This document shows, in pieces, positions 1 to 49,669 of a stretch of DNA of 49,669 nucleotides (position 1 is the stretch's first letter; each line of letters opens with the position of its first letter). The notes under the pieces were generated by a model. That model saw nothing but the letters and a program-made list of their open reading frames with translations. It made no database searches and had not been told where the DNA came from. The position numbers and the translations under genes are program-made. The stretch lies in the NCBI GenBank assembly GCA_030694905.1, contig JAUYTY010000020.1:1-49669 (forward strand). The letters run 5' to 3'. Source of the DNA: Eubacteriales bacterium. Lineage in GTDB: Bacteria; Bacillota; Clostridia; Tissierellales; Dethiosulfatibacteraceae.

Positions 1-1
1 C

Positions 2-733
2 GTATTCACATTCACAGTTGATGGCAAAACCGTCACAGCCAGCGCCATACAATCAGGAGGCATTGAGCTTGAAGTCGGCAGCTATATCGTTACAGAGACA
101 GAATATGGCGTCTTCACACCGGAGACAGTGACACAACAGGCGATCATCACGACAGCCGGAGCGGTACTGACATTTGTCAATACCTTTGAAACAGATACGC
201 CACCGCCACCGCCACCACCAACATCTTCAACGACATACAGAATGTCAATCACCAAGACAGCCGATGAAGCAACAGTGGAGGTTGGCGAAACCATAACCTA
301 TACAATCACACTGACCAATACAGGGGATGGCACACTCACCAACGTAACAGTTAAAGATGAAATGGTAGGATTGGATGAAATTGTTCCGACACTAGCACCA
401 GGAGCATCTGTAGTATTTATAGAAACCTATGTCCCTGAAACAACAGGTTTACTTGTCAATACAGCCACAGCAACTGATAACCAGGCACCATTTGTTCAAG
501 ACAGCGCAACAGTAACTGTGATTGAAACAACCATTGAGATCGAAGAACCGGAAGAACCATTGGACGTCCCGGAAGTTGAAGAAGAAATCACACCGGAACC
601 TGAAGAAGAGACAGTAGTCATTGAAGAAGAAATACCACTTGCTATTCCAGACACAGGCGTCAATACACCGGCATTCGCTTATGGCGCAGGTGCCCTTATA
701 TCCCTGCTGGGACTGCTTAAAAAAAGAAGATAA
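2..733 (+). CDS. Cell-wall-anchored DUF11/Cna-B-like surface protein, C-terminal part
   Basis: The reading frame is open to the left edge, so the 5' end lies outside the window; the first in-window GTG (128) is not a believable start. The visible ~243 residues begin with the end of a beta-rich, probably Cna-B/SpaA-type domain, followed by a seven-proline linker. A DUF11-like repeat follows (motif [20 protein letters not shown]), then a Glu/Pro-rich wall-spanning stretch. The C-terminus has a sorting-signal layout: IPDTG, a hydrophobic segment ([16 protein letters not shown]) and a KKRR tail. Known for such proteins: sortase cleavage and covalent attachment to peptidoglycan. IPDTG departs from canonical LPxTG, so the sortase class is uncertain. 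The gene ends with a good terminator and is probably separate from the leftward operon that follows. Confidence 0.8.
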
Positions 734-790
734 GAAAGATTAAAATAAGTTAAGCTAGATAAGCTAATCAAGACAATTAAGGAATATGAA

Positions 791-819
791 AGCGGACAGT
801 GAAAACTGCCCGCTTTTTT
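791..819 (+). terminator. Rho-independent terminator of the surface-protein gene
   Basis: Arms AGCGGACAGT and ACTGCCCGCT pair over 10 bp with one A-C mismatch around a GAAA loop and run into six T residues. It lies 58 bp after the stop at 733 and just before the 3' end of the convergent corA gene. The T-tract points to rightward termination. Confidence 0.85.
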
Positions 820-827
820 AGCGATTG

Positions 828-1856
828 TTACAGCCAGCCTTTGGATTTGAAAAAAGCAATCATACCGACAGCCAGTGCAATACAACCTACCACAAAGACA
901 TGGACGCCATAGGCGAAATCGATTCCTGGAAAAGTTGAAAAATTCATACCGAAAAATCCTGTCAGGAAAGATAACGGAATAAAAATGGCTGAAAATATAG
1001 TCAGAACCGTCATCACCTTATTCATGTTGTTGCTTATATTGGATATGTGGGTTTCCGTCAGACTGCTGACAAGCTCCCGATCAAGCATCAAAGCATCCGA
1101 TATCTCCACCAGATGGTCGTTCAAATCACTGAAAAAAGCCTTCGTTGTGTCATTAACCAGACCGAAATCCTCCGACGTCAGATTTCTGACCAGATCCTTA
1201 ATTGGAAGGATAGAGGACCTAAGAAAAATCAGCTCTTTTTTGGTGGAGTAGATTCTTTCCATCGCATTGTTCTCTTCATTCATCACAATCTCTTCGACAT
1301 GATCGATCAGCGCCTCGACAAACTCCAGAGCCGTGTAATAATGGTCTACAATGGCATCCAGCATCGAATAGAATAGGTAATCAATGTTAAGCTTCCTTAC
1401 ATTGCCTTTTCCATTGGCAATCCTGCTGCGAAGGATATCGAACACATCGCCTTCCATTTCCTGGAATGTGAGGATCAGGTTATCCAAAACCAGAATAGAG
1501 AGCTGTTCATGTACGATTTTTTCTTTTTTAAGATAAACCATTTTCAAAACAGCGAACAGCTTGTCATCAACGTACTCCATCTTGCTCCTGTGGTCTGTGT
1601 TCAATATGTCCTCAAGGACCAGGTCTGAGATGGCATAGAACTGGCCAATCTCCCTTATGATATCAATATCGTTGAAACCAATTATATTCAGCCACATTTT
1701 TTGAGGGGACTCAGGCACTTCATTGATCGATGTGATTTGTCTGATGGCATACCCGCTTTCATCAAAGGAGTACAGCTCCATTTTTGTTTCCTGGCTGGTG
1801 TATTCTCCGGTGTAGATCAGCGTTCCAGGTGGATGGTTTATTTTATCCGTTTTCAT
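828..1856 (-). CDS. corA: CorA-family Mg2+/divalent cation channel
   Basis: 342 residues, close to the usual CorA length. The C-terminus carries the family signature GMN (about residues 303-305, in TGFFGMNFS) between the two transmembrane helices and ends in a basic cytoplasmic tail. The large N-terminal part is the soluble funnel domain with long helices. Family knowledge: a pentameric inner-membrane channel for Mg2+ (also Co2+/Ni2+). I chose the ATG at 1856 because AAGGAGG lies 4 bases upstream; an ATG at 1877 would put that ribosome binding site inside the gene. It is the last gene of a leftward operon behind three glycan genes, 25 bp after the GT2 stop, and is probably a housekeeping passenger. 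Confidence 0.93.
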   Translation of the reverse strand: MKTDKINHPPGTLIYTGEYTSQETKMELYSFDESGYAIRQITSINEVPESPQKMWLNIIGFNDIDIIREIGQFYAISDLVLEDILNTDHRSKMEYVDDKLFAVLKMVYLKKEKIVHEQLSILVLDNLILTFQEMEGDVFDILRSRIANGKGNVRKLNIDYLFYSMLDAIVDHYYTALEFVEALIDHVEEIVMNEENNAMERIYSTKKELIFLRSSILPIKDLVRNLTSEDFGLVNDTTKAFFSDLNDHLVEISDALMLDRELVSSLTETHISNISNNMNKVMTVLTIFSAIFIPLSFLTGFFGMNFSTFPGIDFAYGVHVFVVGCIALAVGMIAFFKSKGWL

Positions 1857-1881
1857 AGTGCCTCCTTGTTTTTCCATTAAT

Positions 1882-2967
1882 TTAACCCCAAAGCAACGTG
1901 CACAAATTTCTATATCGGTAGTGTATCTTCTGAATCAGCTTAAGCATGAATAGCTTCAGGGGGTTTCTTTTATACCCGCCAGTAAAATCCAGGTTTTCAA
2001 CAGTTTCGATTTTGTCAGCTAATGCGGCGAAATCTATCTTTTCGTCTATGCTCTGAACCAAAAACTCAGTTTGGAAAAATTTGCCGAAAATCCTGGATAA
2101 AAGATTGCTATCGTGCAAATACTGCCTAAAGTAGTAATCAACCCTAACCATCTCAGCTAACACATCAGGTCGGAAGGAAGTGTTAATGGCCAAACGATAA
2201 TCTCCCATGGGAATATTTGTGGAATAGACCTTATAGCGATCCAACATGAAGCAACTGAGGTGCCCGTCAGCACTAGGCCAATAGCTTTCATCGAATCCGC
2301 CGATTTCAAGTGCGGCATCACGTCTGATAAGCGTGCCGCAGGACGGCGGCGCTACAGGAGACTGTCCCTTAATGATGGCATCTGTTTTTTTGATTTCAGT
2401 TAGTTTATCTCTCAGGCACGCCTTCAGTTTTTCTTTGATGAGCCCATCGGGGCTCGCATGTTTCAGATATATTCGATTGTCAAAGTCAAGCATTATATCA
2501 TATTGACAGTGCAGATAAACTGCGTTTTTATCCAGCTTTTCTGTCAAAAAATAACAGGCTTTCTCCAGATAATAGGGCTTCAACAGATCGTCATCGTGCA
2601 GAAAAGCGACCCACTTGCCTCTTGACAGCTCAATGCATCTGTTCCAATTGGAAAACATCCCCAGATTCTCGGCATGCCGGTAATACAGTATCAAAGGATT
2701 GTCATAGCTTCGGATCAATCTCTCAGTGGCATTGCCCGGGATTGGCTCGTCGTCTACAACCAGTATCTCGTATGGAAGATTGACAGGGGTCTGTGTCAAG
2801 ACGCTGTCAATTGCTTCCTTCAGCGTATCGATCCGCCTATAGGTTGGAATAGCAATAGAGATAAACGGATTACTGACTGTATCAAGGCTTCCCAGAACAA
2901 GCCGAGAAGAGATATGATGATACTTTTGAAAATGATTTGTGCGTTGGTAAAATCCTTTTTCGTCCAT
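1882..2967 (-). CDS. GT2-family glycosyltransferase
   Basis: 361 residues. A GT-A fold begins at about residue 35 (FISIAIPTYRR); the nucleotide-binding region contains VVDDEP, and the metal-binding DXD-like motif is HDDDLL (about residue 120). About 35 residues precede the domain. It is of the same subfamily as the GT2 at 24737-25825, which shares the N-terminal extension, the FISIAIPTY start and the NFNRC/NWNRC-type segment. Role (inference): adds one sugar to a lipid-linked glycan repeat at the cytoplasmic membrane; donor and acceptor cannot be read from sequence. The start overlaps the upstream SDR stop by one base (TAATG), so translation is likely coupled. Confidence 0.88.
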   Translation of the reverse strand: MDEKGFYQRTNHFQKYHHISSRLVLGSLDTVSNPFISIAIPTYRRIDTLKEAIDSVLTQTPVNLPYEILVVDDEPIPGNATERLIRSYDNPLILYYRHAENLGMFSNWNRCIELSRGKWVAFLHDDDLLKPYYLEKACYFLTEKLDKNAVYLHCQYDIMLDFDNRIYLKHASPDGLIKEKLKACLRDKLTEIKKTDAIIKGQSPVAPPSCGTLIRRDAALEIGGFDESYWPSADGHLSCFMLDRYKVYSTNIPMGDYRLAINTSFRPDVLAEMVRVDYYFRQYLHDSNLLSRIFGKFFQTEFLVQSIDEKIDFAALADKIETVENLDFTGGYKRNPLKLFMLKLIQKIHYRYRNLCTLLWG

Positions 2968-3917
2968 TAATGCGCCTGATCAATCATCAGTTCTTTGAAA
3001 TAAGCTATCGTTTTTCCCAATCCAACATCCAGCGACACCTTAGGCTCCCAGCCCAGCGTGTTTTTTGCCAGACTGATGTCGGGTTTTCTTCTTGTCGGAT
3101 CGTTCTCCGGCAAGTCCTTAAAGACAATTTCCGATTTAGAGTCTGTCAAGACGATTATCTTTTTCGCCAGGTCCAGAACTGAAATCTCGTAGGGGTTACC
3201 TGCGTTTAAGGGGCCTGTAAAGGTATCGTCCGTTTTCATAAACCTTACGATAGCCTCAACCAGATCATCCACATAGCAGAAGCTTCGAGTCTGGGAACCA
3301 TCGCCATAGATGGTAATCGACTCGCCTTCCAAGGCCTGGAGAATAAAGCTGGAGATTACCCGTCCGTCATGGACGCTGACCCTTGGGCCATAAGTGTTGA
3401 AGATGCGCATGATTTTGACAGGTATTTGGTACTTTCTGTTGTAATCCATAAAAAAGCTTTCAGCGGCACGCTTGCTCTCATCATAACAAGACCGAACACC
3501 GATAGGATTGACATTGCCCCAGTAGGATTCCGGCTGGGGATGGATCCCCGGATCTCCATAGACCTCGCTGGTGCTGGCCTGAAAGATTTTGGACTTGGTC
3601 CGCTTGGCAAGACCGAGCATGTTGACTGCCCCAAAAATACTGGTTTTGGCTGTATATACAGGATCTCGCTGGTAATGGATGGGACTGGCCGGACAAGCCA
3701 GGTTATATACCTCGTCGCATTCCACATAAAGCGGTACTATGATATCATGACGGATAAATTCAAAATAGGGATTAGCCATCAGATGGATGATATTCTCTTT
3801 TTTTCCGGTGAATAGGTTATCTGCGCAGATAACATCATAGCCATCGGACAATAGCCTTTCACAAAGATGAGAGCCTAAAAATCCTGCCCCACCGGTTACC
3901 AATGCTCTTTTTTTCAT
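2967..3917 (-). CDS. NAD-dependent SDR, UDP-glucuronate decarboxylase (UDP-xylose synthase) type
   Basis: 316 residues. The N-terminal dinucleotide-binding motif is GGAGFLGS (about residues 8-15); the active-site motif is YDESK (YxxxK). The segment [12 protein letters not shown] and the later [14 protein letters not shown] are typical of UDP-xylose synthases, which oxidise UDP-glucuronate at C4, decarboxylate it and re-reduce it to UDP-xylose. No membrane segment, so cytosolic. A GTG two codons upstream overlaps the GAGGTG ribosome binding site; the ATG at 3917 is preferred. It follows a GT2 gene by 30 bp and overlaps the next by one base. A closely related epimerase or dehydratase function cannot be excluded. 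Confidence 0.85.
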
Positions 3918-3947
3918 AATCACCTCGTGTTTTCAAATATAAATTAG

Positions 3948-4964
3948 TTACAATAATGATTTGACTTGCATTTTCAGTCTTGAAAGTGCGTATTTGAAAC
4001 GCAAGAATGTTGATGCCAAGCCGATATTCAAGTTAATAAGATAATACATCAAACGATGCTTAAGGCGTTTGGATGCCTTAAGATGGAAAAAAGCGCCACC
4101 GATTACATCCTCCACCAGCCTGTTTGAATTATTTCTGTAGAGCTGACGCAAGGATACCGCTCGTAAAATATCAGGGCTGATGATAGTGCTGTAGCAGATT
4201 TTTTCGTTCGGTGAGAATTGTTGATGCTCATAAAAAGCCTGAAGGCTTTTAGCGACTGCAATAGAGCTTGTGACAGTCATTTTATCCGAAAAAGAATAAG
4301 AGATTGAGCCCTGGCGCTGTCGGTAGTAATGAAATGCATAGTCAATATAAACAACCTTTTCAGCAAGAAGAATCATTTTATTTGAGAATTCGCAATCCTC
4401 ATGATTGAAACCTTCAATAAATCTAAAAGGCAGGCTGTCCCAGAATTTTTTCTGAATCATAAAACGCCATACGTTGACAGTGTATAAATCAGATGAACAG
4501 GCGAAGTCAACCGAGTCATAGACATCGACACCCAGATTGGCCGGTTTTGTTTCCAGGTCAGCCGTTAGAAAATCGCTAAAGCTCAGGTCGCCATCATAAA
4601 ACCTTGAATAATCGCCGTATATCAGGCTGGCTCCGCTTTCACAGATATTATCATACAGGATTTCCATAGCATACGGCGAGATGAAATCATCCGAGTCCAT
4701 GAAATACAAGTATTCACCCGTGGCCAAACCGGCACCTCTGTTTCTGCTACGCGACAGACCCTGGTTTATCTGGTTAATTGTGATTATCCTGGAATCTCTT
4801 GCCTTAAAGGAGTCGATAATCACCCCGGTGCCATCTGTCGAACCGTCGTTTATGACAATAATTTCAATGTCGCTAAGTGTTTGGCTGACAATGGATTGGA
4901 GACATTCGGCAATATACTTTTCCGTGTTATAGGCAGGTATGATGATGCTGACCTTAATGGTCAT
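3948..4964 (-). CDS. GT2-family glycosyltransferase
   Basis: 338 residues. The first ~110 form a classic GT2 domain: VSIIIPAYNTEKYI at the start, VINDGSTDGT for the nucleotide, NRGAGLATGEY, and the DXD-like motif MDSDDF near residue 90. The remaining ~220 residues are helical and family-variable, probably for acceptor binding or membrane association. It is the first gene of the leftward operon to corA, with GAGGAG 7 bases before the ATG. A donor sugar cannot be assigned. About 140 bp separate it from the divergent GT4 gene at 5104, so both promoters must lie there. Confidence 0.88.
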   Translation of the reverse strand: MTIKVSIIIPAYNTEKYIAECLQSIVSQTLSDIEIIVINDGSTDGTGVIIDSFKARDSRIITINQINQGLSRSRNRGAGLATGEYLYFMDSDDFISPYAMEILYDNICESGASLIYGDYSRFYDGDLSFSDFLTADLETKPANLGVDVYDSVDFACSSDLYTVNVWRFMIQKKFWDSLPFRFIEGFNHEDCEFSNKMILLAEKVVYIDYAFHYYRQRQGSISYSFSDKMTVTSSIAVAKSLQAFYEHQQFSPNEKICYSTIISPDILRAVSLRQLYRNNSNRLVEDVIGGAFFHLKASKRLKHRLMYYLINLNIGLASTFLRFKYALSRLKMQVKSLL

Positions 4965-5062
4965 AAATATCTCCTCAATATCGATTTACTTACAGTATAA
5001 CAATTCACACAAGGGAAATAAACAAATTAATCACCTAAAGCGATGTATAATGAGCATTTATT

Positions 5063-5071
5063 TGATATAAT
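5063..5071 (+). promoter_or_regulatory. Extended -10 promoter (TGATATAAT) for the GT4 gene
   Basis: TGATATAAT fits the extended -10 TGnTATAAT and ends 32 bases before the ATG at 5104. No convincing -35 stands 17 bases upstream, which extended -10 promoters tolerate. A second TATAAT lies at 5046-5051. The same 9-mer precedes several other genes of the window. Confidence 0.5.
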
Positions 5072-5103
5072 GAAAAATAGATCAGTAGTAGAAGAGGATA
5101 GCA

Positions 5104-6189
5104 ATGAGAATAGGGATAAACGGATTGGTTTTGAAAAAAGAGAATACCGGCATAGGCAACTACACCATCAATGTGATCAACCGGATGGCAGATTTGACGG
5201 ATGATGAATTGATACTGTTTGTGATGGCTTCCGGACCGATAAAGCACATGATTAACCCTAAAATTAAAATGGTGGAACTGTATCCACGAAAAATCAGCCG
5301 TTATCTAAAGGTATTGGTTGAACAACTAGTATTGAACCGGCAAATTAAGAAGCAAAATATCGATGTGTTGTTTTGCCCCGCCTTTACCATGCCGTTTATA
5401 AAAATACGAAAAACAGTGATCGTAGTGCATGACATGATCTACAAGCTGAAAATAGATGGCACTTCAAGGCATGCGGATTGGTACAGGAATTTCCTATTCA
5501 GCAGTAGCATTAGAAAAGCTGACAAGATCATAACAGTATCTTTCGCGACAAAAAATGACTTGATACGATTCTTTCCAAATAGAGGCAATATACACGTAAC
5601 CTATCTAGATTCAACAATAAATCAATGCACCATCAAGACACCGCCAAACAATATCGACAAAAATGACAGATTTATTCTTATGACGGGAAATGTATCACCT
5701 AGGAAAAACATATCAAAGGCTGTTGAAGCCTTAAATATCATACGTGATAAAACAGATGTAAAGTTGCTATTGGCGGGAGGTGTCGGCAAGGAGTCGCAAG
5801 CCACACTACAAGCAATCAGCAGCAAAAATCTGAAAGACAGGGTAATTGTGGCAGGCTATCTGACGGATGAGGAGCTGGCCTGGTGCTACGAAAACGCGCA
5901 AATGCTGTTGTTCTGCTCGCTGTACGAAGGATTCGGATTACCGCCACTTGAAGCGATGCAGCACAACCTTCCAGTCATAGCATCCAATGTGACATCCATA
6001 CCAGAGGTGGTTGGGAATGCTGCATTGATGGTGGATCCCCATAGCGCGGAAGAGATAGCCGAGGGTATTATGGAATTGCTGACCAATGAGAATAAAAGAA
6101 ATGACCTGATCAGAAAAGGGCAAGAAAGAATCAAGCAGTTCAGCTGGGAAAAAACAGCGGAAGAAACCCTGAAGATACTAAAAAACTAA
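5104..6189 (+). CDS. GT4-family (group 1) glycosyltransferase
   Basis: 361 residues with a GT-B layout. The N-terminal acceptor domain has the NTGIGNYT glycine loop (about residues 15-22). The C-terminal donor domain starts near GNVSPRKNI (about 195) and carries the retaining-enzyme motif YEGFGLPPLEAM (EX7E-type, about 275-286). Known for the family: retaining transfer from a nucleotide sugar, often GDP-mannose, to a lipid-linked oligosaccharide; GDP-mannose would fit the manC gene nearby. It is a single rightward gene preceded by GAGGATAGCA and an extended -10 promoter. Its stop directly abuts the end of the convergent GT4 gene with no spacer. Confidence 0.9.
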   Translation: MRIGINGLVLKKENTGIGNYTINVINRMADLTDDELILFVMASGPIKHMINPKIKMVELYPRKISRYLKVLVEQLVLNRQIKKQNIDVLFCPAFTMPFIKIRKTVIVVHDMIYKLKIDGTSRHADWYRNFLFSSSIRKADKIITVSFATKNDLIRFFPNRGNIHVTYLDSTINQCTIKTPPNNIDKNDRFILMTGNVSPRKNISKAVEALNIIRDKTDVKLLLAGGVGKESQATLQAISSKNLKDRVIVAGYLTDEELAWCYENAQMLLFCSLYEGFGLPPLEAMQHNLPVIASNVTSIPEVVGNAALMVDPHSAEEIAEGIMELLTNENKRNDLIRKGQERIKQFSWEKTAEETLKILKN

Positions 6190-7323
6190 TTAAGGATTAT
6201 CTGCCATATTGTCAGCCATTCGAAAAATCCTCTCCCAACCGGCATAAAAACAATCAAGTGAAAAATCCAACGCCCTGTTGCGAATGGCTTCAGAGGGATA
6301 TTTTTCCTTGTTTTCGCAGATATCGACTATGCTTTCCGACAATTGTCTAATATTTTTTGGTTCGATGACGCGCCCTGTGACACCGTCTATGTTGTGATAT
6401 GAGGTGCCGGTACCGAGCTCCGTGGTGATCACGGGAACGCCACAAGACATGGCTTCAATGGCAACAAGGCCAAAGGCCTCGCCATTGTCCGTGGAAGGCA
6501 TGCATAGCACATCAGCGGCACTGTAGTATTTGGGCAGATCATCGTATGAGACCTTGCGATGGATCAGCAGGCGACCGGACATGTTTTTTGAAGCGGCATA
6601 TTCCTCGATATCATCTGTGTTGTCACCTGACACCATGACGAGGCAATAATTTTCGGGAAGCCCCGACATGGCATCGATCAGCTCCCGGATACCCTTGTAT
6701 CGTGCAATCCTACCGACAAATAGGACTATTCTAGTGTCTCCTGAACGACGCTCAAGGGCTTCCACCAACTGAGCCCTCATATTGTTCTCCAGGTAACGGA
6801 AGTGGTCGGGGTCCACGCCCAGCGGGATGACTTCCACATGCTTCATCTGTCTGAGGGCAGAAGAGGATTTGGTGATATTAGGAGAGGTGGCGACTACCAT
6901 ATCCATCCGTCTTAAGAACCGGCTGACGACCAAAGCGTTGTAAAGCCTGCCGATCAGTCCCCTGCCAGTGATATCGGCGTGATACAGGCAAATCCGGAGG
7001 GGGTTTTTATGCTTCAAGTGTGATAAGAACAACTCCGGTGTAAAAGACGGAAAGTGATATATAATCATAGAGGCCTCTGCAGACCGCTCAAGAAGCTTTT
7101 TTTTGTAGGCCAAAGACAACCGTATGCTCCTACCCAGCACAAAAGACTCCAACCGCATTACCCTTACGCCATTGATCATTTCATCAACGGTTGATTTGGT
7201 ATGGTTAAAGGTGATAACCTCCGACCTGCCATAATATCTGAGGCCTAACTCAGCCAGCTCCCTGGCGACGACCTCAACGCCACCCATTTCTGGGGGGTAC
7301 ATCTTATTGATGCTCAACAACAT
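6190..7323 (-). CDS. GT4-family glycosyltransferase
   Basis: 377 residues from the ATG at 7323. A TTG four codons upstream (7335) is the alternative start. GT-B fold: the N-terminal loop PPEMGGVEVVAREL binds the acceptor side; the donor domain has FVGRIARYKGI (about 205) and the nucleotide-sugar motif EAFGLVAIEAMSCGVP near 290-305. It overlaps the end of the upstream manC-like gene by 20 bp, so the two are one transcriptional and probably translationally coupled unit, which makes GDP-mannose a reasonable donor guess (inference). It is tail-to-tail with the GT4 gene ending at 6189 with zero bases between them. Confidence 0.88.
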   Translation of the reverse strand: MLLSINKMYPPEMGGVEVVARELAELGLRYYGRSEVITFNHTKSTVDEMINGVRVMRLESFVLGRSIRLSLAYKKKLLERSAEASMIIYHFPSFTPELFLSHLKHKNPLRICLYHADITGRGLIGRLYNALVVSRFLRRMDMVVATSPNITKSSSALRQMKHVEVIPLGVDPDHFRYLENNMRAQLVEALERRSGDTRIVLFVGRIARYKGIRELIDAMSGLPENYCLVMVSGDNTDDIEEYAASKNMSGRLLIHRKVSYDDLPKYYSAADVLCMPSTDNGEAFGLVAIEAMSCGVPVITTELGTGTSYHNIDGVTGRVIEPKNIRQLSESIVDICENKEKYPSEAIRNRALDFSLDCFYAGWERIFRMADNMADNP

Positions 7324-8692
7324 CTGTTTCACCAAACCTTAAAATATCATTTTCCACCAGATCATCGCCCAGCTGCACTTCAATGAAATGAAGGTCTGCC
7401 ATCTTGTCAGCCCTTATGCTGTGCTTCTGGCCTTTGGCGATATGAAGGACATCGCCCCTTGAGACAGACCTGGCTATATCATCTATCAAAACGACACCCG
7501 TTCCATCTGTTATCGTCCAAATCTCATCCCGTGCGCTATGGCACTGATAACTGATGCCTTTTCCCGCCTGGATCACCATATGCTTGGTCAGGGATTTGCT
7601 GCCATTTTCATAATGGACGTAATCCAGAACCTTATAGTTCCCCCATCTTTTTTCCTCATACATGGGTCTTGAATCGACATCATCCACAAAATCCTTCAAC
7701 TTCGCGCTCTCTTCCTTGTCGGAGACAAGGATGCCATCAGGACATGCCGCGATGATCATATCCCTAGCACCGAGGACAATGATGGGGATTGACAGCTCAT
7801 TGATGATATGGGTGTTGACGGTTGAACGGTTTGTTTTCACCATGCCAACGGATTTATCCTCCATCTCATCGGTCAAGGTGTTCCATGTGCCGAGATCCTT
7901 CCACGCCCCATAATAAGGTATCATGGATATGGATGCCGCCTTTTCAACTACCGCATAATCAAAACTGGTCTTTTCAAGCAGGCTGTAATTGGCGCGCATA
8001 TCCTCAAAAGAATTCGGACTTAACCCTTTATCCTTGAAATGGCCGCCAACGATTGACATGAGATAGCCTAGCTTGAAGGCAAAAGCACCGCCATTCCAAA
8101 AGGCGCCTTTGGCAATCAGTTTAGTGGCCGCATGTTCGTCAGGCTTTTCTACAAATCCCGCGACTGGAATGGCATTTTCTATCATGTTTTCTTTACTTTT
8201 GCCTTTAGTGGGAATTATATAACCGTATTTTGGCGATGCAAAGACAGGATTGATACCCATCAGAACAAGATCGGACTTTGTGCTTTCAACCACATTCTTC
8301 ATTCTGACCAGCACATCGAAATAATCCGACCCCGCATAGGTATCCACCGGCATGACCATGACAACCTCATCCAGCGGACATTCTTTCTCAAATTGCAGAT
8401 AAGCGCAGGCTAGCGCAATGGCGGGAAAGGTGTCCCGTCTTTCCGGCTCAAGGACGATATCCACATGATCACCCAGCTGGCTTTTTATGGAATCCATCTG
8501 GGAAGCGACAGTTGCAACAGTGATTTGGCTGTCCTGACTGACTGATCTGATCTGCCTGTAGACCCGCTGAACCATGGACTCGTACTGACCATCTGGGCGT
8601 TTAAGAAGCTTGAGAAACTGCTTGGATCTGGTGTCGTTGGACAGCGGCCAAAGCCTTTTACCGGATCCGCCGGACAAAAGAATAATCTTCAT
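7304..8692 (-). CDS. manC: Mannose-1-phosphate guanylyltransferase / type II mannose-6-phosphate isomerase
   Basis: 462 residues, the length of bifunctional ManC/AlgA-type enzymes. The N-terminal nucleotidyltransferase has the pyrophosphorylase signature GGSGKRLWPLS with KQF (residues 8-27) and FVEKPD (about residue 180). The C-terminal ~110 residues form the type II PMI cupin (KRWGNYKVLD, then YQCHSARDEIW). Reactions: fructose-6-P to mannose-6-P, and mannose-1-P plus GTP to GDP-mannose, in the cytosol. It is the first gene of a two-gene leftward operon under a textbook promoter (8729-8757). A second, single-domain homologue lies at 25822-26898, so the locus encodes GDP-mannose synthesis twice, or one copy uses another sugar-1-phosphate. 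Confidence 0.9.
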   Translation of the reverse strand: MKIILLSGGSGKRLWPLSNDTRSKQFLKLLKRPDGQYESMVQRVYRQIRSVSQDSQITVATVASQMDSIKSQLGDHVDIVLEPERRDTFPAIALACAYLQFEKECPLDEVVMVMPVDTYAGSDYFDVLVRMKNVVESTKSDLVLMGINPVFASPKYGYIIPTKGKSKENMIENAIPVAGFVEKPDEHAATKLIAKGAFWNGGAFAFKLGYLMSIVGGHFKDKGLSPNSFEDMRANYSLLEKTSFDYAVVEKAASISMIPYYGAWKDLGTWNTLTDEMEDKSVGMVKTNRSTVNTHIINELSIPIIVLGARDMIIAACPDGILVSDKEESAKLKDFVDDVDSRPMYEEKRWGNYKVLDYVHYENGSKSLTKHMVIQAGKGISYQCHSARDEIWTITDGTGVVLIDDIARSVSRGDVLHIAKGQKHSIRADKMADLHFIEVQLGDDLVENDILRFGETDVVEHQ

Positions 8693-8728
8693 GGCATTTT
8701 ACCTTCATATTATATGCGACTTAGTTTG

Positions 8729-8757
8729 ATTATACGTTAACGGATTTTAAGTGTCAA
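8729..8757 (-). promoter_or_regulatory. Consensus sigma-A promoter of the manC operon
   Basis: On the minus strand: TTGACA, a 17-base spacer, TATAAT, a perfect match to the consensus. It is preceded by a T-run and followed within 37 bp by the manC start. The spacer begins CTTAAAA and ends CG, as in the promoter at 22227-22255 before the TRAP/A-PCP-TE operon. Confidence 0.85.
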
Positions 8758-8859
8758 AAAAATGATTTTGAGATTGTAAAATGAATATTTCAATATTCGT
8801 GAAAAGGAGTATAATTGTTGTATGGTAACAAACAACGTCTTAATGGAATAGGGGTTCGT

Positions 8860-9837
8860 ATGTCTACAATAATAGCATTACAGGATCGGGATCTGGCTTT
8901 TGATATGTTTTTAAAGAATCTTGGCAACATGAATCTGACTGAGAGGTTGCGCCGCTCGGACAAAATTATCATAAAGCCTAATCTAACCGGAGGATCCTAC
9001 CTCTCCGAGTCTTCAGGCGCCATCACATCAAAGGACTTGGTTGAAAGGTTAATAGGCTATGTAACCAGAATCTCCCCAAATGCCGAGGTGTTCATATTGG
9101 AATCAGACAGCATCAACAGCGACCATGCCTATCTGAAATTTGAGCGTCAGAATTACGGCGAACTGGTGGAAAGATATTCTCAGGTCAGGCTATACGATGC
9201 CACAAGAAATGCGCTGAGGGATATTCCGTTCCAGGGCTTTCATTTCAAAAAAGCGATCAGGCTCGCAGAGATATTTGACACGCCGTTCTTTTTCATTTCC
9301 TTGGCAAAGGTCAAGACCCACGGCAAAGCTGTCTATACCGGCGTTTTAAAAAATCAGTTTGGTTGTTTTTTCCCGATGGATAAAAGCGCATACCACACAA
9401 AGATGGGCAAGGTCATTTCCGACATCAATAGCTTTATCAGGCCAGACCTGTCCATACTGGAGATGTCACCGGCCATGGAAGGAAATGGACCGCTGTATGG
9501 CGAAAAGGTAGATGTGGGTCTGATTTTCATGTCCGACAATCCACTGGCATTGGATCTGCTATTGGCAAAGAAAACAGGTCTTAATCGTTACAACATCCGA
9601 TATCTGAAATTCTGCAAGGCATCCATGAAGAATATCTACAGCATTCAGGCAGACACGATTGTCAACGAGGATCTTCTGAATCTGATACCCAAATTCAAAT
9701 ACATACCGCTATGGAACAGACTAATCATAAAAACCGGCATCATCATACAAAAAATAGGCTGGATAATCGAAATAGTCGGCAAGAAAATCCAAACAATGGG
9801 AGGGAAAAGGCATGAATCTAAGACTGAGGCCAAATGA
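8860..9837 (+). CDS. DUF362-domain protein
   Basis: 325 residues from the ATG at 8860 (ribosome binding site AGGGG). An in-frame TTG at 8815, itself behind AAGGAG, would add 15 residues. The protein resembles DUF362: an IIIKPNLTG segment near residue 37, LAKVKTHGKAVYTGVLKNQ around 150-170 and an FSD/MSDNPLALDLL-like segment near 230. I see no ferredoxin-type Cys cluster, which some family members carry. The C-terminus is hydrophobic/basic and could sit at the membrane. Molecular function is unknown. It is the first gene of the operon with the PqqD-like and HprK-like proteins and overlaps the next gene by 26 bp, so co-function is likely. Confidence 0.75.
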   Translation: MSTIIALQDRDLAFDMFLKNLGNMNLTERLRRSDKIIIKPNLTGGSYLSESSGAITSKDLVERLIGYVTRISPNAEVFILESDSINSDHAYLKFERQNYGELVERYSQVRLYDATRNALRDIPFQGFHFKKAIRLAEIFDTPFFFISLAKVKTHGKAVYTGVLKNQFGCFFPMDKSAYHTKMGKVISDINSFIRPDLSILEMSPAMEGNGPLYGEKVDVGLIFMSDNPLALDLLLAKKTGLNRYNIRYLKFCKASMKNIYSIQADTIVNEDLLNLIPKFKYIPLWNRLIIKTGIIIQKIGWIIEIVGKKIQTMGGKRHESKTEAK

Positions 9838-10228
9838 ACCAAATGTCATCAGTGAACCAATGGAGGGTGAGTTGGTCGTGATCAATCTTGAGACAGGATG
9901 TTACTATAGCTTGAATGAGTCCGCCGCCACCATCTGGCAACAACTGGCGGCAGGTCTGACATCGGCGGAAATAGCGAAGCAGGTATTTGACGGCACAGGC
10001 TATAATCCGGAAGATCTGTTCTGCAAAGTCGATAGCTTCTGCCAGTATCTGATGGATGAGCAATTGATGGTTGCCTCAAACGAGGATTCAAATAAAGTAG
10101 CAGCCCCTCCATTGGGCTTGTCATTCATCAAACCGATCATTGAGAAATTTGCGGATATGCAGGATATGCTGCTCCTTGATCCGATACATGAGGTCAATGA
10201 CAAGGGATGGCCAAATGAAGCCAAATGA
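9812..10228 (+). CDS. PqqD-like (RRE-fold) protein with C-terminal tail
   Basis: 138 residues. Residues 1-90 match the PqqD fold: a short beta hairpin with LVVINLETGCYYSLNE, then helices with SAATIWQQLAAGLT and the IAKQVFDGTG winged-helix part. PqqD-type domains are RiPP recognition elements that bind leader peptides for radical SAM enzymes. About 45 residues follow, ending in DMLLLDPIHEVNDKGWP, a tail PqqD itself lacks. No precursor peptide or lasso cyclase gene is next to it; the only radical SAM gene lies 13 kb away in another operon. Ribosome binding site GGAGGG. It overlaps the preceding gene by 26 bp and the following by 14 bp. Role here unknown. Confidence 0.8.
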   Translation: MNLRLRPNEPNVISEPMEGELVVINLETGCYYSLNESAATIWQQLAAGLTSAEIAKQVFDGTGYNPEDLFCKVDSFCQYLMDEQLMVASNEDSNKVAAPPLGLSFIKPIIEKFADMQDMLLLDPIHEVNDKGWPNEAK

Positions 10229-11231
10229 TATTGACTGGGGAATGTTTCCCGACAGAGGCACATTTGGTATTGGAAGAATGATAAGGATAAAGGATAAGTT
10301 CATACAAGTCCTTTTCCAATCAGAGAAAGATGCCAACAGGATCATGAGCCCCTTCCGACATCTGGAAACCGATTCGGATATGATTGGCGAGAGCTCATTG
10401 AGGATATATGTTTTTCAGAACATAGAGCCCGGCAATGATTTCCCCGTGTGGGAAAGCCTCAACCGGTGGGCTTCCGAGGGCGAAAAGCTTCAGATGTACA
10501 ATCGGGAAACGCGCCACATCCTATACAATGATGAGAGCAAGGTCCTGACAGCAATAGACACGCAATCAGCCGAGGCCTATTACTATATGCCATGTCTGGA
10601 TAGCATGCCCTATTATGAGAAAGCGGCACCCATGCGGATGATATTCCATCACTGGGCTCAATCCAACGGGATGCTCCTTATTCACGGCGCGTGTATCGGC
10701 CTTGGCGGAAAGGGCTTGCTGCTGGCAGGAAAAGGGGGCACAGGCAAATCGACAACGGCAATATCGGCGGCCTTGGCAGGGTTTGACTTCTTAGGCGATG
10801 ATTACCTGCTGGCTGACCCGACAGACCGGACGATACACAGCCTATACGGCAGCTCGAAGATACGATGGGACGCCACACAGATCTTGCCGGTTGCCGGAAC
10901 ATTGACCGTCAATCGAAGGGAAGAAGATGAAAAGGGCATCTTTTTTCTAAAGGATGTGGAAAGCTGCAGACTGTCAAAATCATTGATGCTTGGAGCCGTA
11001 ATCCTTCCGAAAATCGGAGGAGGACAGCTATCCACTTACAATAGGACGACCATGACAGAGGGACTGATGCCTCTGGCTTCAAGCACCATATTCCAGATGC
11101 CCGGCAGCGGAAAAGAGACACTAAACGCCATTTCAAGTCTGCTCAAGGGTATTCCTGTCTTCAGAATGTCCCTGAGCCAGGATACCGATGAGATCAACAG
11201 CAAGCTGAGAGAAATAATATCGAATCTATAG
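10215..11231 (+). CDS. HPr-kinase-like P-loop protein
   Basis: 338 residues from the ATG at 10215, which overlaps the pqqD-like stop by 14 bp; the frame is open 75 bp further upstream but that part is inside the PqqD gene. The C-terminal half carries Walker A GKGGTGKST (residues 172-180) and DFLGDDYLLAD (about 191-201), which matches the nucleotide and acidic motifs of HprK-type serine kinases. The N-terminal ~140 residues are family-variable. Such HprK-like proteins often lie next to PqqD-like and nucleotidyltransferase-like genes in exopolysaccharide or RiPP loci; phosphorylation of a peptide or small molecule is inferred, not shown. A true carbon-regulatory HPr kinase is unlikely in this context. 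Confidence 0.78.
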   Translation: MKPNDIDWGMFPDRGTFGIGRMIRIKDKFIQVLFQSEKDANRIMSPFRHLETDSDMIGESSLRIYVFQNIEPGNDFPVWESLNRWASEGEKLQMYNRETRHILYNDESKVLTAIDTQSAEAYYYMPCLDSMPYYEKAAPMRMIFHHWAQSNGMLLIHGACIGLGGKGLLLAGKGGTGKSTTAISAALAGFDFLGDDYLLADPTDRTIHSLYGSSKIRWDATQILPVAGTLTVNRREEDEKGIFFLKDVESCRLSKSLMLGAVILPKIGGGQLSTYNRTTMTEGLMPLASSTIFQMPGSGKETLNAISSLLKGIPVFRMSLSQDTDEINSKLREIISNL

Positions 11232-11240
11232 GGGTTAACC

Positions 11241-12614
11241 ATGATCAGACCAACTGTAAGCGTTATTATACCCATCTTCAACGGAGAAAAATACATCAGG
11301 CAGACCATAGAAAGCATCATAGCCCAGGATCATGACAGCTGTGAAATCATTGTGGTTGATGATGGATCAACAGATACGACCGGAGATATTATAAGTGAAT
11401 TTCCCCATATCAGATATTTCCGCCAGGAAAACAAAGGCGTTGCCGCTGCCAGAAATTCAGGCATCCAAAAGGCTTTTGGAGATTACCTGGCTTTCATCGA
11501 TGCGGATGATCTGTGGGACAGCGCCAAGCTGTCCAAACAGCTTGCATTCATGGTCGAACACCCGCAAATCGGCTATACATTCACCAGACACACCCTGTTT
11601 CTTTCAGAGGATATGGAGGCCATGCCCGACTGGGTCAGACCTGATTACGCGGAGGCAGAACTGACCGCCTATATTCCCAGCTCCATGATGATCAAGAGAG
11701 ATGTTTTTATCAGAATCGGATACTTTGACGAGAGCTTTGTCCTGTCAGAAGACAGCGACTGGTTCATGAGAGCAAGAGATCTGGGAATCCAGATGGCAGT
11801 CATCCCTGAAAACCTGTTGTTGAAACGGATCCATAGCGCCAATCTGTCCGGGGACACCTTGAAAACCCAGAATAGCCTGATGAGGGCAATCAAGAATTCA
11901 ATCGTCAGAAACAAAAAGAAAGGAAAGATAAGCGTCATTATCCCCGTCCACAACGGAGAAAAATACCTGTCAGAGGCCATAGATAGTGTATTGGCGCAGA
12001 CACTCAGACCATATGAAATCATCGTTGTCAATGACGGTTCCATAGATAAAACCGAAGACATATGCAAAGGATACGGCGATAAGATCAGGTATGCCAGCCA
12101 GGAAAACAAAGGCGCGGCTTCTGCCAGAAACACAGGCATAAAGCTGGCTGAGGGGGAATATCTTTCATTCTTGGACGCCGATGACCTGTGGTCGGAAAGC
12201 CGGCTGAGTCAGGGAATGGAAGCGATGAAAAAGGACCCTTCAATTGCCATGACATTCGGCATGGTGGCGGAATTCTACAGCCCTGAAACGGATGAGGCCT
12301 TCAGAGACCGCTACAAATGTCAGCGCATTCCTTTGAAGGGAATTCATCCGGGCACACTCCTTATCAGAAAGGATGACATGATGCGTGTAGGACTATTTGA
12401 CGAGACCTTCAGGACAGGTGAGTTTTTGGATTGGTTCAACAGAGCCAATGATATGGGCTTGAAATACCTGATGACCGATCAGATACAAATGAGACGGCGC
12501 ATTCACTATACGAATCATGGGATCACTCAACAGTCCAGTAAGGAGGACTATCTAAGAATCGTCAAGGAACGGCTGATGAAGCGTAAAGGGGGCAAGTCCG
12601 ATGAAAACCGATGA
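11241..12614 (+). CDS. Tandem (two-domain) GT2 glycosyltransferase
   Basis: 457 residues containing two GT2 domains in line. Domain 1 (about 1-225) has VSVIIPIFNGEKYI, VVDDGSTDTT and the DXD-like FIDADDLW. Domain 2 (about 228-455) has ISVIIPVHNGEKYL, VVNDGSIDKT and FLDADDLW. The halves are clearly homologous, so the gene arose by internal duplication or fusion. Both DXD motifs survive, so both halves may be active, adding two sugars or acting as a polymerising pair (inference). AGGGG precedes the start; the gene follows the HprK-like gene by 9 bp and overlaps the nucleotidyltransferase gene by 14 bp. Confidence 0.9.
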   Translation: MIRPTVSVIIPIFNGEKYIRQTIESIIAQDHDSCEIIVVDDGSTDTTGDIISEFPHIRYFRQENKGVAAARNSGIQKAFGDYLAFIDADDLWDSAKLSKQLAFMVEHPQIGYTFTRHTLFLSEDMEAMPDWVRPDYAEAELTAYIPSSMMIKRDVFIRIGYFDESFVLSEDSDWFMRARDLGIQMAVIPENLLLKRIHSANLSGDTLKTQNSLMRAIKNSIVRNKKKGKISVIIPVHNGEKYLSEAIDSVLAQTLRPYEIIVVNDGSIDKTEDICKGYGDKIRYASQENKGAASARNTGIKLAEGEYLSFLDADDLWSESRLSQGMEAMKKDPSIAMTFGMVAEFYSPETDEAFRDRYKCQRIPLKGIHPGTLLIRKDDMMRVGLFDETFRTGEFLDWFNRANDMGLKYLMTDQIQMRRRIHYTNHGITQQSSKEDYLRIVKERLMKRKGGKSDENR

Positions 12615-13695
12615 AAAGCTGTTGCTACAGGCCATACTGGATCATGATGACCAGGTGTCGAAAGCCTGCTTTGAGAGGTGGGCAGAAATGACAGATCTGG
12701 ACAATATTGAAGGGGGAAGCTACAGACTGATACCGGCACTCTACAGAAGGATGTCCCGCATCAATGGCAATTTCACCTATCAGAACCGGATGAAAGGTAT
12801 TTACAGATATTTCTTGTATAGGAACAGTATGACCCTGCACAAAACCAAAGAAATCCTGCTTGTCCTCAACGAGAATCAGATTCCTTATGTGGTGCTGAAA
12901 GGCGGGGCATTGCTGGCATCCTATTATGAGGATAAGGGAATCAGACCCATGAATGATTTGGATATCCTGGTGGATGAGGCTTTCATCTCAAGAACCATCG
13001 AGCTTTTAAGGAGCTCGGGATGGCAACCTCAGGACGAGGAATCCTTGAGCGTCAATCACCATGCCGGGCATGCCATCACTTTTTTGAATGCAGACGGAAT
13101 GGAGCTGGACCTTCATTGGCACGTCATCTATCAGTGCTGCTGGGATGGAGCAGACAGCTCCTATTGGACGCATACAGAAAAGGCTTCATTGGCGGGTGTG
13201 GACATCAGCATTCTCAACCCCACCTTGCAGCTGTTCCACACCTGCGCCCATGGTCTGCGCTGGAACGAGCTCTCATCCATCCGATGGGTTGCTGATGCCA
13301 TGTCCATCATAGAGAAGCGAGAAAGAGACATTGACTGGACTGTATTCCTGCAGGAGACCAGAAGCAAAAAACTCACCTATACCATCAAAAAAGCTGTCGA
13401 TATACTCCGCAACGATTTCGGAGCCCAAATACCGGACAGCTTGTTGGTTGAGCTGGATAAGATTCCAGTCAGCGACATAGAAAGAAGGCTGCATGATGTG
13501 CTCAGCGGCACATCCAAATACAAATATGTCAAGATCAGATGGTACATCTATAGCCTTGGCATGATTGACAAGAGCCTCATCAAAAGAATAATCGGACTGC
13601 CATCCTACTTGCAGGCGGTCTGGAATCTGAAATCAAGAAAAGAGATTCTGCCTGCCATCATAACCAAGGTAAAAGCAAAAAAAGCCATTCAATAA
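12601..13695 (+). CDS. Nucleotidyltransferase-like protein (NTP_transf_5 type)
   Basis: 364 residues. The segment VVLKGGALLASYY (about residues 98-110) followed by RPMNDLDILVDE (about 116-127) is the GG/GS plus DxD pattern of the 'uncharacterised nucleotidyltransferase' family. Flanking conserved features include the LDLHWH motif near residue 165. The family occurs in exopolysaccharide, lasso-peptide and polyketide loci, usually beside PqqD-like and HprK-like proteins, as here; its substrate is unknown. It is the last gene of the rightward operon, 9 bp from the convergent TAXI gene, and no terminator is visible between them. Confidence 0.8.
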   Translation: MKTDEKLLLQAILDHDDQVSKACFERWAEMTDLDNIEGGSYRLIPALYRRMSRINGNFTYQNRMKGIYRYFLYRNSMTLHKTKEILLVLNENQIPYVVLKGGALLASYYEDKGIRPMNDLDILVDEAFISRTIELLRSSGWQPQDEESLSVNHHAGHAITFLNADGMELDLHWHVIYQCCWDGADSSYWTHTEKASLAGVDISILNPTLQLFHTCAHGLRWNELSSIRWVADAMSIIEKRERDIDWTVFLQETRSKKLTYTIKKAVDILRNDFGAQIPDSLLVELDKIPVSDIERRLHDVLSGTSKYKYVKIRWYIYSLGMIDKSLIKRIIGLPSYLQAVWNLKSRKEILPAIITKVKAKKAIQ

Positions 13696-13704
13696 ACAAG
13701 TGTT

Positions 13705-14751
13705 TCAGTTGATGACTCCCATTTCCCTGTAGTACATTTCCGCACCGGGATGCATTGGCACCATCATATTTTTTGACATGCTTTCTAGCGTTAAATCATT
13801 CAGATTTGCGTGGACAACTCTCATATAGTCCAGATTGTCTCCGATGGCCTTTGTCATTTTGTAAACCGTTTCAACAGAAAGATCCTTGTTTGCACCCAGC
13901 ATTGTAACGGAAGAGAACGCGGCTATATCACGATCAACGAAGCTATATGAGCCTTCAGGAATCATACCCTGACTGTAGCCGTATTTTCCACAAACGAAGT
14001 CAATGGCTTCCTGTTCTATCTCAATAATCGAAAGTTCTTTATTGATTGACACCTCGACAATCCCCGGTGTGGGGACTGATACCACAAAAAACATGGCATT
14101 GACAGTACCGTCAGCGAACATCTGAGCTACCTTATCCACGTTCACATAGTGAAATCTCATACCCCAGCCTTCTAAATCCTCAGTTGTTAATTCATAGGCC
14201 TCCAGCATCCTCTTAAATGCCGTGTGTCCGGAGCCTTCAAAAAGACCTACTGCAATATTCAGCTTCAACTTCTGATCAATAATTTCCCTGAGTGAGGAAA
14301 CGCCAAGGCTTTTATCCAATATCAGCTGAGAACTGGAGGGATAAAAGGAGGCAACACCTCTAATGTTTTCATGCTTTTCATCAAACATTCCAGTTCCTGC
14401 AATAGCTTCGAAGGAAATATTGTTGTGGAGCAACGCGAAATCCGATTCAGCCGCACTAAGTCGAATAGCATTAGAAACAGTATCACCTGGTGTTGTGTGG
14501 AGAACCGAGCCTTTGTAGCTGGTAATGAGGCATTCGGCTATTCCGTTGCTGATCATAAACCAAAGCCCGCTTGGTACGCCCTGTAGCAATGTCGTGGTTA
14601 GAGGTGAGTCATCAATCATGCCAGCTGTAGCAGATGGGTCAAGATCTGTCTGCAGGGTGGTTTCGCTATTGGGTGTGTTACTGCAGGCTGTCAGAATCAG
14701 ACACAGGATCAATAGCATAACTTGTAACCGGGTTGTTTTTTTCGTTTTCAT
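13705..14751 (-). CDS. TAXI-family TRAP solute-binding lipoprotein (copy 1)
   Basis: 348 residues. A lipoprotein signal peptide ends in the lipobox LTAC with Cys23, so the protein is predicted to be lipid-anchored outside the membrane. The body matches the TAXI binding-protein family: PSGLWFMISNGIAECL near the start and HPGAEMYYREMG at the very end. Known role: captures an organic-acid ligand for the fused TRAP permease. It is the last gene of a five-gene leftward operon. The start (AGGAGG, ATG at 14751) lies 74 bp inside the 3' end of the TRAP permease gene, so its signal-peptide codons are read in two frames. Confidence 0.9.
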   Translation of the reverse strand: MKTKKTTRLQVMLLILCLILTACSNTPNSETTLQTDLDPSATAGMIDDSPLTTTLLQGVPSGLWFMISNGIAECLITSYKGSVLHTTPGDTVSNAIRLSAAESDFALLHNNISFEAIAGTGMFDEKHENIRGVASFYPSSSQLILDKSLGVSSLREIIDQKLKLNIAVGLFEGSGHTAFKRMLEAYELTTEDLEGWGMRFHYVNVDKVAQMFADGTVNAMFFVVSVPTPGIVEVSINKELSIIEIEQEAIDFVCGKYGYSQGMIPEGSYSFVDRDIAAFSSVTMLGANKDLSVETVYKMTKAIGDNLDYMRVVHANLNDLTLESMSKNMMVPMHPGAEMYYREMGVIN

Positions 14752-16657
14752 CAGAAACCTCCTTTTGTGTTTTTGAGAGCTTTATCATATTTACATAAAG
14801 TAAGCTAACGACAAGTATCAATCCCGATAACAACACCAGGAAAGGCTTTCCCATTAGAGCAAGGATGGACGCAGCCAAGACTATAGCCCGGGTCAACGAT
14901 TTTATTTCAAAATTGAACCATCGACCCTCAATAGCCGCCGCCAGCAGCACCACACCGAAAAGTGAAGACAAAAATGCAAACCCGATTTCCATGGTTGAGC
15001 CATACATCAGAATTGCCGGATTGAACAAAAGGACATAGGGCAGAACATAGGCGACAGATCCCAACCGCATGGCATAGAAGCCCACCCTCATCGGCGGCGC
15101 GTCAGCGATAGTTGCTGCGGCAAAAGCGGTCAGAGCCACAGGTGGTGTGATGGTGGCCATTGTGGAGAAGAATAGGATGAACATATGGACGGACAATGGC
15201 AAAAAACCCATACGGATCATAATGGGCGCGCAAATGACAGCCGTTATGAGATAGGCGGAGGTAATGTTCATTGCCAGCCCCAAAAACAAAGTGATTCCCA
15301 TGACCAGCACCAAGGTTGCAGTGGCGGAATAGCTGGCCATGGACATGAGATAGGAGCTGAATTTGGCGCTGATACCGGTGATATTGATGATGCCTACCAG
15401 TATACCACAGGTGGCCATAGTGGAAAGGACAATGGCGCCTCTGCCTATGGCGGTTTTCAATATGTCTCCCAACACCGAAAAACGGTAAAGATTTCTTCCG
15501 AGAAAGAGATTGACCGATAGAATGACCACAATCGTCTCCAGTCCAACCCTAGAGGGACTCATACCCGCTGAAAGCCTGAAAACCATAAATGCCAGCGGTA
15601 TATAGAAGCTAGCGCCCTTAATCAGAATCGGTAGGATCGGTTTGATCTGACCCTTTATACCCTTGTCGATGGCTAGTCTTCTTGATTTGAAATCAATGAT
15701 GAAATACAACGAACAATAATAAAGAATAGCTGGCAGCAAGGCTCTTCGCGCTATCTCGCCATAGGGGATACCGACTATATCAGACATGATAAAGGCGACA
15801 GAACCCATTACAGGGGGCATGAAAATGCCGCCGGTGGAGGCGCAGCTTTCAACGGCGGCGGCAAATTCAGGCGAGTAGCCTTTTTCTTTCATGGCAGGTA
15901 TGGTCATGGTGCCGGTGGTTGTGACATTGGACAAAGGCCCGCCGGAGATCATGCCAAAGAGAGCGGAGGACACAACAGCGATTTTAGCCACACCGCCCTG
16001 ACTGGTACCGGCAACCATCGCTGCAAAATCAAAAAGAAAATTTCCCGCGCCTGACGTCAGAAAAAAAGCCCCAAAAATCAGAAAAATCATAATATGGCCT
16101 GAGGCAACGCCAATGGTGCTGCCCCAGATGCCGTAAGTCGATAAAAAAAGACCGTCGGTAATATATTGGATGGAAAAGCCCATATGCCCGAATCTGCCCG
16201 GTATATGCTGGCCAAAGGCTATATAGGCTATAGCTAAAAGGCACAAGCCTGAAAGCCATGGACCGATGACGCGTCGCGTCCCATCAAGGAGTAGAAACAC
16301 TGCCAATACACAAAAAAAGATATCAAGAAAGCTTACAGGATCAACAAAACCTATGCGGCGAACCAGACGCTCCAAATTTATGGCCATATAGAGGCTGACA
16401 GACAGTGAAGCCACCGCCAGACCTAGATCGATTATGGACACCCGACTGCTGTTTTTGGCACTGCCTCCACTGTATGAGAGAAAAATAATGGCAAAAAACA
16501 AGCCAAAGCTAAGGCTTTTATGCAGGAGGGAATCGATATTGACCATGGCGGCGACAATCATATAAAGAGCTGTCAGGATGGCCATTCCATCTCTAAGCAG
16601 CAAGAAATTTCCAGAGAGATTTCTTTTTTTGCTCCCACTCAATAGTTTTTCAGACAT
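14678..16657 (-). CDS. TRAP transporter fused permease (DctQM type, copy 1)
   Basis: 659 residues, almost entirely hydrophobic. The small-subunit part (about 1-150) is fused to the large DctM-type part. Typical large-subunit signatures: FGMISGGPLSNVTTTGTMT, MPPVMGSVAFIMSDIVGIPY, LGLAMNITSAYLITAVICAP and ITPPVALTAFAAATIADAPP. Known role: ion-coupled import of the ligand delivered by the TAXI protein. The start ATG directly follows the A-PCP-TE stop (GGAGGATTAGATG), a tight coupling. The last ~24 residues (from about ENEKNNPV) are hydrophilic and are encoded by the same DNA as the TAXI signal peptide in another frame; the other two TRAP copies lack this tail. Confidence 0.92.
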   Translation of the reverse strand: MSEKLLSGSKKRNLSGNFLLLRDGMAILTALYMIVAAMVNIDSLLHKSLSFGLFFAIIFLSYSGGSAKNSSRVSIIDLGLAVASLSVSLYMAINLERLVRRIGFVDPVSFLDIFFCVLAVFLLLDGTRRVIGPWLSGLCLLAIAYIAFGQHIPGRFGHMGFSIQYITDGLFLSTYGIWGSTIGVASGHIMIFLIFGAFFLTSGAGNFLFDFAAMVAGTSQGGVAKIAVVSSALFGMISGGPLSNVTTTGTMTIPAMKEKGYSPEFAAAVESCASTGGIFMPPVMGSVAFIMSDIVGIPYGEIARRALLPAILYYCSLYFIIDFKSRRLAIDKGIKGQIKPILPILIKGASFYIPLAFMVFRLSAGMSPSRVGLETIVVILSVNLFLGRNLYRFSVLGDILKTAIGRGAIVLSTMATCGILVGIINITGISAKFSSYLMSMASYSATATLVLVMGITLFLGLAMNITSAYLITAVICAPIMIRMGFLPLSVHMFILFFSTMATITPPVALTAFAAATIADAPPMRVGFYAMRLGSVAYVLPYVLLFNPAILMYGSTMEIGFAFLSSLFGVVLLAAAIEGRWFNFEIKSLTRAIVLAASILALMGKPFLVLLSGLILVVSLLYVNMIKLSKTQKEVSDENEKNNPVTSYAIDPVSDSDSLQ

Positions 16658-19228
16658 CTAATCCTCCATCAGTGCTGACAGCTTATGGGCAAGAAACTTG
16701 GAATTCTGGGAATCATTGATTTCAGTATGCCTGCAAGGCATTTCAATGAACTCAAAATCAGAGGCATTGCCCTTCCAAAAATCGACTGCCTGCAGATTCT
16801 GTATCTTGTCCTTTACGCTCTTGAAGTAATGTATCCTGCCGTTGTAATACTCCGGTCTGTACATGCCATAAGCATAGGCCAGGGGACCTTCTATGGCGGA
16901 CCTTCCGGTCAATTGACTCTGATTGCCCTGAAGGGAAGCCACATAGCGTTTCTTCAAACCTTTGTTGCGCAGGAGTGACATCATGGTGGCTGTCTTTTTA
17001 ACGACCAATCCGGGTATATGGGTCACCCTGTGGTCTTTCAATTCACCTAAGCTATTGACAAACTGCCTGGACAGCTTTCTCTTCTTGCCGGTGGCATAGA
17101 CAGAGTCAAACATGGCCAAAATGCCTACAACATAACCCCTTTGCTTCAGTCCGACTGCAATCTTGAACGCTAAAACCCCGCCATAGCATGTGCCACACAG
17201 ATTATAGGGGCCGATGGGATCCAGACTGACAATCTCATCCACATACCGCTCGCAAATCTGATCAAAGCTCAGTGGATGGAACCACCCCTCAGCATTCGGG
17301 TCAAAGCGCAAGCCATAGACTGGCCTGCTTTCCTCCATGAATTGAGCCAGATGGTGATAGGTCACCGCTTCTCCATCACCGGAATGGACGCAGATCAGCG
17401 GGTTTTTGTAGCCGGATGCCTTGATCGGGAACAGAAATTTGAAGTTGCCGACCACGCTTTCATAGTGGTCAATATAATCTGACAGCTCAGCGACGGTGCT
17501 ATTGTTGAAGAACACGTTCACCGGCACCTGAATGCCGTATTGATTCTCTATTTCGCTGAACAATGCGGCTGCAGCCAGAGAATCGCCACCAGCTTCAAAG
17601 AAATTGTCACTCAAGCCGATATTCTTCCTATTCAGGATGTTTTGCCAGGAGCCTATCAGAAATCGTTGGGTTTCAGTCAGCCCGTTAAATGGCGGGACAC
17701 CTGCCGATCGATCTGAAACAGTGTGCGGAGCCTTATCGGGATAGCGTGAAGAAAGCAGGCCAAACAGCTGCTTTCTCTGAATCTTGCCATTCTGTCCGAC
17801 AGGAATCTCATCAACGACATATAGCAATGAAGGCATCTTGAAGTGAGGCACCTTTCCAGTCAGATAACGCCTCAATGTATTGAGATCAGTCGTTTTGGAT
17901 TCCTTAGGCACGACAACCGCCCCCACATCCTCTGACCCATAGCGGTTTGGATAGGGGAAAACCGCCACCGACTTGATATCTTCATGTCCGAGCAGGAAGC
18001 TCTCGACCTCATAGGGGGAAACCTTCTCGCCACCCCGGTTGATCATTTCCTTGATCCGCCCGGTGATGAAAATATAGCCGTCTTCATCCACATACCCCAT
18101 GTCACCGGTATGGAACCAGCCATCGGTAAAGCATAGCGCATTGACCTCCGGCAGATTCTCGTAGCCGGAAAACACGCAGGGACCCTTTATCAGTATTTCG
18201 CCATCGACAACGCTCACCAGACTGCCGGCAGATATACCGACAGAGCCTTCCTTATACCCTTTGGGTGCGCCATAGGTGGTAGCAATCAGCTTGGTCTCAG
18301 TCATGCCATATGTCTGGATCACCGATGTTTTGAAGGCATCCTCCAAATATCCCTTCAGCTTTCCGGGAAGTGGAGCACCACTGGATCTGACAAATCTCAG
18401 CGATGTTATGCCCAAATCAATCTGATTATACTTCAGATAATCCGCCAGAGAATTCAAGACAGCAGGCGATGCCGTAAAAAGGGTGATGCCTTTGCTTTTG
18501 ATCATGTTGACGAATTCGTTGTGATTGAAGACATTGGTGATCATAACACACCCACCGGTAGACAATATCGCCAGCATAGCATTTATTGAAGTTAATTTTG
18601 ACATTTTAGTGACGATCAGCATCTTGTCATTTTCATTGTAGCCAAAGCTTTGCACAGTCGATTCGATACCGCAAAGATGATTTAATGTTGTTGTTGGAAC
18701 GATTTTTGGGGTGCTGGTGGTTCCGGATGTGGTGCTCAGATTGGCTAAATCATCAGTCCTGTAGCCAATATCGCCATATCGGACGGTCGCCGAATGGACA
18801 AGCTCAAAGGAACAGCTTATTTGCCCCATATCGCCCGACAGATCAAAATGAACAAGACCAAATCCAGAATCCCGGATAAGGGATGCCAGCTCCGGGTCAC
18901 TTTTATCTGTCAACAGGTAATCTGTGCTTAGAAGCGTTATATAATCGATCAGCCTCTTTCCTGCAAGATCCCTATCCACTGTGACCAACACATTGCATTC
19001 CATAATGGGAAGCGCCAGCAGACTTGTTGCCAGGCCGTTATCGGAAAGAATAGCGATTCGCTCATGTCCCTGGATATCATGCATAGCAATAAAGTCGCTG
19101 AAGGCCCTATAGACAACAGCGAAATCGCCATAGCTGGCACCCTTGCCGTCAGATTTCAGTACAGCGGGGCGACCCGGTTCGGTTTTTGCGTAGCTGAAGA
19201 TTTTGTTTGAGATGGCTTGATTGTTCAT
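16658..19228 (-). CDS. A-PCP-TE synthetase (adenylation, carrier, Cys-thioesterase), copy 1
   Basis: 856 residues, NRPS-like but without a condensation domain. Adenylation domain about 1-495: P-loop TTSGTTSTPK (166-175, with Ser where Gly is usual), YGMTETK (307-313), TGDMGYVDEDGYIFITGR (374-391) and catalytic Lys482 in NGKIQRKQL. Carrier about 515-590, with the phosphopantetheine serine Ser550 in EAGGDSL. Thioesterase about 600-856: nucleophile elbow CGTCYGG with Cys681, Asp708 in MFDSVY, His834 in PCRHTEI. Predicted action: ATP-dependent activation of a carboxylic acid, loading on the carrier, then release to water or an acceptor. No signal peptide or membrane segment; cytosolic. It sits between TAXI copy 2 (19 bp upstream) and TRAP copy 1. 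A cognate phosphopantetheinyl transferase is not in the window. The substrate cannot be predicted confidently. Confidence 0.88.
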   Translation of the reverse strand: MNNQAISNKIFSYAKTEPGRPAVLKSDGKGASYGDFAVVYRAFSDFIAMHDIQGHERIAILSDNGLATSLLALPIMECNVLVTVDRDLAGKRLIDYITLLSTDYLLTDKSDPELASLIRDSGFGLVHFDLSGDMGQISCSFELVHSATVRYGDIGYRTDDLANLSTTSGTTSTPKIVPTTTLNHLCGIESTVQSFGYNENDKMLIVTKMSKLTSINAMLAILSTGGCVMITNVFNHNEFVNMIKSKGITLFTASPAVLNSLADYLKYNQIDLGITSLRFVRSSGAPLPGKLKGYLEDAFKTSVIQTYGMTETKLIATTYGAPKGYKEGSVGISAGSLVSVVDGEILIKGPCVFSGYENLPEVNALCFTDGWFHTGDMGYVDEDGYIFITGRIKEMINRGGEKVSPYEVESFLLGHEDIKSVAVFPYPNRYGSEDVGAVVVPKESKTTDLNTLRRYLTGKVPHFKMPSLLYVVDEIPVGQNGKIQRKQLFGLLSSRYPDKAPHTVSDRSAGVPPFNGLTETQRFLIGSWQNILNRKNIGLSDNFFEAGGDSLAAAALFSEIENQYGIQVPVNVFFNNSTVAELSDYIDHYESVVGNFKFLFPIKASGYKNPLICVHSGDGEAVTYHHLAQFMEESRPVYGLRFDPNAEGWFHPLSFDQICERYVDEIVSLDPIGPYNLCGTCYGGVLAFKIAVGLKQRGYVVGILAMFDSVYATGKKRKLSRQFVNSLGELKDHRVTHIPGLVVKKTATMMSLLRNKGLKKRYVASLQGNQSQLTGRSAIEGPLAYAYGMYRPEYYNGRIHYFKSVKDKIQNLQAVDFWKGNASDFEFIEMPCRHTEINDSQNSKFLAHKLSALMED

Positions 19229-19247
19229 ACCTTACCTCTATTCCTAT

Positions 19248-20249
19248 CTAATCTAAGACGCCGATTTCCCGATAATACATTTCAGCTCCCGGATGCAACG
19301 GGTAGACAGATCCCAAAGGCATCGATCCACCTGTTATGTCCTTGAGAGAAGCATGAACATTTGCCAGGTAATTCAGATTCTCATGTATTGATTTGGTAAC
19401 CTTGTAAACCGTTTCCATGTCAGTATCTGCGGATGTTGCCAGATAGGATGAGTCAGACACGGTATGGATATCATAGTCCTGAAAGCTGTAGGTTCCCGCC
19501 AGCATGGTATATAGACCGTAGCCATGCTGATCCACCAGGACATTTAGCTTTTCAGTGTCAAATTCCAGCAGTAAAAGCGGCGTGCTGACAGCGGTTTCCA
19601 CCACAGGCGGGGCGGGGGATATGGTGAACAGGACCATGGCGTCAATCGCACCGTCGGACAGCATGGCGGATGAGTCGGTTTGACTTTTCGTCAGCATAGC
19701 GCACCCCCAAGCAGACATGTCATCAACAGTCAATCCGTAAGCCTCCAGCAATTTGATAAATGTGCCCTCCGCAGATGAACCAGGTGTGCCGACAGATAGC
19801 CTGATCTTGATTTTGTCGGTTATAATTTCCTCAAAGGTGGTCACACCAAGAGATTCCGATACCACAATCTGAAAGACAGATGGATAAAGGGCTGCAACGG
19901 CTCTCAAATCTTCGGATTTTGAGGCATGCGCCACAGTGTTGTGAATCAGGGCAAATTCCGCTTCCTTGCTGACCAGCCGGCTTATGTTGGAGCTGGAGTT
20001 GCCTGGTGTGATCTGGACGACAGATCCCGGATAGCTGATGCTGACGCATGCGCTTATGCCGCTGGTGATCATATCCCAGACGCCGCCAGGCGAGCCGCTT
20101 AGCATTGAGATGTCGATGGGAGATGTATCAAATGATGTGCCACCGGAAGTCGAAACGGTTGTGCCCGGACTGCTGGGAGCATTGCATGATGATGCGAATA
20201 TGATAACCACGATTAAAATTGCCACAAAATAAACATCAGATCTTTTCAT
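19248..20249 (-). CDS. TAXI-family TRAP solute-binding lipoprotein (copy 2)
   Basis: 333 residues with an N-terminal hydrophobic signal and lipobox ASSC (Cys22). TAXI features: GGVWDMITSGISACV near residue 56, PGNSSSNISRLVS, and the C-terminal HPGAEMYYREIGVLD shared with both other copies. It delivers a ligand to the TRAP permease encoded just upstream; the start (GGAGG, ATG 20249) overlaps the permease stop by 14 bp. The A-PCP-TE gene follows after 19 bp, so this pair belongs to the same transcript. It lacks the stretch equivalent to AGTGMFDEKHENI/AGTGVFETKHDQI seen in copies 1 and 3, a possible specificity difference. Confidence 0.9.
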   Translation of the reverse strand: MKRSDVYFVAILIVVIIFASSCNAPSSPGTTVSTSGGTSFDTSPIDISMLSGSPGGVWDMITSGISACVSISYPGSVVQITPGNSSSNISRLVSKEAEFALIHNTVAHASKSEDLRAVAALYPSVFQIVVSESLGVTTFEEIITDKIKIRLSVGTPGSSAEGTFIKLLEAYGLTVDDMSAWGCAMLTKSQTDSSAMLSDGAIDAMVLFTISPAPPVVETAVSTPLLLLEFDTEKLNVLVDQHGYGLYTMLAGTYSFQDYDIHTVSDSSYLATSADTDMETVYKVTKSIHENLNYLANVHASLKDITGGSMPLGSVYPLHPGAEMYYREIGVLD

Positions 20250-22143
20250 TGATAACCTCCATGGTTTTATGTTGATAATACAGATACACTAAGAGAACAA
20301 CAGCACCCGATGCAGCGGTCAATACAGGCTTCCCCGACAGGGCCAACAGACCAGCGACGGTGATGACGATCCTGTAAACCATATTCACTCTTCTCGAAAA
20401 CCACCAACTCTCCATACCCAGTGCCACAAGCCCCACCCCTATAAAAGCCGACACAAATGAAAACAGGATCTGACCCATCGAGCCGATCAACAGGATGGCG
20501 GGATTGAAGATAAAGACAAATGGCAGAATGTAAGCCACAATACCCATTCGCATAGCCATGAAGCCTACCGCCATGGGAGGCGCATCTGCTATGGTGGCTG
20601 CGGCAAATGAAGTCATGGCAACCGGTGGCGTGATGGTGGCCATGGCAGCAAAAAACAGGATAAACATATGGACGCTGATTGGCACATAACCCAAATTCAC
20701 CAGAATCGGCGCACACATGACAGCCGTAATCAGATAGGCAGAGGTAATATTCATAGCAAGGCCCAGAAACAGGGTGATGAACATGACAAGCATCAAAGTG
20801 ACAATGACAGAGACACTGCCGATTGACATGAGAGAAGAACTGAACTTGGCGGCAATGCCCGTGATGTTGACAACCCCTATCAGGATGCCGCAGGTGCCCA
20901 TAGTCGCCACAATCATGACACCTCTCTCGATAGATAGCTTAAAGGCATCGGAAATCCTGGCCGGATTCATGGGATGCTCCCTGTTCAAGAGATTGATGAA
21001 GATAATAATCCCGATGGATTCAAGCCCCACCCTGGATGGACTGATGCCCATCATGAGCCGGACAATCAGATAGGTCAGAGGCACAAAGAAACCAAAGCCC
21101 TTCTTCAATAGCGGCAGCAACGGTTTTTTATCATCGGGAAACAGGCCTTCGATTCCGATTTTGCGCGACCTGATGTCGATGGTGAAGAACAGCGCCGAGA
21201 AATAGAGCAGTGCAGGGAGAAATGCCATTCTTGCAACCTGGGCGTAAGGTATGCCCACCACCTCAGCCATCATAAAGGCCACTGAGCCCATGATGGGAGG
21301 CATGAAGACCCCGCCGACAGAGGAACAGCTCTCGACCGCAGCTGAAAAAACACTGGAATATCCCCGCTTTTTCATGGCCGGGATGGTCAAGGCTCCCGTG
21401 GTGGAGACATTGGCGATGGGACTGCCTGAAATCATCCCGAACAGAGCCGATGATACGATGGCTATCTTGGCCACACCACCCTTGCTGGAACCGGCAATGG
21501 CCGAAACAAAATCAAAGAGAAAATCACCTGCTCCTGATTTCAGGAAGAGACAGCCGTAAATCAGAAATATCATGATGTGGCCCGTTGCGATTCCAAGTGT
21601 GCTTCCCCATATGCCGTAATTGGAGAGAAACAGGCCGTCAACGGTATATAGCAGACTAAAACCCCTGTGGCCGAATTTACCCGGTATCAGGTGTCCGGAA
21701 AACATATACAGAAGTGCCAGCAGGCTAAGGGCAGGCAGCCATGGACCCAATACCCGCCTGGTTCCCTCGATGAGCAGGATGACAGTCAGGATTCCAAAAA
21801 AAACATCAGAGTCCAAAACCCTGTCAAGATAGCCATGGCGTTGAATCATCCGATCAAGATTCAGAGAGATATAGAGACTGACGCTGACAGAGGCCAGCGC
21901 AAGGAGCCAGTCATAAAATGGAACGCCATGGGTTCTTTTTGAGCCCGGTGACGCATAGCTTATGAAGATAATCGCAAAGAATGCACCAAGGCAGATGCTT
22001 CTGTGAAGCAATGGCTCAGGATAGAAAAGAACTGCCGCCATGAGATAGATGGCAATCGATATGGAAAGAATGTTCCTAGCCTTAAGAACGTTTTTGGGCA
22101 GTTGTCTTTTAATGCCGTTTTGCGTCAATGCAGTAAGCATCAT
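20236..22143 (-). CDS. TRAP transporter fused permease (DctQM type, copy 2)
   Basis: 635 residues, a full-length fused permease. Motifs parallel copy 1: FGMISGSPIANVSTTGALT, MPPIMGSVAFMMAEVVGIPY, LGLAMNITSAYLITAVMCAP and ITPPVAMTSFAAATIADAPP. Predicted ion-driven importer in the cytoplasmic membrane. It is the first gene of the five-gene operon; GAGGATAAA precedes ATG 22143, and a perfect-consensus promoter stands at 22227-22255. Having a second transporter ahead of a single A-PCP-TE gene suggests two imported substrates or a later insertion of one pair. Confidence 0.92.
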   Translation of the reverse strand: MMLTALTQNGIKRQLPKNVLKARNILSISIAIYLMAAVLFYPEPLLHRSICLGAFFAIIFISYASPGSKRTHGVPFYDWLLALASVSVSLYISLNLDRMIQRHGYLDRVLDSDVFFGILTVILLIEGTRRVLGPWLPALSLLALLYMFSGHLIPGKFGHRGFSLLYTVDGLFLSNYGIWGSTLGIATGHIMIFLIYGCLFLKSGAGDFLFDFVSAIAGSSKGGVAKIAIVSSALFGMISGSPIANVSTTGALTIPAMKKRGYSSVFSAAVESCSSVGGVFMPPIMGSVAFMMAEVVGIPYAQVARMAFLPALLYFSALFFTIDIRSRKIGIEGLFPDDKKPLLPLLKKGFGFFVPLTYLIVRLMMGISPSRVGLESIGIIIFINLLNREHPMNPARISDAFKLSIERGVMIVATMGTCGILIGVVNITGIAAKFSSSLMSIGSVSVIVTLMLVMFITLFLGLAMNITSAYLITAVMCAPILVNLGYVPISVHMFILFFAAMATITPPVAMTSFAAATIADAPPMAVGFMAMRMGIVAYILPFVFIFNPAILLIGSMGQILFSFVSAFIGVGLVALGMESWWFSRRVNMVYRIVITVAGLLALSGKPVLTAASGAVVLLVYLYYQHKTMEVINEKI

Positions 22144-22226
22144 TTTATCCTCTTTTTCATCAATACAACAATAATTACATTTATCCGATGACTAACAGTG
22201 CTAAGACCCCCACTCTGTTAATATTG

Positions 22227-22255
22227 ATTATACGGCAACATTTTTTAAGTGTCAA
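22227..22255 (-). promoter_or_regulatory. Consensus sigma-A promoter of the TRAP/TAXI/A-PCP-TE operon
   Basis: On the minus strand: TTGACA, 17-base spacer, TATAAT. The T-run before the -35 and the start (CTTAAAA) and end (CG) of the spacer are the same as in the manC promoter at 8729-8757, suggesting a shared origin or shared control. Confidence 0.85.
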
Positions 22256-22286
22256 AAAAATTCTGTCATTGTTTTTCGCGGACTTA

Positions 22287-22295
22287 TGATATAAT
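22287..22295 (+). promoter_or_regulatory. Extended -10 promoter for the DUF4910/radical SAM operon
   Basis: TGATATAAT at 22287-22295, 29 bases before the ATG at 22325, with no good -35 at 17 bases. It lies back to back with the strong leftward promoter at 22227-22255, so the two operons diverge from a ~180 bp control region. Confidence 0.55.
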
Positions 22296-22324
22296 GATTG
22301 TAAAAATGACAAGGACCACATCGG

Positions 22325-23641
22325 ATGAATACCATCGAGACATTTGAACGGCTTTTCCCTTTAAACAGAAGCATCACAGGAAACGGTCTGAGGCAATCCC
22401 TGAGCATCATCGGCGAGCATATTCCGCTGAATATGATTGAGTATCCCACAGGCATGTCCTGTTTCGATTGGGAGATCCCTAAGGAATGGAATGTCAAAGA
22501 GGCCTGGCTGGAAGACATGGAAGGCAACCGAATCATCGACTTTGCCGACTGCAACCTTCATCTGCTGGGCTACAGCATACCGTTTCAGGGAGTGATAAGA
22601 AGAGAGGAGCTGCTGCCTCATCTTTATACGCTAAAGGATATGCCTGGCGCAATCCCCTACGTGACATCCTTTTACGAGGAAAGATGGGGTTTTTGTGTGC
22701 CCTATAACATATTCGAAAGCCTCGACCGATCACACTACAGGGTGCATATTGATACAGAGCTGAAACCCGGCAGCCTTACCATCGGAGAAGGCTATCTAAG
22801 AGGCAGGTCAAAACAGGAAGTCCTGCTTCACACCTACATAGGACATCCCTCTATGGCCAATGACCAGCTTTCAGGCCCTTTGACGCTGATGATGGCCTGC
22901 AAATGGCTGCTGGATCACCAAGATAGTCTCAACTTCAGCTACAGGATATTGTTCTGTCCGGAAACCATTGGGACCATCGCCTATCTGAGCCAAAATATCG
23001 AGCATTTGAAATCACATCTGATTGCGGGTTATGTGGTGGCATTCACTGGAGACAGGGGACAGCTGACCTTTAAAATGTCCAAAGACAAAAATTCCCTTGC
23101 CAATAGGGCAGCCCTGAATATTTTGAAAACCGGACATAGAGAGCACCAAATCATGCCATACACACCCTACGGAGCCGACGAGCGCCAGTTCAACTCGCCG
23201 GGCATCAATCTGGAGACGGCAGCCATCATGCGTTCCGGTCCCGGCCGGTACAAAGAATACCACACATCCCTTGACAACAGGGATATCCTATCGGAGGAGA
23301 GCATCAAAGACAGCGCAGGGTTTCTCATTGAGATCATAAAGAACATAGAGGCCAACACAGCCATCAGCCCTATCCACACCATGTGCGAGCCCAAGCTGGA
23401 CAAGAGAGGACTCTATACAACCCTTGGCAAAAACGGAGAGGACAAGTCATTGGGCAGGCAGATTCTGGCCATCTGGGGATTGTCCGACAATCACGATGAC
23501 CTTATAGCCATAGCGGATACCTTGCAGGTTCCGGCTTACAGCTTAAATCAAGCACTTCACAAAGCAACAGAAGCAGGCATCATTAGAACCGAAAGGGAGA
23601 GCGAACATGATACTAAGAGCAAAGAACAAAACCCTGTTTGA
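22325..23641 (+). CDS. DUF4910 M28-like aminopeptidase-fold protein
   Basis: 438 residues. It matches the DUF4910/DUF2172 'aminopeptidase-like' proteins found in polysaccharide loci. Candidate zinc ligands in M28 order: His174 and Asp180 in GHPSMANDQLSG, Glu213 in CPETIGT, an acidic residue in GADERQF (285-286) and His313 in EYHTSLDN. The N-terminal ~150 residues hold the inserted beta domain; residues ~370-430 look like a winged helix. No signal peptide, so cytosolic. The family's reaction is not established; hydrolysis or formation of an amide on a sugar or peptide is plausible (inference). It opens the rightward operon and overlaps the radical SAM gene by 35 bp. Confidence 0.8.
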   Translation: MNTIETFERLFPLNRSITGNGLRQSLSIIGEHIPLNMIEYPTGMSCFDWEIPKEWNVKEAWLEDMEGNRIIDFADCNLHLLGYSIPFQGVIRREELLPHLYTLKDMPGAIPYVTSFYEERWGFCVPYNIFESLDRSHYRVHIDTELKPGSLTIGEGYLRGRSKQEVLLHTYIGHPSMANDQLSGPLTLMMACKWLLDHQDSLNFSYRILFCPETIGTIAYLSQNIEHLKSHLIAGYVVAFTGDRGQLTFKMSKDKNSLANRAALNILKTGHREHQIMPYTPYGADERQFNSPGINLETAAIMRSGPGRYKEYHTSLDNRDILSEESIKDSAGFLIEIIKNIEANTAISPIHTMCEPKLDKRGLYTTLGKNGEDKSLGRQILAIWGLSDNHDDLIAIADTLQVPAYSLNQALHKATEAGIIRTERESEHDTKSKEQNPV

Positions 23642-24719
23642 AAGCATCATCACAGAGCGCCAGCAGGCAAACAGCCGTCTCAACCTGACGGAAACAGAGC
23701 GGCAGCAAGGCATACTGCTATCCTATCCAAGAAGAATCGTCGCGGAGCTGACCAACGCGTGCAATATCAACTGCATCATGTGCGGCAGGGAACACGCTGA
23801 TTTCAAGCCCTCTTTTTTTGATGCCGGATGGCTCAGGCTTCTGGAAGAGGCCTTTACATATACAGAGGAGATTGTGCTCCACGGATGGGGAGAACCCACA
23901 ATACATCCCGAATTCGAAAAGATTCTCCAATACCTGAACGGATTTCCACTCAGAAAGTATTTCTGCACCAACGGCACCACGCTGGACAAAATCCAGGATA
24001 TGATCTTCAGGCATCATGTGGATATCATGGCAGTGAGCCTGGACGGCGCCGACAGCCACACCAACGATGCCATACGATACGGCTCGAAGCTGAACGACAT
24101 CGTCAGAGGTCTAAAGGCCATCACACATCAAAAGCAGATCAATCACCTGGATTATCCCCATGTGAACTTCGTCTTCACAGCCATGAAAAGAAACATCAAT
24201 CAGCTGCCGGAAATGATCAGACTGGCATCGGAGACCGGGGTCACAGAAGTGAAGGCGGTTTATCTCACATCCTTCTCGGAGGACATGGACAGGGAAGCCC
24301 TCTACAGGGAAAGAGAAAGGGTCAAAGCCATATTCGACAAGGCTACAGAGTTGGCGGACGCAAACGGCATCATGATCAAGCTGCCCTACGTGCAAGGGGA
24401 TGATCCGGCGGGATCCATGGTCCACAGGGAATGCTTCTTTCCCTACAGGGATCTGTTTATCGGATCTGACGGCTTTGTCAGGCCATGCGTCAGCACCAGC
24501 GACGCGCTGTTTGACATCAGGGACCACAGTGATTTCAGCGCGATCTGGAACCACGAAAAACTCAGGCAATATAGAAATCAGGTCAACGATATTGAAAACA
24601 TGCCTGAGGGCTGCAGAAGATGCTACCATTCCACCTGCGCCAACTGGAACAAAAAAGCTTCCTTCATACAAACAGGCGAGATGTTTGCTCCTGAGTGGAA
24701 GCTAAATAACATCAAATAA
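23607..24719 (+). CDS. Radical SAM/SPASM-type enzyme
   Basis: 370 residues. The cluster motif is CNINCIMC (Cys52, Cys56, Cys59; CX3CX2C). GWGEPTIH and SLDGADSHTND are typical core segments. The C-terminal part contributes Cys276, Cys294, Cys336, Cys339 and Cys344, a layout fitting a SPASM/twitch auxiliary Fe-S cluster. SPASM enzymes modify peptides or sugars and amino acids by radical chemistry; substrate unknown here. The start (GGGAGAGCGAAC before ATG) lies 35 bp inside the end of the DUF4910 gene, so the two are co-translated. No precursor peptide gene is visible beside it; the only RRE-like protein (9812-10228) is in another operon. Confidence 0.87.
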   Translation: MILRAKNKTLFESIITERQQANSRLNLTETERQQGILLSYPRRIVAELTNACNINCIMCGREHADFKPSFFDAGWLRLLEEAFTYTEEIVLHGWGEPTIHPEFEKILQYLNGFPLRKYFCTNGTTLDKIQDMIFRHHVDIMAVSLDGADSHTNDAIRYGSKLNDIVRGLKAITHQKQINHLDYPHVNFVFTAMKRNINQLPEMIRLASETGVTEVKAVYLTSFSEDMDREALYRERERVKAIFDKATELADANGIMIKLPYVQGDDPAGSMVHRECFFPYRDLFIGSDGFVRPCVSTSDALFDIRDHSDFSAIWNHEKLRQYRNQVNDIENMPEGCRRCYHSTCANWNKKASFIQTGEMFAPEWKLNNIK

Positions 24720-24736
24720 ATGTTGAAGGGTAAAAC

Positions 24737-25825
24737 ATGCTCACAAACTCAGAATTCGCCAAACAGGATTTTCTAACCGATGACAGTCATTTCGGGCAAG
24801 CCGGACATATCAGATCCGTACTGGTCAAAGGCGATGAAAATGTTAAGCCTTTTATTTCCATAGCCATCCCGACCTATAAAAGGGCACATCTGCTAAAGGA
24901 AGCTATAGAGAGCTGCCTCAACCAGAAGGATTACCGGGACTTCAATATCGTCATCACGGACAATGACCCGACCAGAGGCAACGAAACGGAGGGCGTCATT
25001 GAGAATATCCACTCAGACAAGATCCTCTACTACAAGAATGAAGAGAACATAGGGGCTCTGGCCAACTTCAACCGCTGCATCGAGATGTCCACAGGCAAAT
25101 ATGCCGTCATGCTCAACACCGACGACCTTCTGGCTGATGATTATCTTAAGAAATTGAATGGGTTGCTGGTAAGATATCCAACTGCCGATGTGATGCTACC
25201 GGATATTGATATAGAAATAGACGGCAAGATCAAGAGACAGAAGGCCTATCAAAGCCTCATGCGGAAAATCTCAAGATTTGCCGACCTTGACCGGACAGCC
25301 ATCAGGCTCAACATAAACGACTTCATCCTGTACAACCCTGCAGGCTCGCCATCGGGGGTTGCCTACAGACGGGAATCATTCTTGGCATCTCAGGGATTCA
25401 ATCCCAAATGGCACCCGACAGGAGACAAGGTCCTATACATCAACCTAAGCCTAAAGAATCAGGTGTATCTGACAAGCATCAATGCAGGGAGATACAGATT
25501 CCTTGACAATATAACCCAGGAGTCGGGGATGCGCACCCTGTTTGTTTCCCAGGGAATCCATATCAACCGGTACCTGTCGAAAAGGCTCAACAAGAAATGG
25601 ATCAACCGATACTACAAAGGAGCAACCTACTATCGGTTGAACAGGCCTTCAAACAAGAAATTCGGGATCGAACCGGACAAGGAATCAATAAACGGGCTGT
25701 TTGAAACACAGCCAAATATCCTTGATTTCATGTTTTTTTCACTGATTTGGCTGATAGCTCTCAAATGTTGGTTTTTCAGAGTATTGGCCGCGGCATTCAG
25801 AACCTATTTGCGAGGTGCTAAATGA
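24737..25825 (+). CDS. GT2-family glycosyltransferase
   Basis: 362 residues. After a ~38-residue N-terminal extension comes FISIAIPTYKR, then ITDNDPTRGNE, NFNRCIEMSTGKY and a DXD-like NTDDLL. The same arrangement is found in the GT2 at 1882-2967, so they are paralogues of one subfamily. The hydrophobic segment near the C-terminus (FMFFSLIWLIALKCWFF) may attach it to the membrane. It follows the radical SAM gene by 17 bp and overlaps the guanylyltransferase gene by four bases (ATGA). Sugar specificity unknown. Confidence 0.88.
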   Translation: MLTNSEFAKQDFLTDDSHFGQAGHIRSVLVKGDENVKPFISIAIPTYKRAHLLKEAIESCLNQKDYRDFNIVITDNDPTRGNETEGVIENIHSDKILYYKNEENIGALANFNRCIEMSTGKYAVMLNTDDLLADDYLKKLNGLLVRYPTADVMLPDIDIEIDGKIKRQKAYQSLMRKISRFADLDRTAIRLNINDFILYNPAGSPSGVAYRRESFLASQGFNPKWHPTGDKVLYINLSLKNQVYLTSINAGRYRFLDNITQESGMRTLFVSQGIHINRYLSKRLNKKWINRYYKGATYYRLNRPSNKKFGIEPDKESINGLFETQPNILDFMFFSLIWLIALKCWFFRVLAAAFRTYLRGAK

Positions 25826-26898
25826 AGACATTCGGCGTCATCATGGCTGGCGGAAACGGTACACGGCTTTGGCCTTTAAGCAGAGAAAACAACCCCAAGC
25901 AGACCATCACACACTTCGGCGAGAAAACACTTCTCGAAAACACCATCGATAGGATAGAGGGTCTTTTTGCCGATGAACGGATCTATATCTCCATCAACCA
26001 CAAGCATCTTGAAAGGACAATGGCTATACTGCATCCATATGGACGGGAGTTCGAGATCATCTCTCAGCCTTACAATAGGAACAACGCGCCGTTTATCCTG
26101 TTCATCGCCTTGAAGATCATAAAGCGATACGGCAATGGGGTGATGTGCCTCCTGCCTTCGGACCATCTGATCCGAGATCCGGAGCCTTACAGAAAGGACT
26201 TATCCAAAGCCATTGAATATGTGATTGAAAATGATAGGATCGTCGCTATCGGGACACAACCTGACTATCCGGCTGAGATATACGGCTACATCCGGCTCGA
26301 TGACAGCCAAGAGGGTGACATGAAGCCTGTGAAGGAATTCAAGGAGAAGCCTGCCTATGACCTTGCCAGAGCCTATCTGGACAGCGGTGACTATCTTTGG
26401 AATTCGGGCGTGTACGTCTGGACAGCCACCAAGGTGGTAACCTGCTATCAGAGATATCTGCCAAAAATCTACAACACCTTGGCACCGGTTATCCCCCATA
26501 TCGATACAGACAGCGAGGAATCAGCGCTGCGCCAGCTTTACAGGGAGGTGCAGGACATCTCCATCGACCACGGCATCATGGAGCAGACAGACCAGCTCTA
26601 TGCCATGGCAGGCAGCTTCCAATGGATTGACGTGGGAAGCTATGACTCCCTGATCAACCTATATGGCAGTGATGAAAACGGCAACGTGGCAAAGGGTCGC
26701 CACATTGGCCTGGACTCAAGAAACAATATCATCTTTTCCGAAAAAACAACAGTCGCCACTGTCGGTTTAGAGGATACCATTGTTGTGGCAATGGATGACA
26801 TCATACTGATCTGCAAAAAAGAACACACCTCCCATATCAGGCACCTTGTAGACAAGATCAGGCAAGAGGGTCATGGAGATATGATGGATTTGCTATAG
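25822..26898 (+). CDS. Mannose-1-phosphate guanylyltransferase, single domain
   Basis: 358 residues, matching the guanylyltransferase part alone, without the PMI cupin of the manC-like gene at 7304-8692. The pyrophosphorylase signature is MAGGNGTRLWPLS with NPKQ (residues 9-25), LPSDH lies near 112-116, and FKEKP (about 173-177) is the sugar-phosphate loop. Reaction: mannose-1-P plus GTP to GDP-mannose and PPi. ATGA overlap with the preceding GT2 and 25 bp to the methyltransferase gene put it in one operon. Activity on another hexose-1-phosphate is possible, since two homologues occur in one locus. Confidence 0.85.
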   Translation: MKTFGVIMAGGNGTRLWPLSRENNPKQTITHFGEKTLLENTIDRIEGLFADERIYISINHKHLERTMAILHPYGREFEIISQPYNRNNAPFILFIALKIIKRYGNGVMCLLPSDHLIRDPEPYRKDLSKAIEYVIENDRIVAIGTQPDYPAEIYGYIRLDDSQEGDMKPVKEFKEKPAYDLARAYLDSGDYLWNSGVYVWTATKVVTCYQRYLPKIYNTLAPVIPHIDTDSEESALRQLYREVQDISIDHGIMEQTDQLYAMAGSFQWIDVGSYDSLINLYGSDENGNVAKGRHIGLDSRNNIIFSEKTTVATVGLEDTIVVAMDDIILICKKEHTSHIRHLVDKIRQEGHGDMMDLL

Positions 26899-26923
26899 AA
26901 TAAAGATAAGAGGGGAAACTACC

Positions 26924-28138
26924 ATGCCTCAATGCAGACACTGCGGCACAGAAAACGACATATTCCTATCATTGGGAAGCCTGCCACCGGCAAACACATT
27001 CCTGAAAGAGGGAGAGACCGCCCGGACATTGCCCCTCAATGTGTTCTTCTGCGCCAAATGCACATTGATGCAGCTGGAGGATGTGGAAAAGCCGGAGAAC
27101 ATCTTCAACGATGACTTCAAGTATTTCAGCTCCTATTCCTCATCCCTGATCGGGCACAGCAGGGAATACTGCAATATGGTCATCCAGAGGCTGTCCCTGA
27201 AAAAGAGTGACGCCATAGTGGAAATAGCCAGCAATGACGGATATCTGCTCGATATTTTCCGAAAAATAGGATACAATAACTTATTGGGAGTAGAGCCCTC
27301 CGGCTCCGTGGCCAAAGAGGCCATAAGCAAAGGCATTCCCACAGAAATCAGGTTTTTCAACGATGAAACAGCTAAAGAGCTGTCAGCAAGAGGCAAGGCG
27401 GACCTGATCATAGCCAACAACGTCATGGCCCATGTGCCGGATATCAACAGCTTTGCCTCTGGTATCGCCACCCTTCTGAAAAAGGACGGCACCGCGACCG
27501 TCGAGTTTCAGTATGTGGCTGATCTTCTGGCAAAAAACGCCTTTGACATGATCTACCATGAGCATTTCTCTTATCTGTCACTCCATGCCATGGACAGCAT
27601 CATGAAGAGCAACGGACTATTTATTTACGATGTGGAACGGCTGAAGACACAGGGAGGTTCGCTCCGTGTGTACGCCGCTAAAATAGGATCAAAACGGCAA
27701 AAAACCGGCAATATCGAAAGAATGCTCGACCGGGAAAAAGCCATCGGAATAGACAAACAATCGACCTACAGCAAATTTGCAAGGCATGCAAACGACAAAA
27801 AGCAGCAGGGTCTGGATTATCTTAGGGGCATCAAAGAAGCCGGCAAAACCATCGCCTGCTACGGGGCGGCGGCCAAGGGGAGTACCTTTCTCAATTACCT
27901 CGGTATAGACGACGGAACGGTGGATTACGTGGTGGACCGGAACACAGAGAAGCAGGGGCTTTACATGGCAGGATGCGGTTTGAAGGTCTACCCCACCGGA
28001 CACCTGTCCGTCACGAGGCCGGATTATGTATGGATATTGCCCTGGAACATCAGGGATGAGATTATTTCGGAGCATGGGACTGTCAGAGGCTGGGGCGGAA
28101 AGTTCCTGGTGATGGTGCCGGAAATTGATGTCATATGA
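26924..28138 (+). CDS. SAM-dependent sugar C-methyltransferase (NDP-hexose C-methyltransferase family)
   Basis: 404 residues with the three-part layout of this family. Residues 1-60 hold a zinc-binding module with Cys4, Cys7, Cys43 and Cys46 (CRHC...CAKC). The middle carries a Rossmann SAM domain with EIASNDGYLL (about 100) and GVEPSG. The C-terminal domain has CYGAAAKGSTFLNY (about 316-329) and GWGGKFLVMVPE at the end. Family members methylate carbon atoms of keto-deoxy sugar nucleotides, giving branched or methylated deoxysugars. This predicts an unusual sugar in the glycan (inference). The start of the next gene is 20 bp downstream. Confidence 0.87.
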   Translation: MPQCRHCGTENDIFLSLGSLPPANTFLKEGETARTLPLNVFFCAKCTLMQLEDVEKPENIFNDDFKYFSSYSSSLIGHSREYCNMVIQRLSLKKSDAIVEIASNDGYLLDIFRKIGYNNLLGVEPSGSVAKEAISKGIPTEIRFFNDETAKELSARGKADLIIANNVMAHVPDINSFASGIATLLKKDGTATVEFQYVADLLAKNAFDMIYHEHFSYLSLHAMDSIMKSNGLFIYDVERLKTQGGSLRVYAAKIGSKRQKTGNIERMLDREKAIGIDKQSTYSKFARHANDKKQQGLDYLRGIKEAGKTIACYGAAAKGSTFLNYLGIDDGTVDYVVDRNTEKQGLYMAGCGLKVYPTGHLSVTRPDYVWILPWNIRDEIISEHGTVRGWGGKFLVMVPEIDVI

Positions 28139-28157
28139 AACGAAAGGAAACAGGCAG

Positions 28158-29279
28158 ATGGTCATAATGGATATCCTGTCAACCAATCAGGGAGCCTACA
28201 GGCTTGTGAAAAACAGAGCCAGAATCATCAACCAAACCCACACAAACTATATTGTGTGCCCGGAGGGTGAATTCACCCAAAGCATTATCGACTCCGGAGC
28301 GCCTGTCATTTCCTATGATATCAAACGGGAGCTGGGCCTTTCCACCATGAAAGAGATTATGGCCCTTCTCAGAATACTGAAGGAATACAATCCGGATGTG
28401 GTGCACTCCCATAATTCCAAGACAGGCGCCATCACCCGCATGGCCGCTTATCTATATAACAAAAGGAACAAAAGGAAAATCCTGGTGATCCATCAGGTCC
28501 ACGGCTATTATTTCAACGGTGTTTCAGGACTGAAAGGCACTATCTATAAAACGATAGAAAAACTGCTGGCTCGGTTCACCGATGTATTGCTGTTCCAGAA
28601 CCTGACGGAGCTTGCCATGTCCCGTGGCATGAAAATGGACCGGCACGCGAGACTGGAATACATCGCAAACGGCATCAGCTTTGATGAGTTCGAGGGCGTC
28701 AGAAGGAATCAGCCAGATGGCGGCAATGTATTCAACATGCTTACCATCGCAAGGATAGAGCGGGTCAAGAATCAGCAGCAGATCATTGACGGACTGAATC
28801 TATTGGTAAATCTGCAGAACAGAAAAAATATCATGCTTTATCTCATAGGCGAGCAGAGCAACGACTACCATCAGGAAATAACCCAACAGATCCGCCGATA
28901 TCATCTGGAGAATCACGTCACATTCACAGGCATGCTGGATCGGGAAGCGCTCATGGGCTATTTCTCAAGGGGAGATCTGTCGGTTTTGACATCCATCAAG
29001 GAGGGAAAACCCAGAGCCATCATGGAGAGCCTTTATGTGGGCATTCCCTGTATCGGGACCGATGTGACGGGGACCAACGAGGTGATCATAAATGATTTAA
29101 ACGGCTACCTGATTCCACTAAATGATGCCAGCGCCCTGGCGGACAGGATCGCCCAACTTATGGACAACCCCGAGACAAGAAATAGGCTGTCTCAGAATGC
29201 GACAGCCTATGCCAAAGAGCACTTCGATGAAAGGCAAGTGATTGCCAGACTATTGGAATTGTATGAAGGCAATTTTTAG
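28158..29279 (+). CDS. GT4-family glycosyltransferase
   Basis: 373 residues from the ATG at 28158, chosen because AAAGGA lies 9 bases upstream; an in-frame TTG at 28125 would overlap the preceding gene. The N-terminal domain contains VVHSHNSKTGAI and HQVHGYYFNGV. The donor domain has IARIERVKNQQQIIDGL and ends with SIKEGKPRAIMESLYVGIP and GTDVTGTNEVI, the usual GT4 retaining-enzyme motifs. It is the last gene of the rightward operon. Its stop overlaps the end of the convergent TAXI gene (TTAG), so the 3' ends of the two messages are antisense to each other. Confidence 0.87.
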   Translation: MVIMDILSTNQGAYRLVKNRARIINQTHTNYIVCPEGEFTQSIIDSGAPVISYDIKRELGLSTMKEIMALLRILKEYNPDVVHSHNSKTGAITRMAAYLYNKRNKRKILVIHQVHGYYFNGVSGLKGTIYKTIEKLLARFTDVLLFQNLTELAMSRGMKMDRHARLEYIANGISFDEFEGVRRNQPDGGNVFNMLTIARIERVKNQQQIIDGLNLLVNLQNRKNIMLYLIGEQSNDYHQEITQQIRRYHLENHVTFTGMLDREALMGYFSRGDLSVLTSIKEGKPRAIMESLYVGIPCIGTDVTGTNEVIINDLNGYLIPLNDASALADRIAQLMDNPETRNRLSQNATAYAKEHFDERQVIARLLELYEGNF

Positions 29280-30301
29280 TCAATCAGACCCATTTCCCTG
29301 TAATACATCTCTGCTCCGGGATGCATGGGGATACCCAGATCCTCGATCATCGATTCCAGTGTCATCTCCTTTAGTGCAACATGGATGCTTTTCATGTAAT
29401 CCATGTTTTCATGGATTGACTTGACCGTCTTATAGACAACCTCATCCGGCGTGTCGATGGAGGCGCCCAGAATGGTGACCGATGATACGGAGACCGAATC
29501 GTCTGTCATAAATTCATAGGTGCCGGCAGATACTGTACGCACATTATAGCCATATTCCTCGCTGAGCTTCGCAATTATATCCCTGTCAAACTCTACAAAA
29601 ACCAACTTTTTATTGATTGAAGCCTCAACTACAGATGGAGAAGGGGCGAGGGTTAAAATGAGATAGCCATCAATCATACCATCGGACAGCATTTTTGATG
29701 AATCGCTCTGGCTTTTATTATAGATGGTACACCCCCAACCCTTCATGTCCTCAAGGGTCAAGCCATATAGCGCCAGCATCCTTTCAAAGGCTTCTGAAGT
29801 GGCGCCTCCGGGATTTCCGATAGATAACCTGACTCTGATTTTATTGTCTATGATGTCATTTAAGCTTCTTGCGCCAACGCTTTCCAGAACGACCATCTGA
29901 AGCACCGATGGGTAGAAGGATGCGACAGATCTGATCTGATCATGCTTTGTCTCAAATACACCGGTCCCTGCATAGCCCTCTGAAGCCACATTGTTATGAA
30001 GCAGTGCAAACTGGGTATCCCCCGCATTCAGTCGCATCACATTTGAATGGGTGTTGCCGGGAGTGAGTTGGATAATGGAGCCCTTGTAAGAAAAATTCAG
30101 GCATTCGCTGACGCCATTTCCAATCATATACCACACACTGCCCGGTGTGCTGATCAGCAAGGTTGTATCCACAGGTGAGCTGTCAAAAGAACCGGATTTG
30201 CTACTATCAGTTGGGTCTGCATCCTGGGTGTTACAGGAAGCCAATACAAGCACGCCGGTCAATATTGACAATAATAGAATTGCAATTTGGTTTTTCCTCA
30301 T
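29276..30301 (-). CDS. TAXI-family TRAP solute-binding lipoprotein (copy 3)
   Basis: 341 residues with a signal peptide ending in LASC (Cys23). TAXI hallmarks: TPGSVWYMIGNGVSECL, LTPGNTHSNVMRLNAG and the C-terminal HPGAEMYYREMGLID. It resembles copy 1 more than copy 2 in one region (AGTGVFETKHDQI against AGTGMFDEKHENI). GGAGG stands 7 bases before the ATG, which overlaps the TRAP permease stop by four bases (ATGA). Together with the permease and A-PCP-TE genes upstream it forms the second complete cassette. Confidence 0.9.
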   Translation of the reverse strand: MRKNQIAILLLSILTGVLVLASCNTQDADPTDSSKSGSFDSSPVDTTLLISTPGSVWYMIGNGVSECLNFSYKGSIIQLTPGNTHSNVMRLNAGDTQFALLHNNVASEGYAGTGVFETKHDQIRSVASFYPSVLQMVVLESVGARSLNDIIDNKIRVRLSIGNPGGATSEAFERMLALYGLTLEDMKGWGCTIYNKSQSDSSKMLSDGMIDGYLILTLAPSPSVVEASINKKLVFVEFDRDIIAKLSEEYGYNVRTVSAGTYEFMTDDSVSVSSVTILGASIDTPDEVVYKTVKSIHENMDYMKSIHVALKEMTLESMIEDLGIPMHPGAEMYYREMGLID

Positions 30302-32217
30302 CGTTTTTCCTCCAGAATATCGTAATCTTTATTTGTGACAGTCTTATTCCGATTAAACAGGTACAATAGGATTATCATAGACATTGCAGCTCCTTTCAAG
30401 GTTATATTGCTCGACATGACCAGGACACCGGAAATCACCACGGCAATCCGTTCAAAAGCGTTCAAACCGGTGTGATGCCACCAGCCTTCCTTTCCAATTG
30501 TAATCCAGTAGATTCCAATAAAGGCGAAAACAAATGTGATGGCAGATTGCAGATTTGAATTGGCCATCAGAATAGAAGGATTGAAAATAAAGACGTAAGG
30601 CAGGATATAGGCCACCAGGCCTATTTTTATTGCCAAAATGCTGACCTTGAGAGACGATACATCCGCAATGGTGGCGGCAGTGAAAGCCGTAATCGCCACT
30701 GGAGGTGTGATGGTGGCTGTAGTCGCATAGTATAAAATGAACATGTGAACGCTAAGCGGCTCAAATCCGAATCGAATCAGCACAGGCGCACAGATGACAG
30801 CGGTTAGCAGATAGGCTGAGCTGCCACTGGTCGAGGTGCCGATGAAAACAGTAATCAGCATAACAAATACAAGCGTCAGGATTATTGAAAAGCTGGTCAG
30901 GTCCATCAGAAACGAGCTGAATTTGGAGGAAATGCCGGTGATATGGATCACCCCAATAAAAATGCCACAGGTTCCCATGGTAGCCACAAGTACCAGACCC
31001 TTCTCTACTGCAGATCGAACAGCTCCATAGAACTTACGGGGAGTAAGACGATGGCGCTTGTTGAAAAGCGTCAGAACCAGAACAATCAAAATGGATTGGA
31101 TGCCCACCATGGCGATGCTGACTCCAGACATCATCCTGAAAATCAGAAATCCAAGAGGGATGAAAAAATTGTAACCGCTCTTCAGCAACGGCAGCAACGG
31201 CTTTCTATCCTCCAAGGGCAGTCCGGGTAGATTCAGTTTATCGGACTTGATGCTGATGGTAAAGAACAGTGCGGAAAAATAGAGAATTGCAGGCATCAAT
31301 GCCCCTTTGGCGACCTCCCTGTAAGGGATACCGACCACATCCGACATGATAAACGCGATGGATCCCATAATCGGAGGTGTGAAAACCCCGCCGATTGAGG
31401 CGCAGCATTCGACTGCGGCAGCGAATTCTCCGGAATAGCCTCTTTTTTTCATTGCCGGAATGGTCACGGAACCGGTGGTGGATACGTTTGAGACGGGTCC
31501 ACCGGATATCATGCCGAACAGAGCGGAGGTGATGATGGCAACCTTGGCCAGACCGCCCTTGGTTGAGCCAGCTACAGAAGAAGCAAAGTCAAACAGAAAA
31601 TCCCCGGCACCGGATCGGACAAAAAACGCACCAAACATGAGAATAATGATGACATGTCCGGTGGCGGTGCCGATGGTGCTGCCCCATATGGCGTAATTTG
31701 TCATAAAAAGACCCTCAATCGTCTGGGAAAAGGTAAAGCCATTATGCCCGAATCGACCCGGTATGAGATGCCCGGACAACATATACAGTATTGAAAACAG
31801 GCTAATCATGGTCAACCAAGGGCCTATAACTCGGCGGGTCCCCTCCAGAAGAAGCAGGATGGTGAGAATACCGAAAAACAAATCGATCGGCAGCAATGGC
31901 GTGACAAAGACAAATCGGTTTATAATCCGGTCGATATTGACGGCGAAATAGGCACTGACGGATAAAGCAAGCAAAGCCAGACATATGTCATAGAAAGGAA
32001 CCGAATCTTTGCTGTGAGATCCGGGGGATGTATAGCTTAAAAAAATGATGGCGAAAAAAAGACCAAAGCTCAGGCTTCTGTGGAGCAACGGTTCGGGATA
32101 GATAAAGGAAGCGAGAACAATATACAAGGCAGTCAGTCCGATCAGGAACCCCTGAATCAGCCTATAACCGGATGTCAGGTTTCGTTTGTCTCCTTTTGAA
32201 AACAGGTATTCTCTCAT
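30298..32217 (-). CDS. TRAP transporter fused permease (DctQM type, copy 3)
   Basis: 639 residues. The DctM signatures are conserved (FGMISGGPVSNVSTTGSVT, TPPIMGSIAFIMSDVVGIPY, ITPPVAITAFTAATIADV). However, the segment that reads LGLAMNITSAYLITA in copies 1 and 2 reads IGTSTSGSSAYLLTA here. Since this region lies in the DctM transport core, a different ligand or ion coupling is possible (inference). The start codon follows the A-PCP-TE stop immediately (GGAGGATTAGATG), exactly as in cassette 1. Confidence 0.92.
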   Translation of the reverse strand: MREYLFSKGDKRNLTSGYRLIQGFLIGLTALYIVLASFIYPEPLLHRSLSFGLFFAIIFLSYTSPGSHSKDSVPFYDICLALLALSVSAYFAVNIDRIINRFVFVTPLLPIDLFFGILTILLLLEGTRRVIGPWLTMISLFSILYMLSGHLIPGRFGHNGFTFSQTIEGLFMTNYAIWGSTIGTATGHVIIILMFGAFFVRSGAGDFLFDFASSVAGSTKGGLAKVAIITSALFGMISGGPVSNVSTTGSVTIPAMKKRGYSGEFAAAVECCASIGGVFTPPIMGSIAFIMSDVVGIPYREVAKGALMPAILYFSALFFTISIKSDKLNLPGLPLEDRKPLLPLLKSGYNFFIPLGFLIFRMMSGVSIAMVGIQSILIVLVLTLFNKRHRLTPRKFYGAVRSAVEKGLVLVATMGTCGIFIGVIHITGISSKFSSFLMDLTSFSIILTLVFVMLITVFIGTSTSGSSAYLLTAVICAPVLIRFGFEPLSVHMFILYYATTATITPPVAITAFTAATIADVSSLKVSILAIKIGLVAYILPYVFIFNPSILMANSNLQSAITFVFAFIGIYWITIGKEGWWHHTGLNAFERIAVVISGVLVMSSNITLKGAAMSMIILLYLFNRNKTVTNKDYDILEEKR

Positions 32218-34791
32218 CTAATCCTCCATGATTTCAGTCAGCTTCTGTGCCAGAAATTTTGAATTTTCCTCGTTGTTGATCTCCGTATGCCTGCAGGGCA
32301 TATCGACAGCTACCAGTTCGCCAATCAACTGGCGCCATAAGTCATGGGAAGAGATGCTCTTGACCCTGTCTTTTTTAGAAGTGAAATAATGGACCCTTCC
32401 ATCATAATACGTCGGTCTGTAAAGACTATAAGCGCAGGCAAGTATGGAGGATTTTCCCACCAGGCTTATACACCTGGTGTCAGAACGCCTGCAGGCTTTA
32501 TGGTACATGACTTTTCCCAGTTTCAACCTCATCAGCTGAAGGGAGGTTGATATTTTCTTAAACAGCAGGGGAACAGCATTTTTGAGGGAATGGCCGGACA
32601 GCTCGTTGACGCTGTTGATGACGAGCCGCTTGAATTTATTGCCGCTCTCGCTGTTTCTGTAGGTCGAATCAAACATAGCCAAGGTCGAAACAACATGCCC
32701 ACGGCCTGTCAGCTCTTTTGCCACAGCCAATGCCAAAACGCCCCCCAGACAAGTGCCGCACAAATGATAGGGTCCATCCGGAAATAGACCTGTCATTTCA
32801 TCGGCATAAGACCGAGCCAACTGCTCAAAGGTGATAGGATGAACGAAGCCTGGGTGACGGCTGTCAAATCTGAGGGCATAGACAGGCCTATCAGATGGCA
32901 TGAATCTGCCCAGATTGTGGTAGGTCACAGCCTCACCATCACCTGTGTGGATGCAGAACAATGGCGCCAGACTCCCTGAGGGCTTGATCGGGACGATAAA
33001 TTCCGGCAATCGGCTAATTATTGAGGCGTTATCAACCAGCTGGGATAGATTGGCCATGGAGCCGTCCTTGAAGAATGGGGCGAAGGGGATCTGTACGCCA
33101 AAGGTGTCCTCAATCTCGCTGAAAAGCGCAGCCGCAGACAAAGAATCACCGCCAAGATCAAAGAATGAGTAATCCGGATTGATGTGTTCTATATTCAGTA
33201 CCCTACGCCAGATTTCCAGGAGCTTGCTCTGGGTACCGGTTAAGGACACATCATCGGCAGTTGCGCTCTGTTCCATTGAAATCAAGGTTTCACAGGCATT
33301 GGGATAGTCTTGGACAAGGGTATCGTAAAGGGATTTACGCTGGATTTTCCCACCGGGTCCAACTGGAATCCCGTCAACCACAAACAGCAACGATGGCAGC
33401 TTGTAGGCGTCCATGCGGTGATAAAGAAGCTTTCTCAGGGCAAGGAGGCTGGTAGCATAGCCCTGTCGCATCACAACAGCAACTCCCACATCCTCACTGC
33501 CGTAGGGGTTGGGATATGGGAAAGCCACAGCATCTTGAAAGTCGGGATTCGATAGGATCGCCTTCTCCAGCTCGTAGGGCGATACCTTCTCGCCACCCCT
33601 GTTGATCATTTCCTTGATCCGTCCTGTTATGAAGATGTAGCCATCCTCATCCACATAGCCCATATCACCGGTTCTGAACCAGCCATCGGAAAAATAGTCC
33701 CGATTGTTATCCGGATCATTCTCGTAGCCGGAAAAGACACTAGGTCCACTGACCAGCAATTCACCATCCAGAATTCTAACCGACGATCCTGTGGATACGC
33801 CAACTGAACCCTCCTTGTAGCCCTTTGGAGCCTTATAGGTGCTAGCGATGTTTTTGGTTTCGGTCATGCCATAGCTCTGAACAACAGGCACATGAAACAA
33901 TTCCTCAAGACGTTCCTTCAGCTGTTTGGTCAGCGGTGCTCCGGTGGCACGGATATAGGATAGGGAACGGTGCGGTATTACTAGTCCGTTTTTCTCGGCA
34001 TAGTCAGCCAGCGACACCAATACGGCGGGGCTCAGCGCAAATGAAGTGACTGGCAGGCCATTCAGGATATCGATAAGCTCGTTATGCTTGAATCCGTTGC
34101 TGATGACAGCACTTCCACCCGCTAACAAAGACCTCAGCATGATACTGACCGAATTGATTCTGGACATCTTTGTCAGGATGAGGTTCATGGTATTTTCATT
34201 ATAGCCATAATGGCTGACAACGATTCTAATGGAATGTAGGAGGCTATCATAGGTGGAGGGCACAATTTTAGGCGTGCTTGTAGTGCCTGAAGTTGTCAGT
34301 ACCATTGCAATATCATCTGCATTGACACACGATTCCGATGGTTTGAATGAAGGCAATTGGATCATATTGAAATCAAATCGCCATTTATCATGTACAATGG
34401 TTCTCTCAAAGGCGATGATTCCCAGGCCCTCCCGCTTTGCCGCTTGGTATCCATGGCCTTCAGGACGGTCTGTCAATATATGGTCGACCTTAAGCAGACG
34501 GTAAAAATAAGCCAATCTGTCTTCGCTCAAGTCAAAATCAACAGGAACCAGCACCGCATTTTCAATGACAGGGAGTGACAGAAGCCCTAGACTCATTCCG
34601 TCCGAGGACAGGACAGCTATTCTATCGGTCCGTTTCATGGAGGAGCGCTCAAAAAAATCGGTTACCTGACAATAGATCGTCTCAAAATCATGATATGTAG
34701 CGCCGGAACCATCAGGATTCAATAGAGCCAGCTTGTCGGGATTTTTAGCGGCATGTTCGAAAATGACCCTGGAGATATGATTTCTTGCCAT
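32218..34791 (-). CDS. A-PCP-TE synthetase (adenylation, carrier, Cys-thioesterase), copy 2
   Basis: 857 residues from the ATG at 34791, preceded by GAGGAG at 6 bases; an upstream ATG at 34812 would put that site inside the gene. The domains are collinear with copy 1: P-loop TTSGTTSTPK (166-175), YGMTETK, TGDMGYVDEDGYIFITGR, catalytic Lys482 in GGKIQRKSL, carrier Ser550 in DLGGDSL, thioesterase elbow CGTCLGG with Cys681, Asp708 in MFDSTY and His835 in PCRHTEI. It is therefore an intact paralogue, not a remnant. The adenylation substrate segments between the P-loop and YGMTETK differ more (TASPAVLNSL against ALSPAVLVSL; RSSGAPL against RATGAPL), so substrate preference may differ. First gene of a three-gene operon. 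Predicted cytosolic acyl or aminoacyl activation and transfer. Confidence 0.88.
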   Translation of the reverse strand: MARNHISRVIFEHAAKNPDKLALLNPDGSGATYHDFETIYCQVTDFFERSSMKRTDRIAVLSSDGMSLGLLSLPVIENAVLVPVDFDLSEDRLAYFYRLLKVDHILTDRPEGHGYQAAKREGLGIIAFERTIVHDKWRFDFNMIQLPSFKPSESCVNADDIAMVLTTSGTTSTPKIVPSTYDSLLHSIRIVVSHYGYNENTMNLILTKMSRINSVSIMLRSLLAGGSAVISNGFKHNELIDILNGLPVTSFALSPAVLVSLADYAEKNGLVIPHRSLSYIRATGAPLTKQLKERLEELFHVPVVQSYGMTETKNIASTYKAPKGYKEGSVGVSTGSSVRILDGELLVSGPSVFSGYENDPDNNRDYFSDGWFRTGDMGYVDEDGYIFITGRIKEMINRGGEKVSPYELEKAILSNPDFQDAVAFPYPNPYGSEDVGVAVVMRQGYATSLLALRKLLYHRMDAYKLPSLLFVVDGIPVGPGGKIQRKSLYDTLVQDYPNACETLISMEQSATADDVSLTGTQSKLLEIWRRVLNIEHINPDYSFFDLGGDSLSAAALFSEIEDTFGVQIPFAPFFKDGSMANLSQLVDNASIISRLPEFIVPIKPSGSLAPLFCIHTGDGEAVTYHNLGRFMPSDRPVYALRFDSRHPGFVHPITFEQLARSYADEMTGLFPDGPYHLCGTCLGGVLALAVAKELTGRGHVVSTLAMFDSTYRNSESGNKFKRLVINSVNELSGHSLKNAVPLLFKKISTSLQLMRLKLGKVMYHKACRRSDTRCISLVGKSSILACAYSLYRPTYYDGRVHYFTSKKDRVKSISSHDLWRQLIGELVAVDMPCRHTEINNEENSKFLAQKLTEIMED

Positions 34792-34835
34792 AGGATACTC
34801 CTCATATTTCATCAGACAACCTGTGTTTGTAATAC

Positions 34836-34864
34836 AATATATCGTATCACTTTTTTGTGACTAA
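34836..34864 (-). promoter_or_regulatory. Candidate promoter of the second A-PCP-TE operon
   Basis: On the minus strand: TTAGTC, 17-base spacer, TATATT, preceded by a T-run as in the promoters at 8729 and 22227 but with weaker -35 and -10 boxes. It stands about 45 bp before the chosen start at 34791. Confidence 0.4.
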
Positions 34865-34898
34865 AAAAACAATAAAGAAGTAACTTAAAGAAAAAATA

Positions 34899-34907
34899 TG
34901 ATATAAT
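34899..34907 (+). promoter_or_regulatory. Extended -10 promoter for the 34960 gene
   Basis: TGATATAAT, 52 bases before the TTG start at 34960, in an AT-rich stretch that also holds the divergent promoter of the A-PCP-TE operon. Confidence 0.5.
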
Positions 34908-34959
34908 ATTTTGAATTCCAGTTATAAATAATCCATAAAATCTGAAAGGACCGGTTACC

Positions 34960-35688
34960 TTGACAGGCAGGAAAATTATCCGAAAGGCAAAGCTTCTTAT
35001 TGAAGCGGTGAAGATGAGATTCAGCATGGTCAGCATCAAACGTCTGGCCAAATCTTTGCGTTATCATTTTACGTACAAGGCCAAGGCAAAAAAAGACAAG
35101 ATCATATGGATCGACGTGCAAGCCATTCAAAAGGCCCTTGCCAACGAGAAACTCAGACAATACGCCTTCACCGGCATCATGGATGGCGACTGGGATCTGG
35201 AGACAAGAGACGCCATCTCCCAAAAGGTCATAGGAATCGAACAGCATTATATCGAAGGCACACCATGGAGAGAAACCGCCCTGTTCAAGTATTATGAGAA
35301 AAGGTTCCAAAATGAGCTGCTGATACTCAGATGCAAGGATTTGGACGAGCTGGAGGACAAGTACAATACGACCATCAATGCGCTTTATGAAAATATAAAG
35401 ACCGGAGGCTACCGCCTCCCAACACCCGAAAATCCGGATATCGGCATCATCTATGTCTATATCGGCAGAGAGGGAGAAATCCTGTTCAGCGGAAACGGCA
35501 ACCATCGCCTAGCCATAGCCCGCATTCTCGGCATCGACAGGATTCCTGTGACGGTGAAAGCCAGACACAAGCAATGGCAGAATATCAGAGAAGCGGTACA
35601 TCTCGGATACAATAAGGGACAGGCGGATCTATTGGAAAAATACAGGCATCTGCTGGATCATCCAGATCTGACAGATATCATATCATGA
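34960..35688 (+). CDS. Protein with ParB/Srx-like 'GNGNHRLAIA' motif
   Basis: 242 residues. The N-terminal ~35 residues are basic, the middle is helical and acidic. Residues ~165-205 (YIGREGEILFSGNGNHRLAIA, then LGIDRIPVTVKARH) resemble the ParB/sulfiredoxin-like fold seen in nuclease-, kinase- and NTPase-type proteins. No clear family name. The start is a TTG with AAAGGA 9 bases upstream; the first ATG (35014) has a poorer ribosome binding site. The Wzx flippase gene follows 17 bp downstream, so a role in glycan assembly or regulation is likely, but the reaction is unknown. DNA binding in the manner of ParB is not implied by this motif alone. Confidence 0.6.
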   Translation: MTGRKIIRKAKLLIEAVKMRFSMVSIKRLAKSLRYHFTYKAKAKKDKIIWIDVQAIQKALANEKLRQYAFTGIMDGDWDLETRDAISQKVIGIEQHYIEGTPWRETALFKYYEKRFQNELLILRCKDLDELEDKYNTTINALYENIKTGGYRLPTPENPDIGIIYVYIGREGEILFSGNGNHRLAIARILGIDRIPVTVKARHKQWQNIREAVHLGYNKGQADLLEKYRHLLDHPDLTDIIS

Positions 35689-35705
35689 CAGGAGAGGTAC
35701 CCTAA

Positions 35706-37199
35706 ATGGGAAGAGAGCTTAGAGAGGTAGGCAAAAAATCAGCTGCCGTATTTGCAGGCAACCTGATCAGCCGTCCCTTCAATTTCATATTCGGAATCGC
35801 AGTCGGCAGGCTGCTCGGGGCTCAGATTTACGGGGAGTTTATTTTCATCACCAGCTTTCTGACCTTCTTTGTGACCATAGCCGGAGCCGGCCTAGGCAAC
35901 GGCATCATCGCACTCCTGCCGAAGCAGAAGACAAGCGAATCCCAGAAGAGCCTTTCCACCCACGTGATCAGGACAGTCTTTATCATCAGCGCCATACTGG
36001 TGGCAGCCCTTTTCGTTTTTTCAAGGGTCATCGCCGACAAGCTGCTGAACAGTCCGGCACTGATCACCACCCTGCTGGTGCTGATTCCCACCATACCCCT
36101 ATTGTCCCTGGAGCATGTCACCTTGTCAGTCATCAGAGCCAATGGACGGATCAAGGAGTTTGTCTTTGTCCGGAATATATTTATACCGGCCAGCAAGCTG
36201 ATTCTGTTGCTGGTGTTTGTTTTGGCATTCCGGATCGAAAATATCTACAGCCTGATAGTACCTTATTATATATACAGCACCGGCGCTATTGTCTATATAT
36301 TCTATAATCTCAAGCGATACGGCTACATCGGACAGGTCACCAAGGATGCCATCAACAGGGAGATCATCCTGTTCTCGCTTCCCCTGATGTTCGGGGGAAT
36401 GGTCAGCGTCCTCACCAACAACATCGACCAGTATATGATCGGCTATATGCTGAGCGCAAGAGAGGTGGGCGTCTACAAGGTAGCCCTTCAGTTCGCCACC
36501 CTGTCAAGCTTTGCCTACATATCCCTCAACACAGCCTTTGCGCCATCCATCTCAAAGCTGTACCATGCGGGAAAGTTGGACGAGCTTATCGATATCTACA
36601 GGCGCTCCACCAAATGGATCACCATCATCAATATGCTCATATTCGGCATCTACTATGTCATGTCAAAGGACCTGATGCGGATGGTAGGTGTGGAGTTTGT
36701 GTCAGGCGCCTCCGCCCTTGTCATCATCTCCCTGGGGGAAATCATCAACTCCGGAGTGGGCTCGGTGGACAGCATCAATGTCCAGACAGGCCACCCGCAG
36801 TATAGCCTCTACACCAAAATTATCGTTCTGGTGTCCAATGTGATCCTGAACTATTTGCTCATACCGATATACGGCATCAACGGCGCCGCCTTCGCCACCA
36901 TGATCGCCATCATGCTGTCCAACGGCGTCAATTTCCTTTTCATGTACAGGAATCTCAGGATACACCCCTATGACAGAAGCTATCTGACTATCTTTCTCGC
37001 CATGATAATAGCCACCGGCTCCATCTACGGCGTGATGCTGTTTTTCCAGCGGCACTTCCTTGTCAGGATAGCGGTGGCCTGTATAATCTACGCCATAATC
37101 TACGGCGCCATCGTTCTAAGATTCGCGATGAGCAGCCAGGAAAGAGATGAGATCCTTCGGACCATCAAGAAAATAATCGCCAGAATCTCTCACTTATGA
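35706..37199 (+). CDS. Wzx-type polysaccharide flippase (MOP/PST family)
   Basis: 497 residues with about 12-14 hydrophobic segments across the whole length. The N-terminal GKKSAAVFAGNLISRPFNF and GRLLGAQIYGEFIFITS and the central DQYMIGYMLSAREVGVYK are typical of oligosaccharide flippases. Known role: moves undecaprenyl-pyrophosphate-linked repeat units across the cytoplasmic membrane. It ties the surrounding genes to a lipid-linked glycan pathway. GGAGAGG precedes the ATG by 8 bases. Its last 10 bp overlap the 3' end of the convergent phosphoglycosyltransferase gene. A Wzy polymerase is not seen in the window. Confidence 0.9.
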   Translation: MGRELREVGKKSAAVFAGNLISRPFNFIFGIAVGRLLGAQIYGEFIFITSFLTFFVTIAGAGLGNGIIALLPKQKTSESQKSLSTHVIRTVFIISAILVAALFVFSRVIADKLLNSPALITTLLVLIPTIPLLSLEHVTLSVIRANGRIKEFVFVRNIFIPASKLILLLVFVLAFRIENIYSLIVPYYIYSTGAIVYIFYNLKRYGYIGQVTKDAINREIILFSLPLMFGGMVSVLTNNIDQYMIGYMLSAREVGVYKVALQFATLSSFAYISLNTAFAPSISKLYHAGKLDELIDIYRRSTKWITIINMLIFGIYYVMSKDLMRMVGVEFVSGASALVIISLGEIINSGVGSVDSINVQTGHPQYSLYTKIIVLVSNVILNYLLIPIYGINGAAFATMIAIMLSNGVNFLFMYRNLRIHPYDRSYLTIFLAMIIATGSIYGVMLFFQRHFLVRIAVACIIYAIIYGAIVLRFAMSSQERDEILRTIKKIIARISHL

Positions 37200-38506
37200 C
37201 TCTCCTTTGAGAAGACAACCTTCAATGTCTGCAGCAGGATACGGATATCCAGTATCATGCTGTAGTTTGTGATATACATCAGATCGAACTTCAGCTTGTC
37301 AACAGGCTGGGTGCTGTACTTGCCGGAAACCTGGGCAAGCCCCGTGATTCCTGCCTTGACCGTTAGGCGCTGTCTGAAATCAGGGAGCTCCCTGCTGATC
37401 TCATCGATGAAGAACTGCCTCTCGGGCCGTGGTCCAACGATGCTCATGTCTCCCCTCAGCACATTGAAAAGCTGGGGAAGCTCGTCAATCCTAGTCATCC
37501 TCAAAAAAGCGCCGAATCCGGTGATCCGGTCATCCTTGTCAGTAGCCAGTACGGGACCGGAGTGCTTTTCCGCATCAACTACCATAGTCCTGAACTTGAT
37601 CAGCCCGAAAGCCCTGCCACCCTTTGTGATCCTCTCCTGCCTGTAGAAAACAGGTCCCTTGTCATGGAGCTTGGTGCCGATTGCGGCCACCAGCATGAAG
37701 GGGCTTGTCAACAGTATCATCAGTATGGACACAAACACATCAAACATTCTTTTCATAAACCGCTGCTCAGGGGCCAGACGGCAGTTTCGGATGAAAAAAA
37801 CAGGCATATCGTCAACCAGAGAAAACCTGGATTGGTTGACAGCAATCTCGAAGGCGTTGGGAATGACATAGATATCCTTATCCGCCTCGATTCCGAATTT
37901 CAAAAGACGGAGCTTGTCATCCTCGGACACGTCATCCATGATGAAGATGGCCTCAGCCTTCTGGATGACAGCCATGGCATCTTCATTCAGCTCATGGATA
38001 TCGGCCATCACATCAAATCCCTTGTGGGAGATGTTGTTGATCTTGGACCAGACCCGGCTAGTATCCGACTCACAGCCGACGATGACCACCTGCTTGGCTT
38101 TCAGTATGACCTGGTAGATTCTGTCCACAAAATATTTATAGATGCCGAAGATGATCATCTGGATGATATATGAAAATATAAAGAGCTTTGACGGCACGCC
38201 CGTCTGGTTCAGACCGAAGGCGATAACCACCACGGCGATGTTTGTGAGCAGGCCTGACAGTCCGATGGCGATGATGGTGTCCACATAGCTGTACTCGCCA
38301 TAATCGAAGACGTTGAATATCTGAAAGAATATAAAGGCGATGACCATTATAAATGGGATAAGCAGTATGAAGTCGTTCACGGAAATCTGGTTGGGGTGGC
38401 TGAAATTGAAGGGAAAGACCGCCAGATAATAGGACAAATAAACAATGAGCAAATCAATCGCTCCCTGGACTGAAATGAATGTTTTGTTTTTCCGATCGAC
38501 TCTCAT
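37190..38506 (-). CDS. Polyprenyl-phosphate hexose-1-phosphate transferase (WbaP/CpsE family)
   Basis: 438 residues. Four N-terminal hydrophobic segments and a soluble Rossmann-like middle are followed by the C-terminal catalytic domain. It has RMFDVFVSILMILL (membrane re-entrant helix), FGLIKFRTM, RMTRIDELPQLFNVL and GPRPERQFF, the signatures of bacterial sugar transferases. Known reaction: transfer of a sugar-1-phosphate from a nucleotide sugar to undecaprenyl phosphate, the first committed step of repeat-unit synthesis. It is transcribed leftward as a single gene, AGAGAGG upstream of the ATG. Its stop lies 10 bp inside the flippase gene on the other strand. Confidence 0.92.
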   Translation of the reverse strand: MRVDRKNKTFISVQGAIDLLIVYLSYYLAVFPFNFSHPNQISVNDFILLIPFIMVIAFIFFQIFNVFDYGEYSYVDTIIAIGLSGLLTNIAVVVIAFGLNQTGVPSKLFIFSYIIQMIIFGIYKYFVDRIYQVILKAKQVVIVGCESDTSRVWSKINNISHKGFDVMADIHELNEDAMAVIQKAEAIFIMDDVSEDDKLRLLKFGIEADKDIYVIPNAFEIAVNQSRFSLVDDMPVFFIRNCRLAPEQRFMKRMFDVFVSILMILLTSPFMLVAAIGTKLHDKGPVFYRQERITKGGRAFGLIKFRTMVVDAEKHSGPVLATDKDDRITGFGAFLRMTRIDELPQLFNVLRGDMSIVGPRPERQFFIDEISRELPDFRQRLTVKAGITGLAQVSGKYSTQPVDKLKFDLMYITNYSMILDIRILLQTLKVVFSKESHK

Positions 38507-38706
38507 ACGGCTACCTCTCTCTGATTAATCATTTTGCATCTATCATTACAGATTATAACATATTTCAAAAAAATCATAAATTAAATTCATTTTAAGACTA
38601 TAAATATTTCTGTGTGTGTTATATAATAATGAAGTGTATCAAAAAAATAAATCGCTAAAATCGGGTATTCATTTATATTAGCAATTAAATAGGGGGGGCA
38701 TGACTT

Positions 38707-40605
38707 TTGGATAGAAATTACAGAAATTTATTTCTTCTTTTTGCCGACATTATTTTGTTGGCGCTTTCAGTCATTCTAGCTTACATGCTGCGTTTCGACG
38801 GCACCATATCCGCCGTCAACAGGGAAGTGATTTCCCAGCACCTATTCATCACCATTCTCATCAAACTCACCGTCTTTTATTTTTTCAAGCTCTACAACAG
38901 TCTATGGGCATATGCCTCAGTGGAAGAGTTGGTACAGATCGTAGCAGGCACATTGCTGGCGCAGGGTGTGGTTGTTATCTACCTGTTTTTTGCTCAGGCC
39001 CCTGTTCCCAGAAGCATATTCATCATCGTATGGCTGATTGAGGTCATCCTTTTGGGCGGTCTTAGATTCAGTTATCGTTTGGTGCGAAAGTACAAGAATG
39101 AAGGCAACTTGTTCTGCAAAAGGATTAAAAAGAGGGTGATGGTCATTGGTGCAGGCGAGGCGGGTGTCATGGTGATCAAGGAACTGAGAAAACATCAACA
39201 ACTCAATAGCCTACCGGTAGCGCTGATTGATGACGACAAACTGAAAATCGGGAGAAACATTAACTTTGTTCCTGTACTGGGAAACCGAACGGATATTGTC
39301 CATATCGCAAAATCAAAAAAAATAGATGAGATCATCATCGCCATTCCATCCGCTTCCAAGAGGGAAATCAAGGAAGTTGTGAAGGAATGCAAAAAGACGG
39401 ATTGCATGCTGAAAATATTGCCAGGGGTCTTTGAGATCATAGACGGCTCTGTCAATATCTCCCAGATCAGGGATGTCGGCATAGAGGATCTTCTAGGCAG
39501 GGAAGAGGTCCATCTGGACGTGACCAACATCAACCAATTCATTAAAGGCAAGACCGTCATGGTGACGGGAGCCGCAGGCTCTATCGGATCGGAGCTGGTC
39601 AGGCAGATCATCAGGTATCAGCCTAAAAAGGTCATATTGTTCGATATCTACGAAAACGGTCTTTATGACCTGCAGCAGGAGATCAACCGCAAGCTATCCA
39701 AAGATCACATGGAGATAGAGTTCATCTATATTATCGCATCCATCAGGGACATGAACAGACTGGATTATCTTTTCAGCCACTACCAGCCCAATGTGGTCTT
39801 CCATGCGGCGGCCCACAAGCATGTGCCATTGATGGAGAACAGCCCCCATGAGGCGGTGAAGAACAACGTATTCGGCACCTGGAATCTCGCAATCGTGGCT
39901 GACAGATACAACGTGGAGAAGTTCGTCCAGATATCCACCGACAAGGCGGTCAATCCCACCAATGTCATGGGCGCCACCAAGCGCATCTGCGAGATGATCG
40001 TCCAGACCTACGACAAAGAGAGCAAGACGGAGTTCACTGCGGTGAGGTTTGGCAATGTATTGGGCAGCAATGGCAGTGTCATACCCCTTTTCAAGAAGCA
40101 GATCGCCCAGGGCGGACCGGTGACGGTGACCCATGCGGACATCATCCGATACTTCATGACCATACCGGAGGCCTCCCAGCTGGTGCTGGAGGCTGGCGCC
40201 ATGGCCCAGGGCGGGGAGATTTTCATCCTGGATATGGGTGAGCCTGTTAGGATAATCGATCTGGCGGAGGATCTGATCAGGTTATCTGGTTTCATACCTT
40301 ATGAGGATATTGATATCCAATTCACCGGTCTTCGACCTGGTGAAAAGCTGTATGAGGAGCTTCTATTGTCTGAGGAGGGGATCACTCAAACGGCCCATAG
40401 CAAGATTTTTGTCGGCAAGCCTTTGTTTTCCGACCTAACGCATCTGATCCACCAACTGGAGATTTTGAAGGGTGTTGTCAACATAGGGGAAGAGGAGGAT
40501 ATCCGGCAGTATCTGAAGAAGCTGGTGCCGGAGTATACTTATAAGAAGGATGATATGAGGAAAGTGATTTCTCTTGAAGATAAGAAACTGGCTACGACTT
40601 CGTAG
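38707..40605 (+). CDS. Membrane-bound nucleotide-sugar 4,6-dehydratase (PglF/CapD/FlaA1-like)
   Basis: 632 residues. Four hydrophobic helices (about 1-125) precede a first Rossmann domain (GAGEAGVMV, about 148-156) and the catalytic SDR domain with GAAGSIGSE (about 288-296) and STDKAVNPTNVMGATKR (about 410-426), where Met replaces the usual catalytic Tyr, as in PglF-type enzymes. Known reaction: UDP-GlcNAc to UDP-4-keto-6-deoxy sugar, the entry to amino-deoxy sugars such as bacillosamine. The start is TTG with a run of Gs upstream. The final codons and the stop lie inside a terminator hairpin. A 96-bp relic of a paralogue's 3' end lies at 46793. Confidence 0.9.
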   Translation: MDRNYRNLFLLFADIILLALSVILAYMLRFDGTISAVNREVISQHLFITILIKLTVFYFFKLYNSLWAYASVEELVQIVAGTLLAQGVVVIYLFFAQAPVPRSIFIIVWLIEVILLGGLRFSYRLVRKYKNEGNLFCKRIKKRVMVIGAGEAGVMVIKELRKHQQLNSLPVALIDDDKLKIGRNINFVPVLGNRTDIVHIAKSKKIDEIIIAIPSASKREIKEVVKECKKTDCMLKILPGVFEIIDGSVNISQIRDVGIEDLLGREEVHLDVTNINQFIKGKTVMVTGAAGSIGSELVRQIIRYQPKKVILFDIYENGLYDLQQEINRKLSKDHMEIEFIYIIASIRDMNRLDYLFSHYQPNVVFHAAAHKHVPLMENSPHEAVKNNVFGTWNLAIVADRYNVEKFVQISTDKAVNPTNVMGATKRICEMIVQTYDKESKTEFTAVRFGNVLGSNGSVIPLFKKQIAQGGPVTVTHADIIRYFMTIPEASQLVLEAGAMAQGGEIFILDMGEPVRIIDLAEDLIRLSGFIPYEDIDIQFTGLRPGEKLYEELLLSEEGITQTAHSKIFVGKPLFSDLTHLIHQLEILKGVVNIGEEEDIRQYLKKLVPEYTYKKDDMRKVISLEDKKLATTS

Positions 40606-40618
40606 CCAGTTTTTTTTA
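40586..40618 (+). terminator. Terminator overlapping the dehydratase stop codon
   Basis: Perfect 11-bp stem AACTGGCTACG/CGTAGCCAGTT, loop ACTT, followed by a T-run. The left arm encodes the last residues and the TAG stop (40603-40605) is inside the right arm. It also separates the glycan locus from the AT-rich segment beyond. Confidence 0.9.
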
Positions 40619-40656
40619 TCCGATGGTTTGCATTTTTTTATTGGTTGTTTAACACA

Positions 40657-41535
40657 CTAATCTGAATAATACTTTAAGATAAAATCAATAAAGTCATTGG
40701 TGGACGCATTATTGGATAATTTTTCTCGGCAAAGCAAATATATTGGACGAGCACAGTGTTCATCTTTTATATGAATTGGAACTAAATTGGGATGATCTGT
40801 CACAATGTTTTCAGGTAAAAAAGAAACACCTAGGCTTAAAGCAACATAATTAATGGCAGCATTGTAGTCGCAAGCTTCGTTGACGACATTCATTTTAATA
40901 TGATGATTGGAAAACATTTTTTCGACAGTATGATAGAGTCCTGTCTTTTTTTGAAGCATAACCAAAGGCTGGTTATCCAATTCAACAAAAGAAATGGAAC
41001 ATTTTGCAGAAAAAGGATGGTTTTTTGAAACCACTAACATCAGTTTTTGTTCAGCAATTTTCTTACAAATCAAATGATTATCCGTTTGAGGAGCGAATAC
41101 AACATCCAATTTATTTGACTTAAGCTCCTCAATCAGATCATATTGCTGATTTGGCATAAATTGGAAAGACACAGATTTTTGGCCCATATAATAGTAATAT
41201 TGATTAATAGTATCGGGCACGAACGAAGAGCTAAGACTTTGTATATATCCTAAGCGTATCTCCGACATTGTATTTTCTTTCATATGTTTTATTTCATCCA
41301 ATCCCTTATCCACTTCATGGATAATATTCCCTGCATACAGCTTAAAAACTTCACCATAAGGAGTTAAGAAAACCTTTTTACCTATTTTGATAAAAAGAGG
41401 GACATCAAGCTCAGCCTCCAATTGTGATAAGGCATAGCTAAGACTGGGCTGCGAAATATGTAAAATGGCAGCGGCTTTAGTATAGTGCAAGGTTGTTGAC
41501 ATGACATGGAAATATTGCAACTGGATCAAAGTCAC
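40657..41535 (-). CDS. LysR-family transcriptional regulator
   Basis: 292 residues from the GTG at 41535, preceded by AAGGGGG at 7 bases. An upstream ATG (41577) gives 14 unlikely extra residues. The N-terminal HTH is classic LysR (LQYFHVMSTTLHYTKAA, then ISQPSLSYALSQLE and a VPLF segment). The C-terminal ~200 residues form the co-inducer domain. LysR proteins commonly control a divergent neighbour; here that is the DUF3604-symporter-TauE set, separated by a ~490 bp AT-rich region. The inducer is probably the substrate of those genes (inference). Confidence 0.92.
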   Translation of the reverse strand: MTLIQLQYFHVMSTTLHYTKAAAILHISQPSLSYALSQLEAELDVPLFIKIGKKVFLTPYGEVFKLYAGNIIHEVDKGLDEIKHMKENTMSEIRLGYIQSLSSSFVPDTINQYYYYMGQKSVSFQFMPNQQYDLIEELKSNKLDVVFAPQTDNHLICKKIAEQKLMLVVSKNHPFSAKCSISFVELDNQPLVMLQKKTGLYHTVEKMFSNHHIKMNVVNEACDYNAAINYVALSLGVSFLPENIVTDHPNLVPIHIKDEHCARPIYLLCREKLSNNASTNDFIDFILKYYSD

Positions 41536-42021
41536 AAAATGACCCCCTTGATGATAGGATGATGTGTGTACAATCATTTAAAAATCCCTGTGTAGTATTA
41601 TATTACAAAACCAAAATTAATTCTACCTACAATTCATTTATTGAACAGCAAACAATTTCACTATTGACACTTTCTATGATTAGGATAGAATTTAAGTATT
41701 TTTATTTATGAGCTACCATTGTTACAATTAAATTGATAAAAAGATGGCATTAAAAGAAGTGAGAATATTTCGGAATTAATAAATGTATGGCTGTATAGAG
41801 AATTAAGACAAAAGAGAAGTTTTAGATAATCATGAAAGACTTAAGAATTATTGCAATTGAATTTCTCTATTATTTTTAAAGAATATTGGTATATTTATTC
41901 ACTTTTCTGTTTTGATAAAATAAGCATAAAGTTTAACTAACATTCATTTTAATCTATCACGCAACTTAAATTACATATTTAACTTGTAGTTGCGTAAAAA
42001 TATATAGAAGGAGCTGGTGAG
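41536..42021. promoter_or_regulatory. Divergent lysR / DUF3604 control region
   Basis: About 490 bp without a gene, AT-rich. A good rightward promoter candidate is TTGACA (41664-41669), 16 bases, TAGAAT (41686-41691), which would leave a ~320-base leader. A perfect 8-bp inverted repeat (ACGCAACT 41959-41966, AGTTGCGT 41988-41995) sits just before the ribosome binding site of the DUF3604 gene. No tRNA, small RNA or ORF of note is seen. Confidence 0.5.
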
Positions 42022-44223
42022 ATGATTTTAACTAATGAATACTTGGGAACGGTTAAGATGAGCAATATTGATCATGTTGTTGCGGGTGTGGTTGACACAT
42101 GGCAAATTGATTACACAGTGGGCAAGTATGGTATTGATGACACAGGAAGTATTAAGGTTGCTTGGCGAAATCCTAGTGATTGGGAAATGCCTCAGTTTAA
42201 GAATCCAAAGGAAAAGGGTTATACCACTGTGAAGGTTAGTGGAAATGCAAAAATTGACACTGAGTATGAAATGTTCGAACGACCTTTTAACCAGAGCATT
42301 GTAATAAAAGTTTTCGATGGTTTTCTTGTCGAGGGTGATATTATTACAATCATATTTGGAGATAAGTCTGAAGGTAGTGCCGGGATGAGGGCTCAAACAT
42401 TCTGTGAAGAAGAACATGAGTTTAGAGTTTTTATTGACCCATACGGTTCAAGACGCTATAAGAGAATTCCAAATGACATAGTTTTCCCAATTTACTCTGG
42501 GGACGCATTTGAAATTCACGCGGTAGCCCCTTCAGTATACGATGATAGTAAAAGCAACGAGGTTTTAATTAGAGCAATAGATTACTATGGAAACATTGCG
42601 ACTGATTTTAAAGATGAAATTGAAGTTAATCTTATTAGTGCAAGGGAAGATATTGGATTTGAGAATCGAAAGATTTCTATGAAAAAATCGGATATGGGGT
42701 TGAAACGCTTTACATGGAATGAAAAACTTGAGGAAGGAGTCTACTATTTCATAGTCAAATCAGTAGATACGAAACTCACACATATCAGTAATCCTATGAT
42801 AGTATCAGCAGAAGGAAAAAAACTATACTTCGGAGATATGCATGGCCAGACTGAACACACAGTAGGTACAGGTAGTTTGGATAGATACTTTACATTTGGA
42901 AGAGACAGTGCCTTTATTGACTTTTCTGGCTGGCAAGGAAATGACTTTCAAATTAACAATGAGAAATGGAATGCAGTAAGGGAGGCTACTAAAAAATACA
43001 ATTCACCTGGTGAATTTGTAGTCTTTCTTGGTTACGAGTGGTCAGGTCTTACACAAAATGGCGGTGACCATAATGTCTATTTCTTCAATGACAACGAAAC
43101 TTTTTATCCCAATAGTAATTGGCTAGAAACTCCAAGTAGTATAGATATAGATAATAATGCCCCCACAATTAAAAATCTATTAGATAAGCTTAAGGGCAGA
43201 GAGAAAGAAGTTATGATTATTCCTCATATTGGAGGCAGATATGCAACATTAGATTATCACGATCTTAATTTTTCGCCAGTTATTGAAGTACATTCACATC
43301 ATGGCACATTCGAATGGTTCATATTTGATGCAATGAAAGCAAGAAAAAAAGTTGGCTTTATAGCGACGAGCGATGATCATACATGTAGGCCTGGCATGTC
43401 CTATCCCCTAAGCAAAGATGGCAAAGCTTCTTCTTTTGATGTGACAAGCGGTTATACCGCAGTGTATTCTGATTCTTTATCAAAGCGTGACATTTGGGAC
43501 GCTATACATGCTAGAAAGTGCTATGCAACTACATTTAATAGAATGATTGTAAACACAAAAATTGACAAGTACTCCATGGGAGATGATATAGGTTTATGTC
43601 AAGCTTCAGATATGTCGGTATCCGTTCATAGCAACTCACCGATTGATACAATTGAATTATATAACTGGGATGAGAAAATTGGGCATAAAAATTTACGCGA
43701 AAAAAGTTCCAATAAAATTAGAATCGCATGGAGCGGCGTTCGTGTTCGCACTAGAAAAAAATCTACAAATTGGGATGGTACAATTACAGTAATAAACGGT
43801 CAAATTCTCAGCGCTTCAGAATACGCTTTTGATCGTCGTGATCAGGGAATTAAGGAGAAAACAGACACGTATATTCGTTGGACTTCTAATACATCAGGAG
43901 ACTATGATGGTTTAATTCTTGATTTAAAATTTGATGAAAAAACAGAAATCATATTTGAATCCAACAATAAGAATATAACCTTTAAGCCATGTGAGGTAGA
44001 TGAAAATCTTATGGTCTACCCCGCCGGCGGAGAAAATCTAAAAGTAGAAATAAGCTTGGCGAACAATCTTTGTGATTCAATGACCGAATTTATTGAGGCA
44101 TGTAATGTCGAGTATACTTTTAATCATATGAAAAAAAACAAAGGTGAAGGCAATGCATATTGGGTAAGAGTACTTCAAGAAGATGGTCATATGGCTTGGA
44201 CATCGCCTATCTTTACCGAATAA
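42022..44223 (+). CDS. DUF3604 (PHP-like metalloenzyme) protein
   Basis: 733 residues. The N-terminal ~265 residues are beta-rich. The DUF3604 core then begins with YFGDMHGQTEHT (about 270), followed by GYEWSG, IIPHIGG (about 405), EVHSHHGTFEW and ATSDDHTCRPG, His/Asp-rich motifs fitting a PHP-like metal centre. No signal peptide, so cytosolic. The reaction is not established for the family; the presence of a symporter, a TauE-like exporter and a LysR regulator suggests degradation of an imported small molecule (inference). AAGGAG precedes the ATG at a good distance. Its codon and base use is visibly more AT-rich than the glycan genes. Confidence 0.85.
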   Translation: MILTNEYLGTVKMSNIDHVVAGVVDTWQIDYTVGKYGIDDTGSIKVAWRNPSDWEMPQFKNPKEKGYTTVKVSGNAKIDTEYEMFERPFNQSIVIKVFDGFLVEGDIITIIFGDKSEGSAGMRAQTFCEEEHEFRVFIDPYGSRRYKRIPNDIVFPIYSGDAFEIHAVAPSVYDDSKSNEVLIRAIDYYGNIATDFKDEIEVNLISAREDIGFENRKISMKKSDMGLKRFTWNEKLEEGVYYFIVKSVDTKLTHISNPMIVSAEGKKLYFGDMHGQTEHTVGTGSLDRYFTFGRDSAFIDFSGWQGNDFQINNEKWNAVREATKKYNSPGEFVVFLGYEWSGLTQNGGDHNVYFFNDNETFYPNSNWLETPSSIDIDNNAPTIKNLLDKLKGREKEVMIIPHIGGRYATLDYHDLNFSPVIEVHSHHGTFEWFIFDAMKARKKVGFIATSDDHTCRPGMSYPLSKDGKASSFDVTSGYTAVYSDSLSKRDIWDAIHARKCYATTFNRMIVNTKIDKYSMGDDIGLCQASDMSVSVHSNSPIDTIELYNWDEKIGHKNLREKSSNKIRIAWSGVRVRTRKKSTNWDGTITVINGQILSASEYAFDRRDQGIKEKTDTYIRWTSNTSGDYDGLILDLKFDEKTEIIFESNNKNITFKPCEVDENLMVYPAGGENLKVEISLANNLCDSMTEFIEACNVEYTFNHMKKNKGEGNAYWVRVLQEDGHMAWTSPIFTE

Positions 44224-44401
44224 TACCAATCATTAATAAGGCGATATCTATTGAAAGGAAGTGTTAGAAATAAGATAAATATTGATTTCCATGAATTTAT
44301 TTAGAAAATTTGTAATGGTATTTGAAACTGAATTGATCTGCTATCTGTCTTTCTTAAAATTATTATTGTTCCAAAACAAAAAAATATTGGAGGTATTTAT
44401 C

Positions 44402-45772
44402 ATGACATTTACGCCGTGGTCTATTTTACAAGACATTGGTATCTTATCTATTCTCATTTTAATTGGACAAGTAATGAGAGCTAAGATTTCAGTTTTTCAA
44501 AAGCTTTTTATACCCGCACCGCTTATCGCTGGATTTATTGGATTGATTTTAGGACCAAATGTACTAGGTTTTTTGCCTCTTTCAAAATATTTAGGAACAT
44601 ATGCCAGTGTTTTGATTGTTGTCGTATTTGCGGCGATGCCGATTGGCCAGAAGGTTACAAAAACGAGCATAGCTAACAAAAACGTAGGGGGTATGTTTTT
44701 TAATGTTACAGGTATGTTGCTTTTACAGTACGCCCTATTTGGTATAATAGGTTTATTGTTTTTTAGTAATTTCAGCTCCGCTTTTGGGTTGATTGTTCCT
44801 ATAGGTTTCCAAGGTGGTCATGGTACTGCAGCTGCAATGGGCGCGACGTTAGAAACCTTAGGTTGGCCTGCAGCAACAGATTTAGGCATGACATCTGCAA
44901 CAGCCGGTCTAATAGGAGGCATCATTTTTGGGGTAGCTCTGATAAACTGGGGTGCAAGAAAAGGATATACCTCGTATGTGAAAGATCCTAGTAAAATTTC
45001 AAATGATTTATTGACAGGATTGATTCCAATTGAGAATCAGAAGGCTGGAGGGAAAGTAACCGTTTCAAGCATAAGTCTAGACACTTTAACTTTTCATCTA
45101 AGTTTGATTTTGACTGCTTCAGTTTTGGGTTACGCGTCTGTCCAATATCTTAAGTCGATATTTCCTGCGGTAACAGTTCCCGATTTCTCCATGGCATTGA
45201 TTTTTGGATTTATTATTCAGATGATTATCAGTAAGACAAAGACAGATAAATATGTTGACCGTTTTACAATATCTAGAATAAGTGGCGTGGCAACTGATAT
45301 ATTAATCGTTTGTGGCGTTGCCTCAGTAAAAATTTCCGTAGTTATGGCATACTTAATTCCTTTAGTTGTTTTATTCACGTTGGGCTATATTGTTGTAATT
45401 ACATGGTTTAGATTTGTTGCTCCGCTATGCTCTGACAGTGACTGGTTTGAGAGGGGAATGATTGCTTTTGGCCAGGCTACAGGTGTATTGGCAACAGGTA
45501 TCTTGCTTTTAAGAATTGTTGATCCTGAACTAAGATCAAAAGGATTAGAAGATTCAGGAACGGTAAACCTCATTAATAGACCTATAGTTATAGGCTTTCA
45601 GACTTTTATGCCTATGTTGATGAGTCAAAAAGGAAACTTACCTTACTTTACTTCATTTGCAACTATTGCAGGTTTATTGGTGCTTATGGTTTTTGCAATC
45701 AAATTCAAATGGATTAGAAAACCTACCACACTTATGGCATTAGAAAGCTCTCAGTTGACAAACGTAAACTAG
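44402..45772 (+). CDS. Sodium/glutamate symporter-like (GltS/ESS family) carrier
   Basis: 456 residues from the ATG at 44402 (TTGGAGG 8 bases upstream); an ORF start at 44282 lies in the leader. About 10-12 hydrophobic segments. GltS-like features: FQGGHGTAAAMG (about 140), a related second half with GQATGVLATGILLLRIVDP and a PAPLIAGFIGLILGPNVLG segment near the N-terminus. Known family: Na+-driven glutamate uptake; this member is longer than E. coli GltS and the substrate could be another acid. It follows the DUF3604 gene by ~180 bp and is closed by a strong terminator. Confidence 0.82.
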   Translation: MTFTPWSILQDIGILSILILIGQVMRAKISVFQKLFIPAPLIAGFIGLILGPNVLGFLPLSKYLGTYASVLIVVVFAAMPIGQKVTKTSIANKNVGGMFFNVTGMLLLQYALFGIIGLLFFSNFSSAFGLIVPIGFQGGHGTAAAMGATLETLGWPAATDLGMTSATAGLIGGIIFGVALINWGARKGYTSYVKDPSKISNDLLTGLIPIENQKAGGKVTVSSISLDTLTFHLSLILTASVLGYASVQYLKSIFPAVTVPDFSMALIFGFIIQMIISKTKTDKYVDRFTISRISGVATDILIVCGVASVKISVVMAYLIPLVVLFTLGYIVVITWFRFVAPLCSDSDWFERGMIAFGQATGVLATGILLLRIVDPELRSKGLEDSGTVNLINRPIVIGFQTFMPMLMSQKGNLPYFTSFATIAGLLVLMVFAIKFKWIRKPTTLMALESSQLTNVN

Positions 45773-45788
45773 ACTCTGTCCTTACTTT

Positions 45789-45828
45789 TAACATGGTCGC
45801 GAGGATATGGTGACCATGTTATTTTTTT
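45789..45828 (+). terminator. Rho-independent terminator after the GltS-like gene
   Basis: Perfect 10-bp inverted repeat TAACATGGTC/GACCATGTTA around a 13-base loop, followed by a T-run. Confidence 0.88.
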
Positions 45829-45925
45829 AAGCCATATTGGTTAATTGATAGGTTGTCAAATTTTTCAATAATTTACACAAATATATAAAAAATATAATAA
45901 TTTTGAGATTATAAGGAGAAGATAC

Positions 45926-46723
45926 ATGTTACATGAAGCGGTTTATTTTGCAATTGGCATTTTATCATCCTTGATAGGATCGATTGTAGGCATGGGAGGA
46001 GGTGTGATTATGAAGCCGGTACTGGATGCAATCGGAGAGTATGACGTGTCGACCATCTCGATTCTCTCGTCATCAACTGTGCTAGCAATGGCCTTTGTAT
46101 CTATTTCAAAATCGATGATGGATAAAACGAAATTTCAGGTACGTACAGCGATATACTTGTCTGTGGGTTCGATAGCAGGAGGGTTGATAGGAAAAGTATT
46201 GTTTAGTTTTTTTCTAAAAATGTTTTCATGTGAATGGTATATTTGTCTTATGCAATCGGCTTTACTGACTGGCATGCTGTTTACGGTGATGGTTCTTTTT
46301 AACCACCCTGACAGGTATGCTGTCAGGAGAGAACTTAATTGTTTCCAGATTGTAATCATCGGATTACTTCTAGGCATGATTTCCTCATTTTTGGGGATAG
46401 GAGGAGGACCGCTCAACGTACCGTTGCTGACCATCCTGTTTGCTATGGATGCAAAGGTGGCGGCTCTACACTCGATTGTGATCATCTTTTTTTCTCAAAT
46501 AGCTGCTCTGGTCAATGTCGGCATGACAACAGGATTTCAGTCCTTTCATCTCGAGATGTTGTGGGTTATGATGATAGGAGGAGTCAGCGGGGGTTTGCTT
46601 GGAAGCGTGATTTCAAAGAAATTATCCTTGAAAGGTTTCGGGATGATTTTCAACGCGACGGTAGCTATGATTATCTCATTGAATATAGTTAATATATATA
46701 AATTTGTAACTAAAATTGGGTAG
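45926..46723 (+). CDS. TauE/SafE-family transporter
   Basis: 265 residues with about 8 hydrophobic segments in two homologous halves: IGSIVGMGGGVIMKPVL in the first (about 17-33) and FLGIGGGPLNVPLL in the second (about 155-168), the glycine-rich signatures of TauE/SafE. The family exports or moves sulfite, sulfoacetate or other small organic anions. AAGGAG precedes the ATG. It is separated from the GltS-like gene by a terminator, so it has its own transcript. Its context with DUF3604 and LysR hints at sulfonate or organic-anion metabolism (inference). Confidence 0.87.
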   Translation: MLHEAVYFAIGILSSLIGSIVGMGGGVIMKPVLDAIGEYDVSTISILSSSTVLAMAFVSISKSMMDKTKFQVRTAIYLSVGSIAGGLIGKVLFSFFLKMFSCEWYICLMQSALLTGMLFTVMVLFNHPDRYAVRRELNCFQIVIIGLLLGMISSFLGIGGGPLNVPLLTILFAMDAKVAALHSIVIIFFSQIAALVNVGMTTGFQSFHLEMLWVMMIGGVSGGLLGSVISKKLSLKGFGMIFNATVAMIISLNIVNIYKFVTKIG

Positions 46724-46792
46724 ATAGTAAGTTTGAATGATATCATAAGAGTTATTTGATATAATACCAATCAATTCCATTGTTTTATATGA

Positions 46793-46888
46793 TACCTGAA
46801 TAAGCTGGTGCCGGAGTATACTTATAACAAGGATGAGAACAGGAAAGTGATTTCTATTGAAGATAAGAAACTGGCTACGAGTTCGTAG
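46793..46888 (+). pseudogene. Relic of a second PglF/CapD-like gene (last 32 codons)
   Basis: The 96 bp align without gaps to 40510-40605 (the end of the dehydratase gene) with 8 differences (~92%). The frame is kept to the same TAG stop, and the changes give mostly conservative replacements (for example Lys to Asn, Leu to Ile, Thr to Ser). There is no upstream homology, so only the gene tail survives. Confidence 0.85.
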
Positions 46889-46903
46889 TCAGTTTCCTTT
46901 TTT
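46869..46903 (+). terminator. Terminator retained by the gene relic
   Basis: Stem AACTGGCTACG/CGTAGTCAGTT with a G-T pair where the intact copy has G-C, loop AGTT, followed by TTCC and six Ts. It may now terminate the TauE-like transcript. Confidence 0.7.
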
Positions 46904-47089
46904 CAGCAATTTCCTGATTTGTTATGGCATTCCACATCACTTTGATATCAAAATCACACGGCAACTGGCTCGGTATTTAATATGAATCACCTCAGCGAAA
47001 CCGATACCATAACCACTCGACAACTGGCTCGTTGTAATGGCATTCAACATCATCGCTAAACGCTTCGAACATTACTCTAGTATGAGCTC

Positions 47090-47158
47090 GATGACTTGGT
47101 AAATTTTCAGAAACTCACCTACGGTTCAGACACCTGAAAATCCTTAACGCAAGTCATC
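47090..47158. repeat. Nested inverted repeat
   Basis: Outer arms GATGACTTG (47090-47098) and CAAGTCATC (47150-47158); inner arms ATTTTCAG (47103-47110) and CTGAAAAT (47134-47141); 23-base apical loop and unequal internal loops. It could fold as RNA or be a mobile-repeat remnant; no T-run follows, so it is not a typical terminator. Confidence 0.6.
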
Positions 47159-47261
47159 TGCGCTTTTTCATTTGAATTAACTCAGCAAAGTTTAGCTTTG
47201 TGATGGTTGCATGCCATATACTGCTAGCAGAAATGACTGTCTCGCAATGTTGCCTTGTTGA

Positions 47262-47849
47262 TTATCGAAGGTATTTCTCCAACTTGCGCAAAGCGTGGAC
47301 TTTGGTATTGACCACGGTCCGATATGCGATGCCCAGCTCGCTTGCGATCTCACGCATGTTCAGCCCCACATAATAGTTCAGACTGATGACCTGCAGCTCT
47401 CTTGGACTGAGGGTCTTTATTCCTGCCACCAGCGCTTTCATCTTCTCGTCATGGAACATGGCCCCGTCTGCCGAGGCCTCCTCATCTGCAATCACATCCA
47501 TCAGTGTGATTTCACCATCTTCGCTTTTGATGGTACGGTTCAATGAGTCACATTGTTCTTTGATGGATTTTCTCCCCAAATCCATAAAGTGAAACCTGAG
47601 TGTGGTCTTCACGTATCCCAGAAATGGGATGCCTCTGTCAGCATCGTATTGGTCCACGCACTCCGCTATGACCAGATAGCCTTCCTGCATCAGATCCTCA
47701 TAAGGCATATCGCCTAGGAAATACCTCTTGGCTGATGATGTGACCAGAGGTGTCAGCATCTCCATGACCACTTCCATGGCTTCCACATCTTTGTTCCTCG
47801 CCTTGTCCAACCAACTGTAAAACACCTCTTGTGAATTTTTCTTATTCAA
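47262..47849 (-). CDS. Sigma-70-family RNA polymerase sigma factor (small, regions 2 and 4)
   Basis: 195 residues. Region 2 spans about 25-95, with YEDLMQEGYLVIAECVDQYD and a GYVKTTLRFHFMDLGR helix. Region 4 (about 145-195) contains LSPRELQVISLNYY and MREIASELGIAYRTVVNTK, the -35-binding HTH. Region 3 is absent, so it is an alternative sigma of ECF-like or SigH-like size. The start is TTG with AAGGAG 6 bases upstream. It is transcribed away from a ComK-like gene, so the ~267 bp between probably controls both. A perfect palindrome (47867-47878) lies just upstream of its ribosome binding site. Target genes unknown. Confidence 0.88.
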   Translation of the reverse strand: MNKKNSQEVFYSWLDKARNKDVEAMEVVMEMLTPLVTSSAKRYFLGDMPYEDLMQEGYLVIAECVDQYDADRGIPFLGYVKTTLRFHFMDLGRKSIKEQCDSLNRTIKSEDGEITLMDVIADEEASADGAMFHDEKMKALVAGIKTLSPRELQVISLNYYVGLNMREIASELGIAYRTVVNTKVHALRKLEKYLR

Positions 47850-48116
47850 TTGTTTCTCCTTTTCAGGAGAGCGCTCTCTTGTGATTTTTTTCCGGATAGG
47901 AAGAGGTTAACAGAGATCAGAAAAAAATCAAAAGTCGGACTTTATTAAAAAACGCAGGGTGTATTTAAAAAGTCCCTATAGGGAAAAGCGACAATTGTTT
48001 TACAATTTGTTAATAAATGAACGAAAGTCTTTGAATTGATATTTATCTTTGTTAAAATAAAAAGGTCTTTTTTATTCGAAGTAAAAAAGCACACAAAAAA
48101 ATAGCAGGAGGATAGC
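47850..48116. promoter_or_regulatory. Divergent sigma / ComK-like control region
   Basis: Contains the palindrome GAGAGCGCTCTC (47867-47878), AAAGTC-G-GACTTT (47931-47943), TCCCTATAGGGA (47973-47984) and a rightward promoter candidate TTGAAT (48031-48036), 16 bases, TAAAAT (48053-48058) about 58 bases before the ComK-like ATG. No ORF seen. Confidence 0.5.
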
Positions 48117-48569
48117 ATGACACGGATTATTTATGACGATGTATCAGCGATGAGACCTGAATACATCGAAGACATTGGGGATTGCACAGAAGTTATTTAC
48201 GAAAATAGGGAGACGTATATTGTTGAACAAAACATAAAGAGTGTTCTACGCACAATGGCCCATTATTACAATACTGACCTGAAGGCTAACAGAATCAATT
48301 ATGGGGAAGTGTTGAATATCGTCAATAATGTCCCTATTGTATTTTCTGACAAACATATTCTGGTGCCATTTAAAGCTAGGAAACCATTAAACAAACGGGA
48401 TGGCGCTTATGGTTATGTCAATCTTTACAAGTATGCTGATTGTGGCAAGCTTGACAAAACCAATTACATATTATTGAATAATAGCATTAAACTGAAGTTG
48501 AATCAGAGACTCAGACCGTTTAAGAAACGACTTAGCTTGGCGGTACAATTGATAAACGAAAGAAGATAA
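48117..48569 (+). CDS. ComK-like regulator
   Basis: 150 residues. It resembles the ComK family by order of features: YIVEQNIKSVL near residue 35-48, NYGEVLNIVNNVPIVFSDKH (about 62-81), ILVPFKARKP and GYVNLYKYA, parallel to the KxPIxVD, FPTxS and WI segments of B. subtilis ComK, followed by a basic C-terminus. Known role of ComK: master activator of competence genes, binding AAAAN5TTTT boxes. It is shorter than ComK (192 aa) and the similarity is weak by eye, so an unrelated small regulator is possible. AGGAGG before the ATG. Monocistronic, divergent from the sigma gene. Confidence 0.6.
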   Translation: MTRIIYDDVSAMRPEYIEDIGDCTEVIYENRETYIVEQNIKSVLRTMAHYYNTDLKANRINYGEVLNIVNNVPIVFSDKHILVPFKARKPLNKRDGAYGYVNLYKYADCGKLDKTNYILLNNSIKLKLNQRLRPFKKRLSLAVQLINERR

Positions 48570-48607
48570 GTAACGAAAAATTAACATGAGACTTAACATG
48601 ATACTTG

Positions 48608-48636
48608 TTTACATCGGCAGCAAATATTGATATAAT
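48608..48636 (+). promoter_or_regulatory. Sigma-A promoter of the winged-helix regulator operon
   Basis: TTTACA, 17 bases, TATAAT with the extended TG (TGATATAAT at 48628-48636). It stands 41 bases before the ATG. An imperfect inverted repeat (ATTCG...CGAAT) follows at about 48640-48658 near the start of transcription. Confidence 0.82.
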
Positions 48637-48677
48637 TAATTCGTTCGTAAAGCGAATAATATCAAGGAGATAAATCG

Positions 48678-49301
48678 ATGAAATTTTTCAATCCCACCTT
48701 TGAACTGAAAGAGCTACGGCTCTTGCAGCATATAGAAAGCAAATTTGACTGCACACAGAAAGAACTGTCAGAGGTCGTTGGTGCGGCTGTTTCCATGATC
48801 AACCAGTACATCAACCGACTGGAAGAGCAAGGCATGATCACAAGGAAATATCATTCGCCCAAGACGGTGCATTATTTTATCACCCCAGAGGGACTGAAAC
48901 GGAAAAACTATCTCCTGATTACCTATACCAAAGAGCTGTTGGATCTTTACAAGTTGGCAAAGAGCAATGTCAAATCCTATATCTTTGAAGTCAAGGACAA
49001 GCACTATCAGAAAATTCTTCTCTACGGTGCTGGAGAAGTGGCGGAGACAATCCTCAGTGTCTTAAGGGACACTGAGGAGAATGCTCTCCAGGTAGTTGCC
49101 ATTATAGACGATGACCAGGAAAAGATTGGAAGAACCTTGATGGGATATCCCATCATCAGTTCAAAGGACATCGATGATTACAAACATGATGTCATAGTCG
49201 TCACCAGCTATTCTTATGAAGAAACGATACTTGGCAATCTGGAAAGGATTGGATGCGACATGGCGAGGGTGGAGAGGTTTTTTATGAGAGGATTGGAATG
49301 A
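48678..49301 (+). CDS. Winged-helix / nucleotide-sugar Rossmann-domain fusion regulator
   Basis: 207 residues. Residues 1-75 form a MarR-like winged helix (ELRLLQHIESKFDCTQKEL, VSMINQYINRLEEQGMI, TPEG). After a linker, residues ~110-205 carry a Rossmann-like domain (ILLYGAGEVAETIL, VVAIIDDDQEKIGRTLMGYP, DVIVVTSYSYEETI) like the CoA/NAD-binding modules of polysaccharide dehydratases and PglD-type proteins. Such fusions are found at the head of clostridial polysaccharide operons. They probably sense a nucleotide or sugar nucleotide and regulate the operon (inference). AAGGAG precedes the ATG. Confidence 0.82.
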   Translation: MKFFNPTFELKELRLLQHIESKFDCTQKELSEVVGAAVSMINQYINRLEEQGMITRKYHSPKTVHYFITPEGLKRKNYLLITYTKELLDLYKLAKSNVKSYIFEVKDKHYQKILLYGAGEVAETILSVLRDTEENALQVVAIIDDDQEKIGRTLMGYPIISSKDIDDYKHDVIVVTSYSYEETILGNLERIGCDMARVERFFMRGLE

Positions 49302-49384
49302 TGGATAAGCAGGAAAATCAAAAAGATCAATATAAGAATTTTGAAGAATCTATTCAAAATAGAACGTCTAAAAAAGTCGGATAG
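49298..49384 (+). CDS. Possible 28-aa coupled peptide
   Basis: ATG overlaps the regulator's TGA (ATGA) and the frame continues for 28 codons to TAG. The peptide is Lys/Gln/Asn-rich (MMDKQENQKDQYKNFEES at its start) with no recognised domain. It fills the 116 bp before the aminotransferase gene and may be only a chance frame. Confidence 0.25.
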   Translation: MMDKQENQKDQYKNFEESIQNRTSKKVG

Positions 49385-49417
49385 AGCTATTGTGTCTGAT
49401 AGCAAAGCGAGGATGTA

Positions 49418-49669
49418 ATGATGACAGAGGTTAGAAACATTTCTTTTTCTCCACCGGATATAACCGATGCAGAGATTGAAGAAGTAGTAAAAGCAATGAA
49501 GTCTGGCTGGATTACCACTGGACCAAGAACAAAAGAATTTGAGAGAAAAATTGCCGAGTTTGTAGGCGTGAATAAAGCTGCCTGCTTGAACTCTGCTACT
49601 GCAGCTATGGAGCTGGTTCTTCGCATTTTAGGTATCGGACCAGGGGATGAAGTTATTACCTCTGCTTAT
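49418..49669 (+). CDS. DegT/DnrJ/EryC1-family sugar aminotransferase, N-terminal part
   Basis: 84 codons, cut by the right edge. The start (GAGG 5 bases before ATG ATG) is followed by FSPPDITDAEIEEVVKAM, SGWITTGPRTKEFE and CLNSATAAMELVLRIL, the standard N-terminus of PLP-dependent sugar aminotransferases that aminate keto-sugar nucleotides. It would pair naturally with a 4,6-dehydratase such as the one at 38707. The PLP lysine lies beyond the window. Confidence 0.9.
   Translation, partial: MMTEVRNISFSPPDITDAEIEEVVKAMKSGWITTGPRTKEFERKIAEFVGVNKAACLNSATAAMELVLRILGIGPGDEVITSAY

Follow-up and report, generated by a model that had tools for sequence, protein, structure and literature searches.

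PqqD-type RRE domains are a feature of the mycofactocin and PQQ systems, in which the core is invariant, the partner enzyme is a radical SAM protein and the precursor is a separate peptide; mycofactocin is glycosylated by the GT2 protein MftF. In the borosin OphMA, the core peptide is fused C-terminally to a biosynthetic protein, a methyltransferase. Lasso precursors carry a YxxPxL motif at positions -17 to -12, and a lasso B1 protein accelerates the HprK-like kinase acting on its precursor, according to the available portion of PMC10368454. A phosphorylated lasso peptide receives hexoses from a nucleotidyltransferase, as described in the accessible part of PMC8498205.

Sets of PqqD, HprK-like and nucleotidyltransferase genes lacking a precursor are easily written off as orphan RiPP remnants. 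One such set, a rare bacterial module of four genes, is found in the stretch of clostridial DNA analysed here (49,669 nucleotides, hereafter the window). Its features, all on the + strand, are as follows.

8815-9837, +, accessory DUF362 gene (PF04015, 119.6 bits)
9812-10228, +, PqqD gene (ORF list, 138 aa)
9812-10069, +, PqqD/RRE domain, residues 1-86 (PF05402; lasso-B1-like fold)
10070-10123, +, variable linker, residues 87-104 (11% mean pairwise identity, 20 proteins)
10124-10177, +, leader-like half of the tail, residues 105-122, FIKPIIEKFADMQDMLLL ([YFW]xxPx[LIVM], then FxDM)
10178-10225, +, invariant tail end, residues 123-138, DPIHEVNDKGWPNEAK (DP[IV]H[ED] and GWP)
10215-11231, +, HprK-like kinase gene (best start ATG 10215, 338 aa; a longer TTG start at 10140 is also listed)
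11241-12614, +, tandem GT2 gene (PF00535 in two stretches, 250 bits; a DADD motif in both domains)
12601-13695, +, NTP_transf_5 nucleotidyltransferase gene (PF14907, 129 bits; MNDLDIL motif)

The four-gene module and its kinase

ORFs and family matches bear out the predicted PqqD/HprK-like/tandem GT2/NTP_transf_5 cassette at 9812-13695. The PqqD and HprK-like genes overlap by 14 bp if the latter starts at ATG 10215, the HprK-like and GT2 genes are 9 bp apart, and the GT2 and NTP_transf_5 genes overlap by 14 bp. The DUF362 gene upstream shares 26 bp with the PqqD gene; of 20 module loci, a DUF362 profile of our own detected it in just two, the window and L029. A relative from the same order (L003/L029) has the genes in the same sequence and just as closely spaced, and the arrangement is therefore not due to chance. 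That the genes act together, as originally predicted, is corroborated by the recurrence of the set in 20 loci and by fusions of the HprK and GT2 genes in four of them (L032, L033, L060 and L063). About 10 kb from the cassette lie a DUF4910/DUF2172 gene (22325-23641) and, downstream, a radical SAM/SPASM gene (23607-24719).

The HprK-like kinase scores 24.4 bits against Hpr_kinase_C, under the Pfam cut-off of 33.3, yet its kinase motif is complete and it has an HprK/PEPCK-like fold. Residues H157, K178, D195 and D196 are invariant and G172 nearly so, and the spacing of the H...G...K...DD motif equals that of the lasso kinase BsfK in the available part of its description. The protein stays far below the cut-offs of the named families: HprK_rel_B (TIGR04355, 33.2 bits vs 200), HPr(Ser) kinase/phosphorylase (TIGR00679, 24.3 vs 240) and the SynChlorMet models ScmC and ScmD (TIGR04249, 24.5 vs 125; TIGR04248, 19.4 vs 100). 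It also falls short of HprK_rel_A (TIGR04352, 45.9 vs 200), as do the kinases of L031, L061 and L066. The NTP_transf_5 protein had no match in the PDB.

A leader-like tail on the PqqD protein

The PqqD protein, encoded by the single PqqD gene of the genome, scores 39.9 bits against PF05402 (cut-off 23.4) and 36.5 bits against the NCBIfam model lasso_PqqD_Bac, below the 80-bit cut-off. Its RRE is of the B1 type of lasso peptide clusters, as it matches TbiB1 both in sequence (E 1.9e-14) and in fold (5v1u_A: Z 12.6, rmsd 1.6, 84 aligned residues). In the AlphaFold model, residues 1-90 have a pLDDT of about 89-95. PDB structures align well over the RRE only (residues 1-94), except for 4wd9_B, NisB with the NisA leader, which was aligned out to model residue 117; this extent would fit a strand lying in the leader groove.

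The protein terminates in a tail of about 34 residues, made of two dissimilar halves. In the leader-like half, AlphaFold predicts a strand (110-113) and a helix (116-120) with a pLDDT of about 80-84. The strict [YFW]xxPx[LIVM] motif occurs in 12 of 20 tails and is missing in 8; its spacing matches that of lasso precursors as given in the available portion of PMC10368454. In the YxxPxL register of lasso precursors, position -2 is Leu or Ile in all 20 tails. The tail end is loose in the model (pLDDT 53-56), and DP[IV]H[ED] and GWP are present in 20/20 tails, partly by selection. Among the 20 proteins, mean pairwise identity reaches 74% in the tail end (residues 123-134), against 29% in the RRE and 11% in the linker. 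The tail had no match in PDB, Pfam or NCBIfam, and a literature search on 'DPIHEV' found no paper. Stand-alone tails were not found: eight genomes or records each contain one strong tail, that of the PqqD gene itself, and one additional weak match (E 0.06) spans half of the tail only.

Tail-bearing PqqDs are found in Clostridia, Cloacimonadota, Desulfuromonas, Alphaproteobacteria and one cyanobacterial plasmid. The latter, from Crinalium, is the one plasmid record with the module, found by both PqqD and HprK; among viral contigs, 53 pattern matches yielded no confirmed relative. At the 20 loci, the partners include the same HprK subfamily and GT2 in 20/20 cases and NTP_transf_5 in 18/20, the PqqD gene being close to a contig end in the two exceptions (L035 and L064). 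The association of tail and kinase is partly circular: these loci were mostly found by searching for the tail, and 15 of the 20 went into the HprK profile. A search starting from HprK in 297 + 398 genomes found 13 places scoring at least 237 bits, the next score being 78 bits. The tail is present at 12 of the 13; the last (G479, L100) has the full module and a homologous leader-like half followed by a different tail end. Four of the 13 places are outside the profile, three with the tail (L060, L063 and L068) and the G479 variant. Tail-less PqqDs adjoin other HprK types, and all 10 PqqD-like ORFs adjoining 18 low-scoring HprK places are tail-less.

What the tail may be

The tail seems to be the missing precursor peptide of the four-gene module. 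The original prediction that no precursor is present is thus probably wrong, because a separate small gene was sought and the tail sits inside the PqqD gene. We tentatively propose a self-contained RiPP-like module that combines leader, core and recognition element in one protein. The gene set, the conservation, the RRE fold match, the single HprK subfamily and the lack of lasso enzymes in the genome form its observed basis. The lasso-B1-type RRE would bind its own leader-like strand, itself a predicted element, in cis, so that the invariant DPIHEV...GWP end would stick out as the site of action of the partner enzymes. We infer that the kinase would act first, followed by GT2 and NTP_transf_5, giving a phospho- or glyco-modified peptide that may remain on the PqqD protein or be freed by a general protease. 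Against this, natural-product cores are usually variable, and the tail end is invariant.

Ser, Thr, Tyr and Cys are absent from the tail of the window, in residues 105-109 as well as from 110 onward, and from residue 110 on they are absent from 4 of 20 tails, this one included. Lasso-type Ser/Thr phosphorylation of the tail therefore cannot be general, and Ser phosphorylation as a universal step was rejected. A bolder version of the proposal, which we regard as rather unlikely, is a new, one-piece RiPP-like class. Here an RRE would bring along both a lasso-type leader and an almost universal core, DPIHEV...GWP; maturation by the HprK-type kinase, GT2s and NTP_transf_5 would yield a conserved glyco/phospho-peptide, either cofactor-like or protein-bound, and the chemistry would take place on Asp, His, Glu or Trp instead of a hydroxyl residue.

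A strong rival reading is that the tail is a docking, gating or catalytic element, not a substrate. The leader-like strand would then plug or tether the RRE, the Asp/His/Glu/Trp end would bind or complete the active site of a partner enzyme (HprK, GT2 or NTP_transf_5), and the targets would lie elsewhere (a sugar, a lipid or another protein). This agrees with the invariant residues, which include ionizable D, H and E/D and no hydroxyl, and with the co-occurrence with a single HprK subfamily; the HprK-GT2 fusions suggest a complex. Docking peptides, however, usually vary more than DP-H-E-GWP does over five phyla, and the leader-like half and separable end of G479 resemble a leader and a core.

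Less credible is a module that modifies surface polysaccharide or the product of the A-PCP-TE enzymes, with PqqD and HprK acting on the glycan of the surrounding locus; we consider it improbable. The cassette contains two GT2 domains and lies in a polysaccharide locus: the window also encodes glycosyltransferases, Polysacc_synt (35706-37199), Bac_transf (37190-38506) and a set of sugar-nucleotide enzymes. Such surroundings are absent at other loci: tail-bearing sets often lie outside polysaccharide loci, for instance next to glycine-cleavage genes in L033, and the neighbours in L035 also differ. No neighbour family is widely common (the top one, ABC_tran, accounts for 7/98 ORFs), and a literature search for PqqD, HprK and exopolysaccharide found no paper. 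Neither the polysaccharide tie nor the link to A-PCP-TE enzymes is supported.

The lack of a cyclase and a protease, noted originally for the cassette, extends to the whole genome (99% complete) for lasso-type enzymes, with no match to PF00733 (Asn-synthase-like cyclase) at E 0.001 or to PF13471 (Transglut_core3, B2 protease); among eight module genomes, PF13471 matched in one (G455), on a contig other than that of the module. No protease, cyclase or dedicated exporter is conserved with the module among the 25 largest families listed from 98 neighbour ORFs. Among 545 small ORFs of 20-129 aa from the surroundings of 20 modules, no clear lasso-like candidate was seen; in all-against-all comparison, good matches link close relatives only (L032/L033 and L066-L068), and the remaining sequence matches, at E 0.001-0.01, look like chance. 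A classic RiPP pathway with its precursor encoded elsewhere in the genome, to which the lasso-B1-type RRE and the radical SAM/SPASM gene might point, is thus very improbable, given the missing lasso cyclase and B2 protease, the single PqqD, the lack of a small ORF common to module loci, and the leader-like tail already present on the RRE protein.

If the module is self-contained as proposed, it would add an arrangement in which leader, core and RRE are fused in cis, and perhaps a new kind of peptide modification. With its built-in, near-invariant tail, such a set can be tested using four proteins and a mass spectrometer.

Comparison with known systems

The HPr-rel-A system (TIGR04352, HprK_rel_A) has an HprK-related kinase in common with the module, and at L076 a kinase of this kind adjoins an NTP_transf_5-like ORF. 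It differs in that the window kinase is far from the TIGR04352 cut-off and in that G648, the genome containing L076, gave no match in the tail search. The module GT2 is likewise far under the MftF cut-off of mycofactocin (137.8 vs 280). The fusion partner in OphMA is a methyltransferase, whereas here it is the RRE.

The lasso tailoring set B1/K/N (paeninodin PadeB1/K, BsfB1/K and pseudomycoidin PsmK/PsmN) likewise features a lasso-B1-type RRE. It has an HprK-like kinase with matching H...G...K...DD spacing and a nucleotidyltransferase partner, as far as the available portions of the sources extend (PMC8498205 for the latter). Of the 20 tails, 12 fit its YxxPxL-like leader motif, but as parts of the RRE protein, and a separate precursor was not found around the modules. 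Unlike the lasso set, the genome studied here has no cyclase or B2 protease, and the tail end is invariant, not a variable core, with no conserved Ser. The module, in turn, adds GT2 and joins leader and core-like peptide to the RRE in one protein.

Gene cassette and its surroundings

The cassette lies within a polysaccharide locus that also contains two A-PCP-TE/TRAP/TAXI triads. The five ORFs are found where the original prediction had placed them, each with a family match, and the predicted spacing is likewise borne out (three overlaps, of 26, 14 and 14 bp, and a single 9-bp gap):

8815-9837, DUF362
9812-10228, PqqD
10215-11231, HprK-like kinase
11241-12614, tandem GT2
12601-13695, NTP_transf_5

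All five genes recur, identically arranged, in a relative from the same taxonomic order (L003/L029).

The two triads (13705-22143 and 29276-34812), each consisting of an A-PCP-TE, a fused TRAP permease and a TAXI binding protein, have A-PCP-TE proteins that are 47% identical to each other. A third TRAP/TAXI pair (49-55% identity for TRAP, 38-45% for TAXI) occurs in the same locus. The pairing of an importer with an acyl-activating PCP-TE enzyme is unusual. Also in this locus, at 22325-24719, a radical SAM/SPASM gene is overlapped by a gene encoding a DUF4910/DUF2172/HTH_47 protein.

Distribution and gene content of the module

The PqqD proteins of the window and L003/L029 have a common C-terminal stretch (the tail). 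When genome contigs were searched once with the PqqD of the window, seven loci emerged, from Clostridiales/Clostridia (L029, L032, L033), Cloacimonadota (L030), Desulfuromonas/Desulfuromonadales (L031, L034) and Alphaproteobacteria (L035). These are all metagenome-assembled genomes, and single placements, such as that in Cloacimonadota, could therefore be misbinned. A plasmid of Crinalium epipsammum (L036) was added later. In all eight, the C-terminus of PqqD is a version of ExFxDMQDLLLLDPIHEVxxxGWP. With a profile of the tail (A2, 32 positions), matches were obtained in 2/398 genomes in the phylum of the window, one of which is the window's own. Counts that include the genome of the starting locus were 5/297 (six places) in the Desulfuromonas phylum, 6/398 in that of the alphaproteobacterial genome and 1/124 in Cloacimonadota. 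This rare and patchy occurrence of the module suggests that it spreads by horizontal transfer.

Twenty tail loci (the window, L029-L036 and L058-L068) were mapped with profiles built from the first loci. HprK and GT2 genes are present in all, and NTP_transf_5 in 18; in the other two (L035, L064), PqqD is close to a contig end. DUF362 is seen only in the window and L029. Gene order varies (PqqD-NTP-HprK in L036, HprK-NTP-PqqD-GT2 in L058), and in L059 GT2 and NTP map a few kb away on the opposite strand. Natural HprK-GT2 fusions of 595-796 aa, found in L032, L033, L060 and L063, suggest that the two enzymes act on one substrate. No widely shared partner family emerged from a Pfam tally of 98 of the 150 listed neighbour ORFs. 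Immediately upstream of the module, L032 (982-3222) and L033 (7681-9921) each encode two 371-aa proteins that look alike and probably represent the BNR-repeat (BNR_2) entries of this tally. In L036, the NTP_transf_5 protein adjoining PqqD (6367-7431) carries PISNFHLL in place of the RPMNDLDIL of the window and, judging from this motif, may lack catalytic activity; another NTP_transf_5-like gene maps at 14199-15473.

Conservation and possible role of the PqqD tail

Among the 20 PqqD proteins, mean pairwise identity reaches 74% in the tail end (123-134), compared with 37% in the leader-like half of the tail (105-122), 29% in the RRE and 11% in the linker. No protein departs from DP, H and GWP, and 19/20 have D at -8. 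Since the tail served to find most of the loci, its conservation is partly the result of selection. As a check in the opposite direction, the same phyla (297 and 398 genomes) were searched with an HprK profile from 15 loci. This identified 7 and 6 places scoring at least 237 bits, with the next 4 and 14 scoring no more than 78 bits. The 13 high-scoring places correspond to the 12 tail places plus one genome, G479 (L074, L100), which carries a full module (PqqD, HprK and two genes each for GT2 and NTP). The PqqD of L100 (8723-9331) retains the leader-like half, YQPPVLNVYRDMAEVLALDP, while IHEV...GWP is replaced by PTPGVFDSLLKDPNA at the end; by this comparison, the two parts of the tail can change independently of each other. 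The tail is absent from all 10 PqqD-like neighbours found at the 18 low-scoring places.

In the AlphaFold model of PqqD, obtained with 19 natural sequences (mean pLDDT 84.5; RRE about 89-95), the tail is predicted to form a strand (110-113) and a helix (116-120), with pLDDT values of 84 and 80 for the blocks spanning 101-120, and a loose end (56, 53). The top matches by Foldseek and VIA-align 2 are TbiB1 and the lasso B1 protein of 6jx3, both solved with leaders, and the predicted strand may occupy the corresponding groove. In fold, the HprK model (pLDDT 88.1) matches PEP carboxykinase and HprK.

Most likely, although we hold this reading at somewhat less than even confidence, the RRE would hold its own leader-like strand and present the invariant tail end to partner enzymes. 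Chemistry is the weak point of a tail that serves as substrate. From residue 110 on, the tail of the window PqqD offers the kinase neither a hydroxyl nor a thiol residue, as is the case in 4/20 tails counting the window; the kinase would thus act on another type of residue, on a tail-borne sugar or on a different substrate. In the last case, the tail would be a docking or catalytic element and the kinase substrate would lie elsewhere, an explanation that we consider slightly less probable. The two are nearly level.

Comparison with lasso-peptide tailoring

A lasso pathway was rejected for the window's genome (99% complete), in which neither Asn_synthase nor Transglut_core3 was found. Membership of HPr-rel-A, HprK_rel_B, ScmC/D and HPr kinase was rejected by curated cut-offs.

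According to PMC5067487, the B1 protein PadeB1 binds its leader with nanomolar affinity. In lasso leaders, YxxPxL occupies positions -17 to -12 (PMC10368454). Placed in the lasso register, the tails have L or I at -2 in 20/20, the tail end starts near +1, and a strict [YFW]xxPx[LIVM] of the lasso-leader type occurs in 12/20. PMC10368454 also reports that phosphorylation persisted after alanine changes in YxxPxL, which cautions against over-reading the similar motif of the tail. PMC8498205 describes HprK homologs that target a C-terminal Ser for phosphorylation; in pseudomycoidin, the phosphate so formed receives one or two hexoses from a nucleotidyltransferase. The HprK-like kinase BsfK phosphorylates Ser3, strongly boosted by the RRE protein BsfB1, and features the motif H148-G163-G166-G168-K169-S170-D186-D187 (PMC10368454); the window kinase has H157, G172, K178, D195 and D196 at equal distances.

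Follow-up and report, generated by a model that had tools for sequence, protein, structure and literature searches.

Why should a bacterial glycan locus hold two operons in which a gene for an adenylation-carrier-thioesterase protein (A-PCP-TE) runs directly into genes for a TAXI-type TRAP transporter? We addressed this question in a stretch of 49,669 nucleotides from a Eubacteriales bacterium of the Dethiosulfatibacteraceae (called the window for simplicity), which makes up the whole of contig C217 in a 2.8 Mb genome of 221 contigs. All parts were identified with Pfam and NCBIfam profiles above the curated cut-offs, and the domain calls were unambiguous. Operon 1, on the minus strand, consists of the fused TRAP permease 2 (22143-20236; PF06808), TAXI binding lipoprotein 2 (20249-19248), A-PCP-TE 1 (19228-16658; P0001; PF00501, PF00550 and PF00975, with a Cys-type TE), the fused TRAP permease 1 (16657-14678; PF06808 and TIGR02123) and TAXI binding lipoprotein 1 (14751-13705). 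Operon 2, likewise on the minus strand, consists of A-PCP-TE 2 (34791-32218; P0002; the same three Pfam domains), the fused DctQM TRAP permease 3 (32217-30298; PF06808) and TAXI binding lipoprotein 3 (30301-29276). The spacing from A-PCP-TE to TRAP was 0 bp in both operons, TRAP and TAXI genes overlapped by 4 (third pair), 14 and 74 bp, and 19 bp were found between TAXI 2 and A-PCP-TE 1. A lipobox-like Cys, read directly from the sequence, lies near the N-terminus of all three TAXI proteins (PF16868, TIGR02122), in the contexts LTAC, ASSC and LASC for TAXI 1, 2 and 3, respectively. A promoter and terminator scan performed no better than on shuffled sequence.

The first-pass annotation had described two leftward A-PCP-TE/TRAP/TAXI operons with a third TRAP-TAXI pair before copy 1, and this layout was borne out almost to the base. 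Its start for A-PCP-TE 2 at 34791 is to be preferred over the longest-ORF start at 34812, because GAGGAG lies just before the ATG at 34791 and homologues begin at the aligned residue. The cassette had also been called duplicated, which is correct in that two copies are present but not in the sense of a recent event: the A-PCP-TE copies are 47% identical to each other and 45-49% identical to their homologue in another genus, so that they are old paralogues. Recent tandem duplication is ruled out by this 47% identity, with the surrounding tree unresolved. No further AMP-binding protein was detected in the genome at the family cut-off, and both A domains of the genome therefore sit in cassettes.

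The enzyme carries A, T and TE domains in this order and no C domain. By profile, and for the single domain also by fold, its A domain comes closest to the oxalyl-CoA synthetases and 4-coumarate-CoA ligases; its stand-alone best matches were oxalyl-CoA synthetases, and no curated NCBIfam cut-off was reached, while the whole A-PCP-TE protein resembles EntF-type terminal modules. In an alignment to 5ie0 the amino-binding Asp is absent, the position being occupied by I, L, G, M, T or N within the clade, and at motif A4, the site of His in ligases, every full-length clade member scored carries Arg or Lys. An amino-acid NRPS module is ruled out by the missing C domain and the A4 motif without Asp, and the fusion of PCP and TE to the A domain sets the protein apart from a plain stand-alone acyl-CoA ligase. 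Motifs A3, A8 and A10 (Lys), the PCP motif GGDS and the Cys-Asp-His triad of the TE are intact; in P0002, numbered from 34812, the residues are R218 (A4), Ser557 (PCP) and C688-D715-H842 (TE). The AlphaFold model of A-PCP-TE 2 (mean pLDDT 83.5, pTM 0.55) supports the three-domain layout at low interdomain confidence. The sole phosphopantetheinyl transferase found in the genome belongs to the AcpS type and seems to be joined to an NnrD-like domain; activation of the PCP is thus not assured, an observation counting against the explanation that we favor below.

We then asked whether the linkage extends beyond this contig. A homologue search among relatives returned one close A-PCP-TE (46%), in the Tissierellales MAG JAFGVC (isolate ZodW_Metabat.12; G004), which runs into a TRAP gene and adjoins Wzx. 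Its permease, the closest match of window TRAP 2 (67%), precedes a protein of 656 residues in which two TAXI units are fused in tandem, and its FlaA1, GT4, Wzx and initiating-transferase neighbors are 52-64% identical to those of the window. A thioesterase profile run over 391 genomes of the class and 398 of the phylum added G164, G191, G215 (three contigs) and G655. The first-pass annotation had held that absence of the linkage from all other genomes would speak against it; instead the unit is kept in these five further genomes, which belong to two classes and show an A-PCP-TE or A gene, then TRAP, then TAXI where the contig reaches. Chance adjacency is ruled out by the persistence of the linkage in loci whose A-PCP-TE proteins have diverged to about 40-49% identity.

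The individual loci vary in composition. G164 carries two TAXIs; in G191 genes for a sulfotransferase and a TupA-like ATP-grasp protein come after the cassette; and the cassette of G655, a genome of another class, lies in a polysaccharide locus beside a split pair of A and PCP-TE genes. One contig of G215 (C77, locus L025) holds an extra stand-alone PCP-TE between A-PCP-TE and TRAP, and another (G215:C116) holds an A-only gene, devoid of PCP-TE, before TRAP-TAXI. The three-domain form is hence not always present in cis, and the latter A domain also counts against the favored explanation. In G750, a more distantly related enzyme of the Ser type precedes an SLC13-type anion transporter (PF00939), which constitutes an independent pairing of enzyme and transporter. 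Matches in a plasmid tblastn search were distant only and mostly NRPS-type, the Gemmobacter match of that search had no transporter beside it, and Bauldia and Akkermansiaceae have A-PCP(-TE) proteins (L027, L028) that belong to a different, more distant family. These scans cover a sample of genomes in which the named cassette members are metagenome-assembled and the others fragmented. A contig scan with two A-domain peptide patterns missed G191 and G655 and is thus not exhaustive.

The transporters form a subfamily of their own. All three window TAXIs exceeded the TIGR02122 cut-off in the genome scan (two of them with 160.8 and 170.1 bits against 84.35), and TRAP permease 1 scored 491.2 with TIGR02123 (cut-off 320.65). 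With a profile built for cassette permeases and applied to 789 genomes, cassette TRAPs reached 910-1105 bits and non-cassette permeases at most 479 bits, except for G827 (752) and G549 (568). Each of the ten cassette permeases found (three in the window, three in G215 and one each in G004, G164, G191 and G655) adjoins an A-PCP-TE, PCP-TE or A gene; at four of the next-best permease loci there was no A-PCP-TE nearby. In trees the TRAP and TAXI clades were separated from the genome's other systems with support of 100/100 and 100/99, respectively. The cassette TRAP clade has G827 as its sister, and two UbiD-linked TAXIs fall inside the TAXI clade; the order in which the window copies, G004 and G655 branch is not resolved. 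Genes for an Lrp-type regulator and a VdcC-type UbiD decarboxylase flank the transporters of G827 and G549, the nearest outside relatives, at one end, and a UbiX prenyltransferase gene flanks them at the other. Most substrates of UbiD enzymes are aromatic or unsaturated acids.

The binding proteins offer a hint at the ligand. Key residues of glutamate-binding TAXIs are Tyr45 and Gln93, both of which, along with Glu125, touch the amino group (PMC11574862). None of the three has its equivalent in the cassette TAXIs, in which GVY reads GVW (with Phe in one case), Q93 is replaced by His or, in one case, Leu, and E125 by Ser throughout, so that glutamate transport is disfavored; the AlphaFold model of TAXI 3 is good (mean pLDDT 87.8). 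Because the two UbiD-linked TAXIs have the same substitutions and import of o-phthalate by a TAXI-TRAP system has precedent (PMC13040137), we infer that the ligand lacks an alpha-amino group and is plausibly aromatic or dicarboxylic.

Taken by itself, the import and activation half of our reading is probable, since the gene order is kept in six genomes, the transporters form cassette-specific clades, and the amino-acid determinants are lost in a matching manner from both TAXI and A domain. This matching loss also bears on the alternative that the transporter takes up the acyl acceptor or retrieves the finished product and not the substrate of the A domain. Two TAXIs per A-PCP-TE, as in operon 1 of the window, the fused tandem of G004 and G164, could serve two ligands as this alternative would have it, but both transporter classes that occur with the enzyme family, TRAP and SLC13, are typical of acids, and together with the residue losses this makes the alternative very unlikely.

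Use of the acid as a nutrient is also to be considered: the imported compound would be activated for breakdown, with the PCP-TE passing its acyl load on to a thiol, be it CoA or another. The placement of the outgroup transporters with UbiD/UbiX decarboxylases fits such assimilation, as do the A-only gene of G215:C116 and a further TAXI-TRAP system of the genome that adjoins apparent thiolase and CaiB-type genes, as read from the sequence. A plain CoA ligase would, however, be enough for this purpose, with neither PCP nor TE, the cassette has no catabolic gene as a recurring neighbor, and the cassettes are positioned next to wzx and glycosyltransferases, all of which renders assimilation quite improbable.

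What the enzyme may do with a loaded acid is suggested by its thioesterase. In the transporter-linked family all 10 TEs have a Cys nucleophile together with conserved Asp and His, and most members show the motif CG(T/N/H/Y)CxGG, whereas the SLC13-linked relative, which shares the Arg/Lys at A4, has Ser. The Cys-type TEs of SulM and ObiF1 form a new bond and do not hydrolyze (PMC11298585), and transfer is predicted for the cassette TE as well, which in contrast to SulM and ObiF1 stands outside a peptide assembly line. An alternative is a small-molecule synthase, comparable to the A-T-TE synthetases of quinones and furanones, in which the Cys-TE would condense or dimerize the loaded acid or couple it with a small acceptor to give a secreted metabolite apart from the glycan. 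The domain order is that of the fungal synthetases, whose TE couples two aromatic alpha-keto acids (PMC9047271), the UbiD-linked relatives of the transporter suggest an aromatic substrate, and two loci (G164 and G215:C116) have no glycan gene within the sequence available, which itself counts against the explanation favored here. Yet four loci from two classes lie within polysaccharide loci, three of them with wzx adjoining, and tailoring genes do not recur with the cassette, so that we consider such a synthase rather unlikely.

A glycan as the acceptor is plausible from the position of these four loci (window, G004, G655 and G191), in three of which the cassette or its split cognate adjoins wzx; location is what this part of the reading draws on. 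The glycan locus around the window cassettes comprises several glycosyltransferases, two ManC-like genes, a GDP-mannose-dehydratase-like epimerase, a FlaA1-type dehydratase, an initiating transferase and Wzx. Between the cassettes, a plus-strand operon (22325..29279) encodes DUF4910/DUF2172, radical SAM-SPASM, GT2, ManC-like, C-methyltransferase and GT4 proteins. Beyond operon 2 lie a conserved gene of no assigned function that adjoins the cassette (34960..35688, plus strand; 47% in G004), the gene for the Wzx-type flippase (35706..37199, plus strand), whose homologue adjoins the G004 cassette (63%) and the split A and PCP-TE genes of G655 (48%), that for the initiating sugar-phosphate transferase (37190..38506, minus strand; PF02397) and that for the FlaA1/CapD-type nucleotide-sugar dehydratase/epimerase (38707..40605, plus strand; 64% in G004). 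A separate acyltransferase family was not present among the annotated window genes, and neither Dlt-type parts (a separate DltC carrier or DltB MBOAT) nor LicA kinase, LicC or LicD were found among the window proteins scanned. The G+C content of the cassette region is 0.48, compared with 0.39-0.41 in the sampled rest of the genome, and the right flank (0.41) is like the genome, which fits lateral acquisition of the cassette region.

In the reading that we favor, the cassette-specific TAXI-TRAP system would import a carboxylic acid that lacks an alpha-amino group and is possibly aromatic or dicarboxylic, the A domain would adenylate it and load it as a thioester onto the PCP of the same protein, and the Cys-type TE would take over the acyl group and pass it to an acceptor rather than simply hydrolyze it. 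In the glycan loci the acceptor would most likely be a cytoplasmic sugar or lipid-linked repeat unit, acylated before export by the adjacent Wzx flippase to give an acylated surface polysaccharide. We give this complete sequence of import, adenylation, PCP loading and TE-mediated transfer, with glycan as acceptor in the glycan loci, a probability of roughly 45%. The parts, their intact catalytic motifs, their conserved linkage and their co-descent are established by the comparisons above. Of the import-activate-transfer proposal in the first-pass annotation, import and activation are sustained by the six genomes, the transporter clades and the matching residue losses, and transfer to the glycan draws on location. 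Tentatively, the locus may specify an undescribed glycan modification in which an aromatic or dicarboxylic acid is scavenged by a dedicated TAXI-TRAP system and loaded onto a single A-PCP-TE protein, the Cys-TE esterifying or amidating the repeat unit and the paralogous cassettes adding different acids.

Several known systems resemble the cassette in part. The TAXI-TRAP systems VcGluPQM and TTHA1157 and the o-phthalate TAXI-TRAP of denitrifiers share the TIGR02122/TIGR02123 families, with a binding lipoprotein and a fused DctQM permease, but the cassette transporters form a distinct clade, have lost the glutamate amino-binding residues and are linked to A-PCP-TE. Like the fungal A-T-TE synthetases of polyporic acid, atromentin and furanones, the cassette enzyme is a free-standing adenylation-carrier-thioesterase protein with no C domain; unlike them, it is bacterial, importer-linked and nearest to oxalyl-CoA synthetase in its A domain. 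The lic1 system follows a similar logic, with permease, activation and transfer genes placing an imported small molecule on a surface glycan, through other enzymes and chemistry: choline and phosphotransfer there, a predicted carboxylate thioester here. In Haemophilus, SiaPQM delivers sialic acid for lipooligosaccharide and thus also feeds surface-glycan decoration by TRAP import, but its TRAP is of the DctP type, the imported compound is a sugar acid, and activation by CMP and a sialyltransferase follow. The earlier statement that no system of this composition is described agrees with the literature searched, in which we found no paper on an importer combined with A-PCP-TE, although the logic of import, activation and decoration has precedents in lic1 and TRAP-imported sialic acid.

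The comparison sets apart a TAXI-TRAP subfamily whose ligand is predicted to be non-amino and possibly aromatic, in a family for which few ligands are known, and a small candidate Cys-TE acyltransferase that might serve as a one-protein acylation tool. If the favored reading is true, environmental carboxylic acids would be tied directly to cell-surface chemistry via assembly-line enzymology, and in uncultured Clostridia the presence of the cassette in a genome would serve as a marker of acylated glycans.

The G+C content of the cassette region (window 13705-34812) was ~0.48, compared with 0.39-0.41 in the sampled remainder of the genome. Between the two cassettes (22325-24719), the gene for a DUF4910/DUF2172 protein overlaps a radical SAM-SPASM gene, for which the closest model was a tungsten-cofactor maturase with a score well under the cut-off. 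A conserved protein adjoining the cassette (34960-35688) is kept in two genera and carries a GNGNHRLA motif; it had no Pfam match, and its likeness to ParB/sulfiredoxin-like folds was judged by eye. Consecutive genes at 8815-13695 encode DUF362, PqqD, HprK-related kinase, GT2 and NTP_transf_5 proteins, and a short protein at 48678-49301 joins a winged HTH to a PglD_N/Methyltransf_14-like C-terminal part.

The sole phosphopantetheinyl transferase found in the source genome (G000) was an AcpS, apparently fused to an NnrD-type domain (G000:C24, stretch L103, 642-1934). On G000:C190 (L105), a further TAXI-TRAP is followed by genes whose sequences suggest an HMG-CoA synthase, a thiolase and a CoA transferase of the CaiB type.

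In G004, two TAXI units form one 656-residue protein (L023 6774-8744; L021 11257-13227), the second unit being without a signal peptide of its own. In G215, a stand-alone PCP-TE (L025 4519-5691) and an A-only gene (L163 3204-4841) each adjoin a cassette permease, and these may possibly act in trans.

The two nearest outside relatives of the cassette transporter, the TAXI-TRAP pairs of G827:C56 (L161 7200-13093) and G549:C158 (L162 5959-12365), are flanked on one side by genes for an Lrp-type regulator and UbiD and on the other by a UbiX gene, with a PAC_bac-family gene as an extra member in G549. Both loci likely represent an operon for aromatic-acid uptake and decarboxylation, separate from A-PCP-TE. 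In G750, a more distant A-PCP-TE relative of Ser type is followed by an SLC13-type transporter (G750:C100, L141 14-4037), which is an independent enzyme-transporter pairing.
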